Of a stretch of DNA of 64,000 nucleotides, positions 1 through 64,000 are shown piece after piece. The DNA comes from Methylobacterium mesophilicum SR1.6/6 (GTDB taxonomy: Bacteria; Pseudomonadota; Alphaproteobacteria; Rhizobiales; Beijerinckiaceae), in NCBI RefSeq assembly GCF_000364445.2, contig NZ_CP043538.1, positions 1,867,612-1,931,611 of the forward strand. Direction: 5' to 3'. Every line of letters starts with the position of its first letter. Within the stretch, counting starts at the first letter, position 1. Position numbers and translations under genes: made by a program. The notes beneath the pieces are model-generated. The model was not told where the DNA came from, did no database searches, and saw only the letters and a list, made by a program, of their open reading frames with translations.

Positions 1-1
1 G

Positions 2-784
2 GCCGTGGGCCGCCACGCCGAGGCCGAGGCGCTGATGCGCACCATCGAGGCGGAGGCCGCCCGCGGTGCGCCCCTGCCACCGGCCGCCGCGCTGGCGCCG
101 GTGCCGCAGCTCGGTCTCGCCGCCCTGTTCCGGCCGCCGCTGCTGTCGCGGCTTCTGCTGGGCTGCCTGTGCCTCGTGGTGATCAACACGCTGCTCTACG
201 GCTTCGTGACGTGGCTGCCGACCTTCTTCATCCGGCAGGGCCTCTCGGTGGCGACCTCCTTCGGCTACGCGCTGCTGATGGGCCTCGGAGCGCCGGTGGG
301 GAGCGCCATCGGCGCGCTGACCGCCGACCGCTGGGGCCGGAAGCCGACGATCATCGGCGCCTCGGCGGCCGCCATCCTGTTCGGCATCCTCTACCCGATG
401 ACGTCGGATCCGGTCCTGCTGCCGCTCGTCGGCTTCGGCCTGACGGTGCCGATCTACGTGCTGGTGGCGCTGCTCTTCGGGATCTACATCCCCGAGTTGT
501 TCCCCACTGAGGTGCGGCTGCGGGCGTCGGGCCTGTGCAACACGGTCGGGCGCGGGGCGACGATCGTGACGCCCTTCCTGGTCGTGAGCTTGTTCGAGGC
601 CTACGGCATCGCGGGCGTGACCGGCCTGATGATCGGGCTCCTGGCCATTCAGATCGTGGCGGTCGCCGTGTTCGGCGTCGAGCCGCGCCGCCAGAGCCTG
701 GAGAGCCTGGAGCCCGGCCTCGCGCCGGCCGAGGACGGCGCGGGTTCCGGGGCACGCAGCGCGGTGCCGCGCCCGATCGCCTGA
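2..784 (+). CDS. MFS transporter, C-terminal part (gene begins before the window)
   Basis: This is the C-terminal half of a major facilitator superfamily permease; the reading frame is open to the left edge, so the start lies outside. About six hydrophobic segments are visible. A loop reading ADRWGRKPT is the classic MFS motif A (D-R-x-G-R-R/K) at the start of the second six-helix bundle, and a PELFPTEVR stretch is typical of the sugar and aromatic-acid transporter branch. The tail after the last helix is short, Pro/Ala-rich and probably cytoplasmic. The substrate cannot be read from this part. It ends about 100 bases before an exported hydrolase on the same strand. Confidence 0.85.
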   Translation, partial: AVGRHAEAEALMRTIEAEAARGAPLPPAAALAPVPQLGLAALFRPPLLSRLLLGCLCLVVINTLLYGFVTWLPTFFIRQGLSVATSFGYALLMGLGAPVGSAIGALTADRWGRKPTIIGASAAAILFGILYPMTSDPVLLPLVGFGLTVPIYVLVALLFGIYIPELFPTEVRLRASGLCNTVGRGATIVTPFLVVSLFEAYGIAGVTGLMIGLLAIQIVAVAVFGVEPRRQSLESLEPGLAPAEDGAGSGARSAVPRPIA

Positions 785-888
785 GCGCCGCCACGGGCTT
801 TTGCCGTCCCGGCGCCGCGCGGCGCTCCGGAACGGTGGCGGGGTTCGGCCCGCGGGACGCATCAACACGTTCGAAGGCGAGACTTCCG

Positions 889-2004
889 ATGCGCACACCA
901 CACCGCAGGCCTCTGGGCTGGGTCCTGGCCGCCGCCCTGTTGGTCGCCGGCCTGTCGCCCTCCGCGGCGCACGGACCGAACGACCCGCCGCATCGGCTGG
1001 AGCCGCTCGGCGACCTGCCCCTGGAGAGCGGCGAGACCATCCGGGACTTCGCGATCTCCTACGTCACCCACGGGACGCTGAACGCCGACAAGTCCAACGC
1101 GATCCTGATGACGACGGCGATTGGCGGCAACCATCACCGGATCGACTTCCTCATCGGTCCCGGCAAGGGCCTCGACACCGACAAGTACTTCGTCATCGCC
1201 ACCGACGCGATCGGCAACGGCCTGTCCACGAGCCCGAGCAACAGCGCGAGCCAGCACGGCACCGCCTTCCCACACTTCACCATCCGCGACATGGTGGAGA
1301 GCCAGAAGCGGCTCCTCGACCGCCTCGGGATCACCCATCTGGTGGCGGTGGCGGGCGCCTCGATGGGCGGCATGCAGGCTTTGCAATGGGGCGTGAGCCA
1401 CCCGGGCTTCATGGACGCCCTGGTGGCGCTCACCCCGATGGCGCGCACCGCCCCGTGGTCGATCGCCGTCAACGAGGCGACCCGCAAGGCGCTGATGCTC
1501 GACCCCGCCTTCAAGGACGGCGCCTACGACCGGCAGCCCGAGCAGGGCTGGCGGCTCCGCGCCGACATCCTGCAGGTGCTGGCCGCCCGGACGCCGGAGG
1601 CCCTGCGCCGCATCGCTCCGCAGCCTCTCGAGATCCTGCCCTGGATGCGCGCCCAGGAGGAGGCGGTGCTGAAGGCCGGCTTCGACGCCAACGACTGGAT
1701 TGCCCAGACCTGGGCCTACGACCGCCACGATATCGGCCAGACCCCCGGCTTCGGCGGCGATGTCCGGAAGGCGCTCGCCGCGATCCGGGCCCGCACGCTG
1801 ATCCTCACCGGCGGCAACCTCGACCTGTACAATCCGGTCGAGGAGGCGCGCGAGGCCGGCGCCTTCATCCCGCAGGCGAGCGTCGTCGCCGTGCCGTCCG
1901 TGCAGGGCCACACCACGGCCACGGCGACCAAGGCCGCGGACGTGGAGTTTATGAACCGGACGGTCCGGGATTTCCTGGACGCGGGCGCGCCGTGCGCCCG
2001 CTGA
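889..2004 (+). CDS. Exported alpha/beta hydrolase of the homoserine O-acetyltransferase (MetX-like) fold
   Basis: A protein of 371 residues with an N-terminal signal peptide (RRPLGWVLAAALLVAGL followed by an AHG cleavage area). The body is an alpha/beta hydrolase related to MetX. The nucleophile elbow GASMGGMQALQW puts the catalytic serine near residue 158. An Asp in the LTGGNLDLY segment and a His in the VQGHTTATA segment complete the triad. Cytoplasmic MetX enzymes make O-acetylhomoserine and have no signal peptide, so this copy probably acts on another ester or acyl group in the periplasm. The ATG at 889 was chosen because it opens the signal peptide; the frame extends further upstream without signal-like sequence. 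The next hydrolase starts 20 bases downstream. Confidence 0.8.
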   Translation: MRTPHRRPLGWVLAAALLVAGLSPSAAHGPNDPPHRLEPLGDLPLESGETIRDFAISYVTHGTLNADKSNAILMTTAIGGNHHRIDFLIGPGKGLDTDKYFVIATDAIGNGLSTSPSNSASQHGTAFPHFTIRDMVESQKRLLDRLGITHLVAVAGASMGGMQALQWGVSHPGFMDALVALTPMARTAPWSIAVNEATRKALMLDPAFKDGAYDRQPEQGWRLRADILQVLAARTPEALRRIAPQPLEILPWMRAQEEAVLKAGFDANDWIAQTWAYDRHDIGQTPGFGGDVRKALAAIRARTLILTGGNLDLYNPVEEAREAGAFIPQASVVAVPSVQGHTTATATKAADVEFMNRTVRDFLDAGAPCAR

Positions 2005-2023
2005 GACAGCGAGGGATCAGGCG

Positions 2024-3076
2024 ATGATCGGACAGACGGCGATCGCGCTCGGCGCGGCTCTGACGGCGCTCGCCGCCGGGCCCGCCGCGGCGCAGCAGCA
2101 GGCCGCGCCGCTGCAGGTTCCGGCCAAGTCCGTGCCGGTGCCCGCCGATGTCAGCCCGCAGATGGGCAAGATCATCGGCATGCCGCTGCGGACGAACTGG
2201 GACATCCACCCGAAGGACGGCGCGGCCTGGAAGCCCGTCGCCGAGGCCGGTGCCGAGGCGCTCCGGAAGCTCGTCCCCGGCATGATCGAGCGCCTGCACG
2301 TCAAGGTCGAGCGCGCGACGATCGACGGGGTGCGGGCCTTCATCGTGACCCCCGAGGTCGTCCCGCCGGAGAACCGCGACCGGGTCCTCGTCCACGTCCA
2401 CAGCGGCTGCTACGTGCTCAACCCCGGCGAGGCCGGCCTGCCGGAGGCGCTGTTCATGGCCGGGTTCGGCCATTTCAAGGTGGTCTCGGTCGACTACCGC
2501 ATGCCGCCGGAGGCCGTCTATCCGGCCGCCCACGACGACGCCATGACGGTCTGGAAGGCCGTGACGCGGACGACGGACCCGCGCAAGACCGCGATCTTCG
2601 GCACCTCGGCCGGCGGCGCACTGACCCTCGCCCTGGTGCTGCGGGCGAAGCGTGAGGGGCTGCCGCTCCCCGCCGCCATCGCACCCGGCACGCCGATGTC
2701 GGACACCACCAAGGTCGGCGACAGCTTCGTGACGAACGCCATGCTCGACAACGTGCTCGTCTCGCCGGACGGCTTCTGCGACGACGGCGCCAAGGTCTAT
2801 GCGGACGGTCACGACCTCAAGGACCCGATGCTCTCGCCCGTCTACGGCGACTTCAAGGGCTTTCCACCCGCCATCCTGACCACCGGTACCCGCGATCTGC
2901 TGCTCTCGAACACCGTGCGCGTGCATCGCAAGCTGCGCGAGGCCGGCGTGGAGGCCTTCCTTCAGGTCGGGGAAGGGCAGTCCCACGCCCAGTATATCCG
3001 GGACGACACCGCGCCGGAGACGCGGGCGGTGTTCGAAGAGATCGCGCGCTTCTTCGACAAGCATCTGGACCGCTAG
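2024..3076 (+). CDS. Exported alpha/beta hydrolase, hormone-sensitive-lipase/acetyl-esterase type
   Basis: A protein of 350 residues with a signal peptide ending near AAAQQQA. It has the alpha/beta hydrolase fold-3 pattern: an oxyanion-loop segment VHVHSGCYV (the family normally has HGGG, here altered to H-S-G-C), the nucleophile motif GTSAGG with Ser near residue 195, an Asp in TGTRDLLL and a His in GQSHAQY. These residues support a short-chain esterase or lipase acting outside the cytoplasm. It follows the MetX-like hydrolase by 20 bases and is probably cotranscribed, so the pair may process an acylated substrate taken up by the nearby MFS permease. That link is inference. The gene marks the last intact DNA before the decayed island. 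Confidence 0.8.
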   Translation: MIGQTAIALGAALTALAAGPAAAQQQAAPLQVPAKSVPVPADVSPQMGKIIGMPLRTNWDIHPKDGAAWKPVAEAGAEALRKLVPGMIERLHVKVERATIDGVRAFIVTPEVVPPENRDRVLVHVHSGCYVLNPGEAGLPEALFMAGFGHFKVVSVDYRMPPEAVYPAAHDDAMTVWKAVTRTTDPRKTAIFGTSAGGALTLALVLRAKREGLPLPAAIAPGTPMSDTTKVGDSFVTNAMLDNVLVSPDGFCDDGAKVYADGHDLKDPMLSPVYGDFKGFPPAILTTGTRDLLLSNTVRVHRKLREAGVEAFLQVGEGQSHAQYIRDDTAPETRAVFEEIARFFDKHLDR

Positions 3077-3110
3077 GGCACCATCCGAGCGTGATGAAAC
3101 GGCTGGCGAG

Positions 3111-3510
3111 GTGAAGGGTTGGTCGGCGAAGGAGAGCGCCAGTCGGTGGTGTGAGCGCTTCGCCCGTGAGGGCCACGTCGCGTCCAACCCGATGGGCGGC
3201 GATCAGCGCTCGCACCGGATCAAGGTGCAGGCCGCTCCGATCGTCTCCCTCTACGAGGCGCAGCCCGGCATCGACCTGCCACGAACTCCGTGCGGCTCTG
3301 GCCGAGCATGGCATCTGCGTGGCCCAGAGTAGCCTCTCGCGCTCCTGCAGGCGCCACGGCATTTCGCGAAACAAAGTACGGGCCACGCGGCCGAGCAGGA
3401 CCGGGAGGACATGAGAGCTGCGCGCGATCCGGGTCGAGGGCGAACCCGCCCTCGACCCGGATCGCCTCGTGTTCATCAACGAGACCGCAGCCAACGCCGC
3501 CATGGCCCGA
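3111..3510 (+). pseudogene. IS630-family transposase remnant
   Basis: The N-terminal helix-turn-helix part of an IS630 transposase can be read across several frames: SASRWCERFAREGHV and GGDQRSHRIK first, then HELRAALAEHGICVAQ after an extra base near 3278, then PALDPDRLVFINETAAN after another shift near 3400. The last piece is the first catalytic Asp/Glu region of the DDE domain. The rest of the catalytic domain is absent. The element is dead and its right side is replaced by a recombinase fragment on the other strand. Confidence 0.7.
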
Positions 3511-3735
3511 CTACGGACACAACCGCTGCTGCCGAGGTCGCCGATCCTGAGCGTGACGAGATCGCAACCTCGCAGCTTACTATCAATGGCAAGGTCGAGC
3601 ATCGCCCGATCGCGCATGCCCTGTTCGCGGTCGAGCCAGAACCGGATGGCCCAGACCTGCTGAGGCTTGAGGGGGCGCTTAGCGCCGAGCTTGCGGCCCG
3701 CGTTCCAGGCCAGCCGTCCTTTCGTGGCGGATCAT
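3505..3735 (-). pseudogene. Tyrosine recombinase, N-terminal fragment
   Basis: On the minus strand a frame reads KGRLAWNAGRKLGAKRPLKP, then VWAIRFWLDRE and RDRAMLDLAIDSKLRGCDLV. This matches my recall of the N-terminal region of a small site-specific integrase family common in alphaproteobacterial genomes. It fades after SGCVRSRAMA and runs into the IS630 relic, so the catalytic C-terminal domain with the Arg-His-Arg-Tyr residues is missing. I see no plausible start codon. It is a truncated scar of an earlier insertion. Confidence 0.6.
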
Positions 3736-3756
3736 CTGCAGCGTGTCCCATTGTCT

Positions 3757-3793
3757 GTCTCCTCGCCGGCTCATGCCGACAAGGCGAGGAGAC
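3757..3793. repeat. Perfect 11-bp inverted repeat
   Basis: GTCTCCTCGCC at 3757-3767 is followed by 15 bases and its exact reverse complement at 3783-3793. It lies between the recombinase fragment and uncoded DNA. It could be a transcription terminator without a T-tract or the end of a lost mobile element. A smaller repeat, GGCATAAG with CTTATGCC, follows within about 60 bases. Confidence 0.5.
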
Positions 3794-4112
3794 ACCCGAA
3801 CCGATGCTCCGGAGATGGGTGGCATAAGCAGACGTTCCGCAGGCGACTTATGCCAGCCGCCTAGCGCGACGAGAGTGCTCCTTCAAAGCAGCCGCTCGTC
3901 AGGTGTCCGGCAACTTCGGCTCGTGATCAAACGCGCTTCGCGGCTACGTTCGCTCTGGGGTGTCGGCTGCCGAGATGCGGATGGCCTGAGGAGTTACCCG
4001 AGGCGAACTTTAGTCCAGGGCTCACGAGGGGGATCAGAACCTTCCGAGTGGGAAAGCATTAAATGCCGTGGCGCGGCCAAAAGCGCTGCTGCGCGTTCCA
4101 GGCCTGTCATCG
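3794..4112. other. Stretch without recognisable gene
   Basis: No coding signal is convincing on either strand. Short frames lack ribosome sites and show mixed codon use. Apart from a small inverted repeat near 3824-3856, I see no promoter, RNA or repeat that I can name. Confidence 0.4.
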
Positions 4113-4997
4113 TCACAAAACAGCAGTCATCGTATTCGCATAGAGGAGCCCGCATGACGTGGTGAATTTAGCGGAGTGCGACGCAAGCGTCGCTAGGCGC
4201 ACGGCTCGTGTCGCGCGAGAGCGACTATAGACGCTTGATGCACGCGATAGGTGTATTCGTGAAATACGAAACCCAAGCATCCGCTGGAAATGTCTCAGCC
4301 CATTTGGCAATTCTGCCGGGCTGCGCGTGTCAACCAAATACCGCACCTTATGATTGGACAGTCGCTCAACTACGGCTTGATGAAGTATATATCGAGCATC
4401 TGAATGCTGTTGGGCCTTTCCAAGGGAAATGAATTTCTGGAGAAGAGCAAATTCCCCGTCGGTCGGTGTAATGGCAACCGTTAGTGGCTCACCATTCTCG
4501 TCGAATGCTGCGGTCCACAAACCAAATCCTACCAGTGCGACGCAATCCGCGCGATCATTCCGGTGAAGTTGACTGCAATTATTTCTTTCTGCCCGATTGA
4601 CTAACTCAGACAGATATTTCTGCTGCTTTAAATCAGTAACTTCTCGACATGTGACGCCTGATTTCAATGCAGAACGCACTTTTCTGCGAAGCGTTTGCTT
4701 GCTTGAGCCCAAGCTATATTCAGATGAGATCGGGGGTATCGACAGGACGCAGGCTCCTGTTTTGCCCAAGCGAAATAATTTTGCCAAGCAAATCCGCTCT
4801 AATGATTCTCTGATGGCGATCCCTTCAGGGCCGTCACTCAAGGAGGCTTGTAGGGGCGGAAGTCTATACATGCATCTTACGGCCTGCAGGGTCAGCCTTA
4901 GATGCGCTGCAAGGTAGAATGGAATTTTTAGATTGGATTTATTGGCGCTTTCCCAAAAATCGGAGAGCCATTTCTCACAAAACTCAACCGTCATCAT
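4113..4997 (-). CDS. Hypothetical protein, possible GNAT/FemAB-like acyltransferase
   Basis: An intact 294-residue protein with clearly lower GC than its surroundings. It has no signal peptide. Three features resemble the FemAB or GNAT acyltransferase fold: a basic helix TLRRKVRSALKSG, a strand-turn-strand AAFDENGEPLTVAI, and a late segment LRHFQRMLGFRISRI resembling the phrase 'followed by a GFR strand' typical of such enzymes. No acetyl-CoA loop is clear, so this is only a fold-level guess. Two adjacent ATG codons begin the frame. Its base composition and position between mobile-element scars suggest recent acquisition, for instance as a polysaccharide- or peptide-modifying enzyme. Confidence 0.5.
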   Translation of the reverse strand: MMTVEFCEKWLSDFWESANKSNLKIPFYLAAHLRLTLQAVRCMYRLPPLQASLSDGPEGIAIRESLERICLAKLFRLGKTGACVLSIPPISSEYSLGSSKQTLRRKVRSALKSGVTCREVTDLKQQKYLSELVNRAERNNCSQLHRNDRADCVALVGFGLWTAAFDENGEPLTVAITPTDGEFALLQKFISLGKAQQHSDARYILHQAVVERLSNHKVRYLVDTRSPAELPNGLRHFQRMLGFRISRIHLSRASSVYSRSRATRAVRLATLASHSAKFTTSCGLLYANTMTAVL

Positions 4998-5295
4998 TCT
5001 TCACGCCGTCGCTCACGGATTCGTGATATGAGTCGCCGAGATGAGGTCCATTGTCAATCGTGTTGCGTATTTGCTACTGCGCCACACACCGCTTAGGGTA
5101 GACTAAAGCAACCTCATTGCCAATGATCATAACTAATGCTGCTAAGGCGATTATTAGATATTTTTTTTAATATTTTGATACTGATGCTATCGATTCATGT
5201 AAATTTGCAGCATATGTCGTCGACATCGTCTTGAATGGACCGAACCGCATCGCTTGCGTTGCTGTGTGGAGAATAATGACCGGATGAATTTGTCT
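4998..5295. other. AT-rich stretch without recognisable gene
   Basis: The stretch around 5040-5190 is very AT-rich, with a run of T near 5160, in contrast to the GC-rich chromosome. No coding frame has a start with a ribosome site. It probably holds the promoter of the leftward gene at 4997 and otherwise belongs to foreign DNA. Confidence 0.4.
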
Positions 5296-5583
5296 TCACT
5301 GGGAATGAATCTCCAAGAGGTCCTTTTGTCGCTTGGCGTGGTGGAAAATCGATTGGGTAAGCGCTGATGCGTCGATAGCGCGTGCCCCCTGGGAGCCGAT
5401 CTGCGCAATCCCATAACCTTCGCGCTGTCCGTCCGCCACGCCCTTGAGGCTGGCGACATCGGCGGATTGCACGCTGGCCAGACCGAATTCGCTCGATCCT
5501 GCTTCGGGTCGAGACTGGCCGCGGAGACCGGATGCCTGCTTCGAGCCATTCGCGGAACTACCTTGGCCTTGCGATGGGTCGCC
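5296..5583 (-). pseudogene. 3' end of a gene cut by the IS256-family insertion
   Basis: A frame of about 95 codons runs from the IS boundary to a TGA at 5296. It is rich in Gly, Ser and Gln at first, then has a coherent segment (SADVASLKGVADGQREGYGI, then IDASALTQSIFHHAK). I do not recognise the family. It has no start codon outside the insertion, and its upstream half is not found beyond the other end of the element, so the insertion was followed by a deletion or the half was lost. Confidence 0.45.
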
Positions 5584-7011
5584 GGTCGTGTCCCCTGGCG
5601 TGGTGTAGCTCGCTGAGAGGCACCACGATCACCGGCTTGGGCCGGGAGGATCAGGCTGCCAGGGTGGGCAGGCTGACGAGAGGATCATCGCCGATTAGGG
5701 CGATGCTTTCCAGAGTGATGTAACGGGCTCGCTGAACGGCCCATTCGCCGTCCTGTTCCAGCAGGATCGCGCCCACAAGGCGGGTGATGGCCGCCTCATT
5801 GGGGAAGATGCCGACGACCTTGGTCCGGCGCTTAATCTCGTTGTTCAGGCGCTCCAGCGGGTTCGTGCTGTGGAGCTTGACCCGGTGTGCGGCCGGGAAG
5901 CCCATGTAGGCCAGCACGTCCGGCTCGGCTTCGTCCATCAGCGCTTCGAGCTTGGGGACCTTGGGCCGGAGTTGATCGGCGACGCGCCGCCACTGGAGCC
6001 GGGCCGCCTCGGCGTCATCCTGGGCGAACGCCGTGGCGATGAAGGCGGAGACGACACGCCGCCCGCTGCGCCCGGCATGGGCGAGCACGTTGCGCATGAA
6101 GTGGACACGGCAGCGCTGCTAGGTCGCGTTCATGACCTTGGCCACTGACCCTTGATGCCCTCGTGCGCGTCCGAGATGACCAGCTTCACGCCGCGCAGCC
6201 CCCGGTGAGCGAGCTTGCGGAGAAAGTCCGTCCAGAATGTCTCGGCTTCGGAGGGGCCGACATCCATGCCGAGCACCTCGCGACGGCCGTCGCCGTTGAC
6301 ACCCACTGCCACGATCACGGCGACAGAGACGATGCGGCCGTCTTGGCGCACCCTCCCGTAGGTCGCATCGATCCAGAGGTAGGGCCACCCGCCCTCGATG
6401 GGCCAGTCGAGGAACGCGCCCACGCGCTCGTCGATCTCCTGGCAGAGCCGGCTGACTTGGCTCTTCGACACGCCGGTGCCGCCCATGGCTTGGACCAAGT
6501 CGTCCACGGACCGGGTCGAGATGCCCTGAATGTCGGCCTCCTGGATCACAAGCCGTGAGCGCCTTCTCGGCCATGCGTCGCGGTTCCAGGAAGCCCGGAA
6601 AGTAGCTGCCCTTGCGCAGCTTCGGAATGCGCGGCTCGACCGTGCCGGCGCGCGTCTGCCAGTCACGGTCGCGATAGCCGTTGCGCTGGACCAGCTGCTC
6701 GGCGCTCTTCTCGCCGTGGGCCGCGCCGGTCAGGCCGCCGACCTCCAACTCCATCAGCCGCTCGGCCTTGAAGCCGATCATTTCGCGCAGCAGATCGGCG
6801 TCGGCGCTCTTCTCCATCAGCCCGCGCAGGGTCATCATCTCGTCGGTCATCGGGGGTCTCTCGGGTTCGAGGTTGGTGCTCGCAACCCGACCCTACCCGG
6901 CAACCGCCGATGACCACCCCGCGAGAGATCCCGCCTGCTACAGCGCTGTGAACGGCGCGCTGGCGGGCTCTCTCGCTACCGGCGAGATACACCACCGCCC
7001 GGGACACGACC
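5584..7011 (-). mobile_element. IS256-family insertion sequence, inactive
   Basis: The element is about 1.43 kb. Imperfect terminal inverted repeats begin GGTCGTGTCCC at 5584 and as its reverse complement at 7011, with a second matching block GTGGTGTA further in; about 23 of 28 bases match. Between them lies one transposase gene on the minus strand, disrupted by two frameshifts and a stop. No 8-9 bp target duplication is visible at the two flanks (GGGTCGCC on the left, AAGACCTA on the right), which suggests later rearrangement. Confidence 0.75.
5651..6850 (-). pseudogene. IS256-family (Mutator-type) transposase, frameshifted
   Basis: The full 400-residue transposase is recognisable in three pieces. 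The N-terminal part (from [14 protein letters not shown] to AEKALTA) shifts frame near 6555. The middle part has the DDE core [14 protein letters not shown] and [10 protein letters not shown], then shifts again near 6140. A TAG at 6119-6121 replaces the expected Trp. The C-terminal part is intact, with [15 protein letters not shown] carrying the catalytic Glu, and reaches a stop at 5651. Each break is a single-base event, so inactivation is fairly recent or the bases are misread. Confidence 0.8.
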
Positions 7012-7063
7012 AAGACCTACGACTGGGTTAGGTGGTCTTCTGCCCGTCGACTTTCTGACATAA

Positions 7064-7497
7064 GACCGCCAAGCGGAAGCGCGGCGGCACTTCGAGCACC
7101 GGTTCCCCGACACCGTCGAGCTTCATGCAGAAGCTGACTTCTACCGCGAGCGGGGCAAGCTCACCTTGCCGCCTTCCAGCTGCATCAGGCGACGGAGCGG
7201 CACTACCGCTGTGTCCTGCTGGTGCTGACGCTCTACAGCCCAAAGCTGCACCGCCTGGACCGCTTGCGCTCGCAGGCCGAAAGCCTGAATGCCCGTTCGA
7301 CCGCGGCATGGCCACGCGACACGAAGTTCGCGCGGCGCTGTTTCGCCCGGCTCAACCGCACTTATGTCGAAGCTCGCTACGCACCACACTACGAGATTAC
7401 GAGCGAGGAGCTAGCTTGGCTGACGGATCGGGTCGATAGTTTAAGCTGCGTCATCGAATCTATTTGCCCTACTAACTTCAGTGCATCGCCAAAATGA
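7064..7497 (+). pseudogene. HEPN-domain protein remnant
   Basis: The C-terminal HEPN region of a nucleotidyltransferase/HEPN-type protein can be read as HFEHRFPDTVELHAEADFYR, then, after one missing base near 7167, AFQLHQATERHYRCVLLVLT and LAWLTDRVDSL. The end includes ARYAPHYEITSEEL, a typical HEPN late segment. A TAA just upstream near 7061 and the lack of a nucleotidyltransferase domain show that the N-terminal half is gone. HEPN proteins of this kind are usually toxin or nucleic-acid-cleaving partners; here it is a scar beside the IS256 element. Confidence 0.65.
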
Positions 7498-7516
7498 CCT
7501 TATCAAAAAGGCAGTT

Positions 7517-7930
7517 TTATTTGGCAGGATTTGAATTTTGCCAGTGGTCTCCAATTTTCACTTCTCTTTGCACCGTAACTTTATATCTGCAATTTTCATC
7601 TCCGAAAACTATGTTTATCGATTTGTTGTGGTGATCAACATTATAATGCTCGTATATGTCAGAGCTTCGACCTGCATGTTTCAAAGTAATGCCACTATCA
7701 GAGGTGCGGTAAATCCCTTCCTTTGCGAAGCATTTGACTTCTTTTTCATTTTCAAATCCTGCACCCGAAGTAATCACAAGGCGATCTTTGTATATCTCTT
7801 TTGTCCATTTTGTGCTTAATTCAAGATCTTCATCCGAAATTTTCGTATTTGGAATGTATACTTCTACTGTGTCGCCAAGTGCAACGGTTGTTATGAGCGC
7901 GGCGCTTAAAAATACGGGGGCAAGTTTCAT
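7517..7930 (-). CDS. Small exported protein of unknown function
   Basis: A protein of 137 residues starting MKLAPVFLSAALITTVALG, a clear signal peptide, so it is probably periplasmic or secreted. The frame opens further upstream, but the ATG at 7930 gives the signal peptide directly. Two cysteines (in KCFAKE and ENCRYK) could form a disulfide. I do not recognise the domain. The gene is much more AT-rich than the chromosome average. It sits among mobile-element remains and could be a small lysozyme-inhibitor-like or immunity-like protein; that is a guess from size and signal only. Confidence 0.55.
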   Translation of the reverse strand: MKLAPVFLSAALITTVALGDTVEVYIPNTKISDEDLELSTKWTKEIYKDRLVITSGAGFENEKEVKCFAKEGIYRTSDSGITLKHAGRSSDIYEHYNVDHHNKSINIVFGDENCRYKVTVQREVKIGDHWQNSNPAK

Positions 7931-8036
7931 TTCAAATTTCTCGCTGATTTGACGCACTAAGTCATGCTCTTGTGCGGACGCGCTCAGCCTGTTCAAAAGA
8001 CTGGGCGCTTCTTTGGCTAAGCGCCGCGATTAACCG

Positions 8037-8729
8037 TTATTCCATCCCGGCAGTTCCATCTGGATTTGTGACAGGTTTGGCTGTGATATATGTACCAGGG
8101 GTCGAGGGAGATGCCTGAAAGGTGCCTTTCGCTGTCTTAAAATCGATGATGCCGTCCGTATATATTGACCTATCTGCGTTTCGACCGTAGCCGTTTCCAC
8201 TCAAGATTACGGCACCAAAATTGAGATCTCCAAATTCTAGTTGCTTTGGATTGCTTGTAAACGCGTTTGCATAATCAGAGTCTGATACCGGTGATGCGCT
8301 GAACTGGGGTGAGCTATCTCCGCCGGTTCCGACTTGAGTTGGCCCTTGACCACCTCCGCCAACACCAGGTGTGGATTCACCCCCATTGCCTCCAGGGGGG
8401 ATCCGCCGCCATTCGATGGATCGCCAGGGTTCTCCGAGCCCGGACCGACTGAAATGGGCGGCAAAGTTATAGATCGACCTGGATTTATACCTCCTTCGTC
8501 GGTTACATCATGCGCCGAAACCAAATATAGCCTATTTGCTGCAGCTATATCTTGGTTTTGGGCGCTTGTATGTGGCTCTCCGGAATTATTGGGACTTTTA
8601 ATATTTAAAACTGCAGCGCTCTGCTGCGGTGTAAGGTTGTGCCTTGATCTTGGGTCTGGAGATCGGCGAATTCGCGATGATGTCGGAACTTCCAATTCGA
8701 TATCTTTTTTCTTCCTTCGTAAAAGACAT
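8037..8729 (-). pseudogene. Hypothetical Pro/Gly-rich protein split by two homopolymer frameshifts
   Basis: Three overlapping frames read as one protein of about 230 residues. ATG at 8729 gives MSFTKEEK. One A too many in a run of six (8705-8710 on the plus strand as T) shifts into DIELEVPTSSRIRRSP. One C too few in a run of six (8395-8400, plus-strand G) shifts into PGGNGGESTPGVGGGGQG and then a folded-looking tail QLEFGDLNFGAVILSGNGYG and GTYITAKPVTNPDGT. The TAA is at 8037-8039. The family is unknown. Either the gene is decaying, is phase-variable through homopolymers, or the two runs are miscounted. Confidence 0.45.
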
Positions 8730-9379
8730 TAACGGATGACTTTGAAATGGGCGCCGCAGAGATAGAAACATCATCATGTAGCTCCTTATTGAATGACCCA
8801 ATGATTGCGAGCGTTCTTGGAGAAACTTCTCGAATTTTGCAAAATCTGGCGCGCCTGAGGTGTTAATTTATCGCATAACACAATGAACTAATCTCAGACT
8901 TAGGGAACAATCCAGTTGCCAAGTTCTGCGCGAGAAGACATGGGCGGCCAAAAGCTTTAGTCAAGGCAGGATTTTATCCGTATAATTTAAATTTAAATGG
9001 CGCAACATATCAATATTCGCGCAAAAATAGTGCAGCATACAAGTTTTGACGTCGGGAATGTTATTGCCGCAGCCAAAGAAGTAGCCTGCCTGAGGCAGAA
9101 AGCGCCCATAAGCCCAGCAAATGCGGCAGGCAGTCATGAGCTATGAGTCGAAGCCAGACCATCTGCTACCGGGCGAAAGGCTGAGGTATGATCATCGTCC
9201 TCAGCATACATTCGCGTAACGTCGGCCTACGGAGCGCGGCGCGTCGACTGTCCTGAACCATGTGAGCCCTCGCCGGGCAGGCGACCGACCCTGTAAGCCC
9301 TCCACCCGACAGATAACCTGTGCGGTGCATTCCTGCCCGTCTGCAGGGCCGCCGCCCGTACCAACCATCCGGACGGTGC

Positions 9380-9542
9380 GGCCATTTTTGGCCAAACGCC
9401 CGGTGCGTGTGTTCTCAATAGCTTAGGCGCTCCCTGGACCTAGACCAGTTCGAACCGCATCGAATTACTATGTCGCCGCAGCAGCTTATCCCACTTGAAA
9501 AGGTCGGCCATCTTTGGCCAAGCCCTCGGCCATTTTTGGCCA
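9380..9542. repeat. Three copies of palindrome GGCCATYTTTGGCCA
   Basis: GGCCATTTTTGGCCA occurs at 9380-9394 and 9528-9542, and the variant GGCCATCTTTGGCCA at 9506-9520. Each has TGGCC/GGCCA arms around an AT core. Copies two and three are 22 bp apart start to start, about two helical turns, which is a usual spacing for operator pairs. The last copy ends 234 bp before the Hcp-fusion start. No other copy was noticed in the window. Confidence 0.6.
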
Positions 9543-9700
9543 AACTTTTACACCTGCAGTCGATCGCCGGTACGAGGATTCGCCAACTAGACACGATCAT
9601 CCCATAAGATCAGATGCTTGGGTAATCGAGCATAAAACCGGTTCGCCGGGGATGATCGTGGCACGAACACTGCCATGGGCTCCCGCGCAGCGCCGCAGCC

Positions 9701-9717
9701 GGCGGGATCATCCCGCC
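9701..9717. promoter_or_regulatory. Inverted repeat upstream of the Hcp-fusion gene
   Basis: GGCGGGA-TCA-TCCCGCC is a perfect 7-bp inverted repeat with a 3-bp centre, ending 59 bp before the ATG at 9777. The position fits an operator or a short hairpin in the leader. No -35/-10 pair is clear. Confidence 0.35.
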
Positions 9718-9776
9718 CTCGACCCGGAAGATCCGTCGATCGACCCGGGCCGGCCGCAACCGCACCGGGAGAGACC

Positions 9777-10652
9777 ATGCCGACACCCGCCTATATCTCG
9801 ATCGAAGGCGCCACCCAGGGCAACATCACCCAGGGCGCCTTCACCGAAGCCTCCGTCGGCAACATCTGGCAGGAGGGCCACGAGAACGAGATCCTCGTCC
9901 AGGCCATCGACCACCGCGTCACCATCCCGCGCGACCCCCAGTCCGGACAGCCCTCCGGCCAGCGCGTCCACCTGCCGTTCAAGTTCACCGCGCCGCTGAA
10001 CAAGGCGACCCCGCTGCTCTACAACGCCCTGACCTCGGGCGAGATGCTGACCAAGGTCGAGGTCAAGTGGTTCCGCACCAGCTCGGCCGGCAAGCAGGAG
10101 CACTTCTTCACCACACGGCTGATCGACGCGACCATCATCGATATCGACGCCCAGCCGAAGACGCACAAGGGCGAGGGGTTCAACGAGCTGCGGTTTGAGG
10201 ACGAGCAGGCCCGGGAGGAGGTGTTCGTTCACGCGCAGAAGGACATGCGGGTGAAGGTGCGCCACGACCGGCGCAAGCGGGTCGACCACGGCCAGTCGGA
10301 GAGCATCGAGAACGACAAGGCGATCGATGGCGGTGGCAACCACGTCGAGACGATCGCGCAGAACAAGCAACTCGCGGTCAGCATGAACATGAGCCGCACA
10401 GTCGGCCTGACCTCTTCGGAGGAGGTCGGGATGATGAAGAATACCGTCGTCGGGGTGAGCCAAACCGCCACGATGGGGACGAGCATCGGGACGAAGTACC
10501 GGCTCGAGGTCGGCGATGAGCTGGAGATCGTCGTCGGCAAGGCCCGTCTGGTGATGAAGAGCGACGGCAGCATCACGCCGCAGGGCGACACCCACACCCA
10601 CACGGCGAGCACGCCGATCAAGATGAACGGCAAGGTCATCGACCTGAACTGA
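9777..10652 (+). CDS. Hcp (TssD) domain fused to a VgrG-type C-terminal tail
   Basis: A protein of 291 residues. Residues 1 to about 133 are an Hcp tube domain: it begins MPTPAYISIEGATQGNI, continues with a segment like the Hcp beta-barrel (NEILVQAIDHRVTIPRD) and has HLPFKFTAPLNKATP. From about residue 138 the sequence changes to GFNELRFEDEQAREEVFVHA, the signature that begins the VgrG C-terminal region, followed by Asn/Val/Thr repeats (GGGNHVETIAQNKQ, GMMKNTVVGVSQT) and ending with THTHTAS. Normal Hcp is about 160-170 residues and lacks this tail. A GGGAGAG ribosome site precedes the ATG. It is followed after 9 bases by DUF2169, so it should start the cassette. No sheath, baseplate or ClpV genes are in the window, so the apparatus must be encoded elsewhere. 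Confidence 0.8.
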   Translation: MPTPAYISIEGATQGNITQGAFTEASVGNIWQEGHENEILVQAIDHRVTIPRDPQSGQPSGQRVHLPFKFTAPLNKATPLLYNALTSGEMLTKVEVKWFRTSSAGKQEHFFTTRLIDATIIDIDAQPKTHKGEGFNELRFEDEQAREEVFVHAQKDMRVKVRHDRRKRVDHGQSESIENDKAIDGGGNHVETIAQNKQLAVSMNMSRTVGLTSSEEVGMMKNTVVGVSQTATMGTSIGTKYRLEVGDELEIVVGKARLVMKSDGSITPQGDTHTHTASTPIKMNGKVIDLN

Positions 10653-10661
10653 TCGCGACCG

Positions 10662-11720
10662 ATGACGGTCCTCAACCACACGCCGTTCCCCGCGATGGCG
10701 TTCCGGCAGTACAACCTGCGCGGCGCGATCAACGGCGTCGTGGTCGCGCGCGGCACGTTCCGGCTGGTGCAGAACGATGCACTGCGGATCATGGAGACGC
10801 AGGACCCGCTGCCGCTGAGTGACGTCTACGCGGGTGATCCCCATCGCATCCCGCTGGTGGCCCAGGGCGTGCTGGTGCCGTTCAAGCCGGGCACCGACAT
10901 CACCCTGCTGGGCAGCGCCTACGCGGTCGAGGCCGGCACGGCTGCCTCGTGGCTATGCGGGCTGAAGCTCGGGCCGGTCGCCAAGGCCCTGCGGGTCCAC
11001 GGGCCGCGCCGGTGGGAGCCGGCGTTCGACGGGTCCCGGCTGGCGGGCTGGCGGCTGTCGCAGCCCGAGCCGGTGGCGGAGGTGCCGCTGGAGTGGGGCC
11101 GCGCCTATGGCGGCCCGCTGCCGCGCGGTCCGGACGAGGCGGAGACGGTCTGCCCCCGCAACCCGCTGGGCTGCGGCATCGTCGATCTGGAGAAGACCGC
11201 GATCGGCCCCGGCGAGAGCCGGCTGGCGCCGCAGATCGAGGCGCCGGGGGCGCCGATCGGCGCCTGGGATGAGACGCCCGAGCCGCAGGGCTTCGGCCCG
11301 GTGCCGCCCTGGTGGGCGCAGCGGCTGTTGCTGGCCGGGACCTTCGACGAGGCGTGGCGGGATGTGCGCCACCCGCTGCTGCCGGCGGACTTCGACTATC
11401 GGTTCTACCAATGCGCGCCGCCGGGCCTCGTGGCGGAGCCATGGCTTTCCGGCGACGAGGCGTTCCAGCTGGTCAACCTCGTACCCGGGCCGGTGCGCCT
11501 GCACGGGCGTCTGCCGGCGCTGCGGCTGCGGATGCGGCTGGAGCAGACGGACGGCGACGTGATCCGCGACCTCGTGCTGGACGGGGTGGAATTCGACCTG
11601 CGGCCGCAGGTGGCGAAGGTGTTCCTGACCTGGCGGGCGGGCTTCGCCTGGGCCGACGGGCGCGGGATGCCCGAACTCGCTCTCGTGCGCGCACCGAAGA
11701 CCTCGGAGGCTACGACATGA
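10662..11720 (+). CDS. DUF2169-family type VI effector adaptor
   Basis: A protein of 352 residues of the DUF2169 family, found next to VgrG and PAAR-like DUF4150 effectors, where it is thought to help load the effector on the spike. Typical segments are VVVARGTFRL near the N terminus, PLEWGRAYGG in the middle, CPRNPLGCG, and FNYRFYQ-like DFDYRFYQCAPP with FQLVNLVPG near the C terminus. It has no signal peptide. The stop codon overlaps the start of the next gene in an ATGA arrangement, indicating translational coupling of adaptor and effector. Composition is high-GC like the core genome, unlike the toxin tail downstream. Confidence 0.8.
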   Translation: MTVLNHTPFPAMAFRQYNLRGAINGVVVARGTFRLVQNDALRIMETQDPLPLSDVYAGDPHRIPLVAQGVLVPFKPGTDITLLGSAYAVEAGTAASWLCGLKLGPVAKALRVHGPRRWEPAFDGSRLAGWRLSQPEPVAEVPLEWGRAYGGPLPRGPDEAETVCPRNPLGCGIVDLEKTAIGPGESRLAPQIEAPGAPIGAWDETPEPQGFGPVPPWWAQRLLLAGTFDEAWRDVRHPLLPADFDYRFYQCAPPGLVAEPWLSGDEAFQLVNLVPGPVRLHGRLPALRLRMRLEQTDGDVIRDLVLDGVEFDLRPQVAKVFLTWRAGFAWADGRGMPELALVRAPKTSEATT

Positions 11721-13188
11721 GCGAGCCGCTGTTCATCCGGGTCCGGCCCAACAACCTACCCAAGCCCGAGCCGAAGCCTGAGGCTGGCTCAGGTGGTTCC
11801 GCACCGCCGGAGGGAGTGCACTGGGACGCGGAGCCGCGGGCGGTGTGCCTGGCCCCAGACGTGTGCAAGACGAAGGTCGGCTTGACGCTGGTGCCGGTGC
11901 CTTACCAGGTCTGGGGCAAGGCCGAGGACGCACAGAATTTCTCCACGAGCGTGTACTTCCGCGGCACGCCGGCGATGCGCTTCAACTCTGTGTTCAGCAA
12001 GACTTACGGAGACGAGCCGGCGCAGGACAAGGGCGGGGTGAAGTCCGGGGACCGGAGCGGGAAGGTCGAGCCGACCTCGCACTCGCCGACGGTGAATATC
12101 CAGAATAGCCCGGCGGTGCGCCATCGCGACCGGGTCACGCTCAACGGCGGCAACACGCCGGGTGAAATCGTGCTCAGTCGGGATCAGGCTTCCTATGGTT
12201 CAAAGGCGGCTCCATCGCCGCCGGCTACGGGGGCGGCTGATGAGCCGCGTGGCATGGGCGGGCAGTTCTACGACCATTCGCCGACGCTGCAGGACCTGAA
12301 TGCGGCCAAGGAGAAGGTGTCTGAATGGTGGCACGATCCGTCGGCGATCGGCCGAGACGCGCAGGCGGCGGCCGAGTGGGCCAAGTCTGTCCCAGGCGAT
12401 CTGAAGCGGGCCGGGGAGCAGGCTTGGCAGTGGGCGACGTGGGACCACGTCAAGGAGGCACCCGGTCAGGTCTGGGGCTGGGGCAAGGACCAAGCGCAGA
12501 AGGGTTGGGCTCACGGGAAGGACGTCTACCGGAAGGACGGGGTCGGCGGCTTGGCGGCGGCCGGTCTGGCGCTGGGAGTGGAGGTCTTCAACCCGGTCGA
12601 AAAACTGAAGATGCTGGAATTAGGTACCAAGGTCCTCAAGGAAGCCGGGGCCCTGGAACGCGCCGCTCACGGCGCGGAGCATGCACTGGAGCATGCCAAA
12701 TCGGGTGACGGTGGGGTCAGGATAACGGAGAAGAAAAAGCGCAAGCGGAATCCCTGCCATCATCTTGCGAAAGGTAATCCGAACGGCAAAGGTCCTTTTC
12801 GTGGGGGGCTTATGGCGGAGTTCCTGGGTCGAAAGTCCTTGGTCTTGAGTCACATCATATCCCGCCGAGATCGGCGTATCCTACAGCCCTTTCAGATCGA
12901 GTTGGTGGTATCAATGCGATGCCATCGATCCAGATGGATAGAAACGATCACTTCGAGACAAGTAGCCACGGCCAGAATGGTAAAAGTGCGGCAAATTACC
13001 GAGAGTCACAAAGAATTTTATTGGTTAATGGAAGTTATCGCGACGCTGTTGCAAATAATTATCGAGACGCTAGAAATGTTGCCCGAGTGTCTGGCAATCA
13101 AAACAAGTACAATGAAGCGATGCGCAAGGCCTCATCGTACCGGCGTTGCTTAGAAAAACACGGACTGTTACCGGTAAAAGGCAAATAA
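11717..13188 (+). pseudogene. PAAR-like (DUF4150) effector with C-terminal SHH-motif nuclease, frameshifted
   Basis: The N-terminal 150 residues are a DUF4150/PAAR-like spike domain (CKTKVGLTLVPVPYQVWG, SVYFRGTPAMRFNS, NSPAVRHRDRVTLNGG). A linker of about 200 residues follows, with Trp-rich repeats (WHDPSA, WQWATWDHVKEAPGQVWGWG). At 12803-12808 a run of six G lacks one base; read with seven, the frame continues as YGGVPGSKVLGLESHHIPPR, then MPSIQMDRNDHFETSSHGQN, to the TAA at 13186. The paired His after Ser and the later Asp/His resemble the SHH branch of HNH/Endo VII toxins. As written, the first frame runs on to 13153 with a nonsense tail. The composition becomes AT-rich in the toxin tail. 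The gene may be dead, or the run may be miscounted. Confidence 0.65.
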
Positions 13189-13190
13189 TT

Positions 13191-13637
13191 ATGACATGGA
13201 CAATCGATCTGTACAATGGTGTCGGCCCGATTAAATTCGGGATGTCTTTCGAAGAGGTATCTGCTATTATCGGAATCGGCGGGAGAAAGAAAATAAAATA
13301 TTCCGAGTGTAACTATTCGTTAGGACCAGCAAAGCCTCGTGCAATATTCAGGAATAACGCACTCGAGGAAGTTGGATTTTCTAAATATTTTGAAGATGAC
13401 TTAGTTTACATGGATATAGATTTTTTCAAAGACAATGAAATTGAAGTTGTGAAAAAACTATTATATTATAATAAAGTTGAGACATACGAGACAGTTGGGT
13501 TTTTGGTTTTCTTTTCTCTCGGGATTGCGCTTACTGGCTTTCATGATCAAGACGAGGGTCAAAAGTCAGTTTCTGTATTCAAGAAGGGAGTTTGGGACGA
13601 AATGCGAGATGAAATGACCGTCTATAAGTCTGAGTGA
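13191..13637 (+). CDS. Candidate immunity protein for the SHH nuclease
   Basis: A protein of 148 residues, AT-rich, starting two bases after the toxin's TAA. No signal peptide is present, so it should stay in the cytoplasm where a nuclease toxin must be blocked. It begins with IDLYNGVGPIKFGMSFEEVS, a pattern found in several small immunity-like proteins that open with a phrase like 'G.I.FGM....V...LG'. It is rich in acidic and aromatic residues (KYFEDDLVYMDIDFF), reasonable for binding a basic nuclease. The family is not recognised; the immunity role is inferred from position, size and composition. Confidence 0.6.
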   Translation: MTWTIDLYNGVGPIKFGMSFEEVSAIIGIGGRKKIKYSECNYSLGPAKPRAIFRNNALEEVGFSKYFEDDLVYMDIDFFKDNEIEVVKKLLYYNKVETYETVGFLVFFSLGIALTGFHDQDEGQKSVSVFKKGVWDEMRDEMTVYKSE

Positions 13638-13644
13638 TGTAGCC

Positions 13645-16112
13645 GCGATCGATGACCGCAACGGCAACCGCATCGCGCTCGAGCGCGACCCGCGCGGGCT
13701 GATCACGCGGATGGGCTGAGCCTCGCCTTCGACAACGACGCGGCCGGCCGGCGCACCGACGTCACCCTTGTCGGCACCGACGGCACGCGCTGCCCGCTGC
13801 TGCGCTACCGCTTCGATGTCCGTGCCAACCTCGTGGCGGCCGAGTCGACCTGCGGGCCGTCGCACTTCTACGAGCACGACGCCGCCGACCGCCGCGTCGC
13901 CTGGACCGACGGGCTCACCACCTGGTCGCGACGCGTCTACGACGCCCAGGGCCGGGTCGTGCGCAGCGAGACCCGCGGCGCCGACGGCGCGCCCGCCCTC
14001 TACGACGGCGACAGCTTCACGTACGATCCCGACAACAACCGCACCCTGTACACGCCCGGCTGTCGACCGGAGGAGCGGCGCTGGTACCATTACGGGCCCG
14101 GCGGGCTGGTCATCGCCGAGGAGGACGGGCTGGGCCACCGGACCGAGCACGTCTGGAGCGCGGCCGGCGAGATGCTCGCCGAGGTCGAGGCCGAGGGCGG
14201 CCGCACCGCGTACCGCTACGACGATTACGGCCGGGTGGCGGCGGTGACCGACCCGGAAGGGCGCGAGACCCGCACCGACCATGATGCGGACGGCAGCCTG
14301 CAGCACGTGCTCGACCCGCTCGGGCGGTCGTGGGTCTACGGCACCGACGAACGCGGCATCCTCATCTCGGTGACCGACCCGCTCGGGCACCGCACCGACA
14401 TCACCCTGGACGCGGCCGGTGGGCCGGTGGCGCTGATGCGCCACGACGGACTGATCGAGCGCCAGGCCTACGACGCGCACGGGCGGCTGTCGGGGATCCG
14501 CGACTACAGGGGCGGTGTGACCCGTTTCGCCCGGGACGGGTTCGGGGGCGTGGTGGCGGTGGAGGACCCGCTGGGTGGGGTGACGCGGTTCGCCTACGAG
14601 TCGGGCACGGCGGGGTTCTGGCAGCCGAGCAGCGTGACGCGGCCGGACGGGGTGGTCAGCCGCCTGACCCGGGATCGGTCCGGCACGCGGGTGGAGCGGG
14701 TCGACGGCGAGGGGCGGCGGACGGTGGAGCGCTACGGCGCCTATGGGCTCCTAGCCGAGATCGAGGACCCGAAGGGCGGGCGCCTGCGCTTCGGCCATGA
14801 CGGGCTGGGCCGGCTGGAGCGGGTGGAGAACCAGCTCGGGCGAGCCTGGACGTTCGAGCGGGACGCGGCCGGCCGCGTGGTGGCCGAGACCGACTTCGAC
14901 GGGCTGCGCACGACCTACGGGTACGACCGGGCCGGGCGGCTGACCGAGAAGCTGGCGGCGGATGGCACGCGCACGACCTACGAGCACGACGCCGCGGGGC
15001 TGCTGACGGGTGAGACCGTGACGGTGCCGGGGGCGGCCGAGCCGTAGGTCACGACCTTCGCCTATGACGGGGCCGGTCAGCTGGTCGCGGCGCGGGGGGC
15101 GGGTCGGAGGTTCTGCTGGAGTGGGACGGGCTCGGCCGGGTGGTGGCCGAGACGGTGGACGGGCGGCGTGTCGAGAGCCGGTACGATTGCTGCGGCAAAC
15201 GGGTGGAACGGGCGGGGCTCGGCGGCCGGGTGGAGAGCCGATACGACCCGCTGGGTGCGCTGACGGCGCTGGAGATCGCCGGGCACGGCCCGCTCACCCT
15301 AGATCACGACGCGGCGGGGCGGGAGCTGCGCCGGGCGAGCGCGGCGGGGTTCGTGCTGGAGAGCACCTGGGACGCGGCGGGCCAGCTGGTGCGGCAGGTC
15401 GGCGGCCGGGGGCGGAGTTCCGGCTCGGGTGCCGGGAAGGTGCTGGAGCGGGTGTATGGCTGAGACCGGGCGTACGCGCCGGTGTCGGTGTCCGACCTGC
15501 GCTGGGGCCGGGGCGGATATCGGTACGACCGCAACGGCCAAGTGGTCGAGGGCCGGCACGGGGACGGGTCTGCGGAGCGGTACGGCTACGACGCGGCCCT
15601 GAACGTGGCGGAGTTCGCGGAGGCGGGGGCGGGACCTGCGAGTGGTCTGGTCCAGGCAGTGTCGTACGGGCGGGATCCGACAGGTGGGCTTCGAGCGTGG
15701 CGTGGCACGCCTGGAGGCCGGATAGAGACGGCGCATGGTCCTTCGGGCGAGCGGGTGACGTACCGGCACGATGTCTGCGGGCGCGTGGTCGAGCGGGTGC
15801 TGGAGCGGGACGGGTTCCGGCCGCGTAAGTGGCTCTACCGGTGGGACGGCGAGGACCGCCTGGTCGGCTGTACGACGCCCGTGGGCGAGATGTGGGCGTA
15901 AGGCTACGATCCGTTCGGGCGGCGGCTGTGGATGCGGCGCACGGATACGAGGTCGGACGCTGCGGCGAGCGATGGTCCCGTGGGGACGGCGTATGGCTGG
16001 GACGGGGATCTGCTGAGCGCGGAGGCGCCGCTCGGGGCCGATGGCTCGGCGGACTGGGCTCGGGCGACGATCTGGCACTACGAGCCCGGGACGTTCCGGC
16101 TCCCACTCGCCC
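13645..16112 (+). pseudogene. Rhs/YD-repeat protein remnant
   Basis: A run of about 800 codons of YD repeats (e.g. YRYDDYGRVAAVTDPEGR, TYGYDRAGRLTEKL, YRHDVCGRVVERVLERD) without the N-terminal or the conserved core end. It is broken by a frameshift near 13716, a TAG at 15045, a frameshift at a six-G run (15094-15099), a TGA at 15461 and a TAA at 15899, and it is cut off after WHYEPGTF near 16112. It follows the immunity gene directly, so it is probably the displaced old C-terminal half of an Rhs effector or a second cassette of the same locus. No toxin tip remains. Confidence 0.8.
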
Positions 16113-16245
16113 GCGGCGTTTCCCTTGCCTTTCTGTCTATCGCGATCTTCCCCCTAATGAACGCACTGCTCGCTTGGGCGCTGCCGCTGCGGCGATTGTC
16201 GAGCGGACCGGCCACAGCGCGGCGGCTGCCGATGACCGGAATCGC

Positions 16246-17549
16246 TCAATCACAGGTGAAATCGACCTGATACTCCGGGATCCGACGGATCGCGTCGAAC
16301 ATGATCTCGATGGGGTATCGGCCGTATCGCTCCCCCTCGGTTCTAGGTGCGTGGCCTTGTATGGCGTCGAGCACAGCCGGATCGATGCCTGCTCGCTGGC
16401 CAACGGTCTTGAAGCGATGTCGCCAGCCAAGGTCCGAATCAACCCCTAGATCCGTCACGCCGAGCGAGCGCACTCATGCGGCCAGCCGCTCGCCGACTTT
16501 CTTGTAGATCGGGTGGGCTTTGGAACAGCCGCGGGTTCGGGCCGGATCCTGGAAAAGCGGTCGCGAACCTCTCGAACCCGCGAACGAGAGAAAGCCTTGA
16601 GCGACGAGATGCGGATGCAAGGGAACGTCCCTCCAAAGGCCCGTTTTGGCCGACCCGGCCTCGGGCGTGATCCGAACGATCCAGATCCCGTGTACTTGTC
16701 GGACGTCGCTCCCACGCAGCTGGGTCATCTCGTTCAAGCGGGCGCCGTCATAGGCGCAGAGCCACGGGACCCATCTTCGGGCAGCGGCATGCTCGATCGA
16801 GAGCTTGGCGGGCGGCTCTTGTAGGGAGCCGCGCAGGATCGTCAGGGCTTCGTCGTCGGTAAAGTCCCGGTCCCGCGATAGCACCGGCCTCGGCGTCTTC
16901 ACGACCACGCCCGTGGCCACGTTGGCTTCCAGGCGACCGCCCGCGACGCCGTAATTCATGATGGCTTTCACCGCACTGAGGTACGGCGTGCGGACCGTAT
17001 TCGCCGATCGACCGGAACCGAGCAGCTTCTCCTTCCAGTCGATGAGATCACGGCGGGAGACCGAGGCGAGATCGTCGCGGCCGAGAGCGGCTTCCAATTC
17101 GGCCATTACGCCCGACCATCGTTTCACCGTAGCGGGCGCAAGATTCGCTTCGGCGGCACAGGCCGCAAGCAAACGGCGCCAAGGTACGGGCGGGCCAGTG
17201 CCGGTGTCGCGTGCGACCGACATTGATGCGTCCGGCGACGAGGCGCCGGGTTCCGGCCGCCTCAAGCATGAGGTGGCGATACCTCCGATCCGCCGTTCGC
17301 GATTGCGAGGAACGCTTGGCGGGGGGCCTGCTCGAAGGAATGGCCGCCCCTCAGGTTGGACCAGGAATCTTCGACCTCACAGACCTTCCGAAGGAATCGA
17401 ACGCGCGCCAGCAGCGGGTCCTTGGTTCCGAGAGACTCCTTCACTTCGCTCCTTCGAAGGAGCGGCTTCAGGTCCTTCGGAACGCGACACCTATACCAGT
17501 AGACGCCCGACTTCGGGGGCCGCCATGGGCGGGACAGCGGGAGAACCAT
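16246..17549 (-). pseudogene. Tyrosine-type phage/island integrase, frameshifted
   Basis: Three consecutive minus-strand pieces make one integrase of about 430 residues. 17549-17262 is the N-terminal domain (VYWYRCRVPKDLKPLL, typical of DUF6538). 17265-16474 is the SAM-like core-binding domain and first part of the catalytic domain (YDGARLNEMTQLRGSDV carries the first catalytic Arg). 16473-16246 holds the end, with WRHRFKTVGQRAG (His-x-x-Arg box) and GERYGRYPI (Tyr nucleophile). Frameshifts near 17263 and 16473 separate them. The gene starts 87 bases from the 3' end of tRNA-Ser and reads away from it, the classic arrangement of an island integrase at its attachment site. Confidence 0.8.
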
Positions 17550-17635
17550 GGTGTAGCACCCATGTGTACCACCCGGCGCTCCGCAACTATCTCAGAAAAA
17601 TAAGCTTTTTGGGTTTAAGCCACTTGCGGGGCGAG

Positions 17636-17727
17636 TGGCGGAGACGGAGGGATTCGAACCCTCGATACCCATTTCTGGGTATGCTCATTTAGCAAACGAG
17701 TGCCTTCAGCCGCTCGGCCACGTCTCC
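17636..17727 (-). tRNA. tRNA-Ser, anticodon GCU
   Basis: The minus strand folds as a 92-base class II tRNA with encoded CCA. The acceptor arms are GGAGACG and CGTCTCC. The D arm begins GCCGAGCGGCTGAAGGC. The anticodon stem CTCGT/ATGAG surrounds loop TTGCTAA (anticodon GCT). A long variable arm ATACCC/GGGTAT precedes the T arm GAGGGTTCGAATCCCTC. The truncated integrase lies just beyond its 3' end, making it the likely insertion site of the accessory island. No second copy of its 3' end was found in the window. Confidence 0.95.
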
Positions 17728-17739
17728 GGCGCTCTGGCT

Positions 17740-18564
17740 CTAGAAGGTCGGATCGGGCGGGTCAACCCGATCCCGGCGGGCTGCGGCGAGGCGGCGGCGT
17801 TCCACGTGCTTGGCGACGCGCAGGTGACGCGAGATCGCGTAGTTCATCGCCGTCAGGAAGCCGTAAGTGCCGCGCACGAAATGGCGGCGGCCGAGATAGG
17901 CCTTGAGGAAGTTGCCCGGTAACTCGACGAAGACGCGCCAGTCCGGGATCACGACGCCCCGCGCCTCGAGATCGTCCGCCTGCTGGTCCGAGTAGCGGTT
18001 GAGCTTGTCCAGCTGGTCGCCCAGCGAGCGCACCGAGAAATGGTGGATCACGCCCTTGAGCCGCCCCGGGGTCACGCCGGGCTCCAGGGCGACGCGGTCG
18101 TGGACTGGAGAGGCGGAGTAGCGGCCCCGATCCTTCCGATAGAGCCGCACCGGGGTCAGCGTGTAGGCGAGCGGGTGCGGGCGGCGCTCACCCGGGAAGA
18201 TCTCGGCGATCCCGACCCGCCAAGCCGGCCGCCGCGGCTCGCCCGAGGCGAACAGGGTACGGATTTCCCGGGCGAGCGTCTCCGGCACCACCTCGTCGGC
18301 GTCGAGGTTCAGGAGCCAGGTATGCCGGCACTGATCCTCGGCAAACCGCTTCTGCGGGCCGTAGCCCGGCCAGGGATTGTGGATCACCCGCGCGCCGAGC
18401 GAGGCCGCGAGCGCCTGCGTCCCGTCCGTGGAACCGGAGTCGATCACCACGAGGTCGTCGGTCAGGTCGCGCACCGCCTGGATCGTCGCCCCGAGCCGAT
18501 CCACCTCGTTGTGGGCGATGATGAACACCGACACGGGTAGGGGACTGGCCGGACCCGCCGACAT
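17740..18564 (-). CDS. Family 2 glycosyltransferase, WaaE/KdtX-like
   Basis: A protein of about 274 residues of glycosyltransferase family 2. The N-terminal nucleotide-binding segment reads VFIIAHNEVDRL and VVIDSGSTDGTQALA, and the metal-binding motif is LLNLDADEVVP. A later TPVRLYRKDRGRY segment and a C-terminal basic amphipathic region are like WaaE-type enzymes that add a sugar to lipopolysaccharide inner core at the cytoplasmic face. An alternative GTG at 18612 overlaps the lysA stop and would add 16 low-complexity residues; I prefer ATG 18564. It lies downstream of lysA on the same strand and close to tRNA-Ser. Confidence 0.8.
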   Translation of the reverse strand: MSAGPASPLPVSVFIIAHNEVDRLGATIQAVRDLTDDLVVIDSGSTDGTQALAASLGARVIHNPWPGYGPQKRFAEDQCRHTWLLNLDADEVVPETLAREIRTLFASGEPRRPAWRVGIAEIFPGERRPHPLAYTLTPVRLYRKDRGRYSASPVHDRVALEPGVTPGRLKGVIHHFSVRSLGDQLDKLNRYSDQQADDLEARGVVIPDWRVFVELPGNFLKAYLGRRHFVRGTYGFLTAMNYAISRHLRVAKHVERRRLAAARRDRVDPPDPTF

Positions 18565-18608
18565 CGCGGAGGCGGGTCCGGCGAGGCCGCCGCCCGTCCG
18601 AGCCCCCC

Positions 18609-19877
18609 TCACTCCAGCCAGTCCGGCAGGCGGTCGAGGGCGACGAGGGCCTCGACGTCGACGCGCGGCCGCACGATCGCGGCACGGTCTCCCCGGACCA
18701 GGACCTCCGGCACGAGCGGCCGGGTGTTGTAGGTGCCGGACTGGACCGCCCCGTAGGCGCCAGCGGTCATCACGGCGATCAGGTCACCGGCCTTCACGGC
18801 GGGCATCTCGCGGTTCAGCGCGAGATAGTCGCCGCTCTCGCAGACCGGGCCGACCACGTCGACCACGTGATGCGCGGTTTCCGGGCCGGGTTCGATGATC
18901 GGGCGCAGGCCGTGATAGGCCTCGTACAGGGTCGGGCGAATCAGGTCGTTCATCGCCGCGTCGACGATCACGAACGTGCGCCCCTCGCTGTGCTTCACGT
19001 ACAGCACCTGGGTCACCAGGATCCCGGCGTTGCCGGCGATCATCCGGCCGATCTCGAAGACCGGCCGCAAACCCAGCGGCGCGAAGTGGGGCCGCAGGGT
19101 CGCCGCCAGGGCGGCCGGGTCCGGCGGCGGGGCGTTGTCGTCGCGGTAGGGGATCCCGAGGCCGCCGCCGAAATCGATGTGGCGCAGGGGATGGCCAGCG
19201 GCCATCAGCTGCCGGGCGAGGTCGGCGAGCAAGTGCGCCGCGTCGGCGAAGGGAGCGAGGTCGGTGATCTGGCTGCCGATATGCATGTCGACGCCGTGCA
19301 CCGCGAGGCCCGGCAGCGACGCGGCCGCGGCGTAGACCGCCGGGGCCCGGGTGATCGGGATGCCGAACTTGTTCTCGTACTTGCCGGTGGAGATCTTGGC
19401 GTGCGTGCCGGCATCCACATCCGGATTCACCCGGATCGAGACCGGTGCCTTGAGGCCGAGGCCCACGGCGACCTCGGAGAGTTGTGCCAGCTCCGGCTCG
19501 CTCTCGACATTGAAGCAGAAGATGCCGGCAGCGAGCGCCGCCTCCATCTCGGCGCGGGTCTTGCCGACGCCCGAGAAGACGATCTTGCCGGGATCGACCC
19601 CGGCCGCCAGGGCCCGGTGCAGTTCGCCTCCCGAGACGATGTCCATGCCGGCGCCCTGGCCCGCGAGGGTACGCAGGACAGCCTGGTTCGAGTTCGCCTT
19701 CATGGCGAAGCAGACCAGCGCATCGTCGCCCGCGAAGGCCTCCGCGAAGACGCGGTAGTGCCGCTCCAGGGTGGCGGTGCTGTAGCAGTAGAACGGGGTG
19801 CCGACCTCCGCGGCGAGGTTCGTCAGGGCGACATCCTCGGCGTGCAGGTGCCCGTCGCGGTACTGGAAGTGGTGCAT
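18609..19877 (-). CDS. lysA: Diaminopimelate decarboxylase
   Basis: A protein of 422 residues, the usual length. LysA removes CO2 from meso-diaminopimelate to make lysine, using pyridoxal phosphate in the cytoplasm. The PLP lysine lies in CFAMKANSNQAVLRTL, the Gly-rich phosphate loop in HIDFGGGLGIPY, and substrate residues in EIGRMIAGNAGIL. The catalytic Cys is in VGPVCESGDYL and the dimer-partner Tyr in TAGAYGAVQSGTYNTRP. ATG 19877 (MHHFQYRDGHL) fits family length; the frame opens 18 codons earlier at 19931. The gene upstream encodes an LptM-type lipoprotein, the common lysA neighbour in proteobacteria. Confidence 0.95.
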   Translation of the reverse strand: MHHFQYRDGHLHAEDVALTNLAAEVGTPFYCYSTATLERHYRVFAEAFAGDDALVCFAMKANSNQAVLRTLAGQGAGMDIVSGGELHRALAAGVDPGKIVFSGVGKTRAEMEAALAAGIFCFNVESEPELAQLSEVAVGLGLKAPVSIRVNPDVDAGTHAKISTGKYENKFGIPITRAPAVYAAAASLPGLAVHGVDMHIGSQITDLAPFADAAHLLADLARQLMAAGHPLRHIDFGGGLGIPYRDDNAPPPDPAALAATLRPHFAPLGLRPVFEIGRMIAGNAGILVTQVLYVKHSEGRTFVIVDAAMNDLIRPTLYEAYHGLRPIIEPGPETAHHVVDVVGPVCESGDYLALNREMPAVKAGDLIAVMTAGAYGAVQSGTYNTRPLVPEVLVRGDRAAIVRPRVDVEALVALDRLPDWLE

Positions 19878-20010
19878 CTCGGCCGTGTTCTCGTCTGGCG
19901 CCGGGGCGCTGGGCTGTTTCCCGTGAAACATCCGGCCGCGGGCCGACGCGCGTTCCGGGTTCCCGGCGGCACGGCACGACGGCGCGGAGCGGCGCTCCGG
20001 CCCCCGCCCT

Positions 20011-20361
20011 CTACAGCAGCGGGTCCAGAATGAAAGGCTCCTTCGGGACGCGGTAGCGGCGGCGTGCCCCGCGGCTGGTCTCCACCGGCGCGTCGGTGCC
20101 GCCCGGCGGCACGGCCGCCACGGACAGCTCGTCGCCCGCGCGGACCGCGGCCGGGTCCGGCTCGGGCGCGCCGCCGCCGAGACCCACCGAGACCGGCAGC
20201 GTCCTGCGGCCGCTCACCGTGTCCGTGCCCGCCTGCGCGGCGGCTTTGGCGGGAGCGGATGTCTGGGGCGGTTCGAGGGCTCCGCGCCGCCCGCAGGCGG
20301 AGACCGCGAGGGCGACGAGGCCGGACACGGCCAGACGTTTCAGGGCAGGGGTCGACAACAT
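20011..20361 (-). CDS. lptM: Small LptM-like lipoprotein upstream of lysA
   Basis: A protein of 116 residues with a lipoprotein signal peptide: RLAVSGLVALAVSACGRRG, where Cys is the lipidated residue. The sequence CGRRGALEPP right after the lipobox is the hallmark of the LptM (YifL) family, which in enterobacteria helps mature the LptD/E lipopolysaccharide translocon. The rest is Ala/Pro/Gly-rich and probably disordered, ending RRYRVPKEPFILDPLL, a conserved tail in alphaproteobacterial homologues as I recall them. It lies upstream of lysA on the same strand. Confidence 0.75.
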   Translation of the reverse strand: MLSTPALKRLAVSGLVALAVSACGRRGALEPPQTSAPAKAAAQAGTDTVSGRRTLPVSVGLGGGAPEPDPAAVRAGDELSVAAVPPGGTDAPVETSRGARRRYRVPKEPFILDPLL

Positions 20362-20475
20362 CGCGCGAGGGTCCGGCGGGCTCGGCGCCGGCCCGCGAGG
20401 GCCGGCGGAAGCGCTACCTTAGCCGTTGCCACGCCCCGGCGCGAGCGCGCAGCCGCCACAGGGCGGCCACGACCC

Positions 20476-20778
20476 TCAGCCCCGGCGTTCCTTGCCGCCC
20501 TGCGACCCCTGCCGACCCTTGGGCGGCGCGCTCTGCTCCTGCTCGGCCTCGTAGGCGTCGATGGCGCGGCGGCAATTCTCGCTGAGCTTCTTCCAGTTCT
20601 TCTGGAAGCACGCATCGGTGGCCGGATCGTCGGGAGCCAGGTTGCCGCAGTAGGTCAGGTAATCGCCGGTGCAGTACTTCTTGAGGGTCTCGTTCCCCCG
20701 CTTCGACTGCTGTGCCGCCGCCGGCAGCGTCAGGGCGAAGGCCGCCGCGATGGCGAGGACGATCGGCTTCAGGCGCAT
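20476..20778 (-). CDS. Small exported cysteine-rich-repeat protein
   Basis: A protein of 100 residues with a signal peptide (MRLKPIVLAIAAAFALTLPAAAQ). The mature part has four cysteines spaced as in a cysteine-rich repeat (KYCTGDYLTYCGN, DACFQKNWKKLSENCRRAI), then a Gln/Gly/Lys-rich basic tail. Such proteins are periplasmic with two disulfides and unknown role. ATG 20778 starts the signal peptide; an upstream in-frame ATG at 20811 would add 11 residues. It stands alone between the lptM/lysA pair and a coiled-coil protein on the same strand. Confidence 0.75.
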   Translation of the reverse strand: MRLKPIVLAIAAAFALTLPAAAQQSKRGNETLKKYCTGDYLTYCGNLAPDDPATDACFQKNWKKLSENCRRAIDAYEAEQEQSAPPKGRQGSQGGKERRG

Positions 20779-20922
20779 GGGTATCCGTACCGTTTGTCGA
20801 AGGTGAAACATGGGGGCAAGTCCGGGCTGCGATGATGCCTTTGCGTGGTCGAAACAAGGCCGTCGTCGCGCGCCACCGTACCGGACCGTCCCGAATGGGC
20901 TCGATCCCGGATGCGGAAGCGG

Positions 20923-21672
20923 TCAGACGCGCTCGGGTTGCGGAACCGGGTAGGCGGCCCGCGGCATCCGGCCGGGGCTCGTGAGCGCGTCGGCGACTTC
21001 CGCGATTCGCCGCCGCAGATCCGCGTTCTCCCGCTCGATGCCGGCGTGATGGCCCGCGGACCGCTCCTCAGTCCGATCCGCCTGCCGGTCCGCCAAGGTC
21101 AGGGCCAGGGCTTCCTCCGCTGCCTTCAGGCTGGCGCGCAGGTCGTCGCGCTCGGCCGCCAGGGCCAAGGCGTCCGCACCGGCCTCCGCACCGGCGGCCG
21201 GGGCATGCACCCCCCGACGCATCGCCAGGAGGCTGTCGAGCAGGTCCGCGTGCGCCTCTTCGAGGGCCTGGAGGGTGGCGAGGCTCGCCGTCCCGTCCTC
21301 ACGGGCGACGGCGAGTTCGGTCTCGAGTTCCCGGGACTTGGCCTGGGCCAGGGCGATGTTGGAGTCGCGGGCCGCGACGTCGCGGGTGAGGGCGGCGACG
21401 CGCATCGTCCCGGCACCGATCGCCGCCATGTCGGCTTGCCGCTTGGCCTCTGCGGTCTCGACACGACGCTCCAGTCGGCGCTGCTGGACGGCGAACTGCG
21501 CCCGCAGGAAGTCGCGCTCGGCGGCGATCTCAGCCGGCGACAGGGGCAGGCGCGCCTCGGCCCGCCGCCGCTCCAGGCGTGTGGCGCGCGCGTTGAGGGC
21601 CGGCAGCAGCAGCAAGCCGCACAGGCTCGCCGCCAGGAAGCCCAGCGCGAAGATCATCACCGTTTCGATCAC
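20923..21672 (-). CDS. Membrane-anchored coiled-coil protein
   Basis: A protein of 249 residues. One N-terminal transmembrane helix (VMIFALGFLAASLCGLLLLPAL) is followed by a positively charged stretch, placing the rest in the cytoplasm. Residues 40-235 are almost entirely charged helix with heptad character (ERRVETAEAKRQADMAAIG, RERDLRASLKAAEEA-like segments), so a long coiled coil. No enzymatic motif is visible. The design resembles small cell-envelope scaffold proteins or DUF1043-type factors. It is conserved-looking, with high third-codon GC. Confidence 0.7.
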   Translation of the reverse strand: MIETVMIFALGFLAASLCGLLLLPALNARATRLERRRAEARLPLSPAEIAAERDFLRAQFAVQQRRLERRVETAEAKRQADMAAIGAGTMRVAALTRDVAARDSNIALAQAKSRELETELAVAREDGTASLATLQALEEAHADLLDSLLAMRRGVHAPAAGAEAGADALALAAERDDLRASLKAAEEALALTLADRQADRTEERSAGHHAGIERENADLRRRIAEVADALTSPGRMPRAAYPVPQPERV

Positions 21673-21766
21673 GAGGGAACAGCCCGCGCATCCGGCCGGA
21701 AGGCCCGGCCCGCCACCACTCTAGCCCAGGTCGGCCGCGAGGGTGAAATCGAAACCCGCCGGACAA

Positions 21767-22387
21767 TCAGAACGGGTTCCAAGTCGGCTCCCGGGTGAAC
21801 TTGAGATACCCGACATTGATGCCCAGCCGCGCGCCGACGCCGCTGCGGATCGGCACTACGATGATCCGGTCGTTCACCACCGCGGTCATGCCGAAGCCGC
21901 CCACCAGATAGGCCGAACCGTCGACGCCGGCGAAGCGACGGTACAGCTCCCGGACGTTCGGCAGGTTGTAGACCAGCATCATGGTGCGCGCCCCGTCGCC
22001 GCCGACGTCGAAGCCGAGGGAGGGGCCCTGCCAGTAGATACGCCGCTGGCCGGCATTGCGCGTGTAGAGCGTGCCCTCGCCGTAGCGGACGCCGGCCACC
22101 ACCGCGCCGCCGCCCTCCTGGCCGAGGATGTAGCCGTTCGGCTCGCCCCAGCGCCGGCCCGCCTCCTCGACGGTGAGCGCGAGGCCGCGGGACACCGAGC
22201 CGAAGAAGCGGTGGCCCGATTCCACGATCTCACCGGGGCGGAAGGTCTCGGGCGTGTCGAGATCCTCGCCGCGTGCCAGCGCCGCGCCCGCGGCGCCGAG
22301 GCCGGCGAGGGGAGAGCCGAGCGCCAGGGCGAGGCCCGCGCGCAGCAGGTGGCGGCGGTGGGTGCCGCGATCGTCTCGTGCCGTCAT
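21767..22387 (-). CDS. DUF1134 protein, EipA-like envelope integrity factor
   Basis: A protein of 206 residues with a twin-arginine-like N terminus (HRRHLLRAGLALALGSPLAG) and export signal. The mature part matches DUF1134: SVSRGLALTVEEAGRRWGEP, GYILGQEGGGAVVAGVRYGE, FDVGGDGARTMMLVYNLP and a C-terminal GARLGINVGYLKFT. The family, EipA in Brucella, is a periplasmic beta-barrel protein needed for envelope integrity and cell-wall fitness in alphaproteobacteria. ATG 22387 begins the signal peptide after a GAGGAGACA ribosome site. It is transcribed divergently from the YHS gene at 22570. Confidence 0.85.
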   Translation of the reverse strand: MTARDDRGTHRRHLLRAGLALALGSPLAGLGAAGAALARGEDLDTPETFRPGEIVESGHRFFGSVSRGLALTVEEAGRRWGEPNGYILGQEGGGAVVAGVRYGEGTLYTRNAGQRRIYWQGPSLGFDVGGDGARTMMLVYNLPNVRELYRRFAGVDGSAYLVGGFGMTAVVNDRIIVVPIRSGVGARLGINVGYLKFTREPTWNPF

Positions 22388-22569
22388 CGTTGTCTCCTCG
22401 CCCGGTTCGATTAACGGTTCGTGCGATGGACCTGTGCCGCTCCCGCCCCGTCGGTCGGCAGCGGCCGCACCCGCGGCCCGGAGCGGCCTGGGCGCCGTCA
22501 TCCATTCGGGCCTGCGTCCAACGAGGCCCGGGCGAATGAGTCGGACCAGCTTCTGAGGGAATTCGCAAG

Positions 22570-23106
22570 ATGTGGTTAACGCGTCCCGACCCCGCACCCG
22601 GCCGGCCAAGCGGGCCGCGGCGAGCCTGCATGCTTGCTGGCACGCTTGCCTGCGCTGGTGCCCTTGCCGCCGGACTCGGAACGGCCTTGCCGATCCGGGC
22701 CGAGCCGACCGGGACGCGGATCGCGCTCCTGACGCTCAACGGCTTCGACCCCGTCAGCTACTTTCTGGAGGGCGGACCTGCGGCGGGCTCGGCGCGGTTC
22801 GAACTGTCCTGGGGCGGGCAGGTCTGGCGCTTCGCCAACGGCGCCAACCGCGAGGCCTTCCGGGACGATCCGCGGGCCTACGCGCCGCGCCTCGGCGGCT
22901 ACGACGCCGCCGGCATCCTGGACGGGCGGCTCGTGGACGCGGATCCCCTGGTCTTCGCGGTGATCGGCGCGCGCCTCTACCTGTTCCGGGATGCGGGGCG
23001 CCGGGCGCGGTTCCTGGCGGATCCGGGCCTGGCCGAGCAGGCGGAGGCGGCCTGGCCCGGCCTGCGGGGCCTGCAGGATGTCCCGGTCACGGATGCGCCG
23101 CGCTGA
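22570..23106 (+). CDS. Exported YHS-domain protein
   Basis: A protein of 178 residues with an N-terminal hydrophobic export segment (MLAGTLACAGALAAGLGTA). The body is a YHS-type domain: LNGFDPVSYFLEGG, then FELSWGGQVWRFANGANREAFRDDP, the same layout as the YHS proteins that read 'GYDPVAYF...F...G..Y.F....N...F..DP..Y.P.YGG'. YHS domains are thought to bind metal, often copper or iron. No Cys pair of the classic metal-binding type is present. It converges with cysQ, the two stop regions overlapping by 20 bases. Confidence 0.75.
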   Translation: MWLTRPDPAPGRPSGPRRACMLAGTLACAGALAAGLGTALPIRAEPTGTRIALLTLNGFDPVSYFLEGGPAAGSARFELSWGGQVWRFANGANREAFRDDPRAYAPRLGGYDAAGILDGRLVDADPLVFAVIGARLYLFRDAGRRARFLADPGLAEQAEAAWPGLRGLQDVPVTDAPR

Positions 23107-23953
23107 GCTGCGCCGACCGGCTTCCGCACGACGGGAGGGCGAGCCGGGACGCCAGTGCCGGATCCCCCAGCGCCGCGAAGGGGCCGTTGCGGTGGTCGGG
23201 CCCGTTCTCGCCGTAGCGGATCGGGCCACCGCCCGGCACCACCACGCAGCCCCCGGCCGCCGCCACGATGTGGTCGCCCGCCGCCGTGTCCCACTCCATG
23301 GTGGGGCCGCAGCGCACGTAGATGTCCGCCTCGCCGGCCGCGATCAGGCCGAACTTGAGGGCGGAACCGACCTGGCGCGTCTCCAGGACGGGGAGGGCGG
23401 CGAGGCAGGTGGCGGTCTCGGCATCGCCGTGCCGCCGGCTGCCCAGGGCGACGAGACCGGTTTCCGGAACGGCGCGCGCGTGCACCGGCCGGCCGATGCC
23501 CGGCCGGCCCGCGATCACCGCGGCCTCGACCGTCGCCGAACCCGCCCACCAGACCCGGCCGAGGCCGGGGGCGGCCAGCGCCGCCGCCACGGGGCGCGCG
23601 CCGGCCACCAGGGCGATGTTGACCGAGTAATCCGGCGTTCCGGCCAGGAAGTCGCGGGTGCCGTCCAGGGGATCGACCAGGAAGAAGGTGTCCCCGGGGC
23701 GCGCCGTCGCGTCCTGGGCGCGCTCCTCGGCGACCACGGCGATGCCGGGAAACCGCTCCGTCAGGGCGGCGACGATCAGGTCCTCGGCCTCGACGTCGGC
23801 GGCGCTCGACGGAGAGCCGTCCGGCTTCAGGGCGTGCGGGCAGGGGCCCCGGTGATAGCGGCGCAGGATCTCGCCCGCCGCGCAGGCGATCTCGGCGAGC
23901 ACCGCGGCGATCCGCTCGCGCTCAGGCCCCGAGATCGTCGTCGCGCCCGTCAT
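23087..23953 (-). CDS. cysQ: 3'(2'),5'-bisphosphate nucleotidase CysQ / inositol monophosphatase family
   Basis: A protein of 288 residues of the Mg-dependent, Li-sensitive phosphatase family. CysQ removes the 3' phosphate from PAP left over from sulfate assimilation. Motifs are KPDGSPSSAADVEAE, the acidic metal ligand in VVAEERAQD, the FLVDPLDGTRDFL loop and the late metal site MEWDTAAGD. ATG 23953 (MTGATTIS) is preferred over an ATG four codons upstream. The distinction from SuhB-type inositol phosphatases rests on the FLVDPLDGT and HRNGPF context and is fairly safe. It runs alone, convergent with the YHS gene. Confidence 0.85.
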   Translation of the reverse strand: MTGATTISGPERERIAAVLAEIACAAGEILRRYHRGPCPHALKPDGSPSSAADVEAEDLIVAALTERFPGIAVVAEERAQDATARPGDTFFLVDPLDGTRDFLAGTPDYSVNIALVAGARPVAAALAAPGLGRVWWAGSATVEAAVIAGRPGIGRPVHARAVPETGLVALGSRRHGDAETATCLAALPVLETRQVGSALKFGLIAAGEADIYVRCGPTMEWDTAAGDHIVAAAGGCVVVPGGGPIRYGENGPDHRNGPFAALGDPALASRLALPSCGSRSAQLSAAHP

Positions 23954-24074
23954 GGTTCCTCCCAAGACCGCTCTGAATGCCCGAGCGCGGAGGCGATGTC
24001 GACGGGTTTCGATACCGGTCGGGACGGGCTGCTCGGTCGACGCACCGAGCCCGGCGGGTTCTGGACCCGCACTT

Positions 24075-27002
24075 CTAGGATTCAGAATGCGATCGCACCG
24101 TCCTGCGGATCCGCGCCAGCAGGGCCTGGCTCCGGCGCCGGTGGCGGCGCAGTTCCGCCGCGAGGCTGCGTGCGTCCGGCAGGCTCACGGCCTTGGCGAT
24201 CTGCCGGGCCGCGGTTTCGGACGGTTCCGCGGTGGGATCGGCCATCACCAGCCGCTGCCACTGATAGACCGCGTCGAGGAACCCGTAGGTCTCGGCGAGG
24301 GGCGCCGCGGCGCCGTCCGGCAGGAGACCGCGTGCCCCGGCCTCGCGGAAGACGACCTCGGCGCCGAGGCCGATGCAGCCCGGCCATTCACCGGCATGGC
24401 TCAGCACGATGGCCTGGGCCAGGAAGTCGAGGTCGAACAGCGCCCCCGGCGCGAGCTTCAGGTCGTAGGAGCCGCCATGGCCGCGCTCGCGGGCGACGAG
24501 CGCGCGCATCGCCCCCGCCTCGGCGCAGACCGCGGCCGGGTCGCGCGGACGCCCGAGGATCCCGGCGATCTCGGCCGTGACCGCTTCGCCCAGGGTCGCG
24601 TCGCCGGCCACGACGCGCGCCCGGGCGAGCGCCATGTGCTCCCAGAGTTCCGCTTCACCCCCGTGATAGGCCGCGAAGCCGCTGAGCTGGACGGCGGGCG
24701 GGCTGTGGCTTCCATAGGGCCGCAGCCGCAGGTCGACCGCATAGAGCCGCCCGCGCCGCGTCGCGGTGGTCAGCGCCGCGAACAGGCGCTGCGCCAGCCG
24801 GTTGTAGGCCACCACGGCGTCGAGGGGCCGCCGTCCGTCGCTGGTGCGGTCCTCGGGGTCGAAATCGTACAGGAACACGAGGTCGAGGTCGGATTCGGCG
24901 CTGAGCTGCCGCGATCCGAGCCGGCCGAGGGCGAGGACGCAGCATCGCCCCTTCGGCACGGCGCCGTGGTCCAGCCGGAAGCGGCGCTCCTCCGCCTCCA
25001 GGCTCAGCGCCACCGTCGCCTCGGCGACCGCCGTGTAGGCCTCACCGGCCCGGCGCGGCGTGAGGATGCCCGAGAGAAGCCGCGCGCCCGTCACGAAGGT
25101 CATCTGCCGCGTGGCGTCCCGGCAGCGGTCGAGGAACTCCTCGTGGCTCGCCGGCTCTCCCACCAGGGCGCGGTACTGGGCGCGCACCGTGTCGGGATCG
25201 GTGGTCGGCGTCACGAAGTCCGCGTCGAGGACGGTGTCGAGGACGTGCGGGCTCAGGCCCACCGTGTCGGCGAGGCGCGGCGCAGTCCCGAGGATGTCGG
25301 CGAACAGGAGCCGCAGGCGCTCGTGCGAGCGCAGGATGGCGAGGAGTTCGGTCACCGCGGGCATCCGCGCGAAGGCCCGGTCGAGGGCCAGCAGCGCCGC
25401 GTCCGGGTCGGCCGTGCCGCCGAGCGCCCGCAGGAGGCCCGGGAGCGTCTCGGCCAGGATCTCGCGCGCGCGGCCGGCCCGCAGGGCCGGGCGGCGCCCG
25501 AGATGCCAGCCCTGCACGGTCTCCCAGGCGAGCGCCGGGTCGCGGAACCCGAAGGCGCCGAGCCTTGCCAGGGTTGCGGGGTCGGGCTCGGTCTCGCCGA
25601 AGACGAGGGTGTCGTCCTCGGGCTCCGCGGATTCGAACAGCAGGGCGTAATGCGCCTGCACCCGGCCGCAATGGTGCAGCAGGGCCGTCTCGAAGGCCTC
25701 CAGATCGGGAAACCCCGAGAACAGCGCCAGCCCGGTCAGCGCCTCGGTGCCGGTGGGCAGGCGCTGGGTCTGCTCGTCCCGGACCATCTGGACCCGGTGC
25801 TCCAGGGTGCGCAGGAAGTCGTAGGCCGCGCGCAGCTCGTCCCGGGCCTGCCCGTCGATCCAGCCCTCGGCGACGAGGCAGCCCAGCATCGCGACGGTGC
25901 GCCGGCCCCGCAGGGCTGGCTTGCGGCCGCCGAAGACGAGCTGCTGCGTCTGGACGAAGAACTCGATCTCCCGGATGCCGCCACGGCCGATCTTGATGTC
26001 GTGGCCGGCGACCGCGATGGTCTCGTGGCCGCGGACCATGTGGATCTGCCGCTTCAGGGCGTGGATCTCGGCGATGGCCGGGAAGTCGAAGTGCCGCCGC
26101 CAGATGAACGGCGCGAGTTCGGCGAGGAACGCCTCGCCGGCCGGGATGTCGCCGGCGATGGGCCGGGCCTTGATGAAGGCGGCGCGCTCCCAGTTCTGGC
26201 CCAGCGTCTGGTAGTAGTCGAAGGCGAAGCCGGTGGAGAGCGCCACCGCGGTGGAGCCCGGGTCCGGCCGCAGCCGGTAATCGATGCGGTGGACGTAGCC
26301 GTCCGCAGTCCGGTCGGCCAGGAGCTTCACCAGCCCCTGCGCGAGCTTGACGTAGAACGCCTTCGGATCCCCGCCCGTCGCCGCCGCGGCGGGCTCGGCC
26401 TCGTAGAAGACGACGAGGTCGATGTCGCTCGAATAGTTCAGCTCGCAGCCGCCGAGCTTGCCGAGCCCGAGGACGATCAGGCCGGACCCGTCCTGCGGCC
26501 TGTCCGGGTCCGCCGCCGTGAAGCGCCCGGCCGCCATCCCCTGCCGGAGCAGCGCCTCGGTGGCGGCGCTCACCGAGGCGTCGGCGAAGGCCGACAGGGC
26601 CTGGACCACCGCGTCGAGATCCCAGCAACCGCCGAGATCGGCGAGCGCGACCAGCAGCGCGTGCGCCTGCCGGTTGCGCCGCAGCCGCCGGCCGACCTCG
26701 GCGAGATCGGGATTCGCCCCGCAGGCCCCCCCGACCGCCCGTTGCCGGGCGATGATGTCCCGGCTGGCGGCGTCCGGCGGCTGGTTCAGCAGGGCGACGA
26801 GATGGTCCGGCGCGCGCGTGGCGGCCTGCCAGAGGAACGGCGAATGGTCGGCGAGGCCGAGCAGCAGGTCGCGGCAGGCGGGGGTCAGGAAACCCGGCGG
26901 GAAGGCGCCCTCGATCTCGGCGAGCCGGGCCCGCGCGGCGTCCGGGTCGGCGAGCCTCAGGCGGGGGCTCAGGCTCTCGCGCAGGGTCGGGGCGGGCTGC
27001 AT
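24075..27002 (-). CDS. glnE: Bifunctional glutamine synthetase adenylyltransferase/deadenylase
   Basis: A protein of 975 residues, full length. GlnE controls glutamine synthetase by adding or removing AMP on a tyrosine in response to PII. Two nucleotidyltransferase domains are visible: LGLGKLGGCELNYSSDIDL near residue 177 (deadenylase half) and LGRLGSRQLSAESDLDLVFL near residue 690 (adenylylating half), each with the G-x-D-x-D type metal site. Between and after them are helical regulatory segments, including GRGGIREIEFFVQ. The frame is intact over 2.9 kb, which argues that sequence quality here is good. The gene runs alone with a 411-base gap to chpT. Confidence 0.95.
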   Translation of the reverse strand: MQPAPTLRESLSPRLRLADPDAARARLAEIEGAFPPGFLTPACRDLLLGLADHSPFLWQAATRAPDHLVALLNQPPDAASRDIIARQRAVGGACGANPDLAEVGRRLRRNRQAHALLVALADLGGCWDLDAVVQALSAFADASVSAATEALLRQGMAAGRFTAADPDRPQDGSGLIVLGLGKLGGCELNYSSDIDLVVFYEAEPAAAATGGDPKAFYVKLAQGLVKLLADRTADGYVHRIDYRLRPDPGSTAVALSTGFAFDYYQTLGQNWERAAFIKARPIAGDIPAGEAFLAELAPFIWRRHFDFPAIAEIHALKRQIHMVRGHETIAVAGHDIKIGRGGIREIEFFVQTQQLVFGGRKPALRGRRTVAMLGCLVAEGWIDGQARDELRAAYDFLRTLEHRVQMVRDEQTQRLPTGTEALTGLALFSGFPDLEAFETALLHHCGRVQAHYALLFESAEPEDDTLVFGETEPDPATLARLGAFGFRDPALAWETVQGWHLGRRPALRAGRAREILAETLPGLLRALGGTADPDAALLALDRAFARMPAVTELLAILRSHERLRLLFADILGTAPRLADTVGLSPHVLDTVLDADFVTPTTDPDTVRAQYRALVGEPASHEEFLDRCRDATRQMTFVTGARLLSGILTPRRAGEAYTAVAEATVALSLEAEERRFRLDHGAVPKGRCCVLALGRLGSRQLSAESDLDLVFLYDFDPEDRTSDGRRPLDAVVAYNRLAQRLFAALTTATRRGRLYAVDLRLRPYGSHSPPAVQLSGFAAYHGGEAELWEHMALARARVVAGDATLGEAVTAEIAGILGRPRDPAAVCAEAGAMRALVARERGHGGSYDLKLAPGALFDLDFLAQAIVLSHAGEWPGCIGLGAEVVFREAGARGLLPDGAAAPLAETYGFLDAVYQWQRLVMADPTAEPSETAARQIAKAVSLPDARSLAAELRRHRRRSQALLARIRRTVRSHSES

Positions 27003-27413
27003 CGGGCGAACCTCCGCGTCAGAGGGCAGGGCGCACGCACATGGGCACGATCGCGCCGCCGGTCCAACCCCCCGGTGCGCCGCCTCCCCAGGGCGCGGCG
27101 GGCTGGGGCGGCCAGGCCTGGCTCACGCCGCCGCGGGCGTAGGCCGCCGGTCCGGCGCCGCGATCACGGTTGGCGGCGCAGGCCCGAATCGACGGTGCCG
27201 CCGGCCCTCGGTGCCGCCCGGTAACGCTTTTCAAAGCCGAACGTGGCGTCTATCCGTGCGGACCGGTCGTCGCCCCCGGTCCGACCTGCAGGCCGTGCGG
27301 GATCCCTTCGGGCGATTCGATCCGCCGCATCGGGCGGCCCAGAACCGGCATGCCCGTTCGGGATCCCGGCCCGCAGACGTCCGACTTCCAGATCCGCCCG
27401 CCCGGAGCGCACC
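27003..27413. other. Intergenic stretch between glnE and chpT
   Basis: This divergent gap should hold the promoters of glnE and chpT. A Pro/Gly/Trp-rich minus-strand frame (27019-27234, containing QAWPPQPAAPWGGGAP) is open but lacks a clear ribosome site; I do not call it a gene. No RNA or repeat is evident. Confidence 0.4.
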
Positions 27414-28139
27414 ATGTCCTCCCCGAACTCGTCCTCCCCGACCTCGCCCATCCTGGACCTCGACGGCCTCGACCTCGCCGCCCTGCTCTGCTCCCGGGTC
27501 TGCCACGACGTGATCAGCCCCGTCGGCGCGATCGTGAACGGGCTCGAAGTCCTGGAGGACGACCAGGACGAATCGATGCGCACCTTCGCGCTGGAACTCA
27601 TCGGCAAGAGCGCTCGGCAGGCCTCGGCGCGGCTGAAATTCGCCCGGATCGCTTTCGGGGCGGCGGGCTCGGCCGGCGCCTCGATCGACCTCGCCGACGC
27701 CGAGGGCGTCGCCAAGGGCATGTTCGCCGACGACAAGACCAAGCTGACCTGGAGCGCGCCGCAGGCCCTGTTTCCCAAGAACAAGGTCAAGCTGCTCCTG
27801 AACCTCGTGATGATCGCGACCTCGGCGATCCCGCGCGGCGGGGTGATCGACGTCGTGGTGTCGGGCGACGGCGAGGCGCCCAGCCTCGTACTCAAGGCGA
27901 AGGGCTCGCATGCCCGCATCCCCCCGCACGTGGAGGAGCTGATGGCCGGCAGGCCCGAGAGCGGCACCGTCGACGCCCACGGCATCCTGCCGTTCTACGC
28001 CGGCCTCGTGGCCCGGGCCGCTGCCATGGATGTTCGTTTCGCCATCCAGGATGATGAAGTGACGATCAGCGCGACGCCCACAGTGATCGCGACACTTGAT
28101 GCGGGTGATGGAGAAGCTTCGGACACGGCGCTCGCGTAA
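27414..28139 (+). CDS. chpT: Histidine phosphotransferase ChpT
   Basis: A protein of 241 residues. ChpT relays phosphate from the CckA kinase to CtrA and CpdR, controlling the alphaproteobacterial cell cycle. The phospho-accepting His is in ALLCSRVCHDVISPVGAIVNG near residue 30, in a DHp-like helix pair. The rest is a degenerate kinase-like CA domain that binds no ATP (LLLNLVMIATSAIPRGG, then GTVDAHGILPFYAGLVA). ATG 27414 fits the start of homologues. It lies upstream of cheA, as in related Methylobacterium genomes as I recall them, but a stem-loop separates them. Confidence 0.85.
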   Translation: MSSPNSSSPTSPILDLDGLDLAALLCSRVCHDVISPVGAIVNGLEVLEDDQDESMRTFALELIGKSARQASARLKFARIAFGAAGSAGASIDLADAEGVAKGMFADDKTKLTWSAPQALFPKNKVKLLLNLVMIATSAIPRGGVIDVVVSGDGEAPSLVLKAKGSHARIPPHVEELMAGRPESGTVDAHGILPFYAGLVARAAAMDVRFAIQDDEVTISATPTVIATLDAGDGEASDTALA

Positions 28140-28156
28140 GATTCTTCAAAACAGCG

Positions 28157-28195
28157 GCGCGGGGTCGGAACGGAAACGCTTCCCTAACCCCGCGC
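28157..28195 (+). terminator. Stem-loop between chpT and cheA
   Basis: GCGCGGGGT at 28157-28165 pairs with ACCCCGCGC at 28187-28195, with a 21-base loop that has a further GGAA/TTCC pairing. It begins 18 bases after the chpT stop and ends 47 bases before cheA. It has no T-run, so it may be an attenuating hairpin or Rho-linked end. Confidence 0.4.
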
Positions 28196-28242
28196 GAGTA
28201 AGTAGGTTGCGCGAGACCTTCTCCGCGTAACGAGTAGCGCTT

Positions 28243-30975
28243 ATGGACGACCTGCTTCGCGAGTTTCTGACCGAGAGCGGGGAGCATCTCGATACGGTCG
28301 ACGCAGAACTAGTTCGGTTCGAGCAGGATCCGAATAACGAGACAATTCTTCGGAACATCTTTCGTCTCGTCCACACGATCAAAGGAACCTGCGGATTTCT
28401 CGGCCTTCCGCGCCTCGAGGCCTTGGCGCACGCCGCCGAGACCTTGATGGGCCGGTTCCGTGACGGTCTGCCCGCCACGTCGGCTTCGGTCACGCTGATT
28501 CTCCTGACGCTGGACCGGCTCAAGGCCATCCTGGCCGACCTGGAAGCCACCGGCACGGAGCCAGCCGGGTCGGACGACGACCTGATCTCGGCCCTGGAGC
28601 GCATGGCCGCGGGCACCGGCGAGCCCGAGCAGGCCGCCCCGCCACCGCCGCCGGAGCCGGTTCTGCCCGAGCCCGTGGCCCGCGAGCTGAAGCCCGGCGA
28701 GGTGTCCCTAGAGGACTTGGAGGCCGCATTCCTGGCGGCTCCGGGACCGGACGAATCGGATTTCGCCGCGCCGCCGCCCGCGCCGCCGCCCGTGCCCGCT
28801 TCGGTCGCCGCGGCCGCTTCCCCGGCCGTCAGCGCGGCCCCGGCAGCTGTGCCGGCACGGGCCGAGCCGGCCGAGGCCGAGCGGACCGAGCCGGCCCGGG
28901 CCGAGGCCGCCGAGGGCGAGACGACCGCTGCCGCCAAGAACCAGACGATCCGGGTGAATGTCGACACGCTCGAGCACCTGATGACCATGGTCTCGGAGCT
29001 AGTGCTGACCCGCAACCAGCTCCTGGAGATCGCCCGGCGGCACGAGGATTCGAGCTACAAGGTCCCGCTGCAGCGCCTGTCGCACGTGACGGCCGAGCTG
29101 CAGGAAGGCGTGATGAAGACGCGCATGCAGCCGATCGGCAACGCGTGGCAGAAGCTGCCGCGGGTGGTGCGCGACCTCTCTGCCGAACTCGGCAAGCAGA
29201 TCGACCTCGTGATGGTCGGCGCCGAGACCGAACTCGACCGTCAGGTCCTCGAGGTCATCAAGGACCCGCTAACCCACATGGTCCGCAACTCGGCGGATCA
29301 CGGCCTCGAATCGACTGCGGAGCGCGTTGCAGCGGGCAAGCCCGCCCGCGGCACGATCCGGCTCGCCGCCTACCACGAGGGCGGCACGATCACGATCGAG
29401 ATCGCCGACGACGGCAAGGGCCTGAACCTCGCGGCGATCCGCAAGAAGGCGGTGGAGCGCGGGCTCGCCGCCCAGGCCGACATCGACCGGATGACCGACG
29501 CCCAGGTCGCCAAGTTCATCTTCCACGCCGGGTTCTCGACGGCGGCGGCGGTGACCTCGGTCTCGGGCCGCGGCGTCGGCATGGACGTGGTCAAGACCAA
29601 CATCGAGACCATCGGCGGCCTGATCGACATCGCCACCACGGCGGGCCGCGGCACCACTTTCACCATCAAGATCCCCCTGACGCTGGCCATCGTGGCCGCC
29701 CTGATCGTGCGGGCCGGCGAGCACCGTTTCGCCCTGCCGCAGGTGGCGGTGCTGGAACTGGTGCGGGTCGATGCCGGGGCGCAGAGAGTCGAGCGCATCA
29801 ACGGCGCGCCGGTGCTGCGGCTGCGCGAGCGGCTGCTGCCGATCGTCTCGCTGACCGGCCTGCTCGGACAGGCCGCGGCCGGCGCCGAGACGGAGCAGGC
29901 TGGGTTCGTGGTGGTGGCGCAGGTCGGGCGCGAGCGCTTCGGGATCCTCGTCGACGAGGTCTTCCACACGGAGGAGATCGTCGTGAAGCCGATGTCGGTG
30001 AAGCTGCGGCACATCCCGATGTTTGCCGGCAACACGATTCTGGGCGACGGCGCCGTGGTGCTGATCGTCGATCCGAACGGCGTGGCCCGCCAGGTGGCGC
30101 AGGGCGTCCAGGGCAGCAACAGCCACGGGGATGCCGACGCCGAGGCAGCCCTGGAGGTCGCCGACACCAAGACCACGCTGCTCGTGTTCAAGGGCGGTCA
30201 GGGCAGTTTCAAGGCGGTGCCGCTGTCGCTGGTGACCCGCCTCGAGGAGATCGAGTGCGCCAAGGTCGAGTGGCTCGGCGGCCGCGCGCTGATCCAGTAT
30301 CGCGGGCGCCTGATGCCCCTGGTCCCGGCGGATGCCGCGATCACCATCAAGTCGGAAGGGACCCAGGCCCTCGTGGTGTTCTCGGACGGCGAGCGGGCCA
30401 TGGGCCTCGTGGTGGACGAGATCGTCGACATCGTGGAGGAGCGGCTCGACATCGAGATCGCGGCCGACCGTTCGGACCTGATCGGCTCGGCGGTGCTGCG
30501 GGGCCGGGCGACCGACATCATCAACATCGCCCACTTCCTGCCGCTGGCCTACGACGACTGGGCGCGCGGCCTGAAGCGGCCCGAGCAGGTCTCCACGATC
30601 CTGCTGGTCGACGACTCGGCCTTCTTCCGCGACATGCTGAGCCCGGTGCTGAAGGCGGCGGGCTACCAAGTGGTCACGGCGGCGAGCGCGGACGCGGCGC
30701 TGGCGACCCTCCAGGCCGATCCCAAGATCGAGGCGGTGGTCACCGACCTGGAGATGCCGGGCCGCAGCGGCTTCGACCTCGTTGCCGCCATGCGCCGGGC
30801 CGAGCCGCGGCTCGCGGGACTTCCGGTGGTCGGCCTCACCGGGGCGATCGGCGCCGACGCGGTGGAGCGCGCCCGGGCGCTCGCGATCACCGACCTCGTG
30901 GCGAAGTTCGACCGGGCGGGCCTGATCGCGGCGCTCGCCGAGATCGGCGCCGCGGCGGTGTCGGAAGCCGCCTGA
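28243..30975 (+). CDS. cheA: Hybrid chemotaxis histidine kinase CheA with C-terminal receiver
   Basis: A protein of 910 residues. The domain order is HPt with phospho-accepting His near residue 44 (RLVHTIKGTCGFLG), an Ala/Pro/Glu-rich linker (about 130-235), the dimerisation helices (NVDTLEHLMTMVSELVLTRN), the HATPase domain (MVRNSADHGLE N box, IADDGKGLN G1 box, SGRGVGMDVV G2 box), two CheW-like regions (about 480-610 and 640-770) and a receiver at about 785-905 (acid pair in LLVDDSAFF, Asp in VVTDLEMPG near 833). The P2 domain of E. coli CheA is replaced by the linker. The receiver may act as phosphate sink or output to cheY. It heads a tight cheA-W-Y-B-R operon that has no receptor gene. 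Confidence 0.92.
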   Translation: MDDLLREFLTESGEHLDTVDAELVRFEQDPNNETILRNIFRLVHTIKGTCGFLGLPRLEALAHAAETLMGRFRDGLPATSASVTLILLTLDRLKAILADLEATGTEPAGSDDDLISALERMAAGTGEPEQAAPPPPPEPVLPEPVARELKPGEVSLEDLEAAFLAAPGPDESDFAAPPPAPPPVPASVAAAASPAVSAAPAAVPARAEPAEAERTEPARAEAAEGETTAAAKNQTIRVNVDTLEHLMTMVSELVLTRNQLLEIARRHEDSSYKVPLQRLSHVTAELQEGVMKTRMQPIGNAWQKLPRVVRDLSAELGKQIDLVMVGAETELDRQVLEVIKDPLTHMVRNSADHGLESTAERVAAGKPARGTIRLAAYHEGGTITIEIADDGKGLNLAAIRKKAVERGLAAQADIDRMTDAQVAKFIFHAGFSTAAAVTSVSGRGVGMDVVKTNIETIGGLIDIATTAGRGTTFTIKIPLTLAIVAALIVRAGEHRFALPQVAVLELVRVDAGAQRVERINGAPVLRLRERLLPIVSLTGLLGQAAAGAETEQAGFVVVAQVGRERFGILVDEVFHTEEIVVKPMSVKLRHIPMFAGNTILGDGAVVLIVDPNGVARQVAQGVQGSNSHGDADAEAALEVADTKTTLLVFKGGQGSFKAVPLSLVTRLEEIECAKVEWLGGRALIQYRGRLMPLVPADAAITIKSEGTQALVVFSDGERAMGLVVDEIVDIVEERLDIEIAADRSDLIGSAVLRGRATDIINIAHFLPLAYDDWARGLKRPEQVSTILLVDDSAFFRDMLSPVLKAAGYQVVTAASADAALATLQADPKIEAVVTDLEMPGRSGFDLVAAMRRAEPRLAGLPVVGLTGAIGADAVERARALAITDLVAKFDRAGLIAALAEIGAAAVSEAA

Positions 30976-31033
30976 TCGCCGCGCCGCACGCACCAAGTCG
31001 GTCGAGACCGACGATCGAATCCGGAGAGTTCCG

Positions 31034-31537
31034 ATGCAGGCTGCCAACGCCAACGCCACCGCCGCCGAGACGGGCGCCACCGACGACTTCGTGACGGTCT
31101 ATGTCGGCGAGACCCTGTTCGGGCTGGCGATCGAGCGGGTCCACGACGTGTTCGTCCCCTCGGGCGTGACGCCGGTCCCGCTGGCGCCGTCCGAGATCGT
31201 CGGCCTCCTGAACCTGCGCGGCCGCGTGGTGACGGCCATGAGTCTGCGCCGACGCCTGGGCATGCCCGACGCCGAGGCCGCGGCGGACGGGACCAAGGCC
31301 AACCCCCAGATGGCGATCGGCCTGGAACAGGCCGGCGAGACCTTCGCGCTGGTGGTCGACGGCGTCGGCGAGGTGCTCAAGCTCGGCGCCGACAGCCGCG
31401 AGGCTGTGCCGATCAACCTGGACTCGCGCTTCCGCGACCTCGCCACCTGTGTCCACCGCCTCGACGGTCGGCTCTTGGTGATCCTCGACGTGGACGCGCT
31501 CCTCGGCTTCACGACCGCCGGCGCCAAGGCGGCTTGA
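31034..31537 (+). CDS. cheW: Chemotaxis coupling protein CheW
   Basis: A protein of 167 residues. CheW links receptors to CheA. The single CheW domain shows FVTVYVGETLFGLAIERV, VVGLLNLRGRV-like EIVGLLNLRGRVVTAMSLR, and ALVVDGVGEVLKL near the third strand pair. It lies 58 bases after cheA with a GGAGAG ribosome site before the ATG and 10 bases before cheY. No signal peptide or extra domain is present. Confidence 0.9.
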   Translation: MQAANANATAAETGATDDFVTVYVGETLFGLAIERVHDVFVPSGVTPVPLAPSEIVGLLNLRGRVVTAMSLRRRLGMPDAEAAADGTKANPQMAIGLEQAGETFALVVDGVGEVLKLGADSREAVPINLDSRFRDLATCVHRLDGRLLVILDVDALLGFTTAGAKAA

Positions 31538-31547
31538 GGAGAGGGCA

Positions 31548-31940
31548 ATGAAGGCGCCGCACCAGACAACCTGCCTCGTGGTGGACGATTCCGCGGTGAT
31601 CCGGAAGGTCGCCCGGCGGATCATCGAGGATCTCGGCATGAACGTCAGCGAGGCCGAGGACGGCAGCGCCGCCCTCGAAGCCTGCGCGGCCAGCATGCCG
31701 GACGCGATCCTGCTCGACTGGAACATGCCGAACATGGATGGCTACGCGTTCCTCCAGGCCCTGCGCCGCAGCGAGGGAGGCGACGCGCCGAAGGTCCTGT
31801 TCTGCACCACCGAGAACGATATCGGCGCGATCGCCCGGGCGCTCCGGGCGGGGGCGGACGAGTACATCATGAAGCCCTTCGACCGCGACATCCTGACGGC
31901 CAAGCTCGAGCAGGTCGGCCTCGTCGCCGACGCGGCCTGA
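31548..31940 (+). CDS. cheY: CheY-type single-domain response regulator
   Basis: A protein of 130 residues, receiver domain only. The acidic pocket is in CLVVDDSAVIRK, the phosphorylated Asp is near residue 57 in AILLDWNMPNMDG, the Thr is in VLFCTTENDIGAI, and the Lys is in EYIMKPFDRD. Its place between cheW and cheB fits the flagellar-motor output or a phosphate sink. It follows cheW by 10 bases with ribosome site GAGAGGG. Confidence 0.9.
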   Translation: MKAPHQTTCLVVDDSAVIRKVARRIIEDLGMNVSEAEDGSAALEACAASMPDAILLDWNMPNMDGYAFLQALRRSEGGDAPKVLFCTTENDIGAIARALRAGADEYIMKPFDRDILTAKLEQVGLVADAA

Positions 31941-31992
31941 CACCTTCGCTCCGACACCCCGACACCCGCGACCTGTCCCCGAGGCAAGCATC

Positions 31993-33216
31993 ATGGCCCT
32001 CAGTCCCGCGGTCGCCCCGTTGCGCGCCCAGCCCGCCGCCCAGAGCACGACGACGTCCGCCGCCTCCGCGATCCGGGTGCTGGTGGCCGATGACTCCGCC
32101 GTGGTGCGCGGCCTCGTGGCCCGCTGGATCGGCGAGGCCGGGTTCGAGCTCGTCGGTACGGCCTCGAACGGCCGGATCGCCCTTGAGCTGATCGCCAAGC
32201 ACGACCCGGACGTGGTCCTGCTCGACATCGAGATGCCGGAACTCGACGGCACGACCGCACTCCCGCGCATGCTTGCCATGAGCCCGAGCGTCCAGGTCGT
32301 GATGATGTCGACGCTGACGACGCGCAACGCCGACATCTCCCTGCGCTGCCTCGCCCTCGGCGCGGTGGACTACATCGCCAAGCCCGAGAGCAGCCGCGGC
32401 GTCACCACCTCGGACACGTTCCGGGCCGACCTGATCGAGCGGGTCCGGGTCTTCGGCTCCGCCCGCGCCCGGGCTCGGCGCCCGGTCCCGGCCCACGCCC
32501 CGGCCCATGCCCCGGCTCCCACGGGTTTCCCCGCCACGCCCGTCGCCGCGCCGGCCCCGCAGGCGGCCGCCGCCGCGCCTCGCCCCGCGACGCCCTTCAC
32601 CCTCCGCCCCAAGGTGCGCAGCCGGACCCAGCCGCGTGCCCTGCTGATCGGCTCGTCCACGGGCGGACCCCGGGCGGTGGGCGAGATGCTGGAGGGGATC
32701 GGCGCGGCCGCCCTGCGCCGCGTGCCGGTCCTGATCGTCCAGCACATGCCGCCGATCTTCACGGCGGTGTTCGCGGAGCACCTCGCCACCCGCACCCGCC
32801 TCCCGGCCGCAGAGGGCAAGGCCGAGGAGCGGGTCGAGCCGGGCCGGATCTACGTGGCGCCAGGCGGCCGCCACATGGGCCTCGCCGCCGGGCCGAACGG
32901 CCCCGTCATCAAGCTCACCGACGGCCCGCCGGTGAACTTCTGCCGCCCCGCGGTCGACGTGCTGTTCAAGGATGCGGCGGTCGTGTTCGGGGCCGCCACC
33001 GCCACCGTGATCCTCACCGGCATGGGCTCCGACGGCACCAACGGAGCCCGGGCGCTCACGGAGGCCGGCGGGCCGGTGCTGGCCCAGGACGAGGCCACCA
33101 GCACGGTCTGGGGCATGCCGGGCAGCGTCGCCCGGGCCGGCCTCGCCGAGGCCGTCCTGCCGCTCCCCGAACTGGCGACGGCACTGCGCGCCATGATCAC
33201 GGGGCAGCCGGCATGA
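31993..33216 (+). CDS. cheB: Chemotaxis protein-glutamate methylesterase CheB
   Basis: A protein of 407 residues. CheB removes methyl groups from receptor glutamates during adaptation. The N-terminal receiver has VLVADDSAVVRGL and the phosphorylated Asp near residue 78 in VVLLDIEMPELDG. A Pro/Ala-rich linker follows (about 155-210). The C-terminal esterase has the catalytic Ser in LIGSSTGGPRAVGE, His in LIVQHMPPIFTAVF and Asp in TGMGSDGTNGARAL. Its stop overlaps the cheR start in an ATGA arrangement. Confidence 0.93.
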   Translation: MALSPAVAPLRAQPAAQSTTTSAASAIRVLVADDSAVVRGLVARWIGEAGFELVGTASNGRIALELIAKHDPDVVLLDIEMPELDGTTALPRMLAMSPSVQVVMMSTLTTRNADISLRCLALGAVDYIAKPESSRGVTTSDTFRADLIERVRVFGSARARARRPVPAHAPAHAPAPTGFPATPVAAPAPQAAAAAPRPATPFTLRPKVRSRTQPRALLIGSSTGGPRAVGEMLEGIGAAALRRVPVLIVQHMPPIFTAVFAEHLATRTRLPAAEGKAEERVEPGRIYVAPGGRHMGLAAGPNGPVIKLTDGPPVNFCRPAVDVLFKDAAVVFGAATATVILTGMGSDGTNGARALTEAGGPVLAQDEATSTVWGMPGSVARAGLAEAVLPLPELATALRAMITGQPA

Positions 33217-34079
33217 CCGAGCTCGAATTCGACTTCCTGCGCAGCTTCCTGAAGCAGCGCTCCGGCCTCGCGCTCACCGCCGAGAAGCGCTATCTCGTGG
33301 AGAGCCGGCTGACACCGGTCTGCCGCCGCTTCAGCCTCGCCAGCCTCGGCGAGCTCATCGGCGTCCTCAAGCTCGGCCAGAACGGGGCGATCGAGCGCGC
33401 CGTGGTCGAGGCGATGACCACGAACGAGACCTTCTTCTTCCGCGATCGGATCCCCTTCGACCTGTTCCGCGACACGCTGCTGCCGGAGCTGATGGTGCGC
33501 AACGCCAGCCGGCGCCGGCTGCGGATCTGGTGCGCGGCGGCCTCGACCGGGCAGGAGCCCTACTCGCTGGCCATGCTGCTCCAGGAGGCGGCGCCCCGGC
33601 TCGCAGGCTGGCAGATCGAGATCGTGGCGACCGACCTGTCCACCGAGGTTATCGAGAAGGCCAAGCTCGGGCTCTACAGTCATTTCGAGGTCCAGCGCGG
33701 CCTGCCGGTGCAATGGCTGATCAAGTTTTTTACCCAGGTCGGCGAGCAGTGGCAGATCGCCCAGAGCCTGCGCAGCATGGTGGATTACCGCCAGCTCAAC
33801 CTGCTGCACACCTTCACGTCGCTGGGCCAGTTCGACGTGATCTACTGCCGCAACGTGCTGATCTACTTCGATGCACCGACCAAGTCGGACATCCTGGCGC
33901 GGCTCTCCGCTCAGCTGGCGCCGGAGGGTGCGCTCCTGCTCGGAGCGGCCGAGACGGTGATCGGCCTGACCGACCGGCTCTGCCCGCATCCGAAGCATCG
34001 CGGCCTCTACGGGCACGCCGTCCCCGCGGCGCGTTCCGCCGAGGTGTTGCCGCCGCTGCGCGTGGCCGCGAGCGTCTGA
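33213..34079 (+). CDS. cheR: Chemotaxis methyltransferase CheR
   Basis: A protein of 288 residues. CheR adds methyl groups from S-adenosylmethionine to receptor glutamates. The N-terminal helical domain carries TTNETFFFRDRIPF. The Rossmann domain shows RIWCAAASTGQEPYSLAM (SAM-binding loop), IEIVATDLSTEVIEKA and DVIYCRNVLIYFD, all typical. The length is normal for a CheR without TPR repeats. It closes the che operon; a strong stem-loop lies 35 bases downstream. Confidence 0.93.
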   Translation: MTELEFDFLRSFLKQRSGLALTAEKRYLVESRLTPVCRRFSLASLGELIGVLKLGQNGAIERAVVEAMTTNETFFFRDRIPFDLFRDTLLPELMVRNASRRRLRIWCAAASTGQEPYSLAMLLQEAAPRLAGWQIEIVATDLSTEVIEKAKLGLYSHFEVQRGLPVQWLIKFFTQVGEQWQIAQSLRSMVDYRQLNLLHTFTSLGQFDVIYCRNVLIYFDAPTKSDILARLSAQLAPEGALLLGAAETVIGLTDRLCPHPKHRGLYGHAVPAARSAEVLPPLRVAASV

Positions 34080-34113
34080 CCGAGCTTCCGGTCCCCGTCT
34101 CGCGGTTGCGACC

Positions 34114-34172
34114 GGTTCCGTCATCGCGCGCGCCGGAGCGACCCCGGAGCGCGCGAAATCGGTGACGGAGCC
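34114..34172 (+). terminator. Stem-loop after the che operon
   Basis: Outer arms GGTTCCGTCA and TGACGGAGCC (one mismatch) enclose perfect inner arms TCGCGCGC and GCGCGCGA. The structure begins 35 bases after the cheR stop. No T-tract follows, as is common in high-GC genomes. It probably ends the che transcript. Confidence 0.5.
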
Positions 34173-34343
34173 GGATGGCTTCGTTCCGCTCGCGGAGATG
34201 GCGGCGCGGCTCTCGCTCGCCCCGACGGCTCCTGCACAATGACGCACAATGACGGTGAAACGCGGCCTTAAGGTGCGCGTGGGTAATTTGCACACGGACC
34301 CGCCGCTGGGCGTTTCCGGCAGATCCGTGCCCCGAGCGCCTTC

Positions 34344-34979
34344 ATGAGCACCATTGCATCTCCCACGACATCGCACCCCTACGCGCCGCGATGGTCCGCC
34401 CAGGACAGCCCGACGACGCGGATGTCCGCCACGATCAGCAGCGCGCTGTCGGCCGGCACGCTGAGCAGCACCGACGCCACCGCGCTGACGAGCGCCTTGT
34501 CGTCCATCGACGCGAGCCTCTCGGCCAACCGGCCGGGGGCTGGCAGCAGCAGCACGAGCCCGGCGACGCTCGATCCCTCCTCCTTGAAGGACCGGATCGA
34601 CAGCCTGATCTCCGATCAGGTCAGCAGCGGCGCCCTGACCAGCGACCAAGCGACCGCGTTGAAGACCCTGTTCGCCGGCCAGGGCCGGAGCACACAGGCC
34701 TCCGACATCGCCTCGGGCGACGACGGCATCGCGGGCGTGGGTGGTCCGCCCCCGGGACCCCCGCCCGGCCTGCCGCCGAGCATCTCAGCCTCCGGCAGCA
34801 CCACGGACGGGACGTCGTCCGACACGTCGAGCGGGCCCGGTGCTTCATCGACGAACGATCTGCTCGCCACCTTCATTCAGCAGCTTCAGAGCAGCCAGTC
34901 CGGCGCTGCGCGCTACGGGGCCAGCGGCACCAGCACCGGCACCACCTTCTCGGCGCTGCTGTTCGACTTCCAGAGCTGA
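34344..34979 (+). CDS. Ser/Thr-rich hypothetical protein
   Basis: A protein of 211 residues, rich in Ser, Thr and Ala, with strong GC at third codon positions, so it is a real gene. It has no signal peptide. Two related helix-like units appear (ISSALSAGTLSSTDATALTS and LISDQVSSGALTSDQATALK), followed by a Pro-rich GPPPGPPPGLPPS stretch and a Ser/Gly tail ending TTFSALLFDFQS. The unit 'sG.Lts.qA.aLk.lF' is common in alphaproteobacterial hypothetical proteins, some with calcium-binding loops, but none is clear here. Role unknown. Confidence 0.65.
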   Translation: MSTIASPTTSHPYAPRWSAQDSPTTRMSATISSALSAGTLSSTDATALTSALSSIDASLSANRPGAGSSSTSPATLDPSSLKDRIDSLISDQVSSGALTSDQATALKTLFAGQGRSTQASDIASGDDGIAGVGGPPPGPPPGLPPSISASGSTTDGTSSDTSSGPGASSTNDLLATFIQQLQSSQSGAARYGASGTSTGTTFSALLFDFQS

Positions 34980-35095
34980 GACCGACGCGTCCGGCGCATC
35001 GGCCGCCTGCGTCGGGCGGGGTCGACCCTGGCCGCCCGACGCGGCATCACACCGCCATCGCATTCGCGCGGCCGGAGACGGCCGGGAGGCACGGC

Positions 35096-36136
35096 ATGGC
35101 GGCAGGATCGGCGACGGAACAGGCGGCAGCCCATGGGACCGGGCTGCCCAAGGTCGCGTTCATCGGCACGGGCGGCACGATCTCGTCCCTCGGGCGCGAC
35201 GCCCTCGACATCCTCGACTACACCGCCACCGACCGGCGCCTCGAAGCCGGCGGCATCCTGGAGGCGGTCCCGGAGCTGACGGGCGTGGCGCGCGTGGTGC
35301 CGGTCCCGTTCCGCGCGGTCCCCAGCCCGGCGATCGGCTTCGCCGAGTGGCGCGACCTTGTGCGCCTGTGCGAGCAGCTCGCGGCCGAGCACCCCGACCT
35401 CGCCGGGATCGTGATCGGGCACGGCACCGCCACTCTGGAGGAGACCGCCTACGCGCTGAGTCTCACCCTGACGGTGGATCTGCCGGTGGTGCTGGTCGGC
35501 TCGCAGAGGCCGATGAGCGCGCTCTCCACCGATGCCAAGCTCAATCTCGTGGCGGCCGTGCGCGTGGCGGCCGCGCCCGCCTCCCGAGGGCGCGGCGTCC
35601 TCGTGGTGCTCAACGACGAGATCCAGGCGGCCCGCGAGGTGACCAAGACCTCGGTGGCCCGGCTCCAGACCTTCCGGACCCCGGACTTTGGCGTGCTCGG
35701 CCACGTCGACGGCGACAGCGTGCGCTACTATCGCCGCTCGGAGCGCGCGACCGCGCCAGGCACGCCCTTCGACATCCGCCCGCTGGCGGCGCTGCCGCGG
35801 GTCGACATCGCCTACGGCTATGCCGATGCCGACGGCACGGCCGTGCGGGCGTTCCGGGCCGCGGGGGCCCGCGGTCTCGTCGCCGCCGGCCTCGCCCCAG
35901 GCATGACGCCGCCGGCCGAGGCCGAGGCCCTTGAGGCGGCGGCCGCCGCCGGGCTCGTGGTGGTGATGTCCACCCGCGCCGGCAGCGGCGTGGTGCCCCT
36001 CACGACCCGCCTGCGCAGTCGCGGCATCCTCAGCGCCGACAACCTGACCCCGCAGAAGGCCCGGATCCTCCTCGCCCTGGCGCTGACCGTCACGGGCGAG
36101 CCGGAGGTGGTGGCGCGGCTGTTCGCGACCTATTGA
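35096..36136 (+). CDS. Asparaginase-family amidohydrolase
   Basis: A protein of 346 residues of the bacterial asparaginase family without signal peptide. The first active-site loop is FIGTGGTISSLGRD (nucleophile Thr). The second motif reads GHGTATLEETAY; the usual Asp of HGTDT is replaced by Ala, and this Asp normally helps bind substrate. The third region is VLVGSQRPMSALSTDAKLNL. The fold and first Thr support hydrolysis of an amide, but the changed second motif suggests a substrate other than asparagine or a family branch. It is followed 5 bases later by an isochorismatase-like hydrolase, so the two may act on one amide compound. Confidence 0.75.
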   Translation: MAAGSATEQAAAHGTGLPKVAFIGTGGTISSLGRDALDILDYTATDRRLEAGGILEAVPELTGVARVVPVPFRAVPSPAIGFAEWRDLVRLCEQLAAEHPDLAGIVIGHGTATLEETAYALSLTLTVDLPVVLVGSQRPMSALSTDAKLNLVAAVRVAAAPASRGRGVLVVLNDEIQAAREVTKTSVARLQTFRTPDFGVLGHVDGDSVRYYRRSERATAPGTPFDIRPLAALPRVDIAYGYADADGTAVRAFRAAGARGLVAAGLAPGMTPPAEAEALEAAAAAGLVVVMSTRAGSGVVPLTTRLRSRGILSADNLTPQKARILLALALTVTGEPEVVARLFATY

Positions 36137-36141
36137 CCGCG

Positions 36142-36675
36142 ATGCCGCTGATCGACCCGACCCGCTCGCTCCTCCTCGCCATCGATCTCCAGGTCAGGCT
36201 CATGCCGACGATCGCCGATGGGGCGGAGGTGATCGCCCAGACGGGCCGCCTCGCCGCGGCGGCGCAGTGCCTCGACGTCCCGATCCTGTTCACCGAGCAG
36301 AATGCCGGCGGGCTTGGGCCGACTGTGCCGGAACTCGCCCCGGTGCGCGGCGTCGCGTTTCCGAAGATGAGCTTCGGGGCTGCGCGGGCGCCGGGCTTCC
36401 TCGACCAGTTGCCCGCCGACCGCGACTGCGTGGTGGCCGGGTGCGAGGCGCATGTCTGCGTACTGCAGACGGTCCTGGGGCTTCTGGAGGCCGGGCGGCG
36501 GGCCTATGTCGTCCGCGACGCGGTGGGCTCGCGCCGGACCGCGAACCGTGACGCGGCGCTGGCTCGGATGGCGGCCCACGGCGCCGAGATCGTCACCACC
36601 GAGATGGTGGTGTTCGAGTGGCTCGGCAGCGCCCGGAACCCGCGCTTCCGCGAGATCGTCCGGCTCATCAAGTGA
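36142..36675 (+). CDS. Isochorismatase-family cysteine hydrolase (YcaC-like)
   Basis: A protein of 177 residues. The family splits amides and related bonds with an Asp-Lys-Cys triad: Asp in LLLAIDLQVRLMP, Lys in AFPKMSFGA, and Cys in VVAGCEAHVCVLQT. This most resembles YcaC-like hydrolases of unknown substrate. ATG 36142 is chosen; a TTG three codons upstream overlaps the asparaginase stop. The very short gap to the asparaginase-like gene suggests one operon. Confidence 0.8.
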   Translation: MPLIDPTRSLLLAIDLQVRLMPTIADGAEVIAQTGRLAAAAQCLDVPILFTEQNAGGLGPTVPELAPVRGVAFPKMSFGAARAPGFLDQLPADRDCVVAGCEAHVCVLQTVLGLLEAGRRAYVVRDAVGSRRTANRDAALARMAAHGAEIVTTEMVVFEWLGSARNPRFREIVRLIK

Positions 36676-36693
36676 GCGGTCCGGGACCCGCCC

Positions 36694-37314
36694 TCAGGGG
36701 CTGTCCAGGGCGGCCCGCGTCTGCGCGTCGGGACCGATATCGTCGCTCCCGTCCATGCCCAGGACCTCGATGAGGCGCAGGCGCGCCCGGCTCACCCGGC
36801 TCTTGATGGTGCCGACCGCGACGCCGCAGATGGCTGCGGCCTCCTCGTAGGTGAAGCTCTGGGCGCCGACCAGGACCAGCGCTTCGCGCTGCGCGGGGGG
36901 CAAGCGGTTCAGGGCGTTCTGGAACTGCGCCATCTCCATCCGGACCTCCTGCTCCGGCAGGGAGGTCAGCTTGCCCGCGAGGACGCCGTCGGCATCCTCC
37001 ACCTCGCGCTTGCGCTTGCGCTGCTCCGAGTAGAACAGGTTGCGCAGGATCGTGAACAGCCACGCGGTGAGGTTGGTCCCCCGGCGGAAGCTGGCGGCGT
37101 TGATCCAGGCGCGGACCAGCGTGTCCTGCACAAGGTCGTCCGAGCGGTCGAGATCGTAGGTCAGCGAGAACGCGAACGCCCGCAGGGCCGGGATCGCCGC
37201 GAGCAGGAGGTCGCGCATCTCGGTGTCGGTGCCGGTCGGTGTGCCCGTTGCGGTGGTCATGGGTGCCGATCCGGTTCCGCTCCCCGCGGGAGCGGCGTGC
37301 AGCATCAGAGTCAT
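36694..37314 (-). CDS. ecfG: ECF sigma factor of the EcfG general-stress type
   Basis: A protein of 206 residues. Region 2 has LTYDLDRSDDLVQDTLVRAW and FRRGTNLTAWLFTILRNLFY, the helix that binds the -10. Region 4 has PPAQREALVLVGAQSFTYEE and the recognition helix GTIKSRVSRARLRL. The pattern and the NepR gene beside it mark it as EcfG, the sigma factor of the alphaproteobacterial general stress response, released when PhyR captures NepR. The start ATG 37314 overlaps the nepR stop (ATGA). An internal ATG at 37260 is possible. No PhyR gene is in the window. Confidence 0.88.
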   Translation of the reverse strand: MTLMLHAAPAGSGTGSAPMTTATGTPTGTDTEMRDLLLAAIPALRAFAFSLTYDLDRSDDLVQDTLVRAWINAASFRRGTNLTAWLFTILRNLFYSEQRKRKREVEDADGVLAGKLTSLPEQEVRMEMAQFQNALNRLPPAQREALVLVGAQSFTYEEAAAICGVAVGTIKSRVSRARLRLIEVLGMDGSDDIGPDAQTRAALDSP

Positions 37315-37571
37315 GGCTGGACCTCCGTGTCCGAGCAGGCGGCGAGGTCGTCGAGCAGCGTCCGGAGCCGGTCCGGGATCGGCAGGGCCAGGACTTCGGC
37401 ATAGTGCAGGCGCAGGCCGCGCCCGATCCGGTCCCGTGCTACGCCGTCGATGGCGCGGCGCGGTGCGGGGTGCGGCTCCGCCGGGTGACGCGGGCGCGCA
37501 GAGGCTGGCCCGGCCGCCTCCGCCATCCCGGCGGTGGCCAGGGGCGCCTGCTCGTCCTCGTGTCCGGTCAT
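37311..37571 (-). CDS. nepR: NepR anti-sigma factor
   Basis: A protein of 86 residues. NepR binds EcfG until phosphorylated PhyR removes it. The core GRGLRLHYAEVLALPIPDRL is the hallmark of the family, with the two helices that clamp the sigma factor; flanks are disordered. ATG 37571 (MTGHEDEQ) is preferred. Its stop overlaps the ecfG start, so the two are translated together. An AT-rich region upstream should contain the promoter. Confidence 0.9.
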   Translation of the reverse strand: MTGHEDEQAPLATAGMAEAAGPASARPRHPAEPHPAPRRAIDGVARDRIGRGLRLHYAEVLALPIPDRLRTLLDDLAACSDTEVQP

Positions 37572-37966
37572 GGTCGCGCCCCGTCCCGTGCGCGATGCGG
37601 CCCCGAGGGGCATGGCGGCCCACCGCGCCGGCCCTGCGGCCGATTGCGGCGAGAACGCGTCTCATCGCCTTCTGGCGGCGCTGGTATGCCTGGCGGATTT
37701 AATCAGTTCTGAATTGCGCATTCATCCAATTTTAATTTAGCAGAATGCGAGCTTGACCATAAATTGGCAATCTTGATCGCAGATACAATTCAGAAATACT
37801 TGTACTTACCTTGACCGTGGGGACTTTCGTACGGCTCAGCTGAACGGCGGCTGAGCGGGGATCGGGCGGGATAGACGGGCGCCGATGATGGTGGATCGCG
37901 CGCTTCGCCGAAGCCGTCGGGGGGCGAGGATCTGACCTCGGGCGTAGCGTGACCTACCCATCGGTT
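37572..37966. other. Promoter region upstream of nepR; AT-rich island
   Basis: Positions 37700-37820 are unusually AT-rich for this genome and lie upstream of nepR on its strand. I did not find a sure EcfG-type GGAAC-N16/17-GTT promoter. No coding signal on either strand. Confidence 0.4.
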
Positions 37967-38230
37967 TCAGTCGCCGCCGCCACCGCCGTCACCGCCGCCA
38001 CCGCCGCCGCAACTCCCGCCGTCGCCGCCGTGGGCACCCCCGTGGCAGCCGCCGTGATCGGAACCGAACCAAGAGCCGCCGTCCGAACCGGAGACGCCGA
38101 CGCTGCCGCGACTTTCCGAAGAGCGCCTGTCGGATCCCCGTGAGCGCAGCGAGGCCGGCATCAGGCTGCGGCCCAGCGGGACGACCGTAACGATGAAGAG
38201 GACGAGTTCGAACGCCTGCTTTCTGTCCAT
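37967..38230 (-). CDS. Small membrane protein with Gly/Asp-rich tail
   Basis: A protein of 87 residues with a strong ribosome site (GGAGGTTCCG) before ATG 38230. It begins MDRKQAFELVLFIVTVVPLG, one transmembrane or signal-anchor helix, then a Ser/Arg linker and a tail almost wholly of Gly, Asp, His and Cys (GGSWFGSDHGGCHGG). The tail could bind metal or be an unstructured surface. Proteins of this type are common and uncharacterised in alphaproteobacteria. The gene ends in a CCGCCACCGCC repeat, which codes the Gly/Asp tail. Confidence 0.6.
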   Translation of the reverse strand: MDRKQAFELVLFIVTVVPLGRSLMPASLRSRGSDRRSSESRGSVGVSGSDGGSWFGSDHGGCHGGAHGGDGGSCGGGGGGDGGGGGD

Positions 38231-38628
38231 CGGAACCTCCACGGGTTCGTCGACCACAGAAGTATAGCACATCAGCCTCGGCGGCCTCGACGGCCTTCGG
38301 GGCGCGACCGGGCGACCGGCCGGTGAAGCGCCGAACGCGATCGGTGTGCGGTGACGCCTGGCTCGGGGTGGCGGTGAACGGCGTGCGCTGCCCGCACCGC
38401 GTCCGTCAGGACAGCCAGGGCCCGCTGGTCTTCTCCCGCACCGACTCTGGCCGCCTGTCATGCGCTGGGGCCAGGGCGCCGTCAGCAGGGGCAGCGCACG
38501 GTCCGGCTCGGCGCCCCGACGCCGGCCGATGGCACTGATGTCAGGACGTCGAAGGGATCACGCCGACGGGAGGCGGGCCACAATCGAACTTCGCCAGGGG
38601 CAAGACGTTGTGCGGGCGGAGCATCCTG
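38231..38628. other. Intergenic stretch without recognised gene
   Basis: Divergent promoters for the two small genes on either side must lie here. Open frames exist but none has both a ribosome site and consistent codon use. No repeat or RNA is evident. Confidence 0.4.
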
Positions 38629-38916
38629 ATGACCGTCGCCCGCCTCCTCACGGCAGCCCTTGCCGTTTCGCTCAGCATCCTTGCTGCGCGGGCGTCTGAA
38701 CTGGAGCAGGCTGGCACCATCGATCAACCCGCTGACATGGAACGCATGCTCGAGGCGCCGACCCTTCCGGCTCCCGCGACGAAGCCCGCGAGCGAGGACT
38801 CTGCTCCGGTCGCCCTGCCCAAGCTGAGCGTTACCACGATCGAGCCGGTGCCGAAGCCGCTGCCGCCGCTGAAACCGCTGCCGAAATGGGACCCGCACGT
38901 GTGCATCGGTTGCTGA
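38629..38916 (+). CDS. Small exported Pro-rich protein
   Basis: A protein of 95 residues with a signal peptide (LLTAALAVSLSILAARA). The mature part has no known domain and is rich in Pro, Lys and Leu, ending PKPLPPLKPLPKWDPHVCIGC, with two cysteines at the extreme C terminus that could be a metal or disulfide pair. ATG 38629 starts the signal peptide. Codon use is like that of core genes. Confidence 0.55.
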   Translation: MTVARLLTAALAVSLSILAARASELEQAGTIDQPADMERMLEAPTLPAPATKPASEDSAPVALPKLSVTTIEPVPKPLPPLKPLPKWDPHVCIGC

Positions 38917-38955
38917 GCCGGCGCGATCCGGAAGGCGGTCGTCGCGCCGACAGCA

Positions 38956-39273
38956 TCAGGATTGGGGGCGCCCGGTGAGCGACTGCGTCAGGCGCATCAC
39001 GACGTCGTCGCCGCCGGGACCGGCCGAGAGCTCCGACGCGGACGCCTTGGCGTCTTCGACCCGCTGGGCGACTTCCATGATGACCTGCTCGACGGAGGAC
39101 GGCCAAGGCACGTCGTTGTCCAGAAGCATCCGCGCTGCGCGAACCAGCATCCGGAACTGCTCGGGCGGGATCTCCATCGCCGCCTCGTGCTGTTCGAGGA
39201 TGCGGTCGGCGATCGCCGCCGCCAGTCCGGCGACCTCGGTCATCTTGTCGGGCTGATCGCCGACACGTGTCAT
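38956..39273 (-). CDS. Hypothetical 105-residue protein paired with a ribbon-helix-helix gene
   Basis: A helical, acidic protein of 105 residues without known motif (TEVAGLAAAIADRILEQHEA, VPWPSSVEQVIMEVAQRVED). Third codon positions are GC-rich, so it is a real gene. Its ATG overlaps the stop of the ribbon-helix-helix gene upstream (ATGA), showing translational coupling. A DNA-binding protein with a small acidic partner may be a partition-like or toxin-antitoxin-like pair; the partner has no toxin motif. Confidence 0.6.
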   Translation of the reverse strand: MTRVGDQPDKMTEVAGLAAAIADRILEQHEAAMEIPPEQFRMLVRAARMLLDNDVPWPSSVEQVIMEVAQRVEDAKASASELSAGPGGDDVVMRLTQSLTGRPQS

Positions 39274-39440
39274 GTCAGATAGCCCTTCGCCTTCAGATGC
39301 TCGGTGAGGAGCCTCTCCATGAGGCTGGATACCGACCGGGTCTCATCCTTCGCAGCCCTCCGGACCGCCGCCGGCACGGCGAGCGGCAACCGGAACGACA
39401 CCGGCAGGGTCTTCGGGGCGTCGACAGGCGGGCGGCCCAT
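39270..39440 (-). CDS. Ribbon-helix-helix DNA-binding protein
   Basis: A short protein, 56 residues from ATG 39440. The segment LPVSFRLPLAVPAAVRRAAK, then SVSSLMERLLTEHLKAKG is a ribbon-helix-helix fold: a beta strand of alternating polar residues that reads DNA, then two helices. The frame is open upstream (IDRWLDVLDAMG), so a longer version with an alternative start is possible. Coupled by ATGA to the next gene. Likely an autoregulating repressor; targets unknown. Confidence 0.55.
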   Translation of the reverse strand: MGRPPVDAPKTLPVSFRLPLAVPAAVRRAAKDETRSVSSLMERLLTEHLKAKGYLT

Positions 39441-39628
39441 GGCGTCCAGTACATCGAGCCAACGGTCGATCTGACGACACTTAATCACAGCGGCTGCGCG
39501 AGTGAAAGCGTCACCGCTCGGTCCGGGCTCGTGCCGCTGCCACGGTGGAGAATGCGTGGTGCCGGGCGAGCCGACCGAAGCACGGAGGCGGGGCTGCGCC
39601 AATCGCGATCTGCACGGAGGATTTTACC

Positions 39629-39694
39629 ATGACCGACGATGTCGGAGAGGCAATCGTGGCTGTCGAGCCGACACGCGCGATGAGGGCGCGATAG
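39629..39694 (+). CDS. Very short open frame with strong ribosome site
   Basis: GGAGG lies eight bases before ATG 39629. The product would be 21 residues (MTDDVGEAIVAVEPTRAMRA and one Arg). It may be a leader peptide, the start of a lost gene, or chance. No family can be assigned. Confidence 0.25.
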   Translation: MTDDVGEAIVAVEPTRAMRAR

Positions 39695-39825
39695 CCGCCA
39701 CGTCCGAGCGGTGGCCAATGAAGGCTTGTGACTGTTCGCGGCCCGTCTGCTTCCGAACTCGGGACATGGGTAAGCGGACGCCGGTGTGGCTTTGGTCATG
39801 ACCGCGACGGAAATGCAGGGACGCA

Positions 39826-39839
39826 TTGATCCAGCGCAT
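39826..39839. promoter_or_regulatory. FixK/FNR-like box TTGAT-CCAG-CGCAT
   Basis: The left half-site is perfect, the right half weak. It ends 59 bases before the start of the P1B ATPase, a fitting distance for an activator site. Confidence 0.5.
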
Positions 39840-39898
39840 AACCCTTCGCACAGCCCGGCCGCAGTCAGGAGGCTCGCAAAGCCGAGGACGCCCCGAGG

Positions 39899-41803
39899 AT
39901 GTCGACTGCGGCCGTAGGCTCAACCGAAGCAGGATGCTCGAAGGTCGCCGGGTGGGCGTCACGGCTGCGGGAATGGCTGGCCCTCCTCCCGCTCACTGCC
40001 CTCTGCGTGGGCCTTCTGCTGCGCGCGCTGGGTCATCCCGAATTCGCCGCCTGGGCGTGGACGCTTGCGACCCTGACGATCTTCGGCGCCCTCCTGATCC
40101 AGATCGCGGCGAGTCTGACGAAGGGTGACGTTGGGCTCGACCTCGTCGCCCTGATCTCGATGGGCGGCGCACTCGCCCTATCCCAGCCGCTGACTGGCGC
40201 CGTCATCGCCCTCATGTACGCGGGCGGCGAGGCGCTGGAAGCTTACGCGGCTGGCCGAGCCGGGCGGGCGATGACGGCGCTGCTCACCCGCCAGCCGCGC
40301 ACCGCCCTGCGCGAGGAAGAAGGCGCGTTGAGAGAGGTCCCCATCGCCGCGCTAAAACCGGGAGACCGCATTCTGGTGCGCGTCGGTGACGTCCTGCCGG
40401 TGGACGGCCGGGTTGCCGCGGGTCGCGCCGTGCTCGACCAGTCGAGCCTCACTGGCGAAGCGCTGCCCGTCACCTTCCGCGCGAACGAACCTGTGCTGAG
40501 CGGCACGGTGAACATGGGCACGCCGTTCACCCTGATGACGGGGCGGCGCGCGGCCGAGAGCACGTATGCCGGGATCGTCCAGCTCGTGGAGGCGGCGCGA
40601 GCCCAAAAGGCGCCGATGGCACGGTTGGCGGACCGATACGGGCTCGCTTTCCTCTTCCTCACGCTGCTGCTGGCCGGGGGCACCTGGCTCGCTACCGACG
40701 ACCCCCTTCGGACGCTGGCTGTGCTGGTCGTCGCCACGCCATGCCCGCTGATCCTGGCGGTGCCCGTCGCCCTCGTCTCCGGCCTCTCCCGCGCAGCCGG
40801 CATCGGCGTTCTCATCAAGGGCGGCGGCGCACTTGAGATGCTGGCCAAGGTCCGTGTGCTGGTGGTCGACAAGACGGGCACCCTGACCGACGGGGCCGCC
40901 CGGCTGACCGCTGCACGGATTCTGGGCGACCTTGGCGAAAGCGAGGTCCTGAGGCTCGTGGCGTCACTCGAACAGGCCTCCGGTCATCCGCTGGCACGCG
41001 CCCTGATCGAGGAGTCGGCTCGACGAGGCCTGACGCTCTCGCAGCCCGAAGACGTCGAGGAAACGCCCGGGGAAGGCATGGCCGGGCTGGTGGAGGGGCG
41101 GCTCGTCGTTGTCGGGGGACCGCACCTGATGCGGATGCACGGAGTCCACTTCCCGTCGCAGGACGAGGGCGGAGGCATGGCGGCAATCGCGGCAACCGTG
41201 CTGGTCGCCATCGACGGCGCGGCCGCCGCCGCGCTGGTGTTCGCCGATCCGCTGCGGGCGGACGGCGGCAACGCGCTCCTCGAACTGCGCGCGTGCGGCA
41301 TCGAGCGGGTCGTGCTCGCGACCGGAGACCGACGCGCCGTCGCGGAGGCGCTCGTCGCCGGCCTGCCGGTTGACGCCGTCGCCGCCGACCTGAACCCGAC
41401 AGACAAGACGGACGCCGTGACCGCAGAGCGCCGGCTCGGTCCCGTGATGATGGTGGGCGATGGCGTCAACGACGCGCCCGCCTTGGCAGCCGCCGACCTC
41501 GGCGTGGCCCTCGGCGCTCGGGGCGCGGCAGCCGCTGCCGAGGCGGCAGACGTCGTCCTGCTGGTCGACAGCCTAGCCCCGTTGTCGGATGCCATCCGCA
41601 TCGCGAAGCGGACCCGTGCCATCGCGCTTCAGAGCGTGTGGGCAGGCCTGGGGCTTTCGGTCGCCGGCATGATGGCGGCTGCGCTGGGCCACCTCACGCC
41701 CCTGCAAGGGGCGCTTCTGCAGGAGGCTATCGACGTCGCCGTGATCCTCAACGCCATGCGCGCGCTGGGCGGTCCCCGGGGCGGCCGCCAGCGGTGGGCA
41801 TAA
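39899..41803 (+). CDS. Heavy-metal P1B-type ATPase with TPC motif
   Basis: A protein of 634 residues. It uses ATP to move a transition metal across the inner membrane. The actuator has SSLTGEALPVTF, the phosphorylation site is VVDKTGTLTDG near residue 324, and the hinge is MVGDGVNDAPALAAAD. The metal-binding transmembrane motif is ATPCPLILAVPVAL near residue 280, i.e. Thr-Pro-Cys instead of the Cys-Pro-Cys of copper and zinc pumps. No N-terminal CxxC domain and no C-terminal hemerythrin domain are present. The metal cannot be fixed from this; TPC pumps are a poorly studied group sometimes linked to iron or nickel. A FixK-like box lies upstream, so expression should rise at low oxygen. Confidence 0.85.
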   Translation: MSTAAVGSTEAGCSKVAGWASRLREWLALLPLTALCVGLLLRALGHPEFAAWAWTLATLTIFGALLIQIAASLTKGDVGLDLVALISMGGALALSQPLTGAVIALMYAGGEALEAYAAGRAGRAMTALLTRQPRTALREEEGALREVPIAALKPGDRILVRVGDVLPVDGRVAAGRAVLDQSSLTGEALPVTFRANEPVLSGTVNMGTPFTLMTGRRAAESTYAGIVQLVEAARAQKAPMARLADRYGLAFLFLTLLLAGGTWLATDDPLRTLAVLVVATPCPLILAVPVALVSGLSRAAGIGVLIKGGGALEMLAKVRVLVVDKTGTLTDGAARLTAARILGDLGESEVLRLVASLEQASGHPLARALIEESARRGLTLSQPEDVEETPGEGMAGLVEGRLVVVGGPHLMRMHGVHFPSQDEGGGMAAIAATVLVAIDGAAAAALVFADPLRADGGNALLELRACGIERVVLATGDRRAVAEALVAGLPVDAVAADLNPTDKTDAVTAERRLGPVMMVGDGVNDAPALAAADLGVALGARGAAAAAEAADVVLLVDSLAPLSDAIRIAKRTRAIALQSVWAGLGLSVAGMMAAALGHLTPLQGALLQEAIDVAVILNAMRALGGPRGGRQRWA

Positions 41804-41852
41804 GGTGTCGCCCGCCGTCCGTGAGGCCGGTCCCGACGGTGCCCCTGCGAGC

Positions 41853-41866
41853 TTGCGATGGATCAA
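41853..41866. promoter_or_regulatory. FixK/FNR-like box TTGCG-ATGG-ATCAA
   Basis: The right half-site is perfect. The box ends 63 bases before the universal stress gene at 41930. Confidence 0.6.
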
Positions 41867-41929
41867 GGTGGCCCATCCCAGGCGAGGCAAGCTTCCCGTC
41901 GTCGGCATCGAGGCACGACGGAGGAGACC

Positions 41930-42742
41930 ATGGACTACGCGAACATCCTCGTCTCCATCGATCACGGCGACGCGGCGCCCGACCGGATCCGTCTCGCCGG
42001 CCACTTGGCCCGACGGTTTGAGGCGACCCTCACGGGAGCGGCCGGCCACAAGGTGCCGGTGCCGCTCTTGGTACGGGACGCTTACGACGCCGTCGCGCAG
42101 GAGGAACGAAACATCGCGGACGTCCGCCGTATCCTCGACGCGGCGCGTGCCCTGTTCGAGCGGAGCGCCGGGACGGAGATCCGCACGGACTGGCGCGAGG
42201 CTCTCGCCGATCCCGTCACACACTTCGTGGAGCGGGCCCGCGAGGCCGACCTCGTCGTGATCAGCCGGCTCGGGCCGGATGACGAGGACCCCGGGCCCCT
42301 CGCCGTGCCGCCCGGACCGGTGCTGATGGAAGCTGGCCGGCCCGTCCTGGTCGTGCCGCCGCGGCTCATGAACCTGAACGCGGCCCGCATCGTCGTGGCC
42401 TGGAAGGACGGGCCTGAGGCCCGGCGGTCGGTGACAGCGGCGCTGCCTTTCATTCGCGATGCAGATCACGTCTTCGTCGCGACCGTCGGCGCGAACGGGG
42501 AGCGCGAGGGCGCCGGCGACGTCGCCGCCCACCTCGCCCGTCACGGCGCCCACGTCACCGTCCACCTCCTGGATCCGACCGGACGCGACGGCGACGAGAT
42601 CGTCGGCTTCGCCCTGCGACGGGACGCGGACCTCATCGTGATGGGCGCCTACGGCCATTCCCGTCTGCGGGAATGGATGTTCGGCGGGGTCACGCGTGAC
42701 CTTCTGGACCGTTCGCCCCTCTGCTGCCTGATGTGCCACTGA
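41930..42742 (+). CDS. Tandem-domain universal stress protein
   Basis: A protein of 270 residues with two UspA-like regions. The first begins YANILVSIDHGDAAPDRIRL and is degenerate in its nucleotide loop. The second begins AARIVVAWKDGPEARRSVTA and ends with the ATP-binding phosphate loop MGAYGHSRLREWMFGG. It is cytoplasmic and probably binds ATP; such proteins protect cells during stasis and low oxygen. GGAGGAG precedes ATG 41930. Its TGA overlaps the ATG of the cytochrome gene, so the two are coupled. Confidence 0.85.
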   Translation: MDYANILVSIDHGDAAPDRIRLAGHLARRFEATLTGAAGHKVPVPLLVRDAYDAVAQEERNIADVRRILDAARALFERSAGTEIRTDWREALADPVTHFVERAREADLVVISRLGPDDEDPGPLAVPPGPVLMEAGRPVLVVPPRLMNLNAARIVVAWKDGPEARRSVTAALPFIRDADHVFVATVGANGEREGAGDVAAHLARHGAHVTVHLLDPTGRDGDEIVGFALRRDADLIVMGAYGHSRLREWMFGGVTRDLLDRSPLCCLMCH

Positions 42743-43068
42743 TGTCCGGCAGGGGCATGGTCCTCGGCACGACCGTGGCGCTCTGCCTGCTCGCCAAGCC
42801 CGCCGCGGCGGAGAAGGTCTCGGCAGCGCGCGGCCGAGACCTCGCGGGCGTCGTCTGCGCGCGCTGCCACGCGGTCCGCGCGACGGACGCGAGCCGGATG
42901 CGCGAGGCGCCGCCGTTCCGCGCGCTCGCCGGCACATTCCCCATCGGTGACCTCGCCGACGTCCTGGACGAAGGCGTCGAGCGCCGCCATCCGGCCATGC
43001 CGGACTTCCGGCTCAGTCCGCGCGACGCCGCCGACCTGACGGCCTACATCAGGACGCTCAGGCGGTGA
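42742..43068 (+). CDS. Small c-type cytochrome
   Basis: A protein of 108 residues with signal peptide (MVLGTTVALCLLAKPAAA) and one haem-binding motif VVCARCHAVRA; the axial Met is likely in RRHPAMPDFRLS. It is a class I periplasmic cytochrome c. It overlaps the universal stress gene (TGATG) and therefore shares its FixK-like control. A likely role is electron transfer to a high-affinity oxidase or peroxidase at low oxygen; that is inference. Confidence 0.85.
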   Translation: MSGRGMVLGTTVALCLLAKPAAAEKVSAARGRDLAGVVCARCHAVRATDASRMREAPPFRALAGTFPIGDLADVLDEGVERRHPAMPDFRLSPRDAADLTAYIRTLRR

Positions 43069-43084
43069 GACGTACGTAGAGGTG

Positions 43085-43119
43085 CCGGCGAACGGGTGCT
43101 GCGGACGAACGTTCGCCGG
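43085..43119. repeat. Perfect 10-bp inverted repeat between cytochrome and BLUF genes
   Basis: CCGGCGAACG at 43085-43094 and CGTTCGCCGG at 43110-43119 are reverse complements, 15 bases apart. The structure lies 16 bases after the cytochrome stop and 27 before the BLUF start. It may end the first transcript or be an operator for the BLUF gene. Confidence 0.45.
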
Positions 43120-43146
43120 GACACCGATGCCCAGGGAACGGGTACC

Positions 43147-43551
43147 ATGGACGGATCGCTTCTCTACGTCAGCCGGCGGGTCTCATCCGATGCTGACGTC
43201 CGGGACATCGTCGCGACGTCCAGGGCCAGGAACGCCGGGCTCCGGATCACGGGTGCGCTTGTCGCATCCCGGAGCAGGTTCGCGCAGATCCTCGAGGGTC
43301 CACGCTCCGGGGTGGACGCGCTGATGGACAGCATCCGCCGCGACCCGCGCCACACCGGCGTGGAGGTGCTGGTCTACGACGACATCGACGGGCGGCGCTT
43401 CGCGGACTGGACCCTGGCCTATTCCGGCGCTTCCGTTTACGTCGACGGGCTGATCGGGGCCCTGACCGAGCGCGCCACGCCTGAACCGCACCGGGCCGAC
43501 CTTCACCGTCTGATCCAGGCCATCGAGGAACTCGCGCGGGCACAGCTGTGA
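43147..43551 (+). CDS. BLUF blue-light receptor protein
   Basis: A protein of 134 residues. It is a short BLUF domain that binds FAD and changes shape in blue light. Key residues are present: Tyr in SLLYVSRRV, Asn in RARNAGLRITGAL, Gln in RFAQILEGPRSGVDAL and Trp in FADWTLAYSG. It has no output domain; a helical C-terminal extension (HRADLHRLIQAIEELARAQL) could contact a partner. ATG 43147 is used. It lies in the low-oxygen island but has no FixK-like box of its own. Confidence 0.88.
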   Translation: MDGSLLYVSRRVSSDADVRDIVATSRARNAGLRITGALVASRSRFAQILEGPRSGVDALMDSIRRDPRHTGVEVLVYDDIDGRRFADWTLAYSGASVYVDGLIGALTERATPEPHRADLHRLIQAIEELARAQL

Positions 43552-43592
43552 CGGCCCCGCAAGCCTGAAGCGCAGCGGTGCGCGCGGCCCCA

Positions 43593-43808
43593 TCACTCGA
43601 CGAAGCCCCAGCCGGCCTCCAGGGCGCGCAGTTCCTCGTCGTTCAGCGGGTCGGGCCACTCTGGCCGGTTCGGTGCCCGCACTTGGGCAGGCGGCTCGCC
43701 GTGCTTCAACGGTGCCGGCCCAGGCTGGTCCGGCGGACGCGCGGAACCCGGCATCCGCGTTGCCCGGCGGACCGAGCCGCCCCGTGATGGTCTCCGGTTC
43801 GGCATCAT
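43593..43808 (-). CDS. Small hypothetical protein
   Basis: A 71-residue frame with GC-rich third positions, best in its second half (NRPEWPDPLNDEELRALEAG). The N-terminal half is Pro/Arg-rich and may not be translated as such. No known domain. It lies 13 bases after the universal stress gene on the same strand and may be its partner. Confidence 0.45.
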   Translation of the reverse strand: MMPNRRPSRGGSVRRATRMPGSARPPDQPGPAPLKHGEPPAQVRAPNRPEWPDPLNDEELRALEAGWGFVE

Positions 43809-43821
43809 CGAACTCCCGTGC

Positions 43822-44694
43822 TCAGTGGGCGAGGAACAGCGGGGCCGGGCTGCCCCTCAGGAAGGAGCGCGTCACACCACCGAGGAAGTATTCGCGTGTG
43901 GGTGAGTGCCGGTAGGCGCCCATCACGATCATGTCGGCCCGGAACAGCCCGGCCTGGGCGCGCAGGGTCGCGGCGACGCTCTCGCCCCTTGGCAGGTCGT
44001 TGACGGTGGCGTTCACCCCGTGGCGGGCGAGATGGGGCGCGAACTCGGCCCCCGGCACCTCGGCGTGGATCTCCGCCTCGGTGCCGACGGACACGATCTC
44101 GACCGCCTCGGCCGCGCGCAGGAACGGCAACGCGTCGTTCGCCGCCCGCGCGGCCTGGGCGCTGCCGTCCCAGGCGACCATGATCCGCCGCACCGTGAAG
44201 GCATCGTGTCCCGGCGGCACCGCGATGACCGGGCGCCCGCTGTGGAACAACGCCTTCTCGATCATCTCGCGGTCGAGGTCGAAGGCCCGAGCGCCGATGT
44301 CCAAGACGGTCAGGTCGTGCAGGCGCGCGCGCTCGGTAAGCCGGCTCACGATCTCCGGATAGGGCAGGCTCGGCGTCTCCGTCATGCAGATCACGCCGGC
44401 CTGCGCCGCGTCACCGGCCGAGCGCTGCGCGATGGAGCGGGCCAGCGCGTCGAGCCGGCGGTCGATGACCGCGACGCCCTCGTCATCGAAGTCGCCGAGC
44501 CAAGCGTCGTCACCCGAGAGGCGCCACGAGGCCGATTGGACGGTGAGGTGGGCGCCGGCGGCCTTGGCCAAGGTCAGGCCATAGCCGATGGCCGACGAGG
44601 CCCCTTCGCGCTCGCCCTCCACGGCGGTGCCGACGAGGACGTCGCGGATGCCCGCGAGGGCCGAAGGGCTGGTCGAAGGGCTGGGTCTGGACAT
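43822..44694 (-). CDS. Tandem-domain universal stress protein
   Basis: A protein of 290 residues with two Usp regions. The first begins IRDVLVGTAVEGEREGASSA and is followed by GYGLTLAKAAGAHLTVQSAS. The second begins RRIMVAWDGSAQAARAANDA and holds the nucleotide loop MGAYRHSPTREYFLGG. The end PLFLAH is shared with the Usp at 49799-50659, and the two are clear paralogues. ATG 44694 begins the protein after GGAGAA. A FixK-like box at 44751 lies 56 bases upstream. Confidence 0.88.
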   Translation of the reverse strand: MSRPSPSTSPSALAGIRDVLVGTAVEGEREGASSAIGYGLTLAKAAGAHLTVQSASWRLSGDDAWLGDFDDEGVAVIDRRLDALARSIAQRSAGDAAQAGVICMTETPSLPYPEIVSRLTERARLHDLTVLDIGARAFDLDREMIEKALFHSGRPVIAVPPGHDAFTVRRIMVAWDGSAQAARAANDALPFLRAAEAVEIVSVGTEAEIHAEVPGAEFAPHLARHGVNATVNDLPRGESVAATLRAQAGLFRADMIVMGAYRHSPTREYFLGGVTRSFLRGSPAPLFLAH

Positions 44695-44750
44695 GGGGGT
44701 TCTCCGGTCTGGATCGACCCCATGGTTCATCCCGTCGTCGCCGGGAGGCC

Positions 44751-44764
44751 TTGATCCACCTCAA
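44751..44764. promoter_or_regulatory. FixK/FNR-like box TTGAT-CCAC-CTCAA
   Basis: One mismatch from the palindromic consensus. It sits 56 bases before the leftward Usp gene and about 170 bases before fixL on the other side. Confidence 0.7.
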
Positions 44765-44930
44765 GCGGCTCGGCCCAAAGAACTATCCGACGCCGACTTT
44801 GAAAACCTGTCGGCGGCTGTTCCTTGTACCGGAATCGCAGTAATGACCGGACGCGCGATGCAACTGGTCTGAAGGCGGAGAGAGGCCAGTTTCACGACCG
44901 CCGCGCGCAGGATTTTTCCGGGTGCGGTTC

Positions 44931-46481
44931 ATGACGGACCCCGTCGACATGCCCAGCGCCGGCCTTGAGCGAGACGTCACGCCGGCGAGTGACGAGCTTC
45001 GGCAGACCCTGGACGAGGTCGGCATCTGCGTCTGGTCGCTGGATATCCCGACCGGGCGGGCCACCATCTCACCGACCTGCGCGCGCCTGTTCGGAGTGCC
45101 GCCCGAGCGGCTGACCACCTTCGCCGACTCACAGGCTCTGGTGCACCCCGACGACCGACAGGGCCGGGCAGACGCCATCCAGAGGACCTTGCGGGATGGC
45201 GGGAGCTACGAGGTCGACTACCGCGTCGTGCGGCCCGACGGACACGTCTGCTGGCTGCGCTCGCGCGGGCGGGTGAGCCTTGATGCGGCCGGCCGGCCGG
45301 CACGGCATCGCGGGGTGGTCCTGAGCATCGACGAGCAGAAGCGGGCCGAGGAAGACATCCGGGCACGCGCGGCGCACCTGCGCTCGATCCTCGACACCGT
45401 GCCCGAAGCGATGGTCGTCATCGACGAGGCGGGCCTCATCCATTCCTTCAGCGCCGCGGCCGAGCGCCTGTTCGGTTACGCGGCCGGCGAGGCGGTCGGG
45501 CAGAACGTCCGCATCCTGATGCCGGAGCCGATGCGGCGCGAGCATGACGGCTACCTCGAGCGCTACCACCGGACCGGCGAGCGCCGCATCATCGGCACCA
45601 ACCGGGTCGTAACCGGCCAGAGACGCAACGGCTCGACCTTCCCGATGGAGCTCGCCATCGGGGAGATGCGCTCGGGCGAGCAGGTGTACTTCACCGGCTT
45701 CATCAACGACCTCACCGAGCACCAGCGGACCCAGGCGCGCCTCCAGGAACTCCAGTCCGAACTCGCCCATGTCTCCCGGCTCAGCGCGATGGGCGAGATG
45801 GCCTCCGCGCTCGCGCACGAATTGAACCAGCCGCTCGGCGCCATCGCGAACTACACCAAGGGCTGCCGCCGTCTGCTGGCGCGCACCGGCCCCGAAGCCA
45901 TCGCCAAGACGATGGAGATCCTCGACAAGACCGCCGAGCAGGCGTTGCGAGCCGGCCAGATCATACGGCGCTTGCGCGAGTTCGTAGCCCGAGGCGAGAC
46001 CGAGAAGCGGGTCGAGCCGGTCGCGCGGTTGATCGAGGAAGCCAGCGCGCTGGCGCTGGTCGGGGCCCGCGAGCAGGGCATCGTCACGCGCGTCGCTGTC
46101 GACCCGCGGGCCGGCTCCGTTCTCGCCGACAGGGTCCAAGTGCAGCAAGTCCTGGTGAATCTGCTGCGCAACGCCCGCGAGGCCATGCAACGGAGCGACA
46201 GGCGCGAACTGACCGTCGAGGCGAGACCCCTCGGCCGGAGGGCGGTCGAGATTGCCGTGTCGGACACCGGTCCCGGCATTGCCGAAGAGATCGCGGACAG
46301 GTTGTTCCACCCATTCGTCACCACGAAGCAAAGCGGCATGGGCGTGGGGCTCTCGATCTGCCGCACCATCGTGGAGGCGCATGGCGGACGCCTCGACGTC
46401 GAACGCAACGACGTCGGCGGGGCGACCTTCCGGCTGACGCTCCCGGCCGCCCACGAGGGGAACCCGCGCGATGGCAAGTGA
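44931..46481 (+). CDS. fixL: Oxygen-sensing histidine kinase FixL
   Basis: A protein of 516 residues without membrane segments. The first PAS (about 25-140) has [18 protein letters not shown]. The second PAS (about 145-265) is the haem domain: the proximal His is in [12 protein letters not shown] near residue 205, and [19 protein letters not shown] keeps the conserved Arg near the oxygen. The kinase core has phospho-His near 296 in [15 protein letters not shown], then [13 protein letters not shown] (N box), [11 protein letters not shown] and GMGVGLSIC. Bound oxygen shuts off the kinase. Its stop overlaps the fixJ start, so the pair is coupled. GTG 44922 would add three residues. Confidence 0.9.
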
Positions 46482-47079
46482 TCTCGTGCATGTCGTGGAC
46501 GACGACCCGGCGATGCGGGACTCTGTCGGCTTCCTGCTCGGAACCGAGGGGTTCGAGATCCGGCTCTACGAGGCCGGGGCGGACCTGCTCGATGGGCTGG
46601 CGAAACCGTCCGCGGGCTGCGTCCTGACCGACATCCGCATGCCGGGCATCGACGGGCTCGAACTGCTGCGCCGTCTGCGGGCGGCGGGGCACGCCTTGCC
46701 GGTGGTGATGATGACGGGGCACGGGGACGTGCCGCTCGCGGTCGAGGCGATGAAGCTCGGCGCCTGCGACTTCATCGAGAAGCCGTTCGACGACGACGCG
46801 CTCATCCAAGCGCTCAGGTCGGCCTTGGAGCGGGGCGAGGTCACCGGAGCGGTCGATCCGACGCTGCGCGAGTTCGTGCGTCGCGTGGGAACCCTGAGCG
46901 AGCGCGAGCGGCAGGTCCTGGACCACCTCGTCGCCGGCCGCACCAGCAAGGAGATCGGCCGAACGCTCGACATCAGCCCGCGCACCGTCGAGATCTACCG
47001 GGCCAAGCTCATGGCCAAGACGCAGGCGGAGAACCTTCAGGAACTGGTGCGCTGGTCGGTGCTGACCGGCTTGGCCTGA
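46471..47079 (+). CDS. fixJ: Response regulator FixJ
   Basis: A protein of 202 residues. The receiver has [18 protein letters not shown], Asp in [16 protein letters not shown], Thr in [15 protein letters not shown] and Lys in [12 protein letters not shown]. The C-terminal LuxR-type DNA-binding domain has [20 protein letters not shown] and [13 protein letters not shown]. Phosphorylated by FixL at low oxygen, it should activate the fixK gene at 48846 and perhaps other promoters. It overlaps fixL by 11 bases. Confidence 0.92.
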
Positions 47080-47086
47080 CACCGGC

Positions 47087-47100
47087 TTGAGGCAGGTCAA
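47087..47100. promoter_or_regulatory. FixK/FNR-like box TTGAG-GCAG-GTCAA
   Basis: A palindromic TTGA-N6-TCAA core. It lies just after the fixJ stop and 68 bases before the receiver-only gene at 47169. Confidence 0.65.
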
Positions 47101-47168
47101 GGCGGCCGCCGGCCTGTTCTCGCATGGTGGCGATCTTCAATCGAGGACCGCACCGACCGGCAGCAGCC

Positions 47169-47633
47169 ATGACCACAGCTTCACCCCGCCTCGTCTACGT
47201 CGTGGACGACGACCCGGCCGTTCTCCATTCCACGCGCTTCCTGATCGAAGGCGAGGGCCATGCTGTCGAGACGTTCACCGACGGCTCAGGCCTGTTGGCG
47301 GCCTTCCCGGGGCCGCGCCCGGCGTTGATCCTGCTCGATCACGTCATGAAGGGCATGGACGGCCTTGAGGTGTTCGACCGACTTCGCAAGCTCGACGCCA
47401 AAGTCCCGGTGGTGCTGGTCACCGGCCATCCCGACCCGGGCATCCGAGCGCGGGCCAGGGATGCGGGCTTGCCCTTGGTCGAGAAACCACTGGTGTTCGA
47501 CGCGTTACTCGACCTGCTTGCCAGAGAAGCGCGCGATCCCATGCCCTCAGGCTTGAGCGGGAAGGCCATGGCGGATCCGGGCGCGTCCGCCGCCCGCCGC
47601 CCGCCTGGCGAGATCCCCGCGCAGCCGGCCTGA
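47169..47633 (+). CDS. Single-domain response regulator near FixJ
   Basis: A protein of 154 residues. The receiver is complete: VYVVDDDPAVLHSTRF, Asp in ALILLDHVMKGMDGLE, Thr in PVVLVTGHPDPGI and Lys in PLVEKPLVFDAL. It has no output domain; the tail is Pro/Ala-rich. It could act as a FixL phosphate sink or antagonist, comparable in effect to FixT, though a receiver rather than a FixT homologue. It has its own FixK-like box upstream, which suggests negative feedback. This role is inference. Confidence 0.75.
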   Translation: MTTASPRLVYVVDDDPAVLHSTRFLIEGEGHAVETFTDGSGLLAAFPGPRPALILLDHVMKGMDGLEVFDRLRKLDAKVPVVLVTGHPDPGIRARARDAGLPLVEKPLVFDALLDLLAREARDPMPSGLSGKAMADPGASAARRPPGEIPAQPA

Positions 47634-47652
47634 TCCGCGCACCGGAGTCGGA

Positions 47653-47666
47653 TTGCGGCAGATCAA
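47653..47666. promoter_or_regulatory. FixK/FNR-like box TTGCG-GCAG-ATCAA
   Basis: The right half-site is perfect. It starts 19 bases after the stop of the receiver gene. No protein-coding start follows at the usual distance. Confidence 0.55.
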
Positions 47667-47903
47667 GGCCGCGCGATGACTTCTCCCCTAGCTCCGAAGC
47701 CAGCCGGAACGAGGAAAGCACACGCTGTCCCCTCAACGTGGGCCATGGGGCGTTCCGCGTAAGCCGCCGCGCCCGCGAAGTCCCGCGGCGGGCTTCACAC
47801 GTCGCGACCGTCGATCTCCGGCATGAGCAGGTCCGGGCCGGGACGCCGGCCCCACGCGGGTTGCGTACCGCGGGGATAGGGTTTCAGCTCCCCTTCGCTC
47901 CCC

Positions 47904-47917
47904 TTGAGCCACATCAA
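47904..47917. promoter_or_regulatory. FixK/FNR-like box TTGAG-CCAC-ATCAA
   Basis: One base from the consensus palindrome. It ends 118 bases before the SPW-repeat gene, a little further than for the other targets. Confidence 0.65.
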
Positions 47918-48035
47918 TGCTTCGATGCGAGAGGGCGGGATGCTCGGCCTCAGGAGGCGGCCGGCCATCCGCCGCCGCAGGCCCGGCGTTCGGTGTCTCA
48001 GGCCCCGGTGCTCCCACTCCTGCCAGGAGGCGACG

Positions 48036-48404
48036 ATGCGGACCATCGAAAACCGGACGGAGGACATGATCCCGAACGCGCTCAACGCTCTCCTGGGCGT
48101 CGCGCTGCTGATGGCACCTTGGTGCCTCAGGCTCGGCAGCGAGACCGCCGCAGCGCGCAATGCTTTTGTCTGCGGGGGGGCTATCACCGTCGTCGCCGTG
48201 CTCGCCCTCGCCAAGTCCTACGACTGGGAGGAATACATCCATTTCGCCGCCGGCCTCTGGGTGTCCATCGCCCCGTGGGCGCTGGGGTTCGCGGACACGC
48301 GATACCCGATGTGGCTGCACGTGGGCATCGGGCTCGCGGTCGCCGCGCTGGCAGCGTTCGAACTCTGGCGGCTCTTCGTGTCGCCCCAGGCCCGTTCGGT
48401 CTGA
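48036..48404 (+). CDS. SPW-repeat membrane protein
   Basis: A protein of 122 residues with four predicted membrane helices. The two SPW-type repeats read LMAPWCLRL and SIAPWALGF, each within a helix pair, the pattern of the SPW family. It has no signal peptide and no enzymatic motif. The function of the family is unknown; it recurs near stress genes. GGAGG precedes ATG 48036. A FixK-like box lies upstream. Confidence 0.8.
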   Translation: MRTIENRTEDMIPNALNALLGVALLMAPWCLRLGSETAAARNAFVCGGAITVVAVLALAKSYDWEEYIHFAAGLWVSIAPWALGFADTRYPMWLHVGIGLAVAALAAFELWRLFVSPQARSV

Positions 48405-48493
48405 GGCGTCAATCATCGCCGGAGGGGCGGCGGTTCGCCGTCCGGGCGCGGCCCATCCAGAACCGTGGACCGATCACCATCCGGAGCGGCGCG

Positions 48494-48718
48494 ATGCCTC
48501 TCGACCCGTCTGCATTCCTCGTCGCTTCGTCATTCACCGCGGGCTGCGTCGCCATCCACGCTCTGCGGCGAAATGCAGACGCCGTGACGCTGGTGCTGGG
48601 GGTCGTGGCGTACGGGCTCGCCACCGCTCTGTGCTCGCTGGCCGCGGGTCGCGACGGTCACTTCGTGATGCACGACCCCGTGCGTGCATGGGGCCTCGCG
48701 ATGACCGCAAGCCACTGA
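48494..48718 (+). CDS. Small membrane protein
   Basis: A 74-residue protein with one or two hydrophobic helices (FLVASSFTAGCVAIHAL, VTLVLGVVAYGLATALCSLA) separated by a charged turn. A purine-rich CGGAGCGGC lies before ATG 48494. No family recognised. It follows the SPW gene by 89 bases and could be cotranscribed. Confidence 0.5.
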   Translation: MPLDPSAFLVASSFTAGCVAIHALRRNADAVTLVLGVVAYGLATALCSLAAGRDGHFVMHDPVRAWGLAMTASH

Positions 48719-48744
48719 ACGCGGGGGAGAGGGCGCCTACGTAA

Positions 48745-48758
48745 TTGCCCTTAAGCAA
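48745..48758. promoter_or_regulatory. FixK/FNR-like box TTGCC-CTTA-AGCAA upstream of fixK
   Basis: Half-sites TTG and CAA are kept with variant inner bases. It ends 87 bases before fixK ATG 48846. It could be an autoregulatory site or part of a FixJ-controlled promoter. Confidence 0.45.
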
Positions 48759-48845
48759 ACCTGCGTAAGAGACCGACCGGAATTTCCCCGGAGTTCCGGC
48801 CCCGCCAATCTTCCCTCCATCCCAATGCGGACGAGGAGAGACGCG

Positions 48846-49532
48846 ATGGCCGCCGAGATCACCCTGCACCCGTCTTCGCGCGTGACCGCGAACGCTACTG
48901 GCGGCGGCAAGCTCGGGATCGCGCTCTTCGCCGGCTGTCCCGAACTCATCGGCACCCCCTTCGCCTATGCCCGCGAGGAGGAGATCTATGGCGAGGGCGA
49001 GGAGGCCGAGTTCGTCTACAAGGTCGTCAGCGGCGCGGTGCGCGCCCACAAGGTTCTGAACGACGGCAGACGCCAGATCACCGGCTTCCACCTGCCCGGC
49101 GACCTGTTCGGCCTGGAGCAGGGCGAGATGCACCGGCACACGGCCGAGGCCTTGTCGGAGACACAGGTGCTGATCTTCCGCCGGCGCGGGGTCGAGCGCG
49201 CCGCGACCCGCAGCGCCGAGGTAGCCTGCCAACTCTGGGCCATGGCGGCCAGCGGCCTTCGCCACGCCCAGGACCATATGCTGCTGCTCGGTCGTCGCTC
49301 CGCGGTCGAGCGCGTCGCGACCTTCCTCATGGAGGTGGACGAACGTCTTGGCGGTACCGGAACCTTCGCCCTGCCGATGACCCGGCGCGACATCGCGGAT
49401 CACCTCGGCCTCACCATCGAGACCGTGTCGCGGACCTTCTCGCAATTGGAGGAGGACGGGGCGCTGCTGCGCACGGGCGGGCGCCAGGTCAGCCTTCGCC
49501 GCGCCCGACTTCGCCGCATTGTCGAAGATTGA
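48846..49532 (+). CDS. fixK: Crp/Fnr-family regulator FixK-type
   Basis: A protein of 228 residues. The cyclic-nucleotide-like beta barrel has EEIYGEGEEAEFVYKVVSGA and GFHLPGDLFGLEQGE. The four N-terminal cysteines that hold the Fe-S cluster of FNR are absent, so it does not sense oxygen itself and should depend on FixLJ for its expression. The DNA-reading helix MTRRDIADHLGLTIETVSRT has the E-x-x-S-R residues that read TTGAT half-sites. This matches the 13 boxes around. ATG 48846 (MAAEITLHP) follows GAGGAGA. Confidence 0.88.
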   Translation: MAAEITLHPSSRVTANATGGGKLGIALFAGCPELIGTPFAYAREEEIYGEGEEAEFVYKVVSGAVRAHKVLNDGRRQITGFHLPGDLFGLEQGEMHRHTAEALSETQVLIFRRRGVERAATRSAEVACQLWAMAASGLRHAQDHMLLLGRRSAVERVATFLMEVDERLGGTGTFALPMTRRDIADHLGLTIETVSRTFSQLEEDGALLRTGGRQVSLRRARLRRIVED

Positions 49533-49798
49533 GCCTGGCGCTCCCGACCGGTCGTTGCCGGAGCTTCGTCCTGCCGAAGGCTTCCGAGATATGCGTCCCC
49601 AACCGGGTCGACCCCGGCGCATCGCCGGCCCAATCCACACGAGTTCGAAGGGGTGGGTGCGGGCGCCGGCCGTGCAGGCGCGTCGGCCTGCCCCGGCAGG
49701 CCGGACAAGGTTCGAACCGGGAGGCGAGAAAGACCTCGAAGGCTCCTGCCGAAGTCGCTGAGGCAGGAGGGCCCGTGGCGGCTTTGCCGCCAGAACAG

Positions 49799-50659
49799 TC
49801 AATGGGCCAGAAACAGCGGTACCGAGCTTCGGGTCAGGAGCGACTGGGTGACGCCGCCGAGGAACCATTCATGCACGCGCGAGCGGCGGTAGGCGCCCAT
49901 CACCAGCATGTCCGCGCGGAACAGGCCGACCTCTGCCCTGAGCGTTTCCGCGACGTTGTCGACGATCGGCACAACGTTCACCGTTACAGTCACGCCATGA
50001 CGCGCGAGGTGTGGCGCGAACTCGGCGCCGGCCATCGAGGCCGGCAGGTCCTTCTCGCCGATGGCCGACACGATCTCGACCGCCTCAGCCGCGCGCAGGA
50101 GCGGCAGCGCGTCGTTGGCGGCCCGGGCGGCTTGGGCGCTGCCGTCCCAAGCGACGACGATCCGCCGGGCGGAGAACGCTGCGCAACCCGGCGGCACCAC
50201 GATGAGCGGGCGACCGCTTCCGAACAGGACCCCGTCGATCAGGTCGCGGTCGAGATCCACCTCCCGCGTCTCCGCGTGCAGGATGGTCAGGTCGGCGAGC
50301 CGGGCGCGGGCGGTGAGCCGCGCGATCAGATCCGGGTAGGCGAGCGCGGGCGCCTCTGTCGTACAGGTCACGCCCGCGCTGGCTGCGTCGCCGCCGACGC
50401 GTTCGGCGACGGCCTGCGCGAGGATCCGCAACCGCCGGTTCTCGCCCGCGACGAGGTCGTCGACGAACCTCAATCCCGCCCCGCCGACCATGGTGACGCG
50501 GCGAGCGGCGGACTGGACGGTGAGATGGGCGCCCGAGGCGGCGGCGAGCGTGAGGCCGTAGCCGATCCCCGTCCCTGGCTCGTCGCCGCGGCCCTCCTCG
50601 GTGACGGCGACCAGAATGTCGCGCAACCCGGTGAGGGACGATGAGGCTGGGAGAGACAT
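49799..50659 (-). CDS. Tandem-domain universal stress protein
   Basis: A protein of 286 residues, close paralogue of the Usp at 43822-44694. The first domain begins LRDILVAVTEEGRGDEPGTG; the second begins RRIVVAWDGSAQAARAANDA and has the nucleotide loop MGAYRRSRVHEWFLGG, ending VPLFLAH. ATG 50659 follows a weak purine-rich site. A FixK-like box lies 54 bases upstream. Two such close copies about 5 kb apart suggest duplication within the island. Confidence 0.88.
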   Translation of the reverse strand: MSLPASSSLTGLRDILVAVTEEGRGDEPGTGIGYGLTLAAASGAHLTVQSAARRVTMVGGAGLRFVDDLVAGENRRLRILAQAVAERVGGDAASAGVTCTTEAPALAYPDLIARLTARARLADLTILHAETREVDLDRDLIDGVLFGSGRPLIVVPPGCAAFSARRIVVAWDGSAQAARAANDALPLLRAAEAVEIVSAIGEKDLPASMAGAEFAPHLARHGVTVTVNVVPIVDNVAETLRAEVGLFRADMLVMGAYRRSRVHEWFLGGVTQSLLTRSSVPLFLAH

Positions 50660-50713
50660 GGGGGCTCCGGCTTGCCTAGCCGCCCAAGTCTCGACCGGCG
50701 CGGCCGGCCTGCC

Positions 50714-50727
50714 TTGATCCAGCGCAA
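50714..50727. promoter_or_regulatory. FixK/FNR-like box TTGAT-CCAG-CGCAA
   Basis: Perfect left half. It lies 54 bases before the leftward Usp gene start. Identical in sequence to the box at 57455. Confidence 0.7.
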
Positions 50728-50771
50728 CGTCGGGCCTCCCGGTAGACGCCCGAGACCCCGACCCGACCCGG

Positions 50772-51068
50772 TCACGGCTTCCGGAGGCGGGACACGGCGC
50801 GCTCGACCGCCCTGGCGAGCGCCTCAAGCCGTGGCTTCAGCGCCGGGATGTCCTCGCTCAAGAGAGCAAGGCCAAGGGGCAGCATCCAGAGGCCGAGGAC
50901 GGGGAGGAACGACAGCACGCCGCCCCCGATCAGAGCGAGCGCCGCCACCAACCGCACCGGGCGTCGCGACGGTCGTCTCAGCCACGTGACCGCATCGCGC
51001 ACGCGCACCGGGAGGCGGCCGGTCAAGCGTTCGACCCGTGCATCCCAATCCGCCGCGGTCGGCTCCAT
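50772..51068 (-). CDS. Small membrane protein after the P2-type ATPase
   Basis: A protein of 98 residues with two hydrophobic helices (LVAALALIGGGVLSFLPVLG and LWMLPLGLALLS) between a basic N-terminal helix and an amphipathic tail (ALARAVERAVSRLRKP). No known domain is sure. It starts 57 bases after the ATPase stop on the same strand and is likely the last gene of that operon. ATG 51068; a GTG two codons upstream is possible. Confidence 0.65.
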   Translation of the reverse strand: MEPTAADWDARVERLTGRLPVRVRDAVTWLRRPSRRPVRLVAALALIGGGVLSFLPVLGLWMLPLGLALLSEDIPALKPRLEALARAVERAVSRLRKP

Positions 51069-51125
51069 GGTCACGCGCTGCCAGGTGTAAGCGCGCGGGG
51101 ACGCTGACGTCGCCCATGCGAAGGG

Positions 51126-53826
<2,701 letters not shown>

Positions 53827-53834
<8 letters not shown>

Positions 53835-54228
53835 GGCGCAGCCGGTCGAGGGACACGCCGTTCGGGCAGAACTCCGGGTAGGTGTCGGCGGCCGTCCCTG
53901 ACCATAGCTCGCGCGTGCACCGGCTGCGCTCCGTGCAGCCCAGGCAGGCCGCTTCGAGCGCCCGCATGGCCTCGGGCTGCCGCCGCCGGATGGCCTCGGG
54001 GTCGAGGTCGAGGCTACGCATCAGCCTCGCGACGCTGCGGACCTTCGCGGCGGCTTCCGAGGACAGGGGAGCGGAAGCCGGGGCGTCAGCCTCCAGCATC
54101 GTCGCCATCATCTCCGCATCGATGTCCCTGAGCTCCCGGGCGGCCTTCAACAGGCAGCACCACTCGCCCATCGAGGCGGCGATACCGAACGGGTCGAACG
54201 GGTCGGGTTTGTCGGTGGATGCAGTCAT
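53827..54228 (-). CDS. DUF6455-type Cys-rich protein
   Basis: A protein of 133 residues without signal peptide. The C-terminal part matches DUF6455: ACLGCTERSRCTRELW and YPEFCPNGVSLDRL, i.e. C-x2-C, a third Cys and FCPN, which suggests a bound metal or a redox-active cluster. The N-terminal half is helical (MGEWCCLLKAARELRDID). ATG 54228 is chosen after GGAGG; the frame opens upstream. It leads the operon with the P2-type ATPase and small membrane protein. A FixK-like box lies 48 bases upstream. Confidence 0.7.
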
Positions 54229-54276
54229 CGAGGCCTCCTCAAAGCCTCTGCGTGCCCCACCGCGGCTGCGGCTTCC

Positions 54277-54290
54277 TTGACCCATCTCAA
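54277..54290. promoter_or_regulatory. FixK/FNR-like box TTGAC-CCAT-CTCAA
   Basis: It lies in the divergent region, 48 bases before the DUF6455/ATPase operon and 149 bases before the APH-AAA gene. The first is the more likely target. Confidence 0.6.
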
Positions 54291-54439
54291 CGCCAGCGAG
54301 GCGGCCCTGGCGCACATATCGGTCGGCGCGCCATCCTCAGGCCGGCACGTCCTGCAGACCGCCACGCGATCTGAACGCCGGGACGCGTCACCCTCGACCC
54401 GAGTGGTCTCCGAGGTCAGCCGTCCGAGGATCAGCGTGC

Positions 54440-56023
54440 ATGTCGCCCGTGGACCAAGACGCCGTCGTCCGATTCGTGACGCGCGCCCTTTCGGATGCGG
54501 GAACAGTGGACACCGCGACCACGCATATCTCCCGGCTCTTCCTGGCAGAGGATCGCGTGTTCAAGCTCAAGCGCGTCGTCCGCTTCCCCTATCTCGATTT
54601 CTCGACGCCCGAACGCAGGTTGGCCGCCTGCGAGGCCGAGGTGGCGCTCAACCGCCGTACAGCGCCCGCGCTCTACCTCGGGGCCCGGCGGATCACGCGC
54701 GAACCGGGCGGGACCCTGGCTTTCGATGGAGACGGTCCCCTCGTCGACGCCGTGGTGGAGATGCGCCGCTTTCCGGAGGCGGACCTGTTCGACGCCATGG
54801 CACGGGATGGTCGCCTGGGAGCGCACCACATCGCCGACCTCGCGCACGTCATCGCGACCTTTCATGCCGGCGCGGAGATCCACCGCGACTGCGGAGGCGC
54901 CGCCGCCATGGAGGCGCTCGTCGACATGAACGGGGTCGCGCTCCGAACGACAGGACTCGCCTCGGCCGACGTGGCGGAGTCGATGACGGCCCGATTCCGT
55001 GCGGTCCTGGCGCGACACGCGCCCCTGCTCGACGCCCGCCGCGCCGCCGGCAAGGTCCGTCGCTGCCACGGCGATCTCACCTTGCGCAACATCTGCCTGT
55101 TCGAGGGAAGACCGACGCCGTTCGACTGCATCGAGTTCAGCGAGACCATCGCGACGACCGACGTCCTCTACGACCTCGCCTTCGTCCTCATGGACCTCTG
55201 GCACCGGGAGCGCTTCGACCTCGCCAACCGCCTGCTCAACCGCTACCTCGACGTGGCGGACGAGACTGACGGGATCGGCTTGCTGCCGTTCCTGATGGCT
55301 CTGCGCGCGGTCATCCGCGCCCATGTCACGGCGGCGCAAGCCGCCGGTGGGACCGGCGATGTCGCTGCCGCGACGACCTCGGAGGCGCAAGCCTATCTGG
55401 CGCTCGCGGAAAACCTGCTGACCGACAGGCCCGTCTTCCTCCTCGCCGTCGGTGGCTTCAGCGGCTCCGGAAAGTCGAGCGTCGCTGCGGCGGCCGCTCC
55501 CCGGATGGGCGCCCCCCCGGGCGCCCGGGTCCTGTCGAGCGACCGCATCCGGAAGCGGCTGCACGGGGTCGGCGCTCTGACCCGGCTGCCGGCCTCGGCC
55601 TACGCCTCTGCCGTGTCGCTTCGCGTCTACGCGGCACTCCGGCTGGAGGCCGCACGGGTCCTGGCCGTGGGCCATTGCGCCGTCGCCGATGCGGTCTTCG
55701 ACCGCCGTACGGAACGGGATGGCATCGAGGCGGTCGCCCGGGACAATGACGCGGGGTTCGTCGGCGTTTGGCTGGAGGCGCCGACCGCGACGCTCGCGAG
55801 CCGCATCGCGTCGCGCGTCGGTAACCCTTCGGACGCGACCGCGGCGGTTCTGGCGGCCCAGGTCGCGCGCGGCTGCGGCGCCCTCACGTGGCCTCGTCTG
55901 CAGGCGGACCTGCCGCTGGACGTCCTGGGCTCGACCGTCCTGTCTCTCGACAGGAGCGTCGGGGCGAGGTGGGGCGGCCGCCGGCCCGGCCGCCCGAAGC
56001 GGGTCCAAAAATCCCGACCGTAG
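54440..56023 (+). CDS. Fusion of aminoglycoside-phosphotransferase-like kinase and AAA-type P-loop kinase
   Basis: A protein of 527 residues. The N-terminal 330 residues are an APH-like kinase: FKLKRVVRFPYLDFSTPERR (Lys site), catalytic loop RRCHGDLTLRNICLFEG and metal site DCIEFSETIATTDVLYDLAF. From residue 335 a P-loop domain begins LLAVGGFSGSGKSSVAAAAA, followed by VLSSDRIRKRLHGVG and AVADAVFDRRTERDGIEAVA, as in AAA_33 small-molecule kinases. Substrates are unknown; resistance to aminoglycosides is unlikely. The same fusion is encoded by a DosR-controlled gene in mycobacteria (Rv2004c, as I recall). Long stretches are intact, so it should be functional. Confidence 0.8.
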   Translation: MSPVDQDAVVRFVTRALSDAGTVDTATTHISRLFLAEDRVFKLKRVVRFPYLDFSTPERRLAACEAEVALNRRTAPALYLGARRITREPGGTLAFDGDGPLVDAVVEMRRFPEADLFDAMARDGRLGAHHIADLAHVIATFHAGAEIHRDCGGAAAMEALVDMNGVALRTTGLASADVAESMTARFRAVLARHAPLLDARRAAGKVRRCHGDLTLRNICLFEGRPTPFDCIEFSETIATTDVLYDLAFVLMDLWHRERFDLANRLLNRYLDVADETDGIGLLPFLMALRAVIRAHVTAAQAAGGTGDVAAATTSEAQAYLALAENLLTDRPVFLLAVGGFSGSGKSSVAAAAAPRMGAPPGARVLSSDRIRKRLHGVGALTRLPASAYASAVSLRVYAALRLEAARVLAVGHCAVADAVFDRRTERDGIEAVARDNDAGFVGVWLEAPTATLASRIASRVGNPSDATAAVLAAQVARGCGALTWPRLQADLPLDVLGSTVLSLDRSVGARWGGRRPGRPKRVQKSRP

Positions 56024-56052
56024 GAAGTCGAACGGCGCACGCACGGTGCGTC

Positions 56053-56066
56053 CGTTGATGCAGGTC
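56053..56066. promoter_or_regulatory. FixK/FNR-like box TTGAT-GCAG-GTCAA
   Basis: One base from a perfect palindrome. It ends 59 bases before ATG 56126 of the S41 protease, the usual spacing in this island, and 38 before an upstream ATG at 56105. Confidence 0.7.
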
Positions 56067-56125
56067 AAGGCGATGCCGGATGCAGGCAGCCACCCTGACC
56101 TCGTATGGGCAATCGGGGCCGGGCG

Positions 56126-57490
56126 ATGCCTCTTACAGCGACCACAGGCGAGCCGGCACACGACCGGCGTACCCACGGTCGCGCATTCAGGTGTTTGATC
56201 GTCGGCTTGGCCGGGGTCGCCGGGGCTGTCGTCGCGGTCCTCGCGACGCCGGCGTCACCCGACGCCGGCGTGGGGTCGAACCGCTTCAACGAGCTTCCAT
56301 ATCGCGATCTGCTCGCCTTCGGGGCCGCGTTCCACGCCATCCGGACACGGGCGGTCGACGTGCGTGGCGAGGGCCAGTTGATCGATGCGGCGATAGCCGG
56401 GCTGGTCGCCACGCTGGACCGGCATTCACGCTACCTCACCGCAGCCGAGTTCCGCCGGCTCGACCAGCAGGACACCGGGAGCTACTCCGGCGTCGGACTG
56501 GAGGTCGAGGCAGGCGGGACGGTCGGGAGCACGCTTCCGGACGCCCCGGCGGCGCGGGCCGGCCTCGCGCCTGGGACCGTGATCGAGAGCATCGCCGGCG
56601 CCGCGGCCGAGAACCTCGGACCCGACAAGGTCGCCGACCTCCTGAGGGGGGAGCCGGGCTCCACCGTGCACCTGCGGGTCGTCCGTCCGGGCGAACGTGC
56701 CCCGTCCGAGGTGGTGCTGACACGGGAGTGGCTGCCGCTGCACCCGGTCCGCATGCGGGCTCTGGACACCGTCGCCTATGTCGGGCTCGACCACTTCGAC
56801 GCGTTCACCTCCGGCCGGCTGCTCAAGGCAGTCGCGACCCTGAAGGCCGGTATCGGTCGTGACCGGCTCTCGGGCTTCGTCCTGGATCTTCGCGGCAATC
56901 CGGGCGGCCTCGTCGTGCAGGCTGTGGCGGTGGCCGGGGCCTTCCTGGGGCGCGGCGAGATCGTTCGCTTGGTCGGTCGCGGCTCCGGGAACGTCGAGCG
57001 GTTCGCGCTGGACAGGACCGGCGAGGACCGGATCGACGGCCTGCCGCTCGTCGTGCTCGTAGACAGGGGCACGGCCTCCGCGGCGGAGATCGTCGCGGGT
57101 GCGCTCCAGGACCACCGACGTGCGACCGTCATAGGCACGCGCACCTACGGCAAGGGTGCCGTCCAGACCACCTATGCCCATCGGGGCGGGCGCGGTCTGC
57201 GGCTGACGACGGCGTGGGTCGTCACGCCCGCGGGCCACCGGGTGGAAGGCAACGGCATCGAGCCCGATTGCGTGGTGCCCAAGAACGGCACAGTGGCCGG
57301 CGTTGACGGTGGACCATCGGGGAGGCGGTTCGGGAGCGGCGGGTCCCTGCAGGACGGCATCGTCGAGGACGGCCTGATAGATCCTTCGCGGGACCGACAG
57401 TTGACCGCTGGCCTGAGGCGCCTTCAGGCAGTCGATCAGGCCGGCGACGACGGCTTGATCCAGCGCAACGACCCCGCCGCCGGCCGATGA
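56126..57490 (+). CDS. S41-family C-terminal processing protease
   Basis: A protein of 454 residues with an N-terminal membrane anchor or signal (CLIVGLAGVAGAVVAVLATP). A PDZ domain (GSYSGVGLEVEAGGTVGSTL to SIAGAAAENLGPDKVADLLR) recognises C-terminal tails. The protease core has GFVLDLRGNPGGLVVQAVAV, catalytic Ser in DRGTASAAEIVAGALQDH and catalytic Lys in GTRTYGKGAVQTTY. It acts in the periplasm on selected proteins. ATG 56126 is preferred over 56105 because it gives a usual box-to-start spacing and a GGGCCGGGCG site. A FixK-like box is upstream, so it may remodel envelope proteins at low oxygen. Confidence 0.85.
   Translation: MPLTATTGEPAHDRRTHGRAFRCLIVGLAGVAGAVVAVLATPASPDAGVGSNRFNELPYRDLLAFGAAFHAIRTRAVDVRGEGQLIDAAIAGLVATLDRHSRYLTAAEFRRLDQQDTGSYSGVGLEVEAGGTVGSTLPDAPAARAGLAPGTVIESIAGAAAENLGPDKVADLLRGEPGSTVHLRVVRPGERAPSEVVLTREWLPLHPVRMRALDTVAYVGLDHFDAFTSGRLLKAVATLKAGIGRDRLSGFVLDLRGNPGGLVVQAVAVAGAFLGRGEIVRLVGRGSGNVERFALDRTGEDRIDGLPLVVLVDRGTASAAEIVAGALQDHRRATVIGTRTYGKGAVQTTYAHRGGRGLRLTTAWVVTPAGHRVEGNGIEPDCVVPKNGTVAGVDGGPSGRRFGSGGSLQDGIVEDGLIDPSRDRQLTAGLRRLQAVDQAGDDGLIQRNDPAAGR
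57455..57468. promoter_or_regulatory. FixK/FNR-like box TTGAT-CCAG-CGCAA
   Basis: It lies inside the end of the protease gene, 61 bases before the MgtA-like ATPase start. Identical to the box at 50714. Confidence 0.7.
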
Positions 57491-57529
57491 TGTCGTCCGC
57501 CACGAGCGGAAGGCGTCGGACCCACCCCT

Positions 57530-60133
57530 ATGAGAAAGACCGCGGGTCCGGCCCTCGCCCAGAGTGCTTCCTCGCCGCCGGACCTGCCGCCAGCCGCGGC
57601 CACCGCGCCCTTCTGGACGCGCGAGCCCGAGGCGCTCTGCGCCGAACTCGGATGCGGGCTCGACGGGCTCGGCTCGGTTGACGCCGGACGGCGGCTCGAA
57701 CGCTTCGGGCCCAATAGCGACGCCAGGAAGAGAGCTTCGGGCGTTTGGCAGGCGGTGCTGCGACGCCTGCTCGAACCGCTCGCCCTGATCCTGCTCGCGG
57801 CCGGGCTCGTCTCGGTCTTGACCGGCGAGGTCGTCGGGGGTGCGATTATCGTCGTCATCCTCGGCCTGTCCATCGGGCTCGACACCGTGCAGGAGGGCCA
57901 CGCCAAGAGGGCGGCCGAGGCCTTGCGCCACGCGGTTGCGCTGAAGGCCGAGGTCCGGCGCGACGGCGGCTTCCTCACTGTTCCGGTGGAGCAGGTTGTG
58001 CCAGGCGACATCTTGCGCGTGCGTGCCGGCGACATCGTCCCGGCCGACGCCCTCGTCATTGAGAGCGACGCGTTCACCGCCACCGAGGCCGCGCTCACGG
58101 GTGAGCCCTATCCGGTCGGGAAGCGACCGGGCCCCGTGACGGCCACCGAGCCGGCAGAGGCCGCGAACGCCCTCTTCCGCGGCGCTGTCGCTCAGACGGG
58201 TGAGGCGACAGCCCTCGTCGTCGCGACCGGCCCGGCAACGATGTTCGGCGCCGCGGCCTCGGCTCTGGCCGAGGTGCAGGCATCCTCGCCCTTCCAGCGC
58301 GACCTGCACGCATTCGGCTTGATCGTCGCGCGGCTGACCCTCGGTCTGGTGCTCGCCGTTCTGGCGGTCCGCGTCGTCCTGGGCCGGCCGGTCGTCGACT
58401 CCCTCCTGTTCGCCGTCGCCCTCGCCGTCGGCCTGACGCCGGAGTTGCTGCCGATGGTCACCACCGTGACGCTCTCGCGGGGGGCGATGCGCATGGCCGC
58501 GCGCAAGGTCATCGTGAAGCGCTTGGCCGCCATTCACGACCTCGGCGCGATGACCGTGCTGTGCACCGACAAAACCGGCACGCTGACCTCAGCCGAGATC
58601 GCGCTGGCGCGCAGCCTCGACCCGGCGGGCCGGCCGGACGAGCGGCCGGCGAGGCTTGCGGCGGTCGCGGCCGCCCTCGGCGGAGACCGCGGTTCGCTCG
58701 ACGCCGCCTTGGCGCATGCCCATCCGGACGCCGGGAGGGTTTGGGAACTCGCCGGCCAGCGGGCGTTCGACTACGGACGCCGCTCCGGTTCGGTCCTCGC
58801 GCGGGGACCCGAGGGGCCGCTGCTGATACTGAAGGGCGCCCCCGAGGCCGTGCTGGCCCTCTGCCAAGCGCGACGTGCCGGAGGGCGGATCGAACCGATG
58901 GGCCCGAGAGGTCGCGACGAGGCTCTCGGGCAGGTCCGGACCCTGGCCGAAGATGGGCTACGCAGCATCGCGGTGGCCTCGCGCCCGTGGGTCGGTTCCC
59001 CGCACCCGCTCGGTGTCGCGGACGAGATCGACCTCGTCTTCGAGGGCTTCTGCGCCTTTGCCGACCCGCCCAAGCCGACGGCTGATGCCGCCATCGCGCG
59101 GCTCGCGCGGGCCGGCGTGCACGTGAAGATCCTGTCCGGCGACGACCCTGTGGTCGTGCGCCGGCTCGCGGGCCTCGTCGGGCTGCGGGCCGGCACGGTC
59201 CTATCGGGCCCTGAAATCGCGGGACTGAGCGACGCGGCCCTCACGGTCCGGGTCCGGAAGGTGGATGCGTTCGGGCGGCTGGCGCCCGACCAGAAGGCGC
59301 GCGTCGTCCGGGCTTTGCAGGCCAAGGGCGCCGTCGTCGGCTTCCTGGGCGACGGCATCAACGACGCGCCGGCCCTCGCGCAAGCCGACATCGGCCTGTC
59401 GGTCGACGGCGCGACCGGTGTAGCGCAGGCGGCCGCCGACATGATCCTGCTCGCCTCCGACCTGGAGGTCGTCGCCGACGGCGTCGAGGAGGGACGGCGA
59501 ACCTTCGCCAACATCCTGAAGTACGTCCGCATGGGGGCGAGTTCGAACTTCGGCAACATGCTCTCGATGGCGGTCGCCTCGGTGGCGCTGCCGTTCCTGC
59601 CGATGCTGCCGACGCAAATCCTCCTCAACAACCTGCTCTACGACCTCTCCGAGGTCGGCATCCCCTTCGACCGGGTGGCCCCGTCCGCGACCGCCCGGCC
59701 CCAGGTCTGGGACATGGCGGCGGTCCTCCGGTTCGCGGGGGTGATGGGTCCGCTCTCGTCGCTGTTCGACCTCCTGACCTTCGGCACGCTGCTCCTCGTC
59801 TTCGACGCGTCGGCCGAGGCGTTCCGCACCGCTTGGTTCCTGGAATCGATGGCGACGCAGATCCTGGTGATCTTCGTCATCCGGACGAACGGCCGCCCCT
59901 GGGAGGATCGTCCGAGCGCGGCGGTGGCCGGATCCTCGCTCGCCGCGCTGGCAGCCGCGCTGGCCCTTCCATTCTCCCCGGCGGGAAGCTGGTTCGGCTT
60001 CCAGACCCCCGCCCTGCCGATCCTGGTCGCCATCGGGCTGATCACCGTCACCTACCTCGCGGCGGTCGAGGCCGTGAAGCCATGGGTGGTCCGCCCGCGA
60101 CACCGCGCCCAGGGCCGACGTCCGGGAGCTTGA
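57530..60133 (+). CDS. P-type ATPase, MgtA-like magnesium/cation transporter
   Basis: A protein of 867 residues. The actuator has TEAALTGEPYPVGKR, helix 4 has AVGLTPELLPMVTTVTLS, the phosphorylation site is VLCTDKTGTLTSAEI near residue 346, and the hinge is GFLGDGINDAPALAQAD. Helix 5-6 has GASSNFGNMLSMAVAS and LLNNLLYDLSEVGIPFD, the typical signature of the P3B magnesium-import group. The length is close to MgtA. No leader or riboswitch is seen; a FixK-like box is upstream. It could keep cytoplasmic magnesium or another cation when energy is short. Confidence 0.85.
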   Translation: MRKTAGPALAQSASSPPDLPPAAATAPFWTREPEALCAELGCGLDGLGSVDAGRRLERFGPNSDARKRASGVWQAVLRRLLEPLALILLAAGLVSVLTGEVVGGAIIVVILGLSIGLDTVQEGHAKRAAEALRHAVALKAEVRRDGGFLTVPVEQVVPGDILRVRAGDIVPADALVIESDAFTATEAALTGEPYPVGKRPGPVTATEPAEAANALFRGAVAQTGEATALVVATGPATMFGAAASALAEVQASSPFQRDLHAFGLIVARLTLGLVLAVLAVRVVLGRPVVDSLLFAVALAVGLTPELLPMVTTVTLSRGAMRMAARKVIVKRLAAIHDLGAMTVLCTDKTGTLTSAEIALARSLDPAGRPDERPARLAAVAAALGGDRGSLDAALAHAHPDAGRVWELAGQRAFDYGRRSGSVLARGPEGPLLILKGAPEAVLALCQARRAGGRIEPMGPRGRDEALGQVRTLAEDGLRSIAVASRPWVGSPHPLGVADEIDLVFEGFCAFADPPKPTADAAIARLARAGVHVKILSGDDPVVVRRLAGLVGLRAGTVLSGPEIAGLSDAALTVRVRKVDAFGRLAPDQKARVVRALQAKGAVVGFLGDGINDAPALAQADIGLSVDGATGVAQAAADMILLASDLEVVADGVEEGRRTFANILKYVRMGASSNFGNMLSMAVASVALPFLPMLPTQILLNNLLYDLSEVGIPFDRVAPSATARPQVWDMAAVLRFAGVMGPLSSLFDLLTFGTLLLVFDASAEAFRTAWFLESMATQILVIFVIRTNGRPWEDRPSAAVAGSSLAALAAALALPFSPAGSWFGFQTPALPILVAIGLITVTYLAAVEAVKPWVVRPRHRAQGRRPGA

Positions 60134-60143
60134 TCTGCCTCAA
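60130..60143. promoter_or_regulatory. FixK/FNR-like box TTGAT-CTGC-CTCAA
   Basis: It overlaps the stop of the MgtA-like gene and ends 79 bases before the ATPase-zeta paralogue. Confidence 0.65.
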
Positions 60144-60222
60144 GGCTGGCCGCCAGGGCCGGTCGAAGGATGGCTGATCCGCCGCCGGTACGGTCCGGCG
60201 CCGCACTGAGACGGAGGCTTCA

Positions 60223-60570
60223 ATGACCACGATGTTCGACGAGCGCGAGCGGGCCGCCGAGCGCTGCTTCGTCCAGGAGGAGGAAGCGCGCTTCCACGCC
60301 CGCAACCGGCGCAATCGGCTCCTCGCGACCTGGGCCTGCGAGCGGATGCGCCTGACCGGTACCACGGCTGAGGGTTACGTCACCGCCTTCACGGAGTGGG
60401 CGGTCGTGACCGACGACGAGACGCTGATCGCGAGGCTTCGGTCAGACCTGAAAGCCGCCGGCATCGAGACGACGGCCGCTCGCCTGCGCACGGAAATGGG
60501 GCGGTGCACCGCGCTGGCGCAGGCCGAGCGGCGCGTCGGCGTTGCGCTGGATCAAGGCTCCTCCGTCTAG
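60223..60570 (+). CDS. F1-ATPase inhibitor zeta-subunit-like protein (DUF1476)
   Basis: A protein of 115 residues. It begins MTTMFDERERAAERCFVQEE, nearly the start of the alphaproteobacterial ATPase zeta subunit, then ARFHARNRRNRLLATWACER, the conserved second part. Zeta is the IF1-like plug that stops the ATP synthase from running backward. The C-terminal helices are more divergent. The usual zeta gene is expected elsewhere in the chromosome, so this would be a low-oxygen paralogue. A GGAGG site precedes the ATG and a FixK-like box lies upstream. Confidence 0.75.
   Translation: MTTMFDERERAAERCFVQEEEARFHARNRRNRLLATWACERMRLTGTTAEGYVTAFTEWAVVTDDETLIARLRSDLKAAGIETTAARLRTEMGRCTALAQAERRVGVALDQGSSV
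60542..60555. promoter_or_regulatory. FixK/FNR-like box TTGCG-CTGG-ATCAA
   Basis: It lies within the last codons of the zeta-like gene and ends 78 bases before ATG 60634 of the BON gene (63 before ATG 60619). Confidence 0.6.
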
Positions 60571-60633
60571 GCCGCGCAGGATCGCCGGCAGCCGCCCCGC
60601 ACGGATCGGACACTTGCCATGAGGAAGGACGCC

Positions 60634-61284
60634 ATGACCGACAAGGACCTGCGCCGCGACGTTCTCGACGAGCTCGACTTCGACCCCAGCCTCGACGCCG
60701 GCGCCATCGGCGTCGCCGTCTCGGAAGGCGTCGTGACGCTGACCGGCCACGTCGGAAGCTACGCCGAGAAGGTCGAGGCGGAGCGCGCGGTGCGGCGCGT
60801 CCGGGGCGTGCGCGCCATCGCCCAGGAGATCGAGGTCCGCTACGCCGACGAGAAGAAGGTCGCGGACGACCAGATCGCGGCGCGCGCCCTGGCCATCATC
60901 GACTGGTCCGTGCACCTTCCGAAGCGTGCCATCCAGGTGAAGGTCGCCGGCGGCTGGGTCACGCTGACCGGCATGGTGGACTGGCAGTACCAGATGGCCG
61001 GCGCCGAGGCCGCGGTCCGGAAGCTGTCCGGCGTTCACGGCGTCACCAACCTCATCGAGGTCAGGCCGCGGGTTCCGCCGACGGCCGTGAAGGACAAGAT
61101 CCTGGAGGCGTTCAAGCGGGGCGCCCTCTTCGAGGCCGATGGGATCAAGGTCACCGTCGCGGGCGACAAGGTCACGCTGGAGGGCGCGGTGACGGCCTGG
61201 GCGGAACGGGACGCCGCCGAGCGCGCGGCCTGGTCGGTTCCGGGCGTCCGGTCCGTCGAGGACCGCATCGTCGCGCTGAGCTGA
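60634..61284 (+). CDS. Triple BON-domain protein
   Basis: A protein of 216 residues with three BON domains: VAVSEGVVTLTGHVGSYAEK, VKVAGGWVTLTGMVDWQYQM and VTVAGDKVTLEGAVTAWAER are the three core strands, each followed by a helix and a VRSVxD-like strand. No signal peptide is seen, so it is cytoplasmic, although many BON proteins are periplasmic. BON domains bind phospholipids or act as stress proteins. ATG 60634 follows AGGAAGGAC; an upstream ATG at 60619 would add five residues. It belongs to the FixK-box group. Confidence 0.85.
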   Translation: MTDKDLRRDVLDELDFDPSLDAGAIGVAVSEGVVTLTGHVGSYAEKVEAERAVRRVRGVRAIAQEIEVRYADEKKVADDQIAARALAIIDWSVHLPKRAIQVKVAGGWVTLTGMVDWQYQMAGAEAAVRKLSGVHGVTNLIEVRPRVPPTAVKDKILEAFKRGALFEADGIKVTVAGDKVTLEGAVTAWAERDAAERAAWSVPGVRSVEDRIVALS

Positions 61285-61294
61285 GGAGGCGGCC

Positions 61295-61780
61295 ATGTCT
61301 CACGCAACGCACGGGCCGACGGTCGCTCACGGCGAGCCGGCGCCTCCAGAAAGGACCGGCGCCCCCGCCGCGCTGCGCCGGGTGATCCTGACGCTGGCGC
61401 GCTGCCCCGAGCATCCGGACGGCAGCGTCGGGCGCGGCTACGAGGTGGTTGCGCCTCTTGGGACGGATGGACATCTCGATGCGGTGCTCTGGAACGGGAC
61501 CCGCGACCGTTGCCGCGTCCGCCGCTTCTGGACGGGCGAGCCCGACCGCCACGGCCGGCTCGTGCACCGGGCCGGCGGCGCGGGCGGCGCGACCTGGCTG
61601 ATCGATTACGACGACCGCACCGACGACGACGACGAACCCGGCTACCGCCTCGGCACCCACACCTTCGTCGAAGGCGAGTACGTCTCGATCCGTGAGGCCG
61701 ACGACGAGGCCTACCACACGTTCAAGGTCGCCCGCGTGAGCGCGCCGGGCGCGGTAAGCCGCGTGGGGAGCCCCGCGTGA
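61295..61780 (+). CDS. Conserved hypothetical protein of the stress island
   Basis: A soluble protein of 161 residues without known motif. The middle has VILTLARCPEHPDGSVGRGY and CRVRRFWTGEPDRHGRLVHR, then a very acidic run (DYDDRTDDDDEPGYRLGTH). It looks like a conserved small domain with beta strands (FVEGEYVSIRE). It starts 10 bases after the BON gene and is coupled to the next gene by GTGA overlap. Function unknown; I recall similar proteins beside stress genes in related genomes, without certainty. Confidence 0.65.
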   Translation: MSHATHGPTVAHGEPAPPERTGAPAALRRVILTLARCPEHPDGSVGRGYEVVAPLGTDGHLDAVLWNGTRDRCRVRRFWTGEPDRHGRLVHRAGGAGGATWLIDYDDRTDDDDEPGYRLGTHTFVEGEYVSIREADDEAYHTFKVARVSAPGAVSRVGSPA

Positions 61781-61980
61781 CTGCCCGACCACTCGCGCCG
61801 CCGATTGGGGGGCTCCCGCCGGACCTAGCCATGGTCGAGGCGGCGTGGCTTGCGCTGTGGCGGACGTTCTGGCTCGACCTTCCACTCGCCTGGGCGAGCG
61901 AGATGGACCGCTTCCTGTTCCGCTGGATGCCGGCGGTCGACGACGGGCCAGCGGGCGGCCGTTCCGACGCGCCAGATTGA
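61777..61980 (+). CDS. Small hypothetical protein
   Basis: A 67-residue protein from GTG 61777, which overlaps the upstream TGA. It is rich in Trp, Leu and Ala (MVEAAWLALWRTFWLDLPLA), like a single amphipathic or membrane-near helix. No family is recognised. The overlap with the previous gene is the main support. Confidence 0.5.
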   Translation: MTARPLAPPIGGLPPDLAMVEAAWLALWRTFWLDLPLAWASEMDRFLFRWMPAVDDGPAGGRSDAPD

Positions 61981-62010
61981 TCCACGACCAGCTGGCAGCG
62001 CAGCGCCGCC

Positions 62011-62142
62011 TTATCGCCTGTCCGGCAAGCCGCGTTGGCAGGCATCCGGACACTTCGGCGCTCGCCGAGCCGGCTGGTCCGCGCCCGGCTCGAACATAGC
62101 GCAACGCAGGCTGGTGGAACCGGCGTTGAGGACGAGGATCAT
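62011..62142 (-). pseudogene. ackA: Acetate kinase, truncated start
   Basis: The minus strand begins MILVLNAGSTSLRCAMFEPG, the first 20 residues of acetate kinase (the phosphate-binding LNAGSTS motif). After that the frame runs into unrelated sequence and ends at a TAA at 62011. The ATG lies 9 bases after the phosphoketolase stop, so phosphoketolase and acetate kinase once formed an operon. A deletion or insertion junction lies near 62080. Confidence 0.75.
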
Positions 62143-62151
62143 CGCCCGGCC

Positions 62152-64000
62152 TCAGGAGACCATCGTCCACCCGTCAACGGCCTCAGCCCGCCCGGACGCA
62201 TCCGCCTCGGTCGGGCCGCACTGCATGATGTCGCCCTCGATCCGACGATCGTGGTCCTCGGGCGCGCGCCGTTCCGGCCAAGCCCAGTCCCTCACCTCCG
62301 GCAGATCCTCGCCGGTGCGGCGGACGTGCTCGCGGTGGGCCGCCAGAGCGTCCCGCAGCGCTTGCTCGGCGTGCTCTGCGCGCGCCCCGAGACCCGGCAC
62401 GGCCCGTAGTGCGGCCTGCGCGAGGTGATAGCGGTCGAGCCGGTTCAGCACGCACATGTCGAAGGGCGTCGTGGTCGTGCCCTCCTCGATGAAGCCATGC
62501 ACGTGGAAATTGCCGTGATTTGTCCGCTTGTAGGTCAGCCGATGGATGAGCCACGGATAGCCGTGGTAGGCGAACACCACCGGTCGGCCGCGCGTGAACA
62601 GGCTGTCGAAGGTTGGGTCGTCGAGGCCGTGCGGGTGCGTCTCGGGCGCGGGCAGCGTCATCAGGTCGACGACGTTCACGACGCGGACCCTCAGCTCCGG
62701 CACGTGCCGGCGCAGCCAGTCCACGGCGGCCAGCATCTCCTGGGTCGGCACGTCGCCCGCGCAGGCCATCACCACGTCGGGTTCCGCCTCGCCCTCGTTC
62801 GAGGCCCAGTCCCAGATGTCGATGCCGGCCGCGCAATGCGTCACCGCCTCGTCCAGGCTCAGCCACTGGAGAGCGGGCTGCTTGCCGGCGACGACGACGT
62901 TGATGCGGTCGTAGGTGTGCAGGCAGTGGTCGGTGACGCAGAGCAGGCAGTTCGCGTCCGGCGGCAGGTAAATGCGGGCCGTGTCACCGCGCTTGTTCGC
63001 CACGAAATCGATGAAGCCCGGGTCCTGGTGGCTGAAGCCGTTGTGGTCCTGCCGCCAGACGTGGGACGAGAGCAGGATGTTGAGGGACGGCACGGGCCGG
63101 CGCCAGGGCAGGTCGCGGGACGACTTCAGCCACTTGGCGTGCTGGTTCACCATCGAATCGACGACGTGGGCGAAGGCCTCATAGGTCGCGAACAGGCCGT
63201 GCCGGCCGGTGAGGACATACCCCTCGAGCCAGCCCTCACAGAGGTGCTCGCTCAGCACCTCCATGACGCGCCCGTCCCGGGCGAGATGGTCGTCGCTAGG
63301 GAAGATCGCCTCCTGCCAGGCGCGGCCCGTCACCTCGAACACCGCATCCAGCCGATTCGACGCGGTCTCATCCGGCCCCATGATGCGGAAGTTGCGGGCC
63401 TTCGCGTTCAGGGTCAGGACGTCCCGCAGGTAGGTGCCCAGCGCCCGCGTCGCCTCTGCGCGGGTCCGACCCCGGCCCTGGACCGACACGGCGAAGTCCC
63501 TCAAGTCCGGGAGGCGCAGCGGCGCACTCGTGTGCGCGTTCGCATGCGGGTTGGCCGAGAGGCGCCGAGGTCCCTGCGGCGGCAGCTCGGCCAGGGCCGG
63601 CAGCAGCGAGCCGTCCTCCGCGAACAGGTCCTCCGGCCGGTAAGATCGCATCCAGGCTTGCAGGATCGCGAGATGCGCCGGGTTTTCCCGCGTAGCCGCG
63701 ACGGGCACCTGATGCGAGCGCCACGTCCCCTCGACCGGATTGCCCTCGACGGTCTTCGGTCCGGTCCAGCCCTTGGGGCTGCGCAGGACGATCATCGGCC
63801 AGTGCGGGCGCCCACCGTCGCCGCGGCCGGCGTGCCTTCGGATCTCCGCGATGGCGTCGAGGGCCGCGTCGAGGGCCGCGGCCATGGCCTGGTGCATCCG
63901 GGCCGGCTCGTTCCCATCCACGAAGGTCGGCGCGTAACCGTAGCCGACGAGGAGGCTGCGCAGCTCGGTCTCGGGCATGCGGGCGAGGATGGTCGGGTTG
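62152..64000 (-). CDS. xfp: Phosphoketolase (xylulose-5-phosphate/fructose-6-phosphate), 5' end outside the window
   Basis: The C-terminal three quarters (about 615 residues) of phosphoketolase; the frame is open through the right edge. It uses thiamine diphosphate to split sugar phosphates with inorganic phosphate into acetyl phosphate. Segments typical of the family are [54 protein letters not shown] and [20 protein letters not shown]. The acetyl phosphate product would normally go to acetate kinase, but that gene is truncated just downstream. At low oxygen it may provide ATP or acetyl-CoA through another enzyme. The promoter is outside the window. Confidence 0.92.

Follow-up and report, generated by a model that had tools for sequence, protein, structure and literature searches.

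The window, a stretch of 64,000 nucleotides from Methylobacterium mesophilicum SR1.6/6, carries from position 39826 onwards genes for a FixL-type sensor kinase, a FixJ response regulator and a FixK-type regulator, set among genes for universal stress proteins, P-type ATPases and BON-domain proteins and among predicted FixK boxes. The features are given below, with the conservation of each box as the fraction of relatives in which the ortholog retains it.

39826..39839, + strand: predicted FixK box of the P-type ATPase gene, ending in CAT; exact in 6/6 relatives
39899..41803, + strand: heavy-metal P-type ATPase
41853..41866, + strand: predicted FixK box ending 63 bp ahead of the Usp1 start codon; 5/6 relatives
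41930..42742, + strand: universal stress protein Usp1, followed by genes for a cytochrome c (42733-43068) and a BLUF protein (43096-43551)
43822..44694, - strand: universal stress protein Usp2
44751..44764, - strand: predicted FixK box between usp2 and fixL; usp2 side, 7/8 relatives
44922..46481, + strand: FixL, a PAS-PAS-histidine kinase
46471..47079, + strand: FixJ response regulator
47087..47100, + strand: predicted FixK box of the single-domain response regulator gene; 8/8 relatives
47124..47633 (alternative start 47169), + strand: single-domain response regulator
47653..47666, + strand: predicted FixK box of a putative small RNA; equal spacing in 25/30 fetched RNA loci, its own locus counted
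47689..47694, + strand: TAGCTC, a -10-like hexamer in the promoter of the putative RNA, without T at +28
47700..47795, + strand: putative small RNA, about 96 nt, with a GC-rich hairpin at its end
47904..47917, + strand: predicted FixK box ending 118 bp ahead of the SPW start codon; a box upstream of SPW also in relatives L012, L014 and L016
48036..48404, + strand: SPW-repeat protein
48737..48786, + strand: conserved block of the fixK promoter
48825..49532 (alternative start 48846), + strand: FixK, Crp/Fnr family
49799..50659, - strand: universal stress protein Usp3
50714..50727, - strand: predicted FixK box of usp3; 6/6 relatives
51126..53834, - strand: cation P-type ATPase, scoring best with calcium-type NCBIfam models but under cut-off
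53827..54228, - strand: DUF6455 protein
54277..54290, - strand: predicted FixK box upstream of the DUF6455 gene, which may serve the divergent gene at 54440 as well; 1/3 relatives
54440..56023, + strand: APH/AAA_33 protein
56055..56068, + strand: predicted FixK box of the S41 protease gene; 1/1 relative
56105..57490, + strand: S41 C-terminal processing protease
57455..57468, + strand: predicted FixK box of the magnesium-type ATPase gene; 1/1 relative
57530..60133, + strand: magnesium-type P-type ATPase
60130..60143, + strand: predicted FixK box of the ATP synthase inhibitor zeta gene; 2/3 relatives
60223..60570, + strand: ATPase inhibitor subunit zeta, the genome's sole Pfam match of its family
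60542..60555, + strand: predicted FixK box of bon1; 4/4 relatives
60634..61284, + strand: BON-domain protein
62152..64000, - strand: phosphoketolase, continuing beyond the window; box at window-equivalent 64765, 2/2 relatives

Beyond the window the island includes a cytochrome bd with a box and, at its far end, a second Crp/Fnr gene with a box just upstream of the open frame, at window-equivalent position 85251. A genome-wide search for ccoN, of the cbb3 oxidase genes fixNOQP, gave no match.

The three central regulators resemble their namesakes to different degrees. The second PAS domain of FixL can be aligned over its whole length with 1dp6, a haem PAS domain of FixL, and retains the H-D-x-Y motif, whose histidine we take to be the haem-binding residue. 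By alignment the protein joins a haem-binding PAS domain to a histidine kinase, and it scores below the NCBIfam FixL cut-off (694.9 vs 850 bits). FixJ combines a receiver with a LuxR-type HTH, exceeds its NCBIfam cut-off (280.3 vs 255 bits) and matches 5xso in the PDB; a FixJ-based scan of viral contigs returned nothing. FixK has the Crp/Fnr fold and, as an earlier note on this DNA had correctly observed for the regulator starting at 48846, the E-x-x-S-R residues of the recognition helix, here within I-E-T-V-S-R. Its best PDB match is the FixK2 structure 4i2o (E 2e-69), and it lacks the set of four cysteine ligands by which FNR is told apart in the passages drawn on from PMC2908626. The Caulobacter-type FixK equivalog model of NCBIfam is the protein's best family at 222.9 bits, under a cut-off of 300 bits. 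The redox-sensitive Cys183 of FixK2 is missing, as a Thr aligns with the Ser counted as position 183 in the C183S structure 4i2o.

The conserved block upstream of fixK begins with a FixJ-box-like CTACGTA, followed by TTAAG- and CCGGAAT-type blocks. The TTGN8CAA site at 48745, which the earlier note had counted among the FixK boxes, falls in the FixJ-box-like stretch and is not conserved as a box: of nine fixK promoters, two have it, those of the window and of L014. It is better read as part of a putative FixJ-dependent fixK promoter; that FixK regulates its own gene through it is the less likely reading.

The FixK2 box is defined as TTGMN6KCAA, that is TTGA/C-N6-T/GCAA, in the passages of PMC9104804 consulted. 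The thirteen sites listed earlier largely stand, as twelve are exact TTG-N8-CAA palindromes and twelve match TTGMN6KCAA. The exception in both respects is 39826 (TTGATCCAGCGCAT), in which the final base is changed to give CAT and which is exact in relatives. Eleven of the thirteen are exact at the positions first given for them, and the one placed at 56053 begins at 56055. An additional TTGN8CAA site at 52441 (TTGACCACCACCAA), absent from that list, lies within a coding region and is probably a chance match. The site at 83440 also falls inside coding sequence. The reported distance of 48-87 bp from the site's end to a start codon holds for 10 of the 13, provided that the gene after 47087 begins at its second ATG (68 bp; the first ATG would give 23 bp), while for 48745 both possible fixK starts fit (66 and 87 bp). 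The exceptions are 47653 (no gene, but a putative RNA), 56055 (36 bp) and 47904, from which the SPW gene is 118 bp away.

The first 39 kb indeed hold no similar set, with 2 TTGN8CAA (2.9 expected) and 0 TTGMN6KCAA (1.0 expected), while 39-64 kb contain 13 (1.0 expected) and 12 (0.34 expected) respectively, compared with maxima of 5 and 3 in 200 first-order Markov sequences. Across the whole genome TTGMN6KCAA occurs 167 times vs 177 for a control with the pattern reversed; boxes are thus not in excess over the genome, only locally. A stretch of 43.4 kb, C1:1909464-1952875 (window coordinates 41853-85264), has 22 copies and the other 6.51 Mb have 145, so that genome-wide pattern counts give the inside/outside comparison proposed earlier as 0.51 vs 0.022 per kb (Poisson P ~2e-22, for a stretch picked post hoc). 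The perfect palindrome TTGATN4ATCAA occurs at two places genome-wide and nowhere in the island. The dense stretch extends 21 kb past the window end. The density behind the earlier claim of dense single-regulator control over about 20 kb was therefore confirmed, the size was not, as the island measures about 45 kb, and control by a single regulator is inferred.

The boxes are also retained in evolution. Across the loci of nine relatives (L020, an Agrobacterium with FixK at 35%, was excluded from the counts) a box is kept upstream of 50 of 56 orthologs, vs 4 of 41 for genes without a box of their own, and although gene order is shuffled the boxes remain beside their genes. In the aligned sense set, which omits 83440, 52441 and 48745, a -10-like element begins 22-23 bp 3' of the boxes, and this register places them near -41.5, the class II activator position. 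The A(+24)/T(+28) element has a top score of 27 vs at most 23 in 5000 random sets, where the sense direction was assigned unblinded from the nearest downstream gene and orthologous promoters are non-independent. As far as promoter sequence can tell, the island boxes fit class II Crp/Fnr-activated promoters, with AnnnT at +24/+28 or +23/+27 in 14/21 in the sense and 2/21 in the antisense direction. Seven of the 21 have AnnnT at neither register, the RNA's own promoter included, and a plain TANNNT search downstream of boxes found almost nothing.

The site at 47653 has no gene; it ends 33 bp before a conserved, putative RNA of about 96 nt and most likely drives that RNA rather than a protein gene. 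The RNA is matched in 25 of 79 genomes of the genus and follows FixK, occurring in 24 of 30 genomes with FixK and 1 of 49 without (P 1e-13); under strict filters the RNA was not matched in six genomes that do have FixK, namely G053, G054, G065, G067, G070 and G071. The box lies 32-34 bp before the RNA in 25 of 30 fetched loci, and an exact box is missing in five, in one of these by a single mismatch. Identity is 0.82 in both RNA and box, vs 0.33 upstream, 0.39 in the spacer, 0.31 downstream and 0.29 for random sequence. Of the 22 distinct RNA promoters from other genomes, 21 have AnnnT at +24 or +23. L017 has a weak RNA match and no box, and an Rfam scan of the RNA gave no match at E<=0.1.

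The RNA may be structured. Seven pairs are changed on both sides vs 2.2 in shuffles, in an alignment that was fitted to the structure, and five double-changed pairs persist when the structure is shifted by one column. Pair types are 18 vs 17.7 in shuffles, folds of single sequences do not exceed those of shuffles in stability, and RNAalifold yields no double change in a 7-sequence set and a partly different fold in a larger one. The 3' end is uncertain because no U-tract follows the hairpin. An own promoter and a non-coding body, as predicted here, are the marks of a trans-acting sRNA, and we read the element as a FixK-driven hypoxia sRNA.

Other readings of the element and its box have to be weighed. 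It would be rather unlikely, though by no means negligible, that the 96-nt element is a small-protein mRNA, a leader, or a REP-like repeat carrying a box by chance. An open frame with several synonymous-looking changes spans it in the window and L012, and G043 has seven copies, of which the two inspected lack a box; all other matching genomes have one or two copies. Its length, however, varies from 93 to 99 nt, which implies indels that break the frame, and four loci are entirely without a start codon, so the small-ORF reading was rejected. In five of six named relatives with box and RNA, moreover, the element is inverted and faces the 3' end of the response regulator gene, and it therefore leads no gene there.

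As for the boxes, there is only a slim chance that another Crp/Fnr protein is their main reader and that FixK shares only some of them. Three near-identical paralogues (L027, L030, L031) do retain E-x-x-S-R, as R-E-V-V-S-R, and a box precedes the far-end regulator. Yet that regulator has V-H-V-N-R at the recognition position, FixK is encoded within the island, no other protein among 20 HTHs read of 28 Crp/Fnr matches has I/V-E-x-x-S-R, and the box-bearing RNA co-occurs with FixK across genomes. That the sites are chance, or kept for a reason other than FixK, would agree with the lack of genome-wide over-representation, but it is exceedingly improbable in view of local density, ortholog-linked conservation and -10 register.

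Box density, conservation and promoter geometry lend strong support to a dense regulon of FixK type around FixL-FixJ-FixK, and the locus is very probably a FixLJ-FixK anoxia-survival island with FixK boxes and a FixK-driven RNA. Upon falling oxygen, the haem sensor FixL would phosphorylate FixJ, which would activate fixK by way of the conserved CTACGTA (48737 on). FixK would then bind TTG(A/C)N6(T/G)CAA boxes centred near -41.5 and turn on about 20 transcription units within 45 kb, whose products would include phosphoketolase, cytochrome bd and ATP synthase inhibitor zeta as well as universal stress proteins, BON proteins and P-type ATPases. The non-coding RNA would be one of these units, adjusting mRNAs post-transcriptionally. 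Somewhat favoured is the further proposal that this genus-specific sRNA is a core FixLJ-FixK output with its own class II promoter, moving and inverting as a unit by fixK, and forms an FnrS-like arm of an alphaproteobacterial anoxia programme without a cbb3 target, its box-bearing cassettes gathered at one locus.

FnrS of enterobacteria is an sRNA driven by a low-oxygen regulator of the Crp/Fnr family. It belongs to another regulator branch and another taxon, and its sequence relation to the present RNA was assessed by Rfam scan only. DosR is of a different regulator family from FixK. Its dormancy regulon, as cited in the passages of PMC6127331 consulted, is likewise a hypoxia regulon with many universal stress proteins.

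A close relative in design is the FixLJ-FixK2 system of Bradyrhizobium diazoefficiens, for which the excerpts used from PMC9104804 and PMC6515984 describe FixL and FixJ together with a single response regulator and a regulator of FixK type. They also describe the same box, down to the identical 14-mer TTGATCCAGCGCAA, mostly tens of bp before starts as here, the shared target types universal stress protein, phosphoketolase and cytochrome c, and a clustering of several FixK2-dependent genes (bll4634 to blr4655). The single-domain response regulator here resembles bll2758, a response regulator listed there as microoxia-induced. Unlike B. diazoefficiens as portrayed there, the present genome has no ccoN found, Thr for Cys183, boxes in one island and a box-driven RNA. 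In the parts of PMC6127331 at hand, the lxa locus of Burkholderia cenocepacia is a low-oxygen cluster of 50 genes, six of them for universal stress proteins and others for a BON protein and a cytochrome c, for which a FixK/Anr-like regulator is proposed. It differs in being betaproteobacterial and in that the FixLJ homologues BCAL2210/2211 are tagged outside the lxa series; the likeness is one of gene names alone, and these passages mention no RNA for lxa. A comparative prediction of FixK regulons in Rhizobiales includes phosphoketolase and FixL and places Methylobacterium in a group with FNR reduced or missing and the FixK regulon well conserved, and the sections of PMC2908626 used describe neither the island nor the RNA. 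Those of PMC6520949, on Methylorubrum extorquens, mention FixK2 for Bradyrhizobium only. A literature search at title level, which does not prove absence, found no FixK-driven sRNA and no such Methylobacterium island. As far as sequence comparison goes, the island belongs, as a variant, to the known anoxia regulons of FixK/lxa type, and the putative box-driven RNA is new.

The island provides a list of candidate genes for anoxia survival, with a cytochrome bd and the sole zeta-type ATP synthase inhibitor of the genome among them, and an example of a regulon physically collected around its own regulator, and the RNA makes FixK riboregulation in Alphaproteobacteria directly testable. Methylobacterium species are considered strict aerobes, a view that contrasts with the presence of FixK, at an identity of at least 64%, in 30 of the 79 genomes sampled from the genus.

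The box-dense stretch around fixL-fixJ-fixK is, judged from its sequence, most probably a FixLJ-FixK regulon gathered at one place. An earlier note had listed 13 palindromes here and read them as some 20 kb of dense low-oxygen control by a single regulator. Twelve are exact TTGN8CAA boxes (56053 mended to 56055), and the one at 39826 has CAT in place of CAA in the window while being exact in all six relatives that have the ATPase. The FixK2 box, TTGA/C-N6-T/GCAA as given in PMC9104804, occurs 12 times in the 39-64 kb portion of the window against 0.34 expected, and is absent from the first 39 kb, where 1.0 is expected. The window occupies C1:1867612-1931611 of the genome searched (6.56 Mb, one contig), which holds 167 box places versus 177 for a control pattern. 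This genome-wide count, which the earlier note had proposed, bears out the local density: 22 of the 167 lie within C1:1909464-1952875, at 0.51 per kb compared with 0.022 per kb elsewhere in the genome. The extent was underestimated, as the island continues 21 kb past the window end. The genes concerned are as follows.

Signalling genes in the window: FixL, FixJ, a single-domain response regulator, FixK
Also in the window: three Usp proteins, cytochrome c, BLUF
ATPases in the window: a metal P-type ATPase and two other cation P-type ATPases, one of which exceeds the Mg-type cut-off
Remaining window genes: SPW, DUF6455, APH/AAA_33, S41 protease, inhibitor zeta, BON protein, phosphoketolase
Past the window: an ABC pair (CydDC-like, judged by position), CydAB, four further Usp, cytochrome c, BON, Nramp, an ion channel, a second Crp/Fnr

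A search of the genome for ccoN found none, which leaves FixK without its classic cbb3 target. The island's logic resembles that of the FixK2 regulon of B. diazoefficiens, and the types of gene it holds resemble, by the gene names in PMC6127331, those of the B. cenocepacia lxa locus. The genome's single match to the zeta-type ATP synthase inhibitor family is the gene at window 60223-60570; it bears a FixK box, and such control would curb ATP hydrolysis when oxygen is absent. A sigma-70 region 2/4 (PhyR-sigma-like) protein is encoded immediately to the left of the island, at window 36694-37665.

TTGATN6CAA gives 76 strand hits genome-wide at 74 places, 15 of them in C1:1909464-1952875, with smaller clusters near 2.37-2.38, 5.08 and 6.14 Mb; among the genes at these clusters are those for an aquaporin-type channel and DUF308 (2.37 Mb), BON (2.38 Mb) and Usp (6.14 Mb). 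A second, smaller cluster spans C1:2365700-2381976, where six box matches lie close to MIP, DUF308, AraC-type and BON genes. Eight relatives' genomes hold 57-90 strand hits each and, among the positions listed for two of them and part of a third, M. fujisawaense has 22 places packed into some 55 kb of a single contig (C6:404245-459782), the contig that, judged from coordinates, also carries its fixK.

When 21 island boxes are aligned towards their genes, 14 have A at +24 after the box and 11 have T at +28, and the summed T-A-T score peaks at 27 in this register compared with a maximum of 23 in 5000 random sets. AnnnT at +24/+28 or +23/+27 follows 14/21 boxes in the sense direction versus 2/21 antisense, and this downstream element places the boxes at about -41.5, which we take to be the class II position. 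G at +2 is found at 20/21 sense and 12/21 antisense sites, from window 39826-60555 on to window-equivalent 85264, and at all 22 RNA promoters compared; the sequence that FixK recognises may extend to this base. Gene order and content differ between the loci of nine relatives (some 20 kb apiece, 10.6 kb for L018), yet the box stays with the gene: TTGN8CAA lies within 150 bp upstream of 50/56 orthologs of box-bearing genes versus 4/41 other genes. The count covers hits of at least 50% identity that begin by residue 20 and have 120 bp or more upstream, filters that place SPW outside it.

FixK is the probable reader of these boxes. It is 92% identical to Methylobacterium longum FixK and 75-90% (best segments) to those of eight further Methylobacterium/Methylorubrum species, the tenth match being Agrobacterium at 35%. 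It aligns with FixK2 (4i2o), with Thr where FixK2 has Cys183. The genome gives 28 Crp/Fnr HTH matches, and among the 20 that were read FixK alone carries I/V-E-x-x-S-R; three near-identical paralogues carry R-E-V-V-S-R. At its far end (C1:1951929-1952849, window-equivalent 84318-85238) the island holds the second Crp/Fnr open frame, with a box upstream, and two relatives' loci, L011 and L012, carry a gene resembling it (38% and 34%) with a box near fixK. The palindrome at 48745, before fixK itself, fares differently, its TTG...CAA reading being confined to the window and L014 among nine aligned fixK promoters. TACGTA is kept in 8/9, with TTAAG and CGGAAT blocks downstream; the conserved block resembles the FixJ site GTAMGTAG, and we read it as a predicted FixJ-controlled fixK promoter.

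Box 47653 has no gene start codon within reach. The roughly 96 nt that follow the predicted start are conserved in six named relatives, which keep the box at equal distance, box and RNA being inverted as a pair in 5/6; a seventh (L017) has a weak RNA match and no box. A covariance model of the window's RNA and those of the six relatives, run under strict filters, found the RNA in 25/79 genus genomes and gave no match in the other 54; among 199 genomes of the order it matched its own alone. TTGN8CAA ends 32-34 bp upstream in 25 of 30 fetched loci (35 matches in all), several of the 30 being records already in the model and not independent; L054 has one mismatch, and L059, L068, L062 and L063 have no box. 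Identity averages 0.82 across the box and likewise across the RNA in 23 distinct box-RNA units, compared with 0.33 upstream, 0.39 in the spacer, 0.31 downstream and 0.29 at random, and AnnnT is kept in 21/22 distinct promoters of other genomes. In 23/30 fetched loci the RNA has fixJ, the response regulator or fixK no more than 1.5 kb away. It is present in 24/30 genomes with FixK at 64% identity or more (30/79 in the genus) versus 1/49 others (Fisher P 1e-13), an identity line chosen post hoc; with FixK at E<=1e-40 the figures are 25/38 versus 0/41.

The literature search found no report of the RNA and Rfam no match at E<=0.1; as far as that search reached, it is a new element of this predicted FixLJ-FixK regulon. 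A coding RNA is made unlikely by the lengths, 93-99 nt, and by the lack of any start codon at four loci. A secondary structure is likely, though the tests differ: seven pairs are changed on both sides versus 2.2 in shuffles (1/500 reached 7), in an alignment that had been fitted to the structure, while the number of pair types does not exceed that of shuffles and the remaining fold tests gave no support for a structure. We infer an action on mRNAs, one possible route being base-pairing between a C-rich loop and ribosome-binding sites. In L056, L065, L066 and L067 the RNA lies away from fixLJK with the box still at the same distance (beginning TTGG in L056). One genus genome, G043, has seven RNA-model matches, and both copies read (L059, L068) are without a FixK box, which suggests a multiplied or mobile form.
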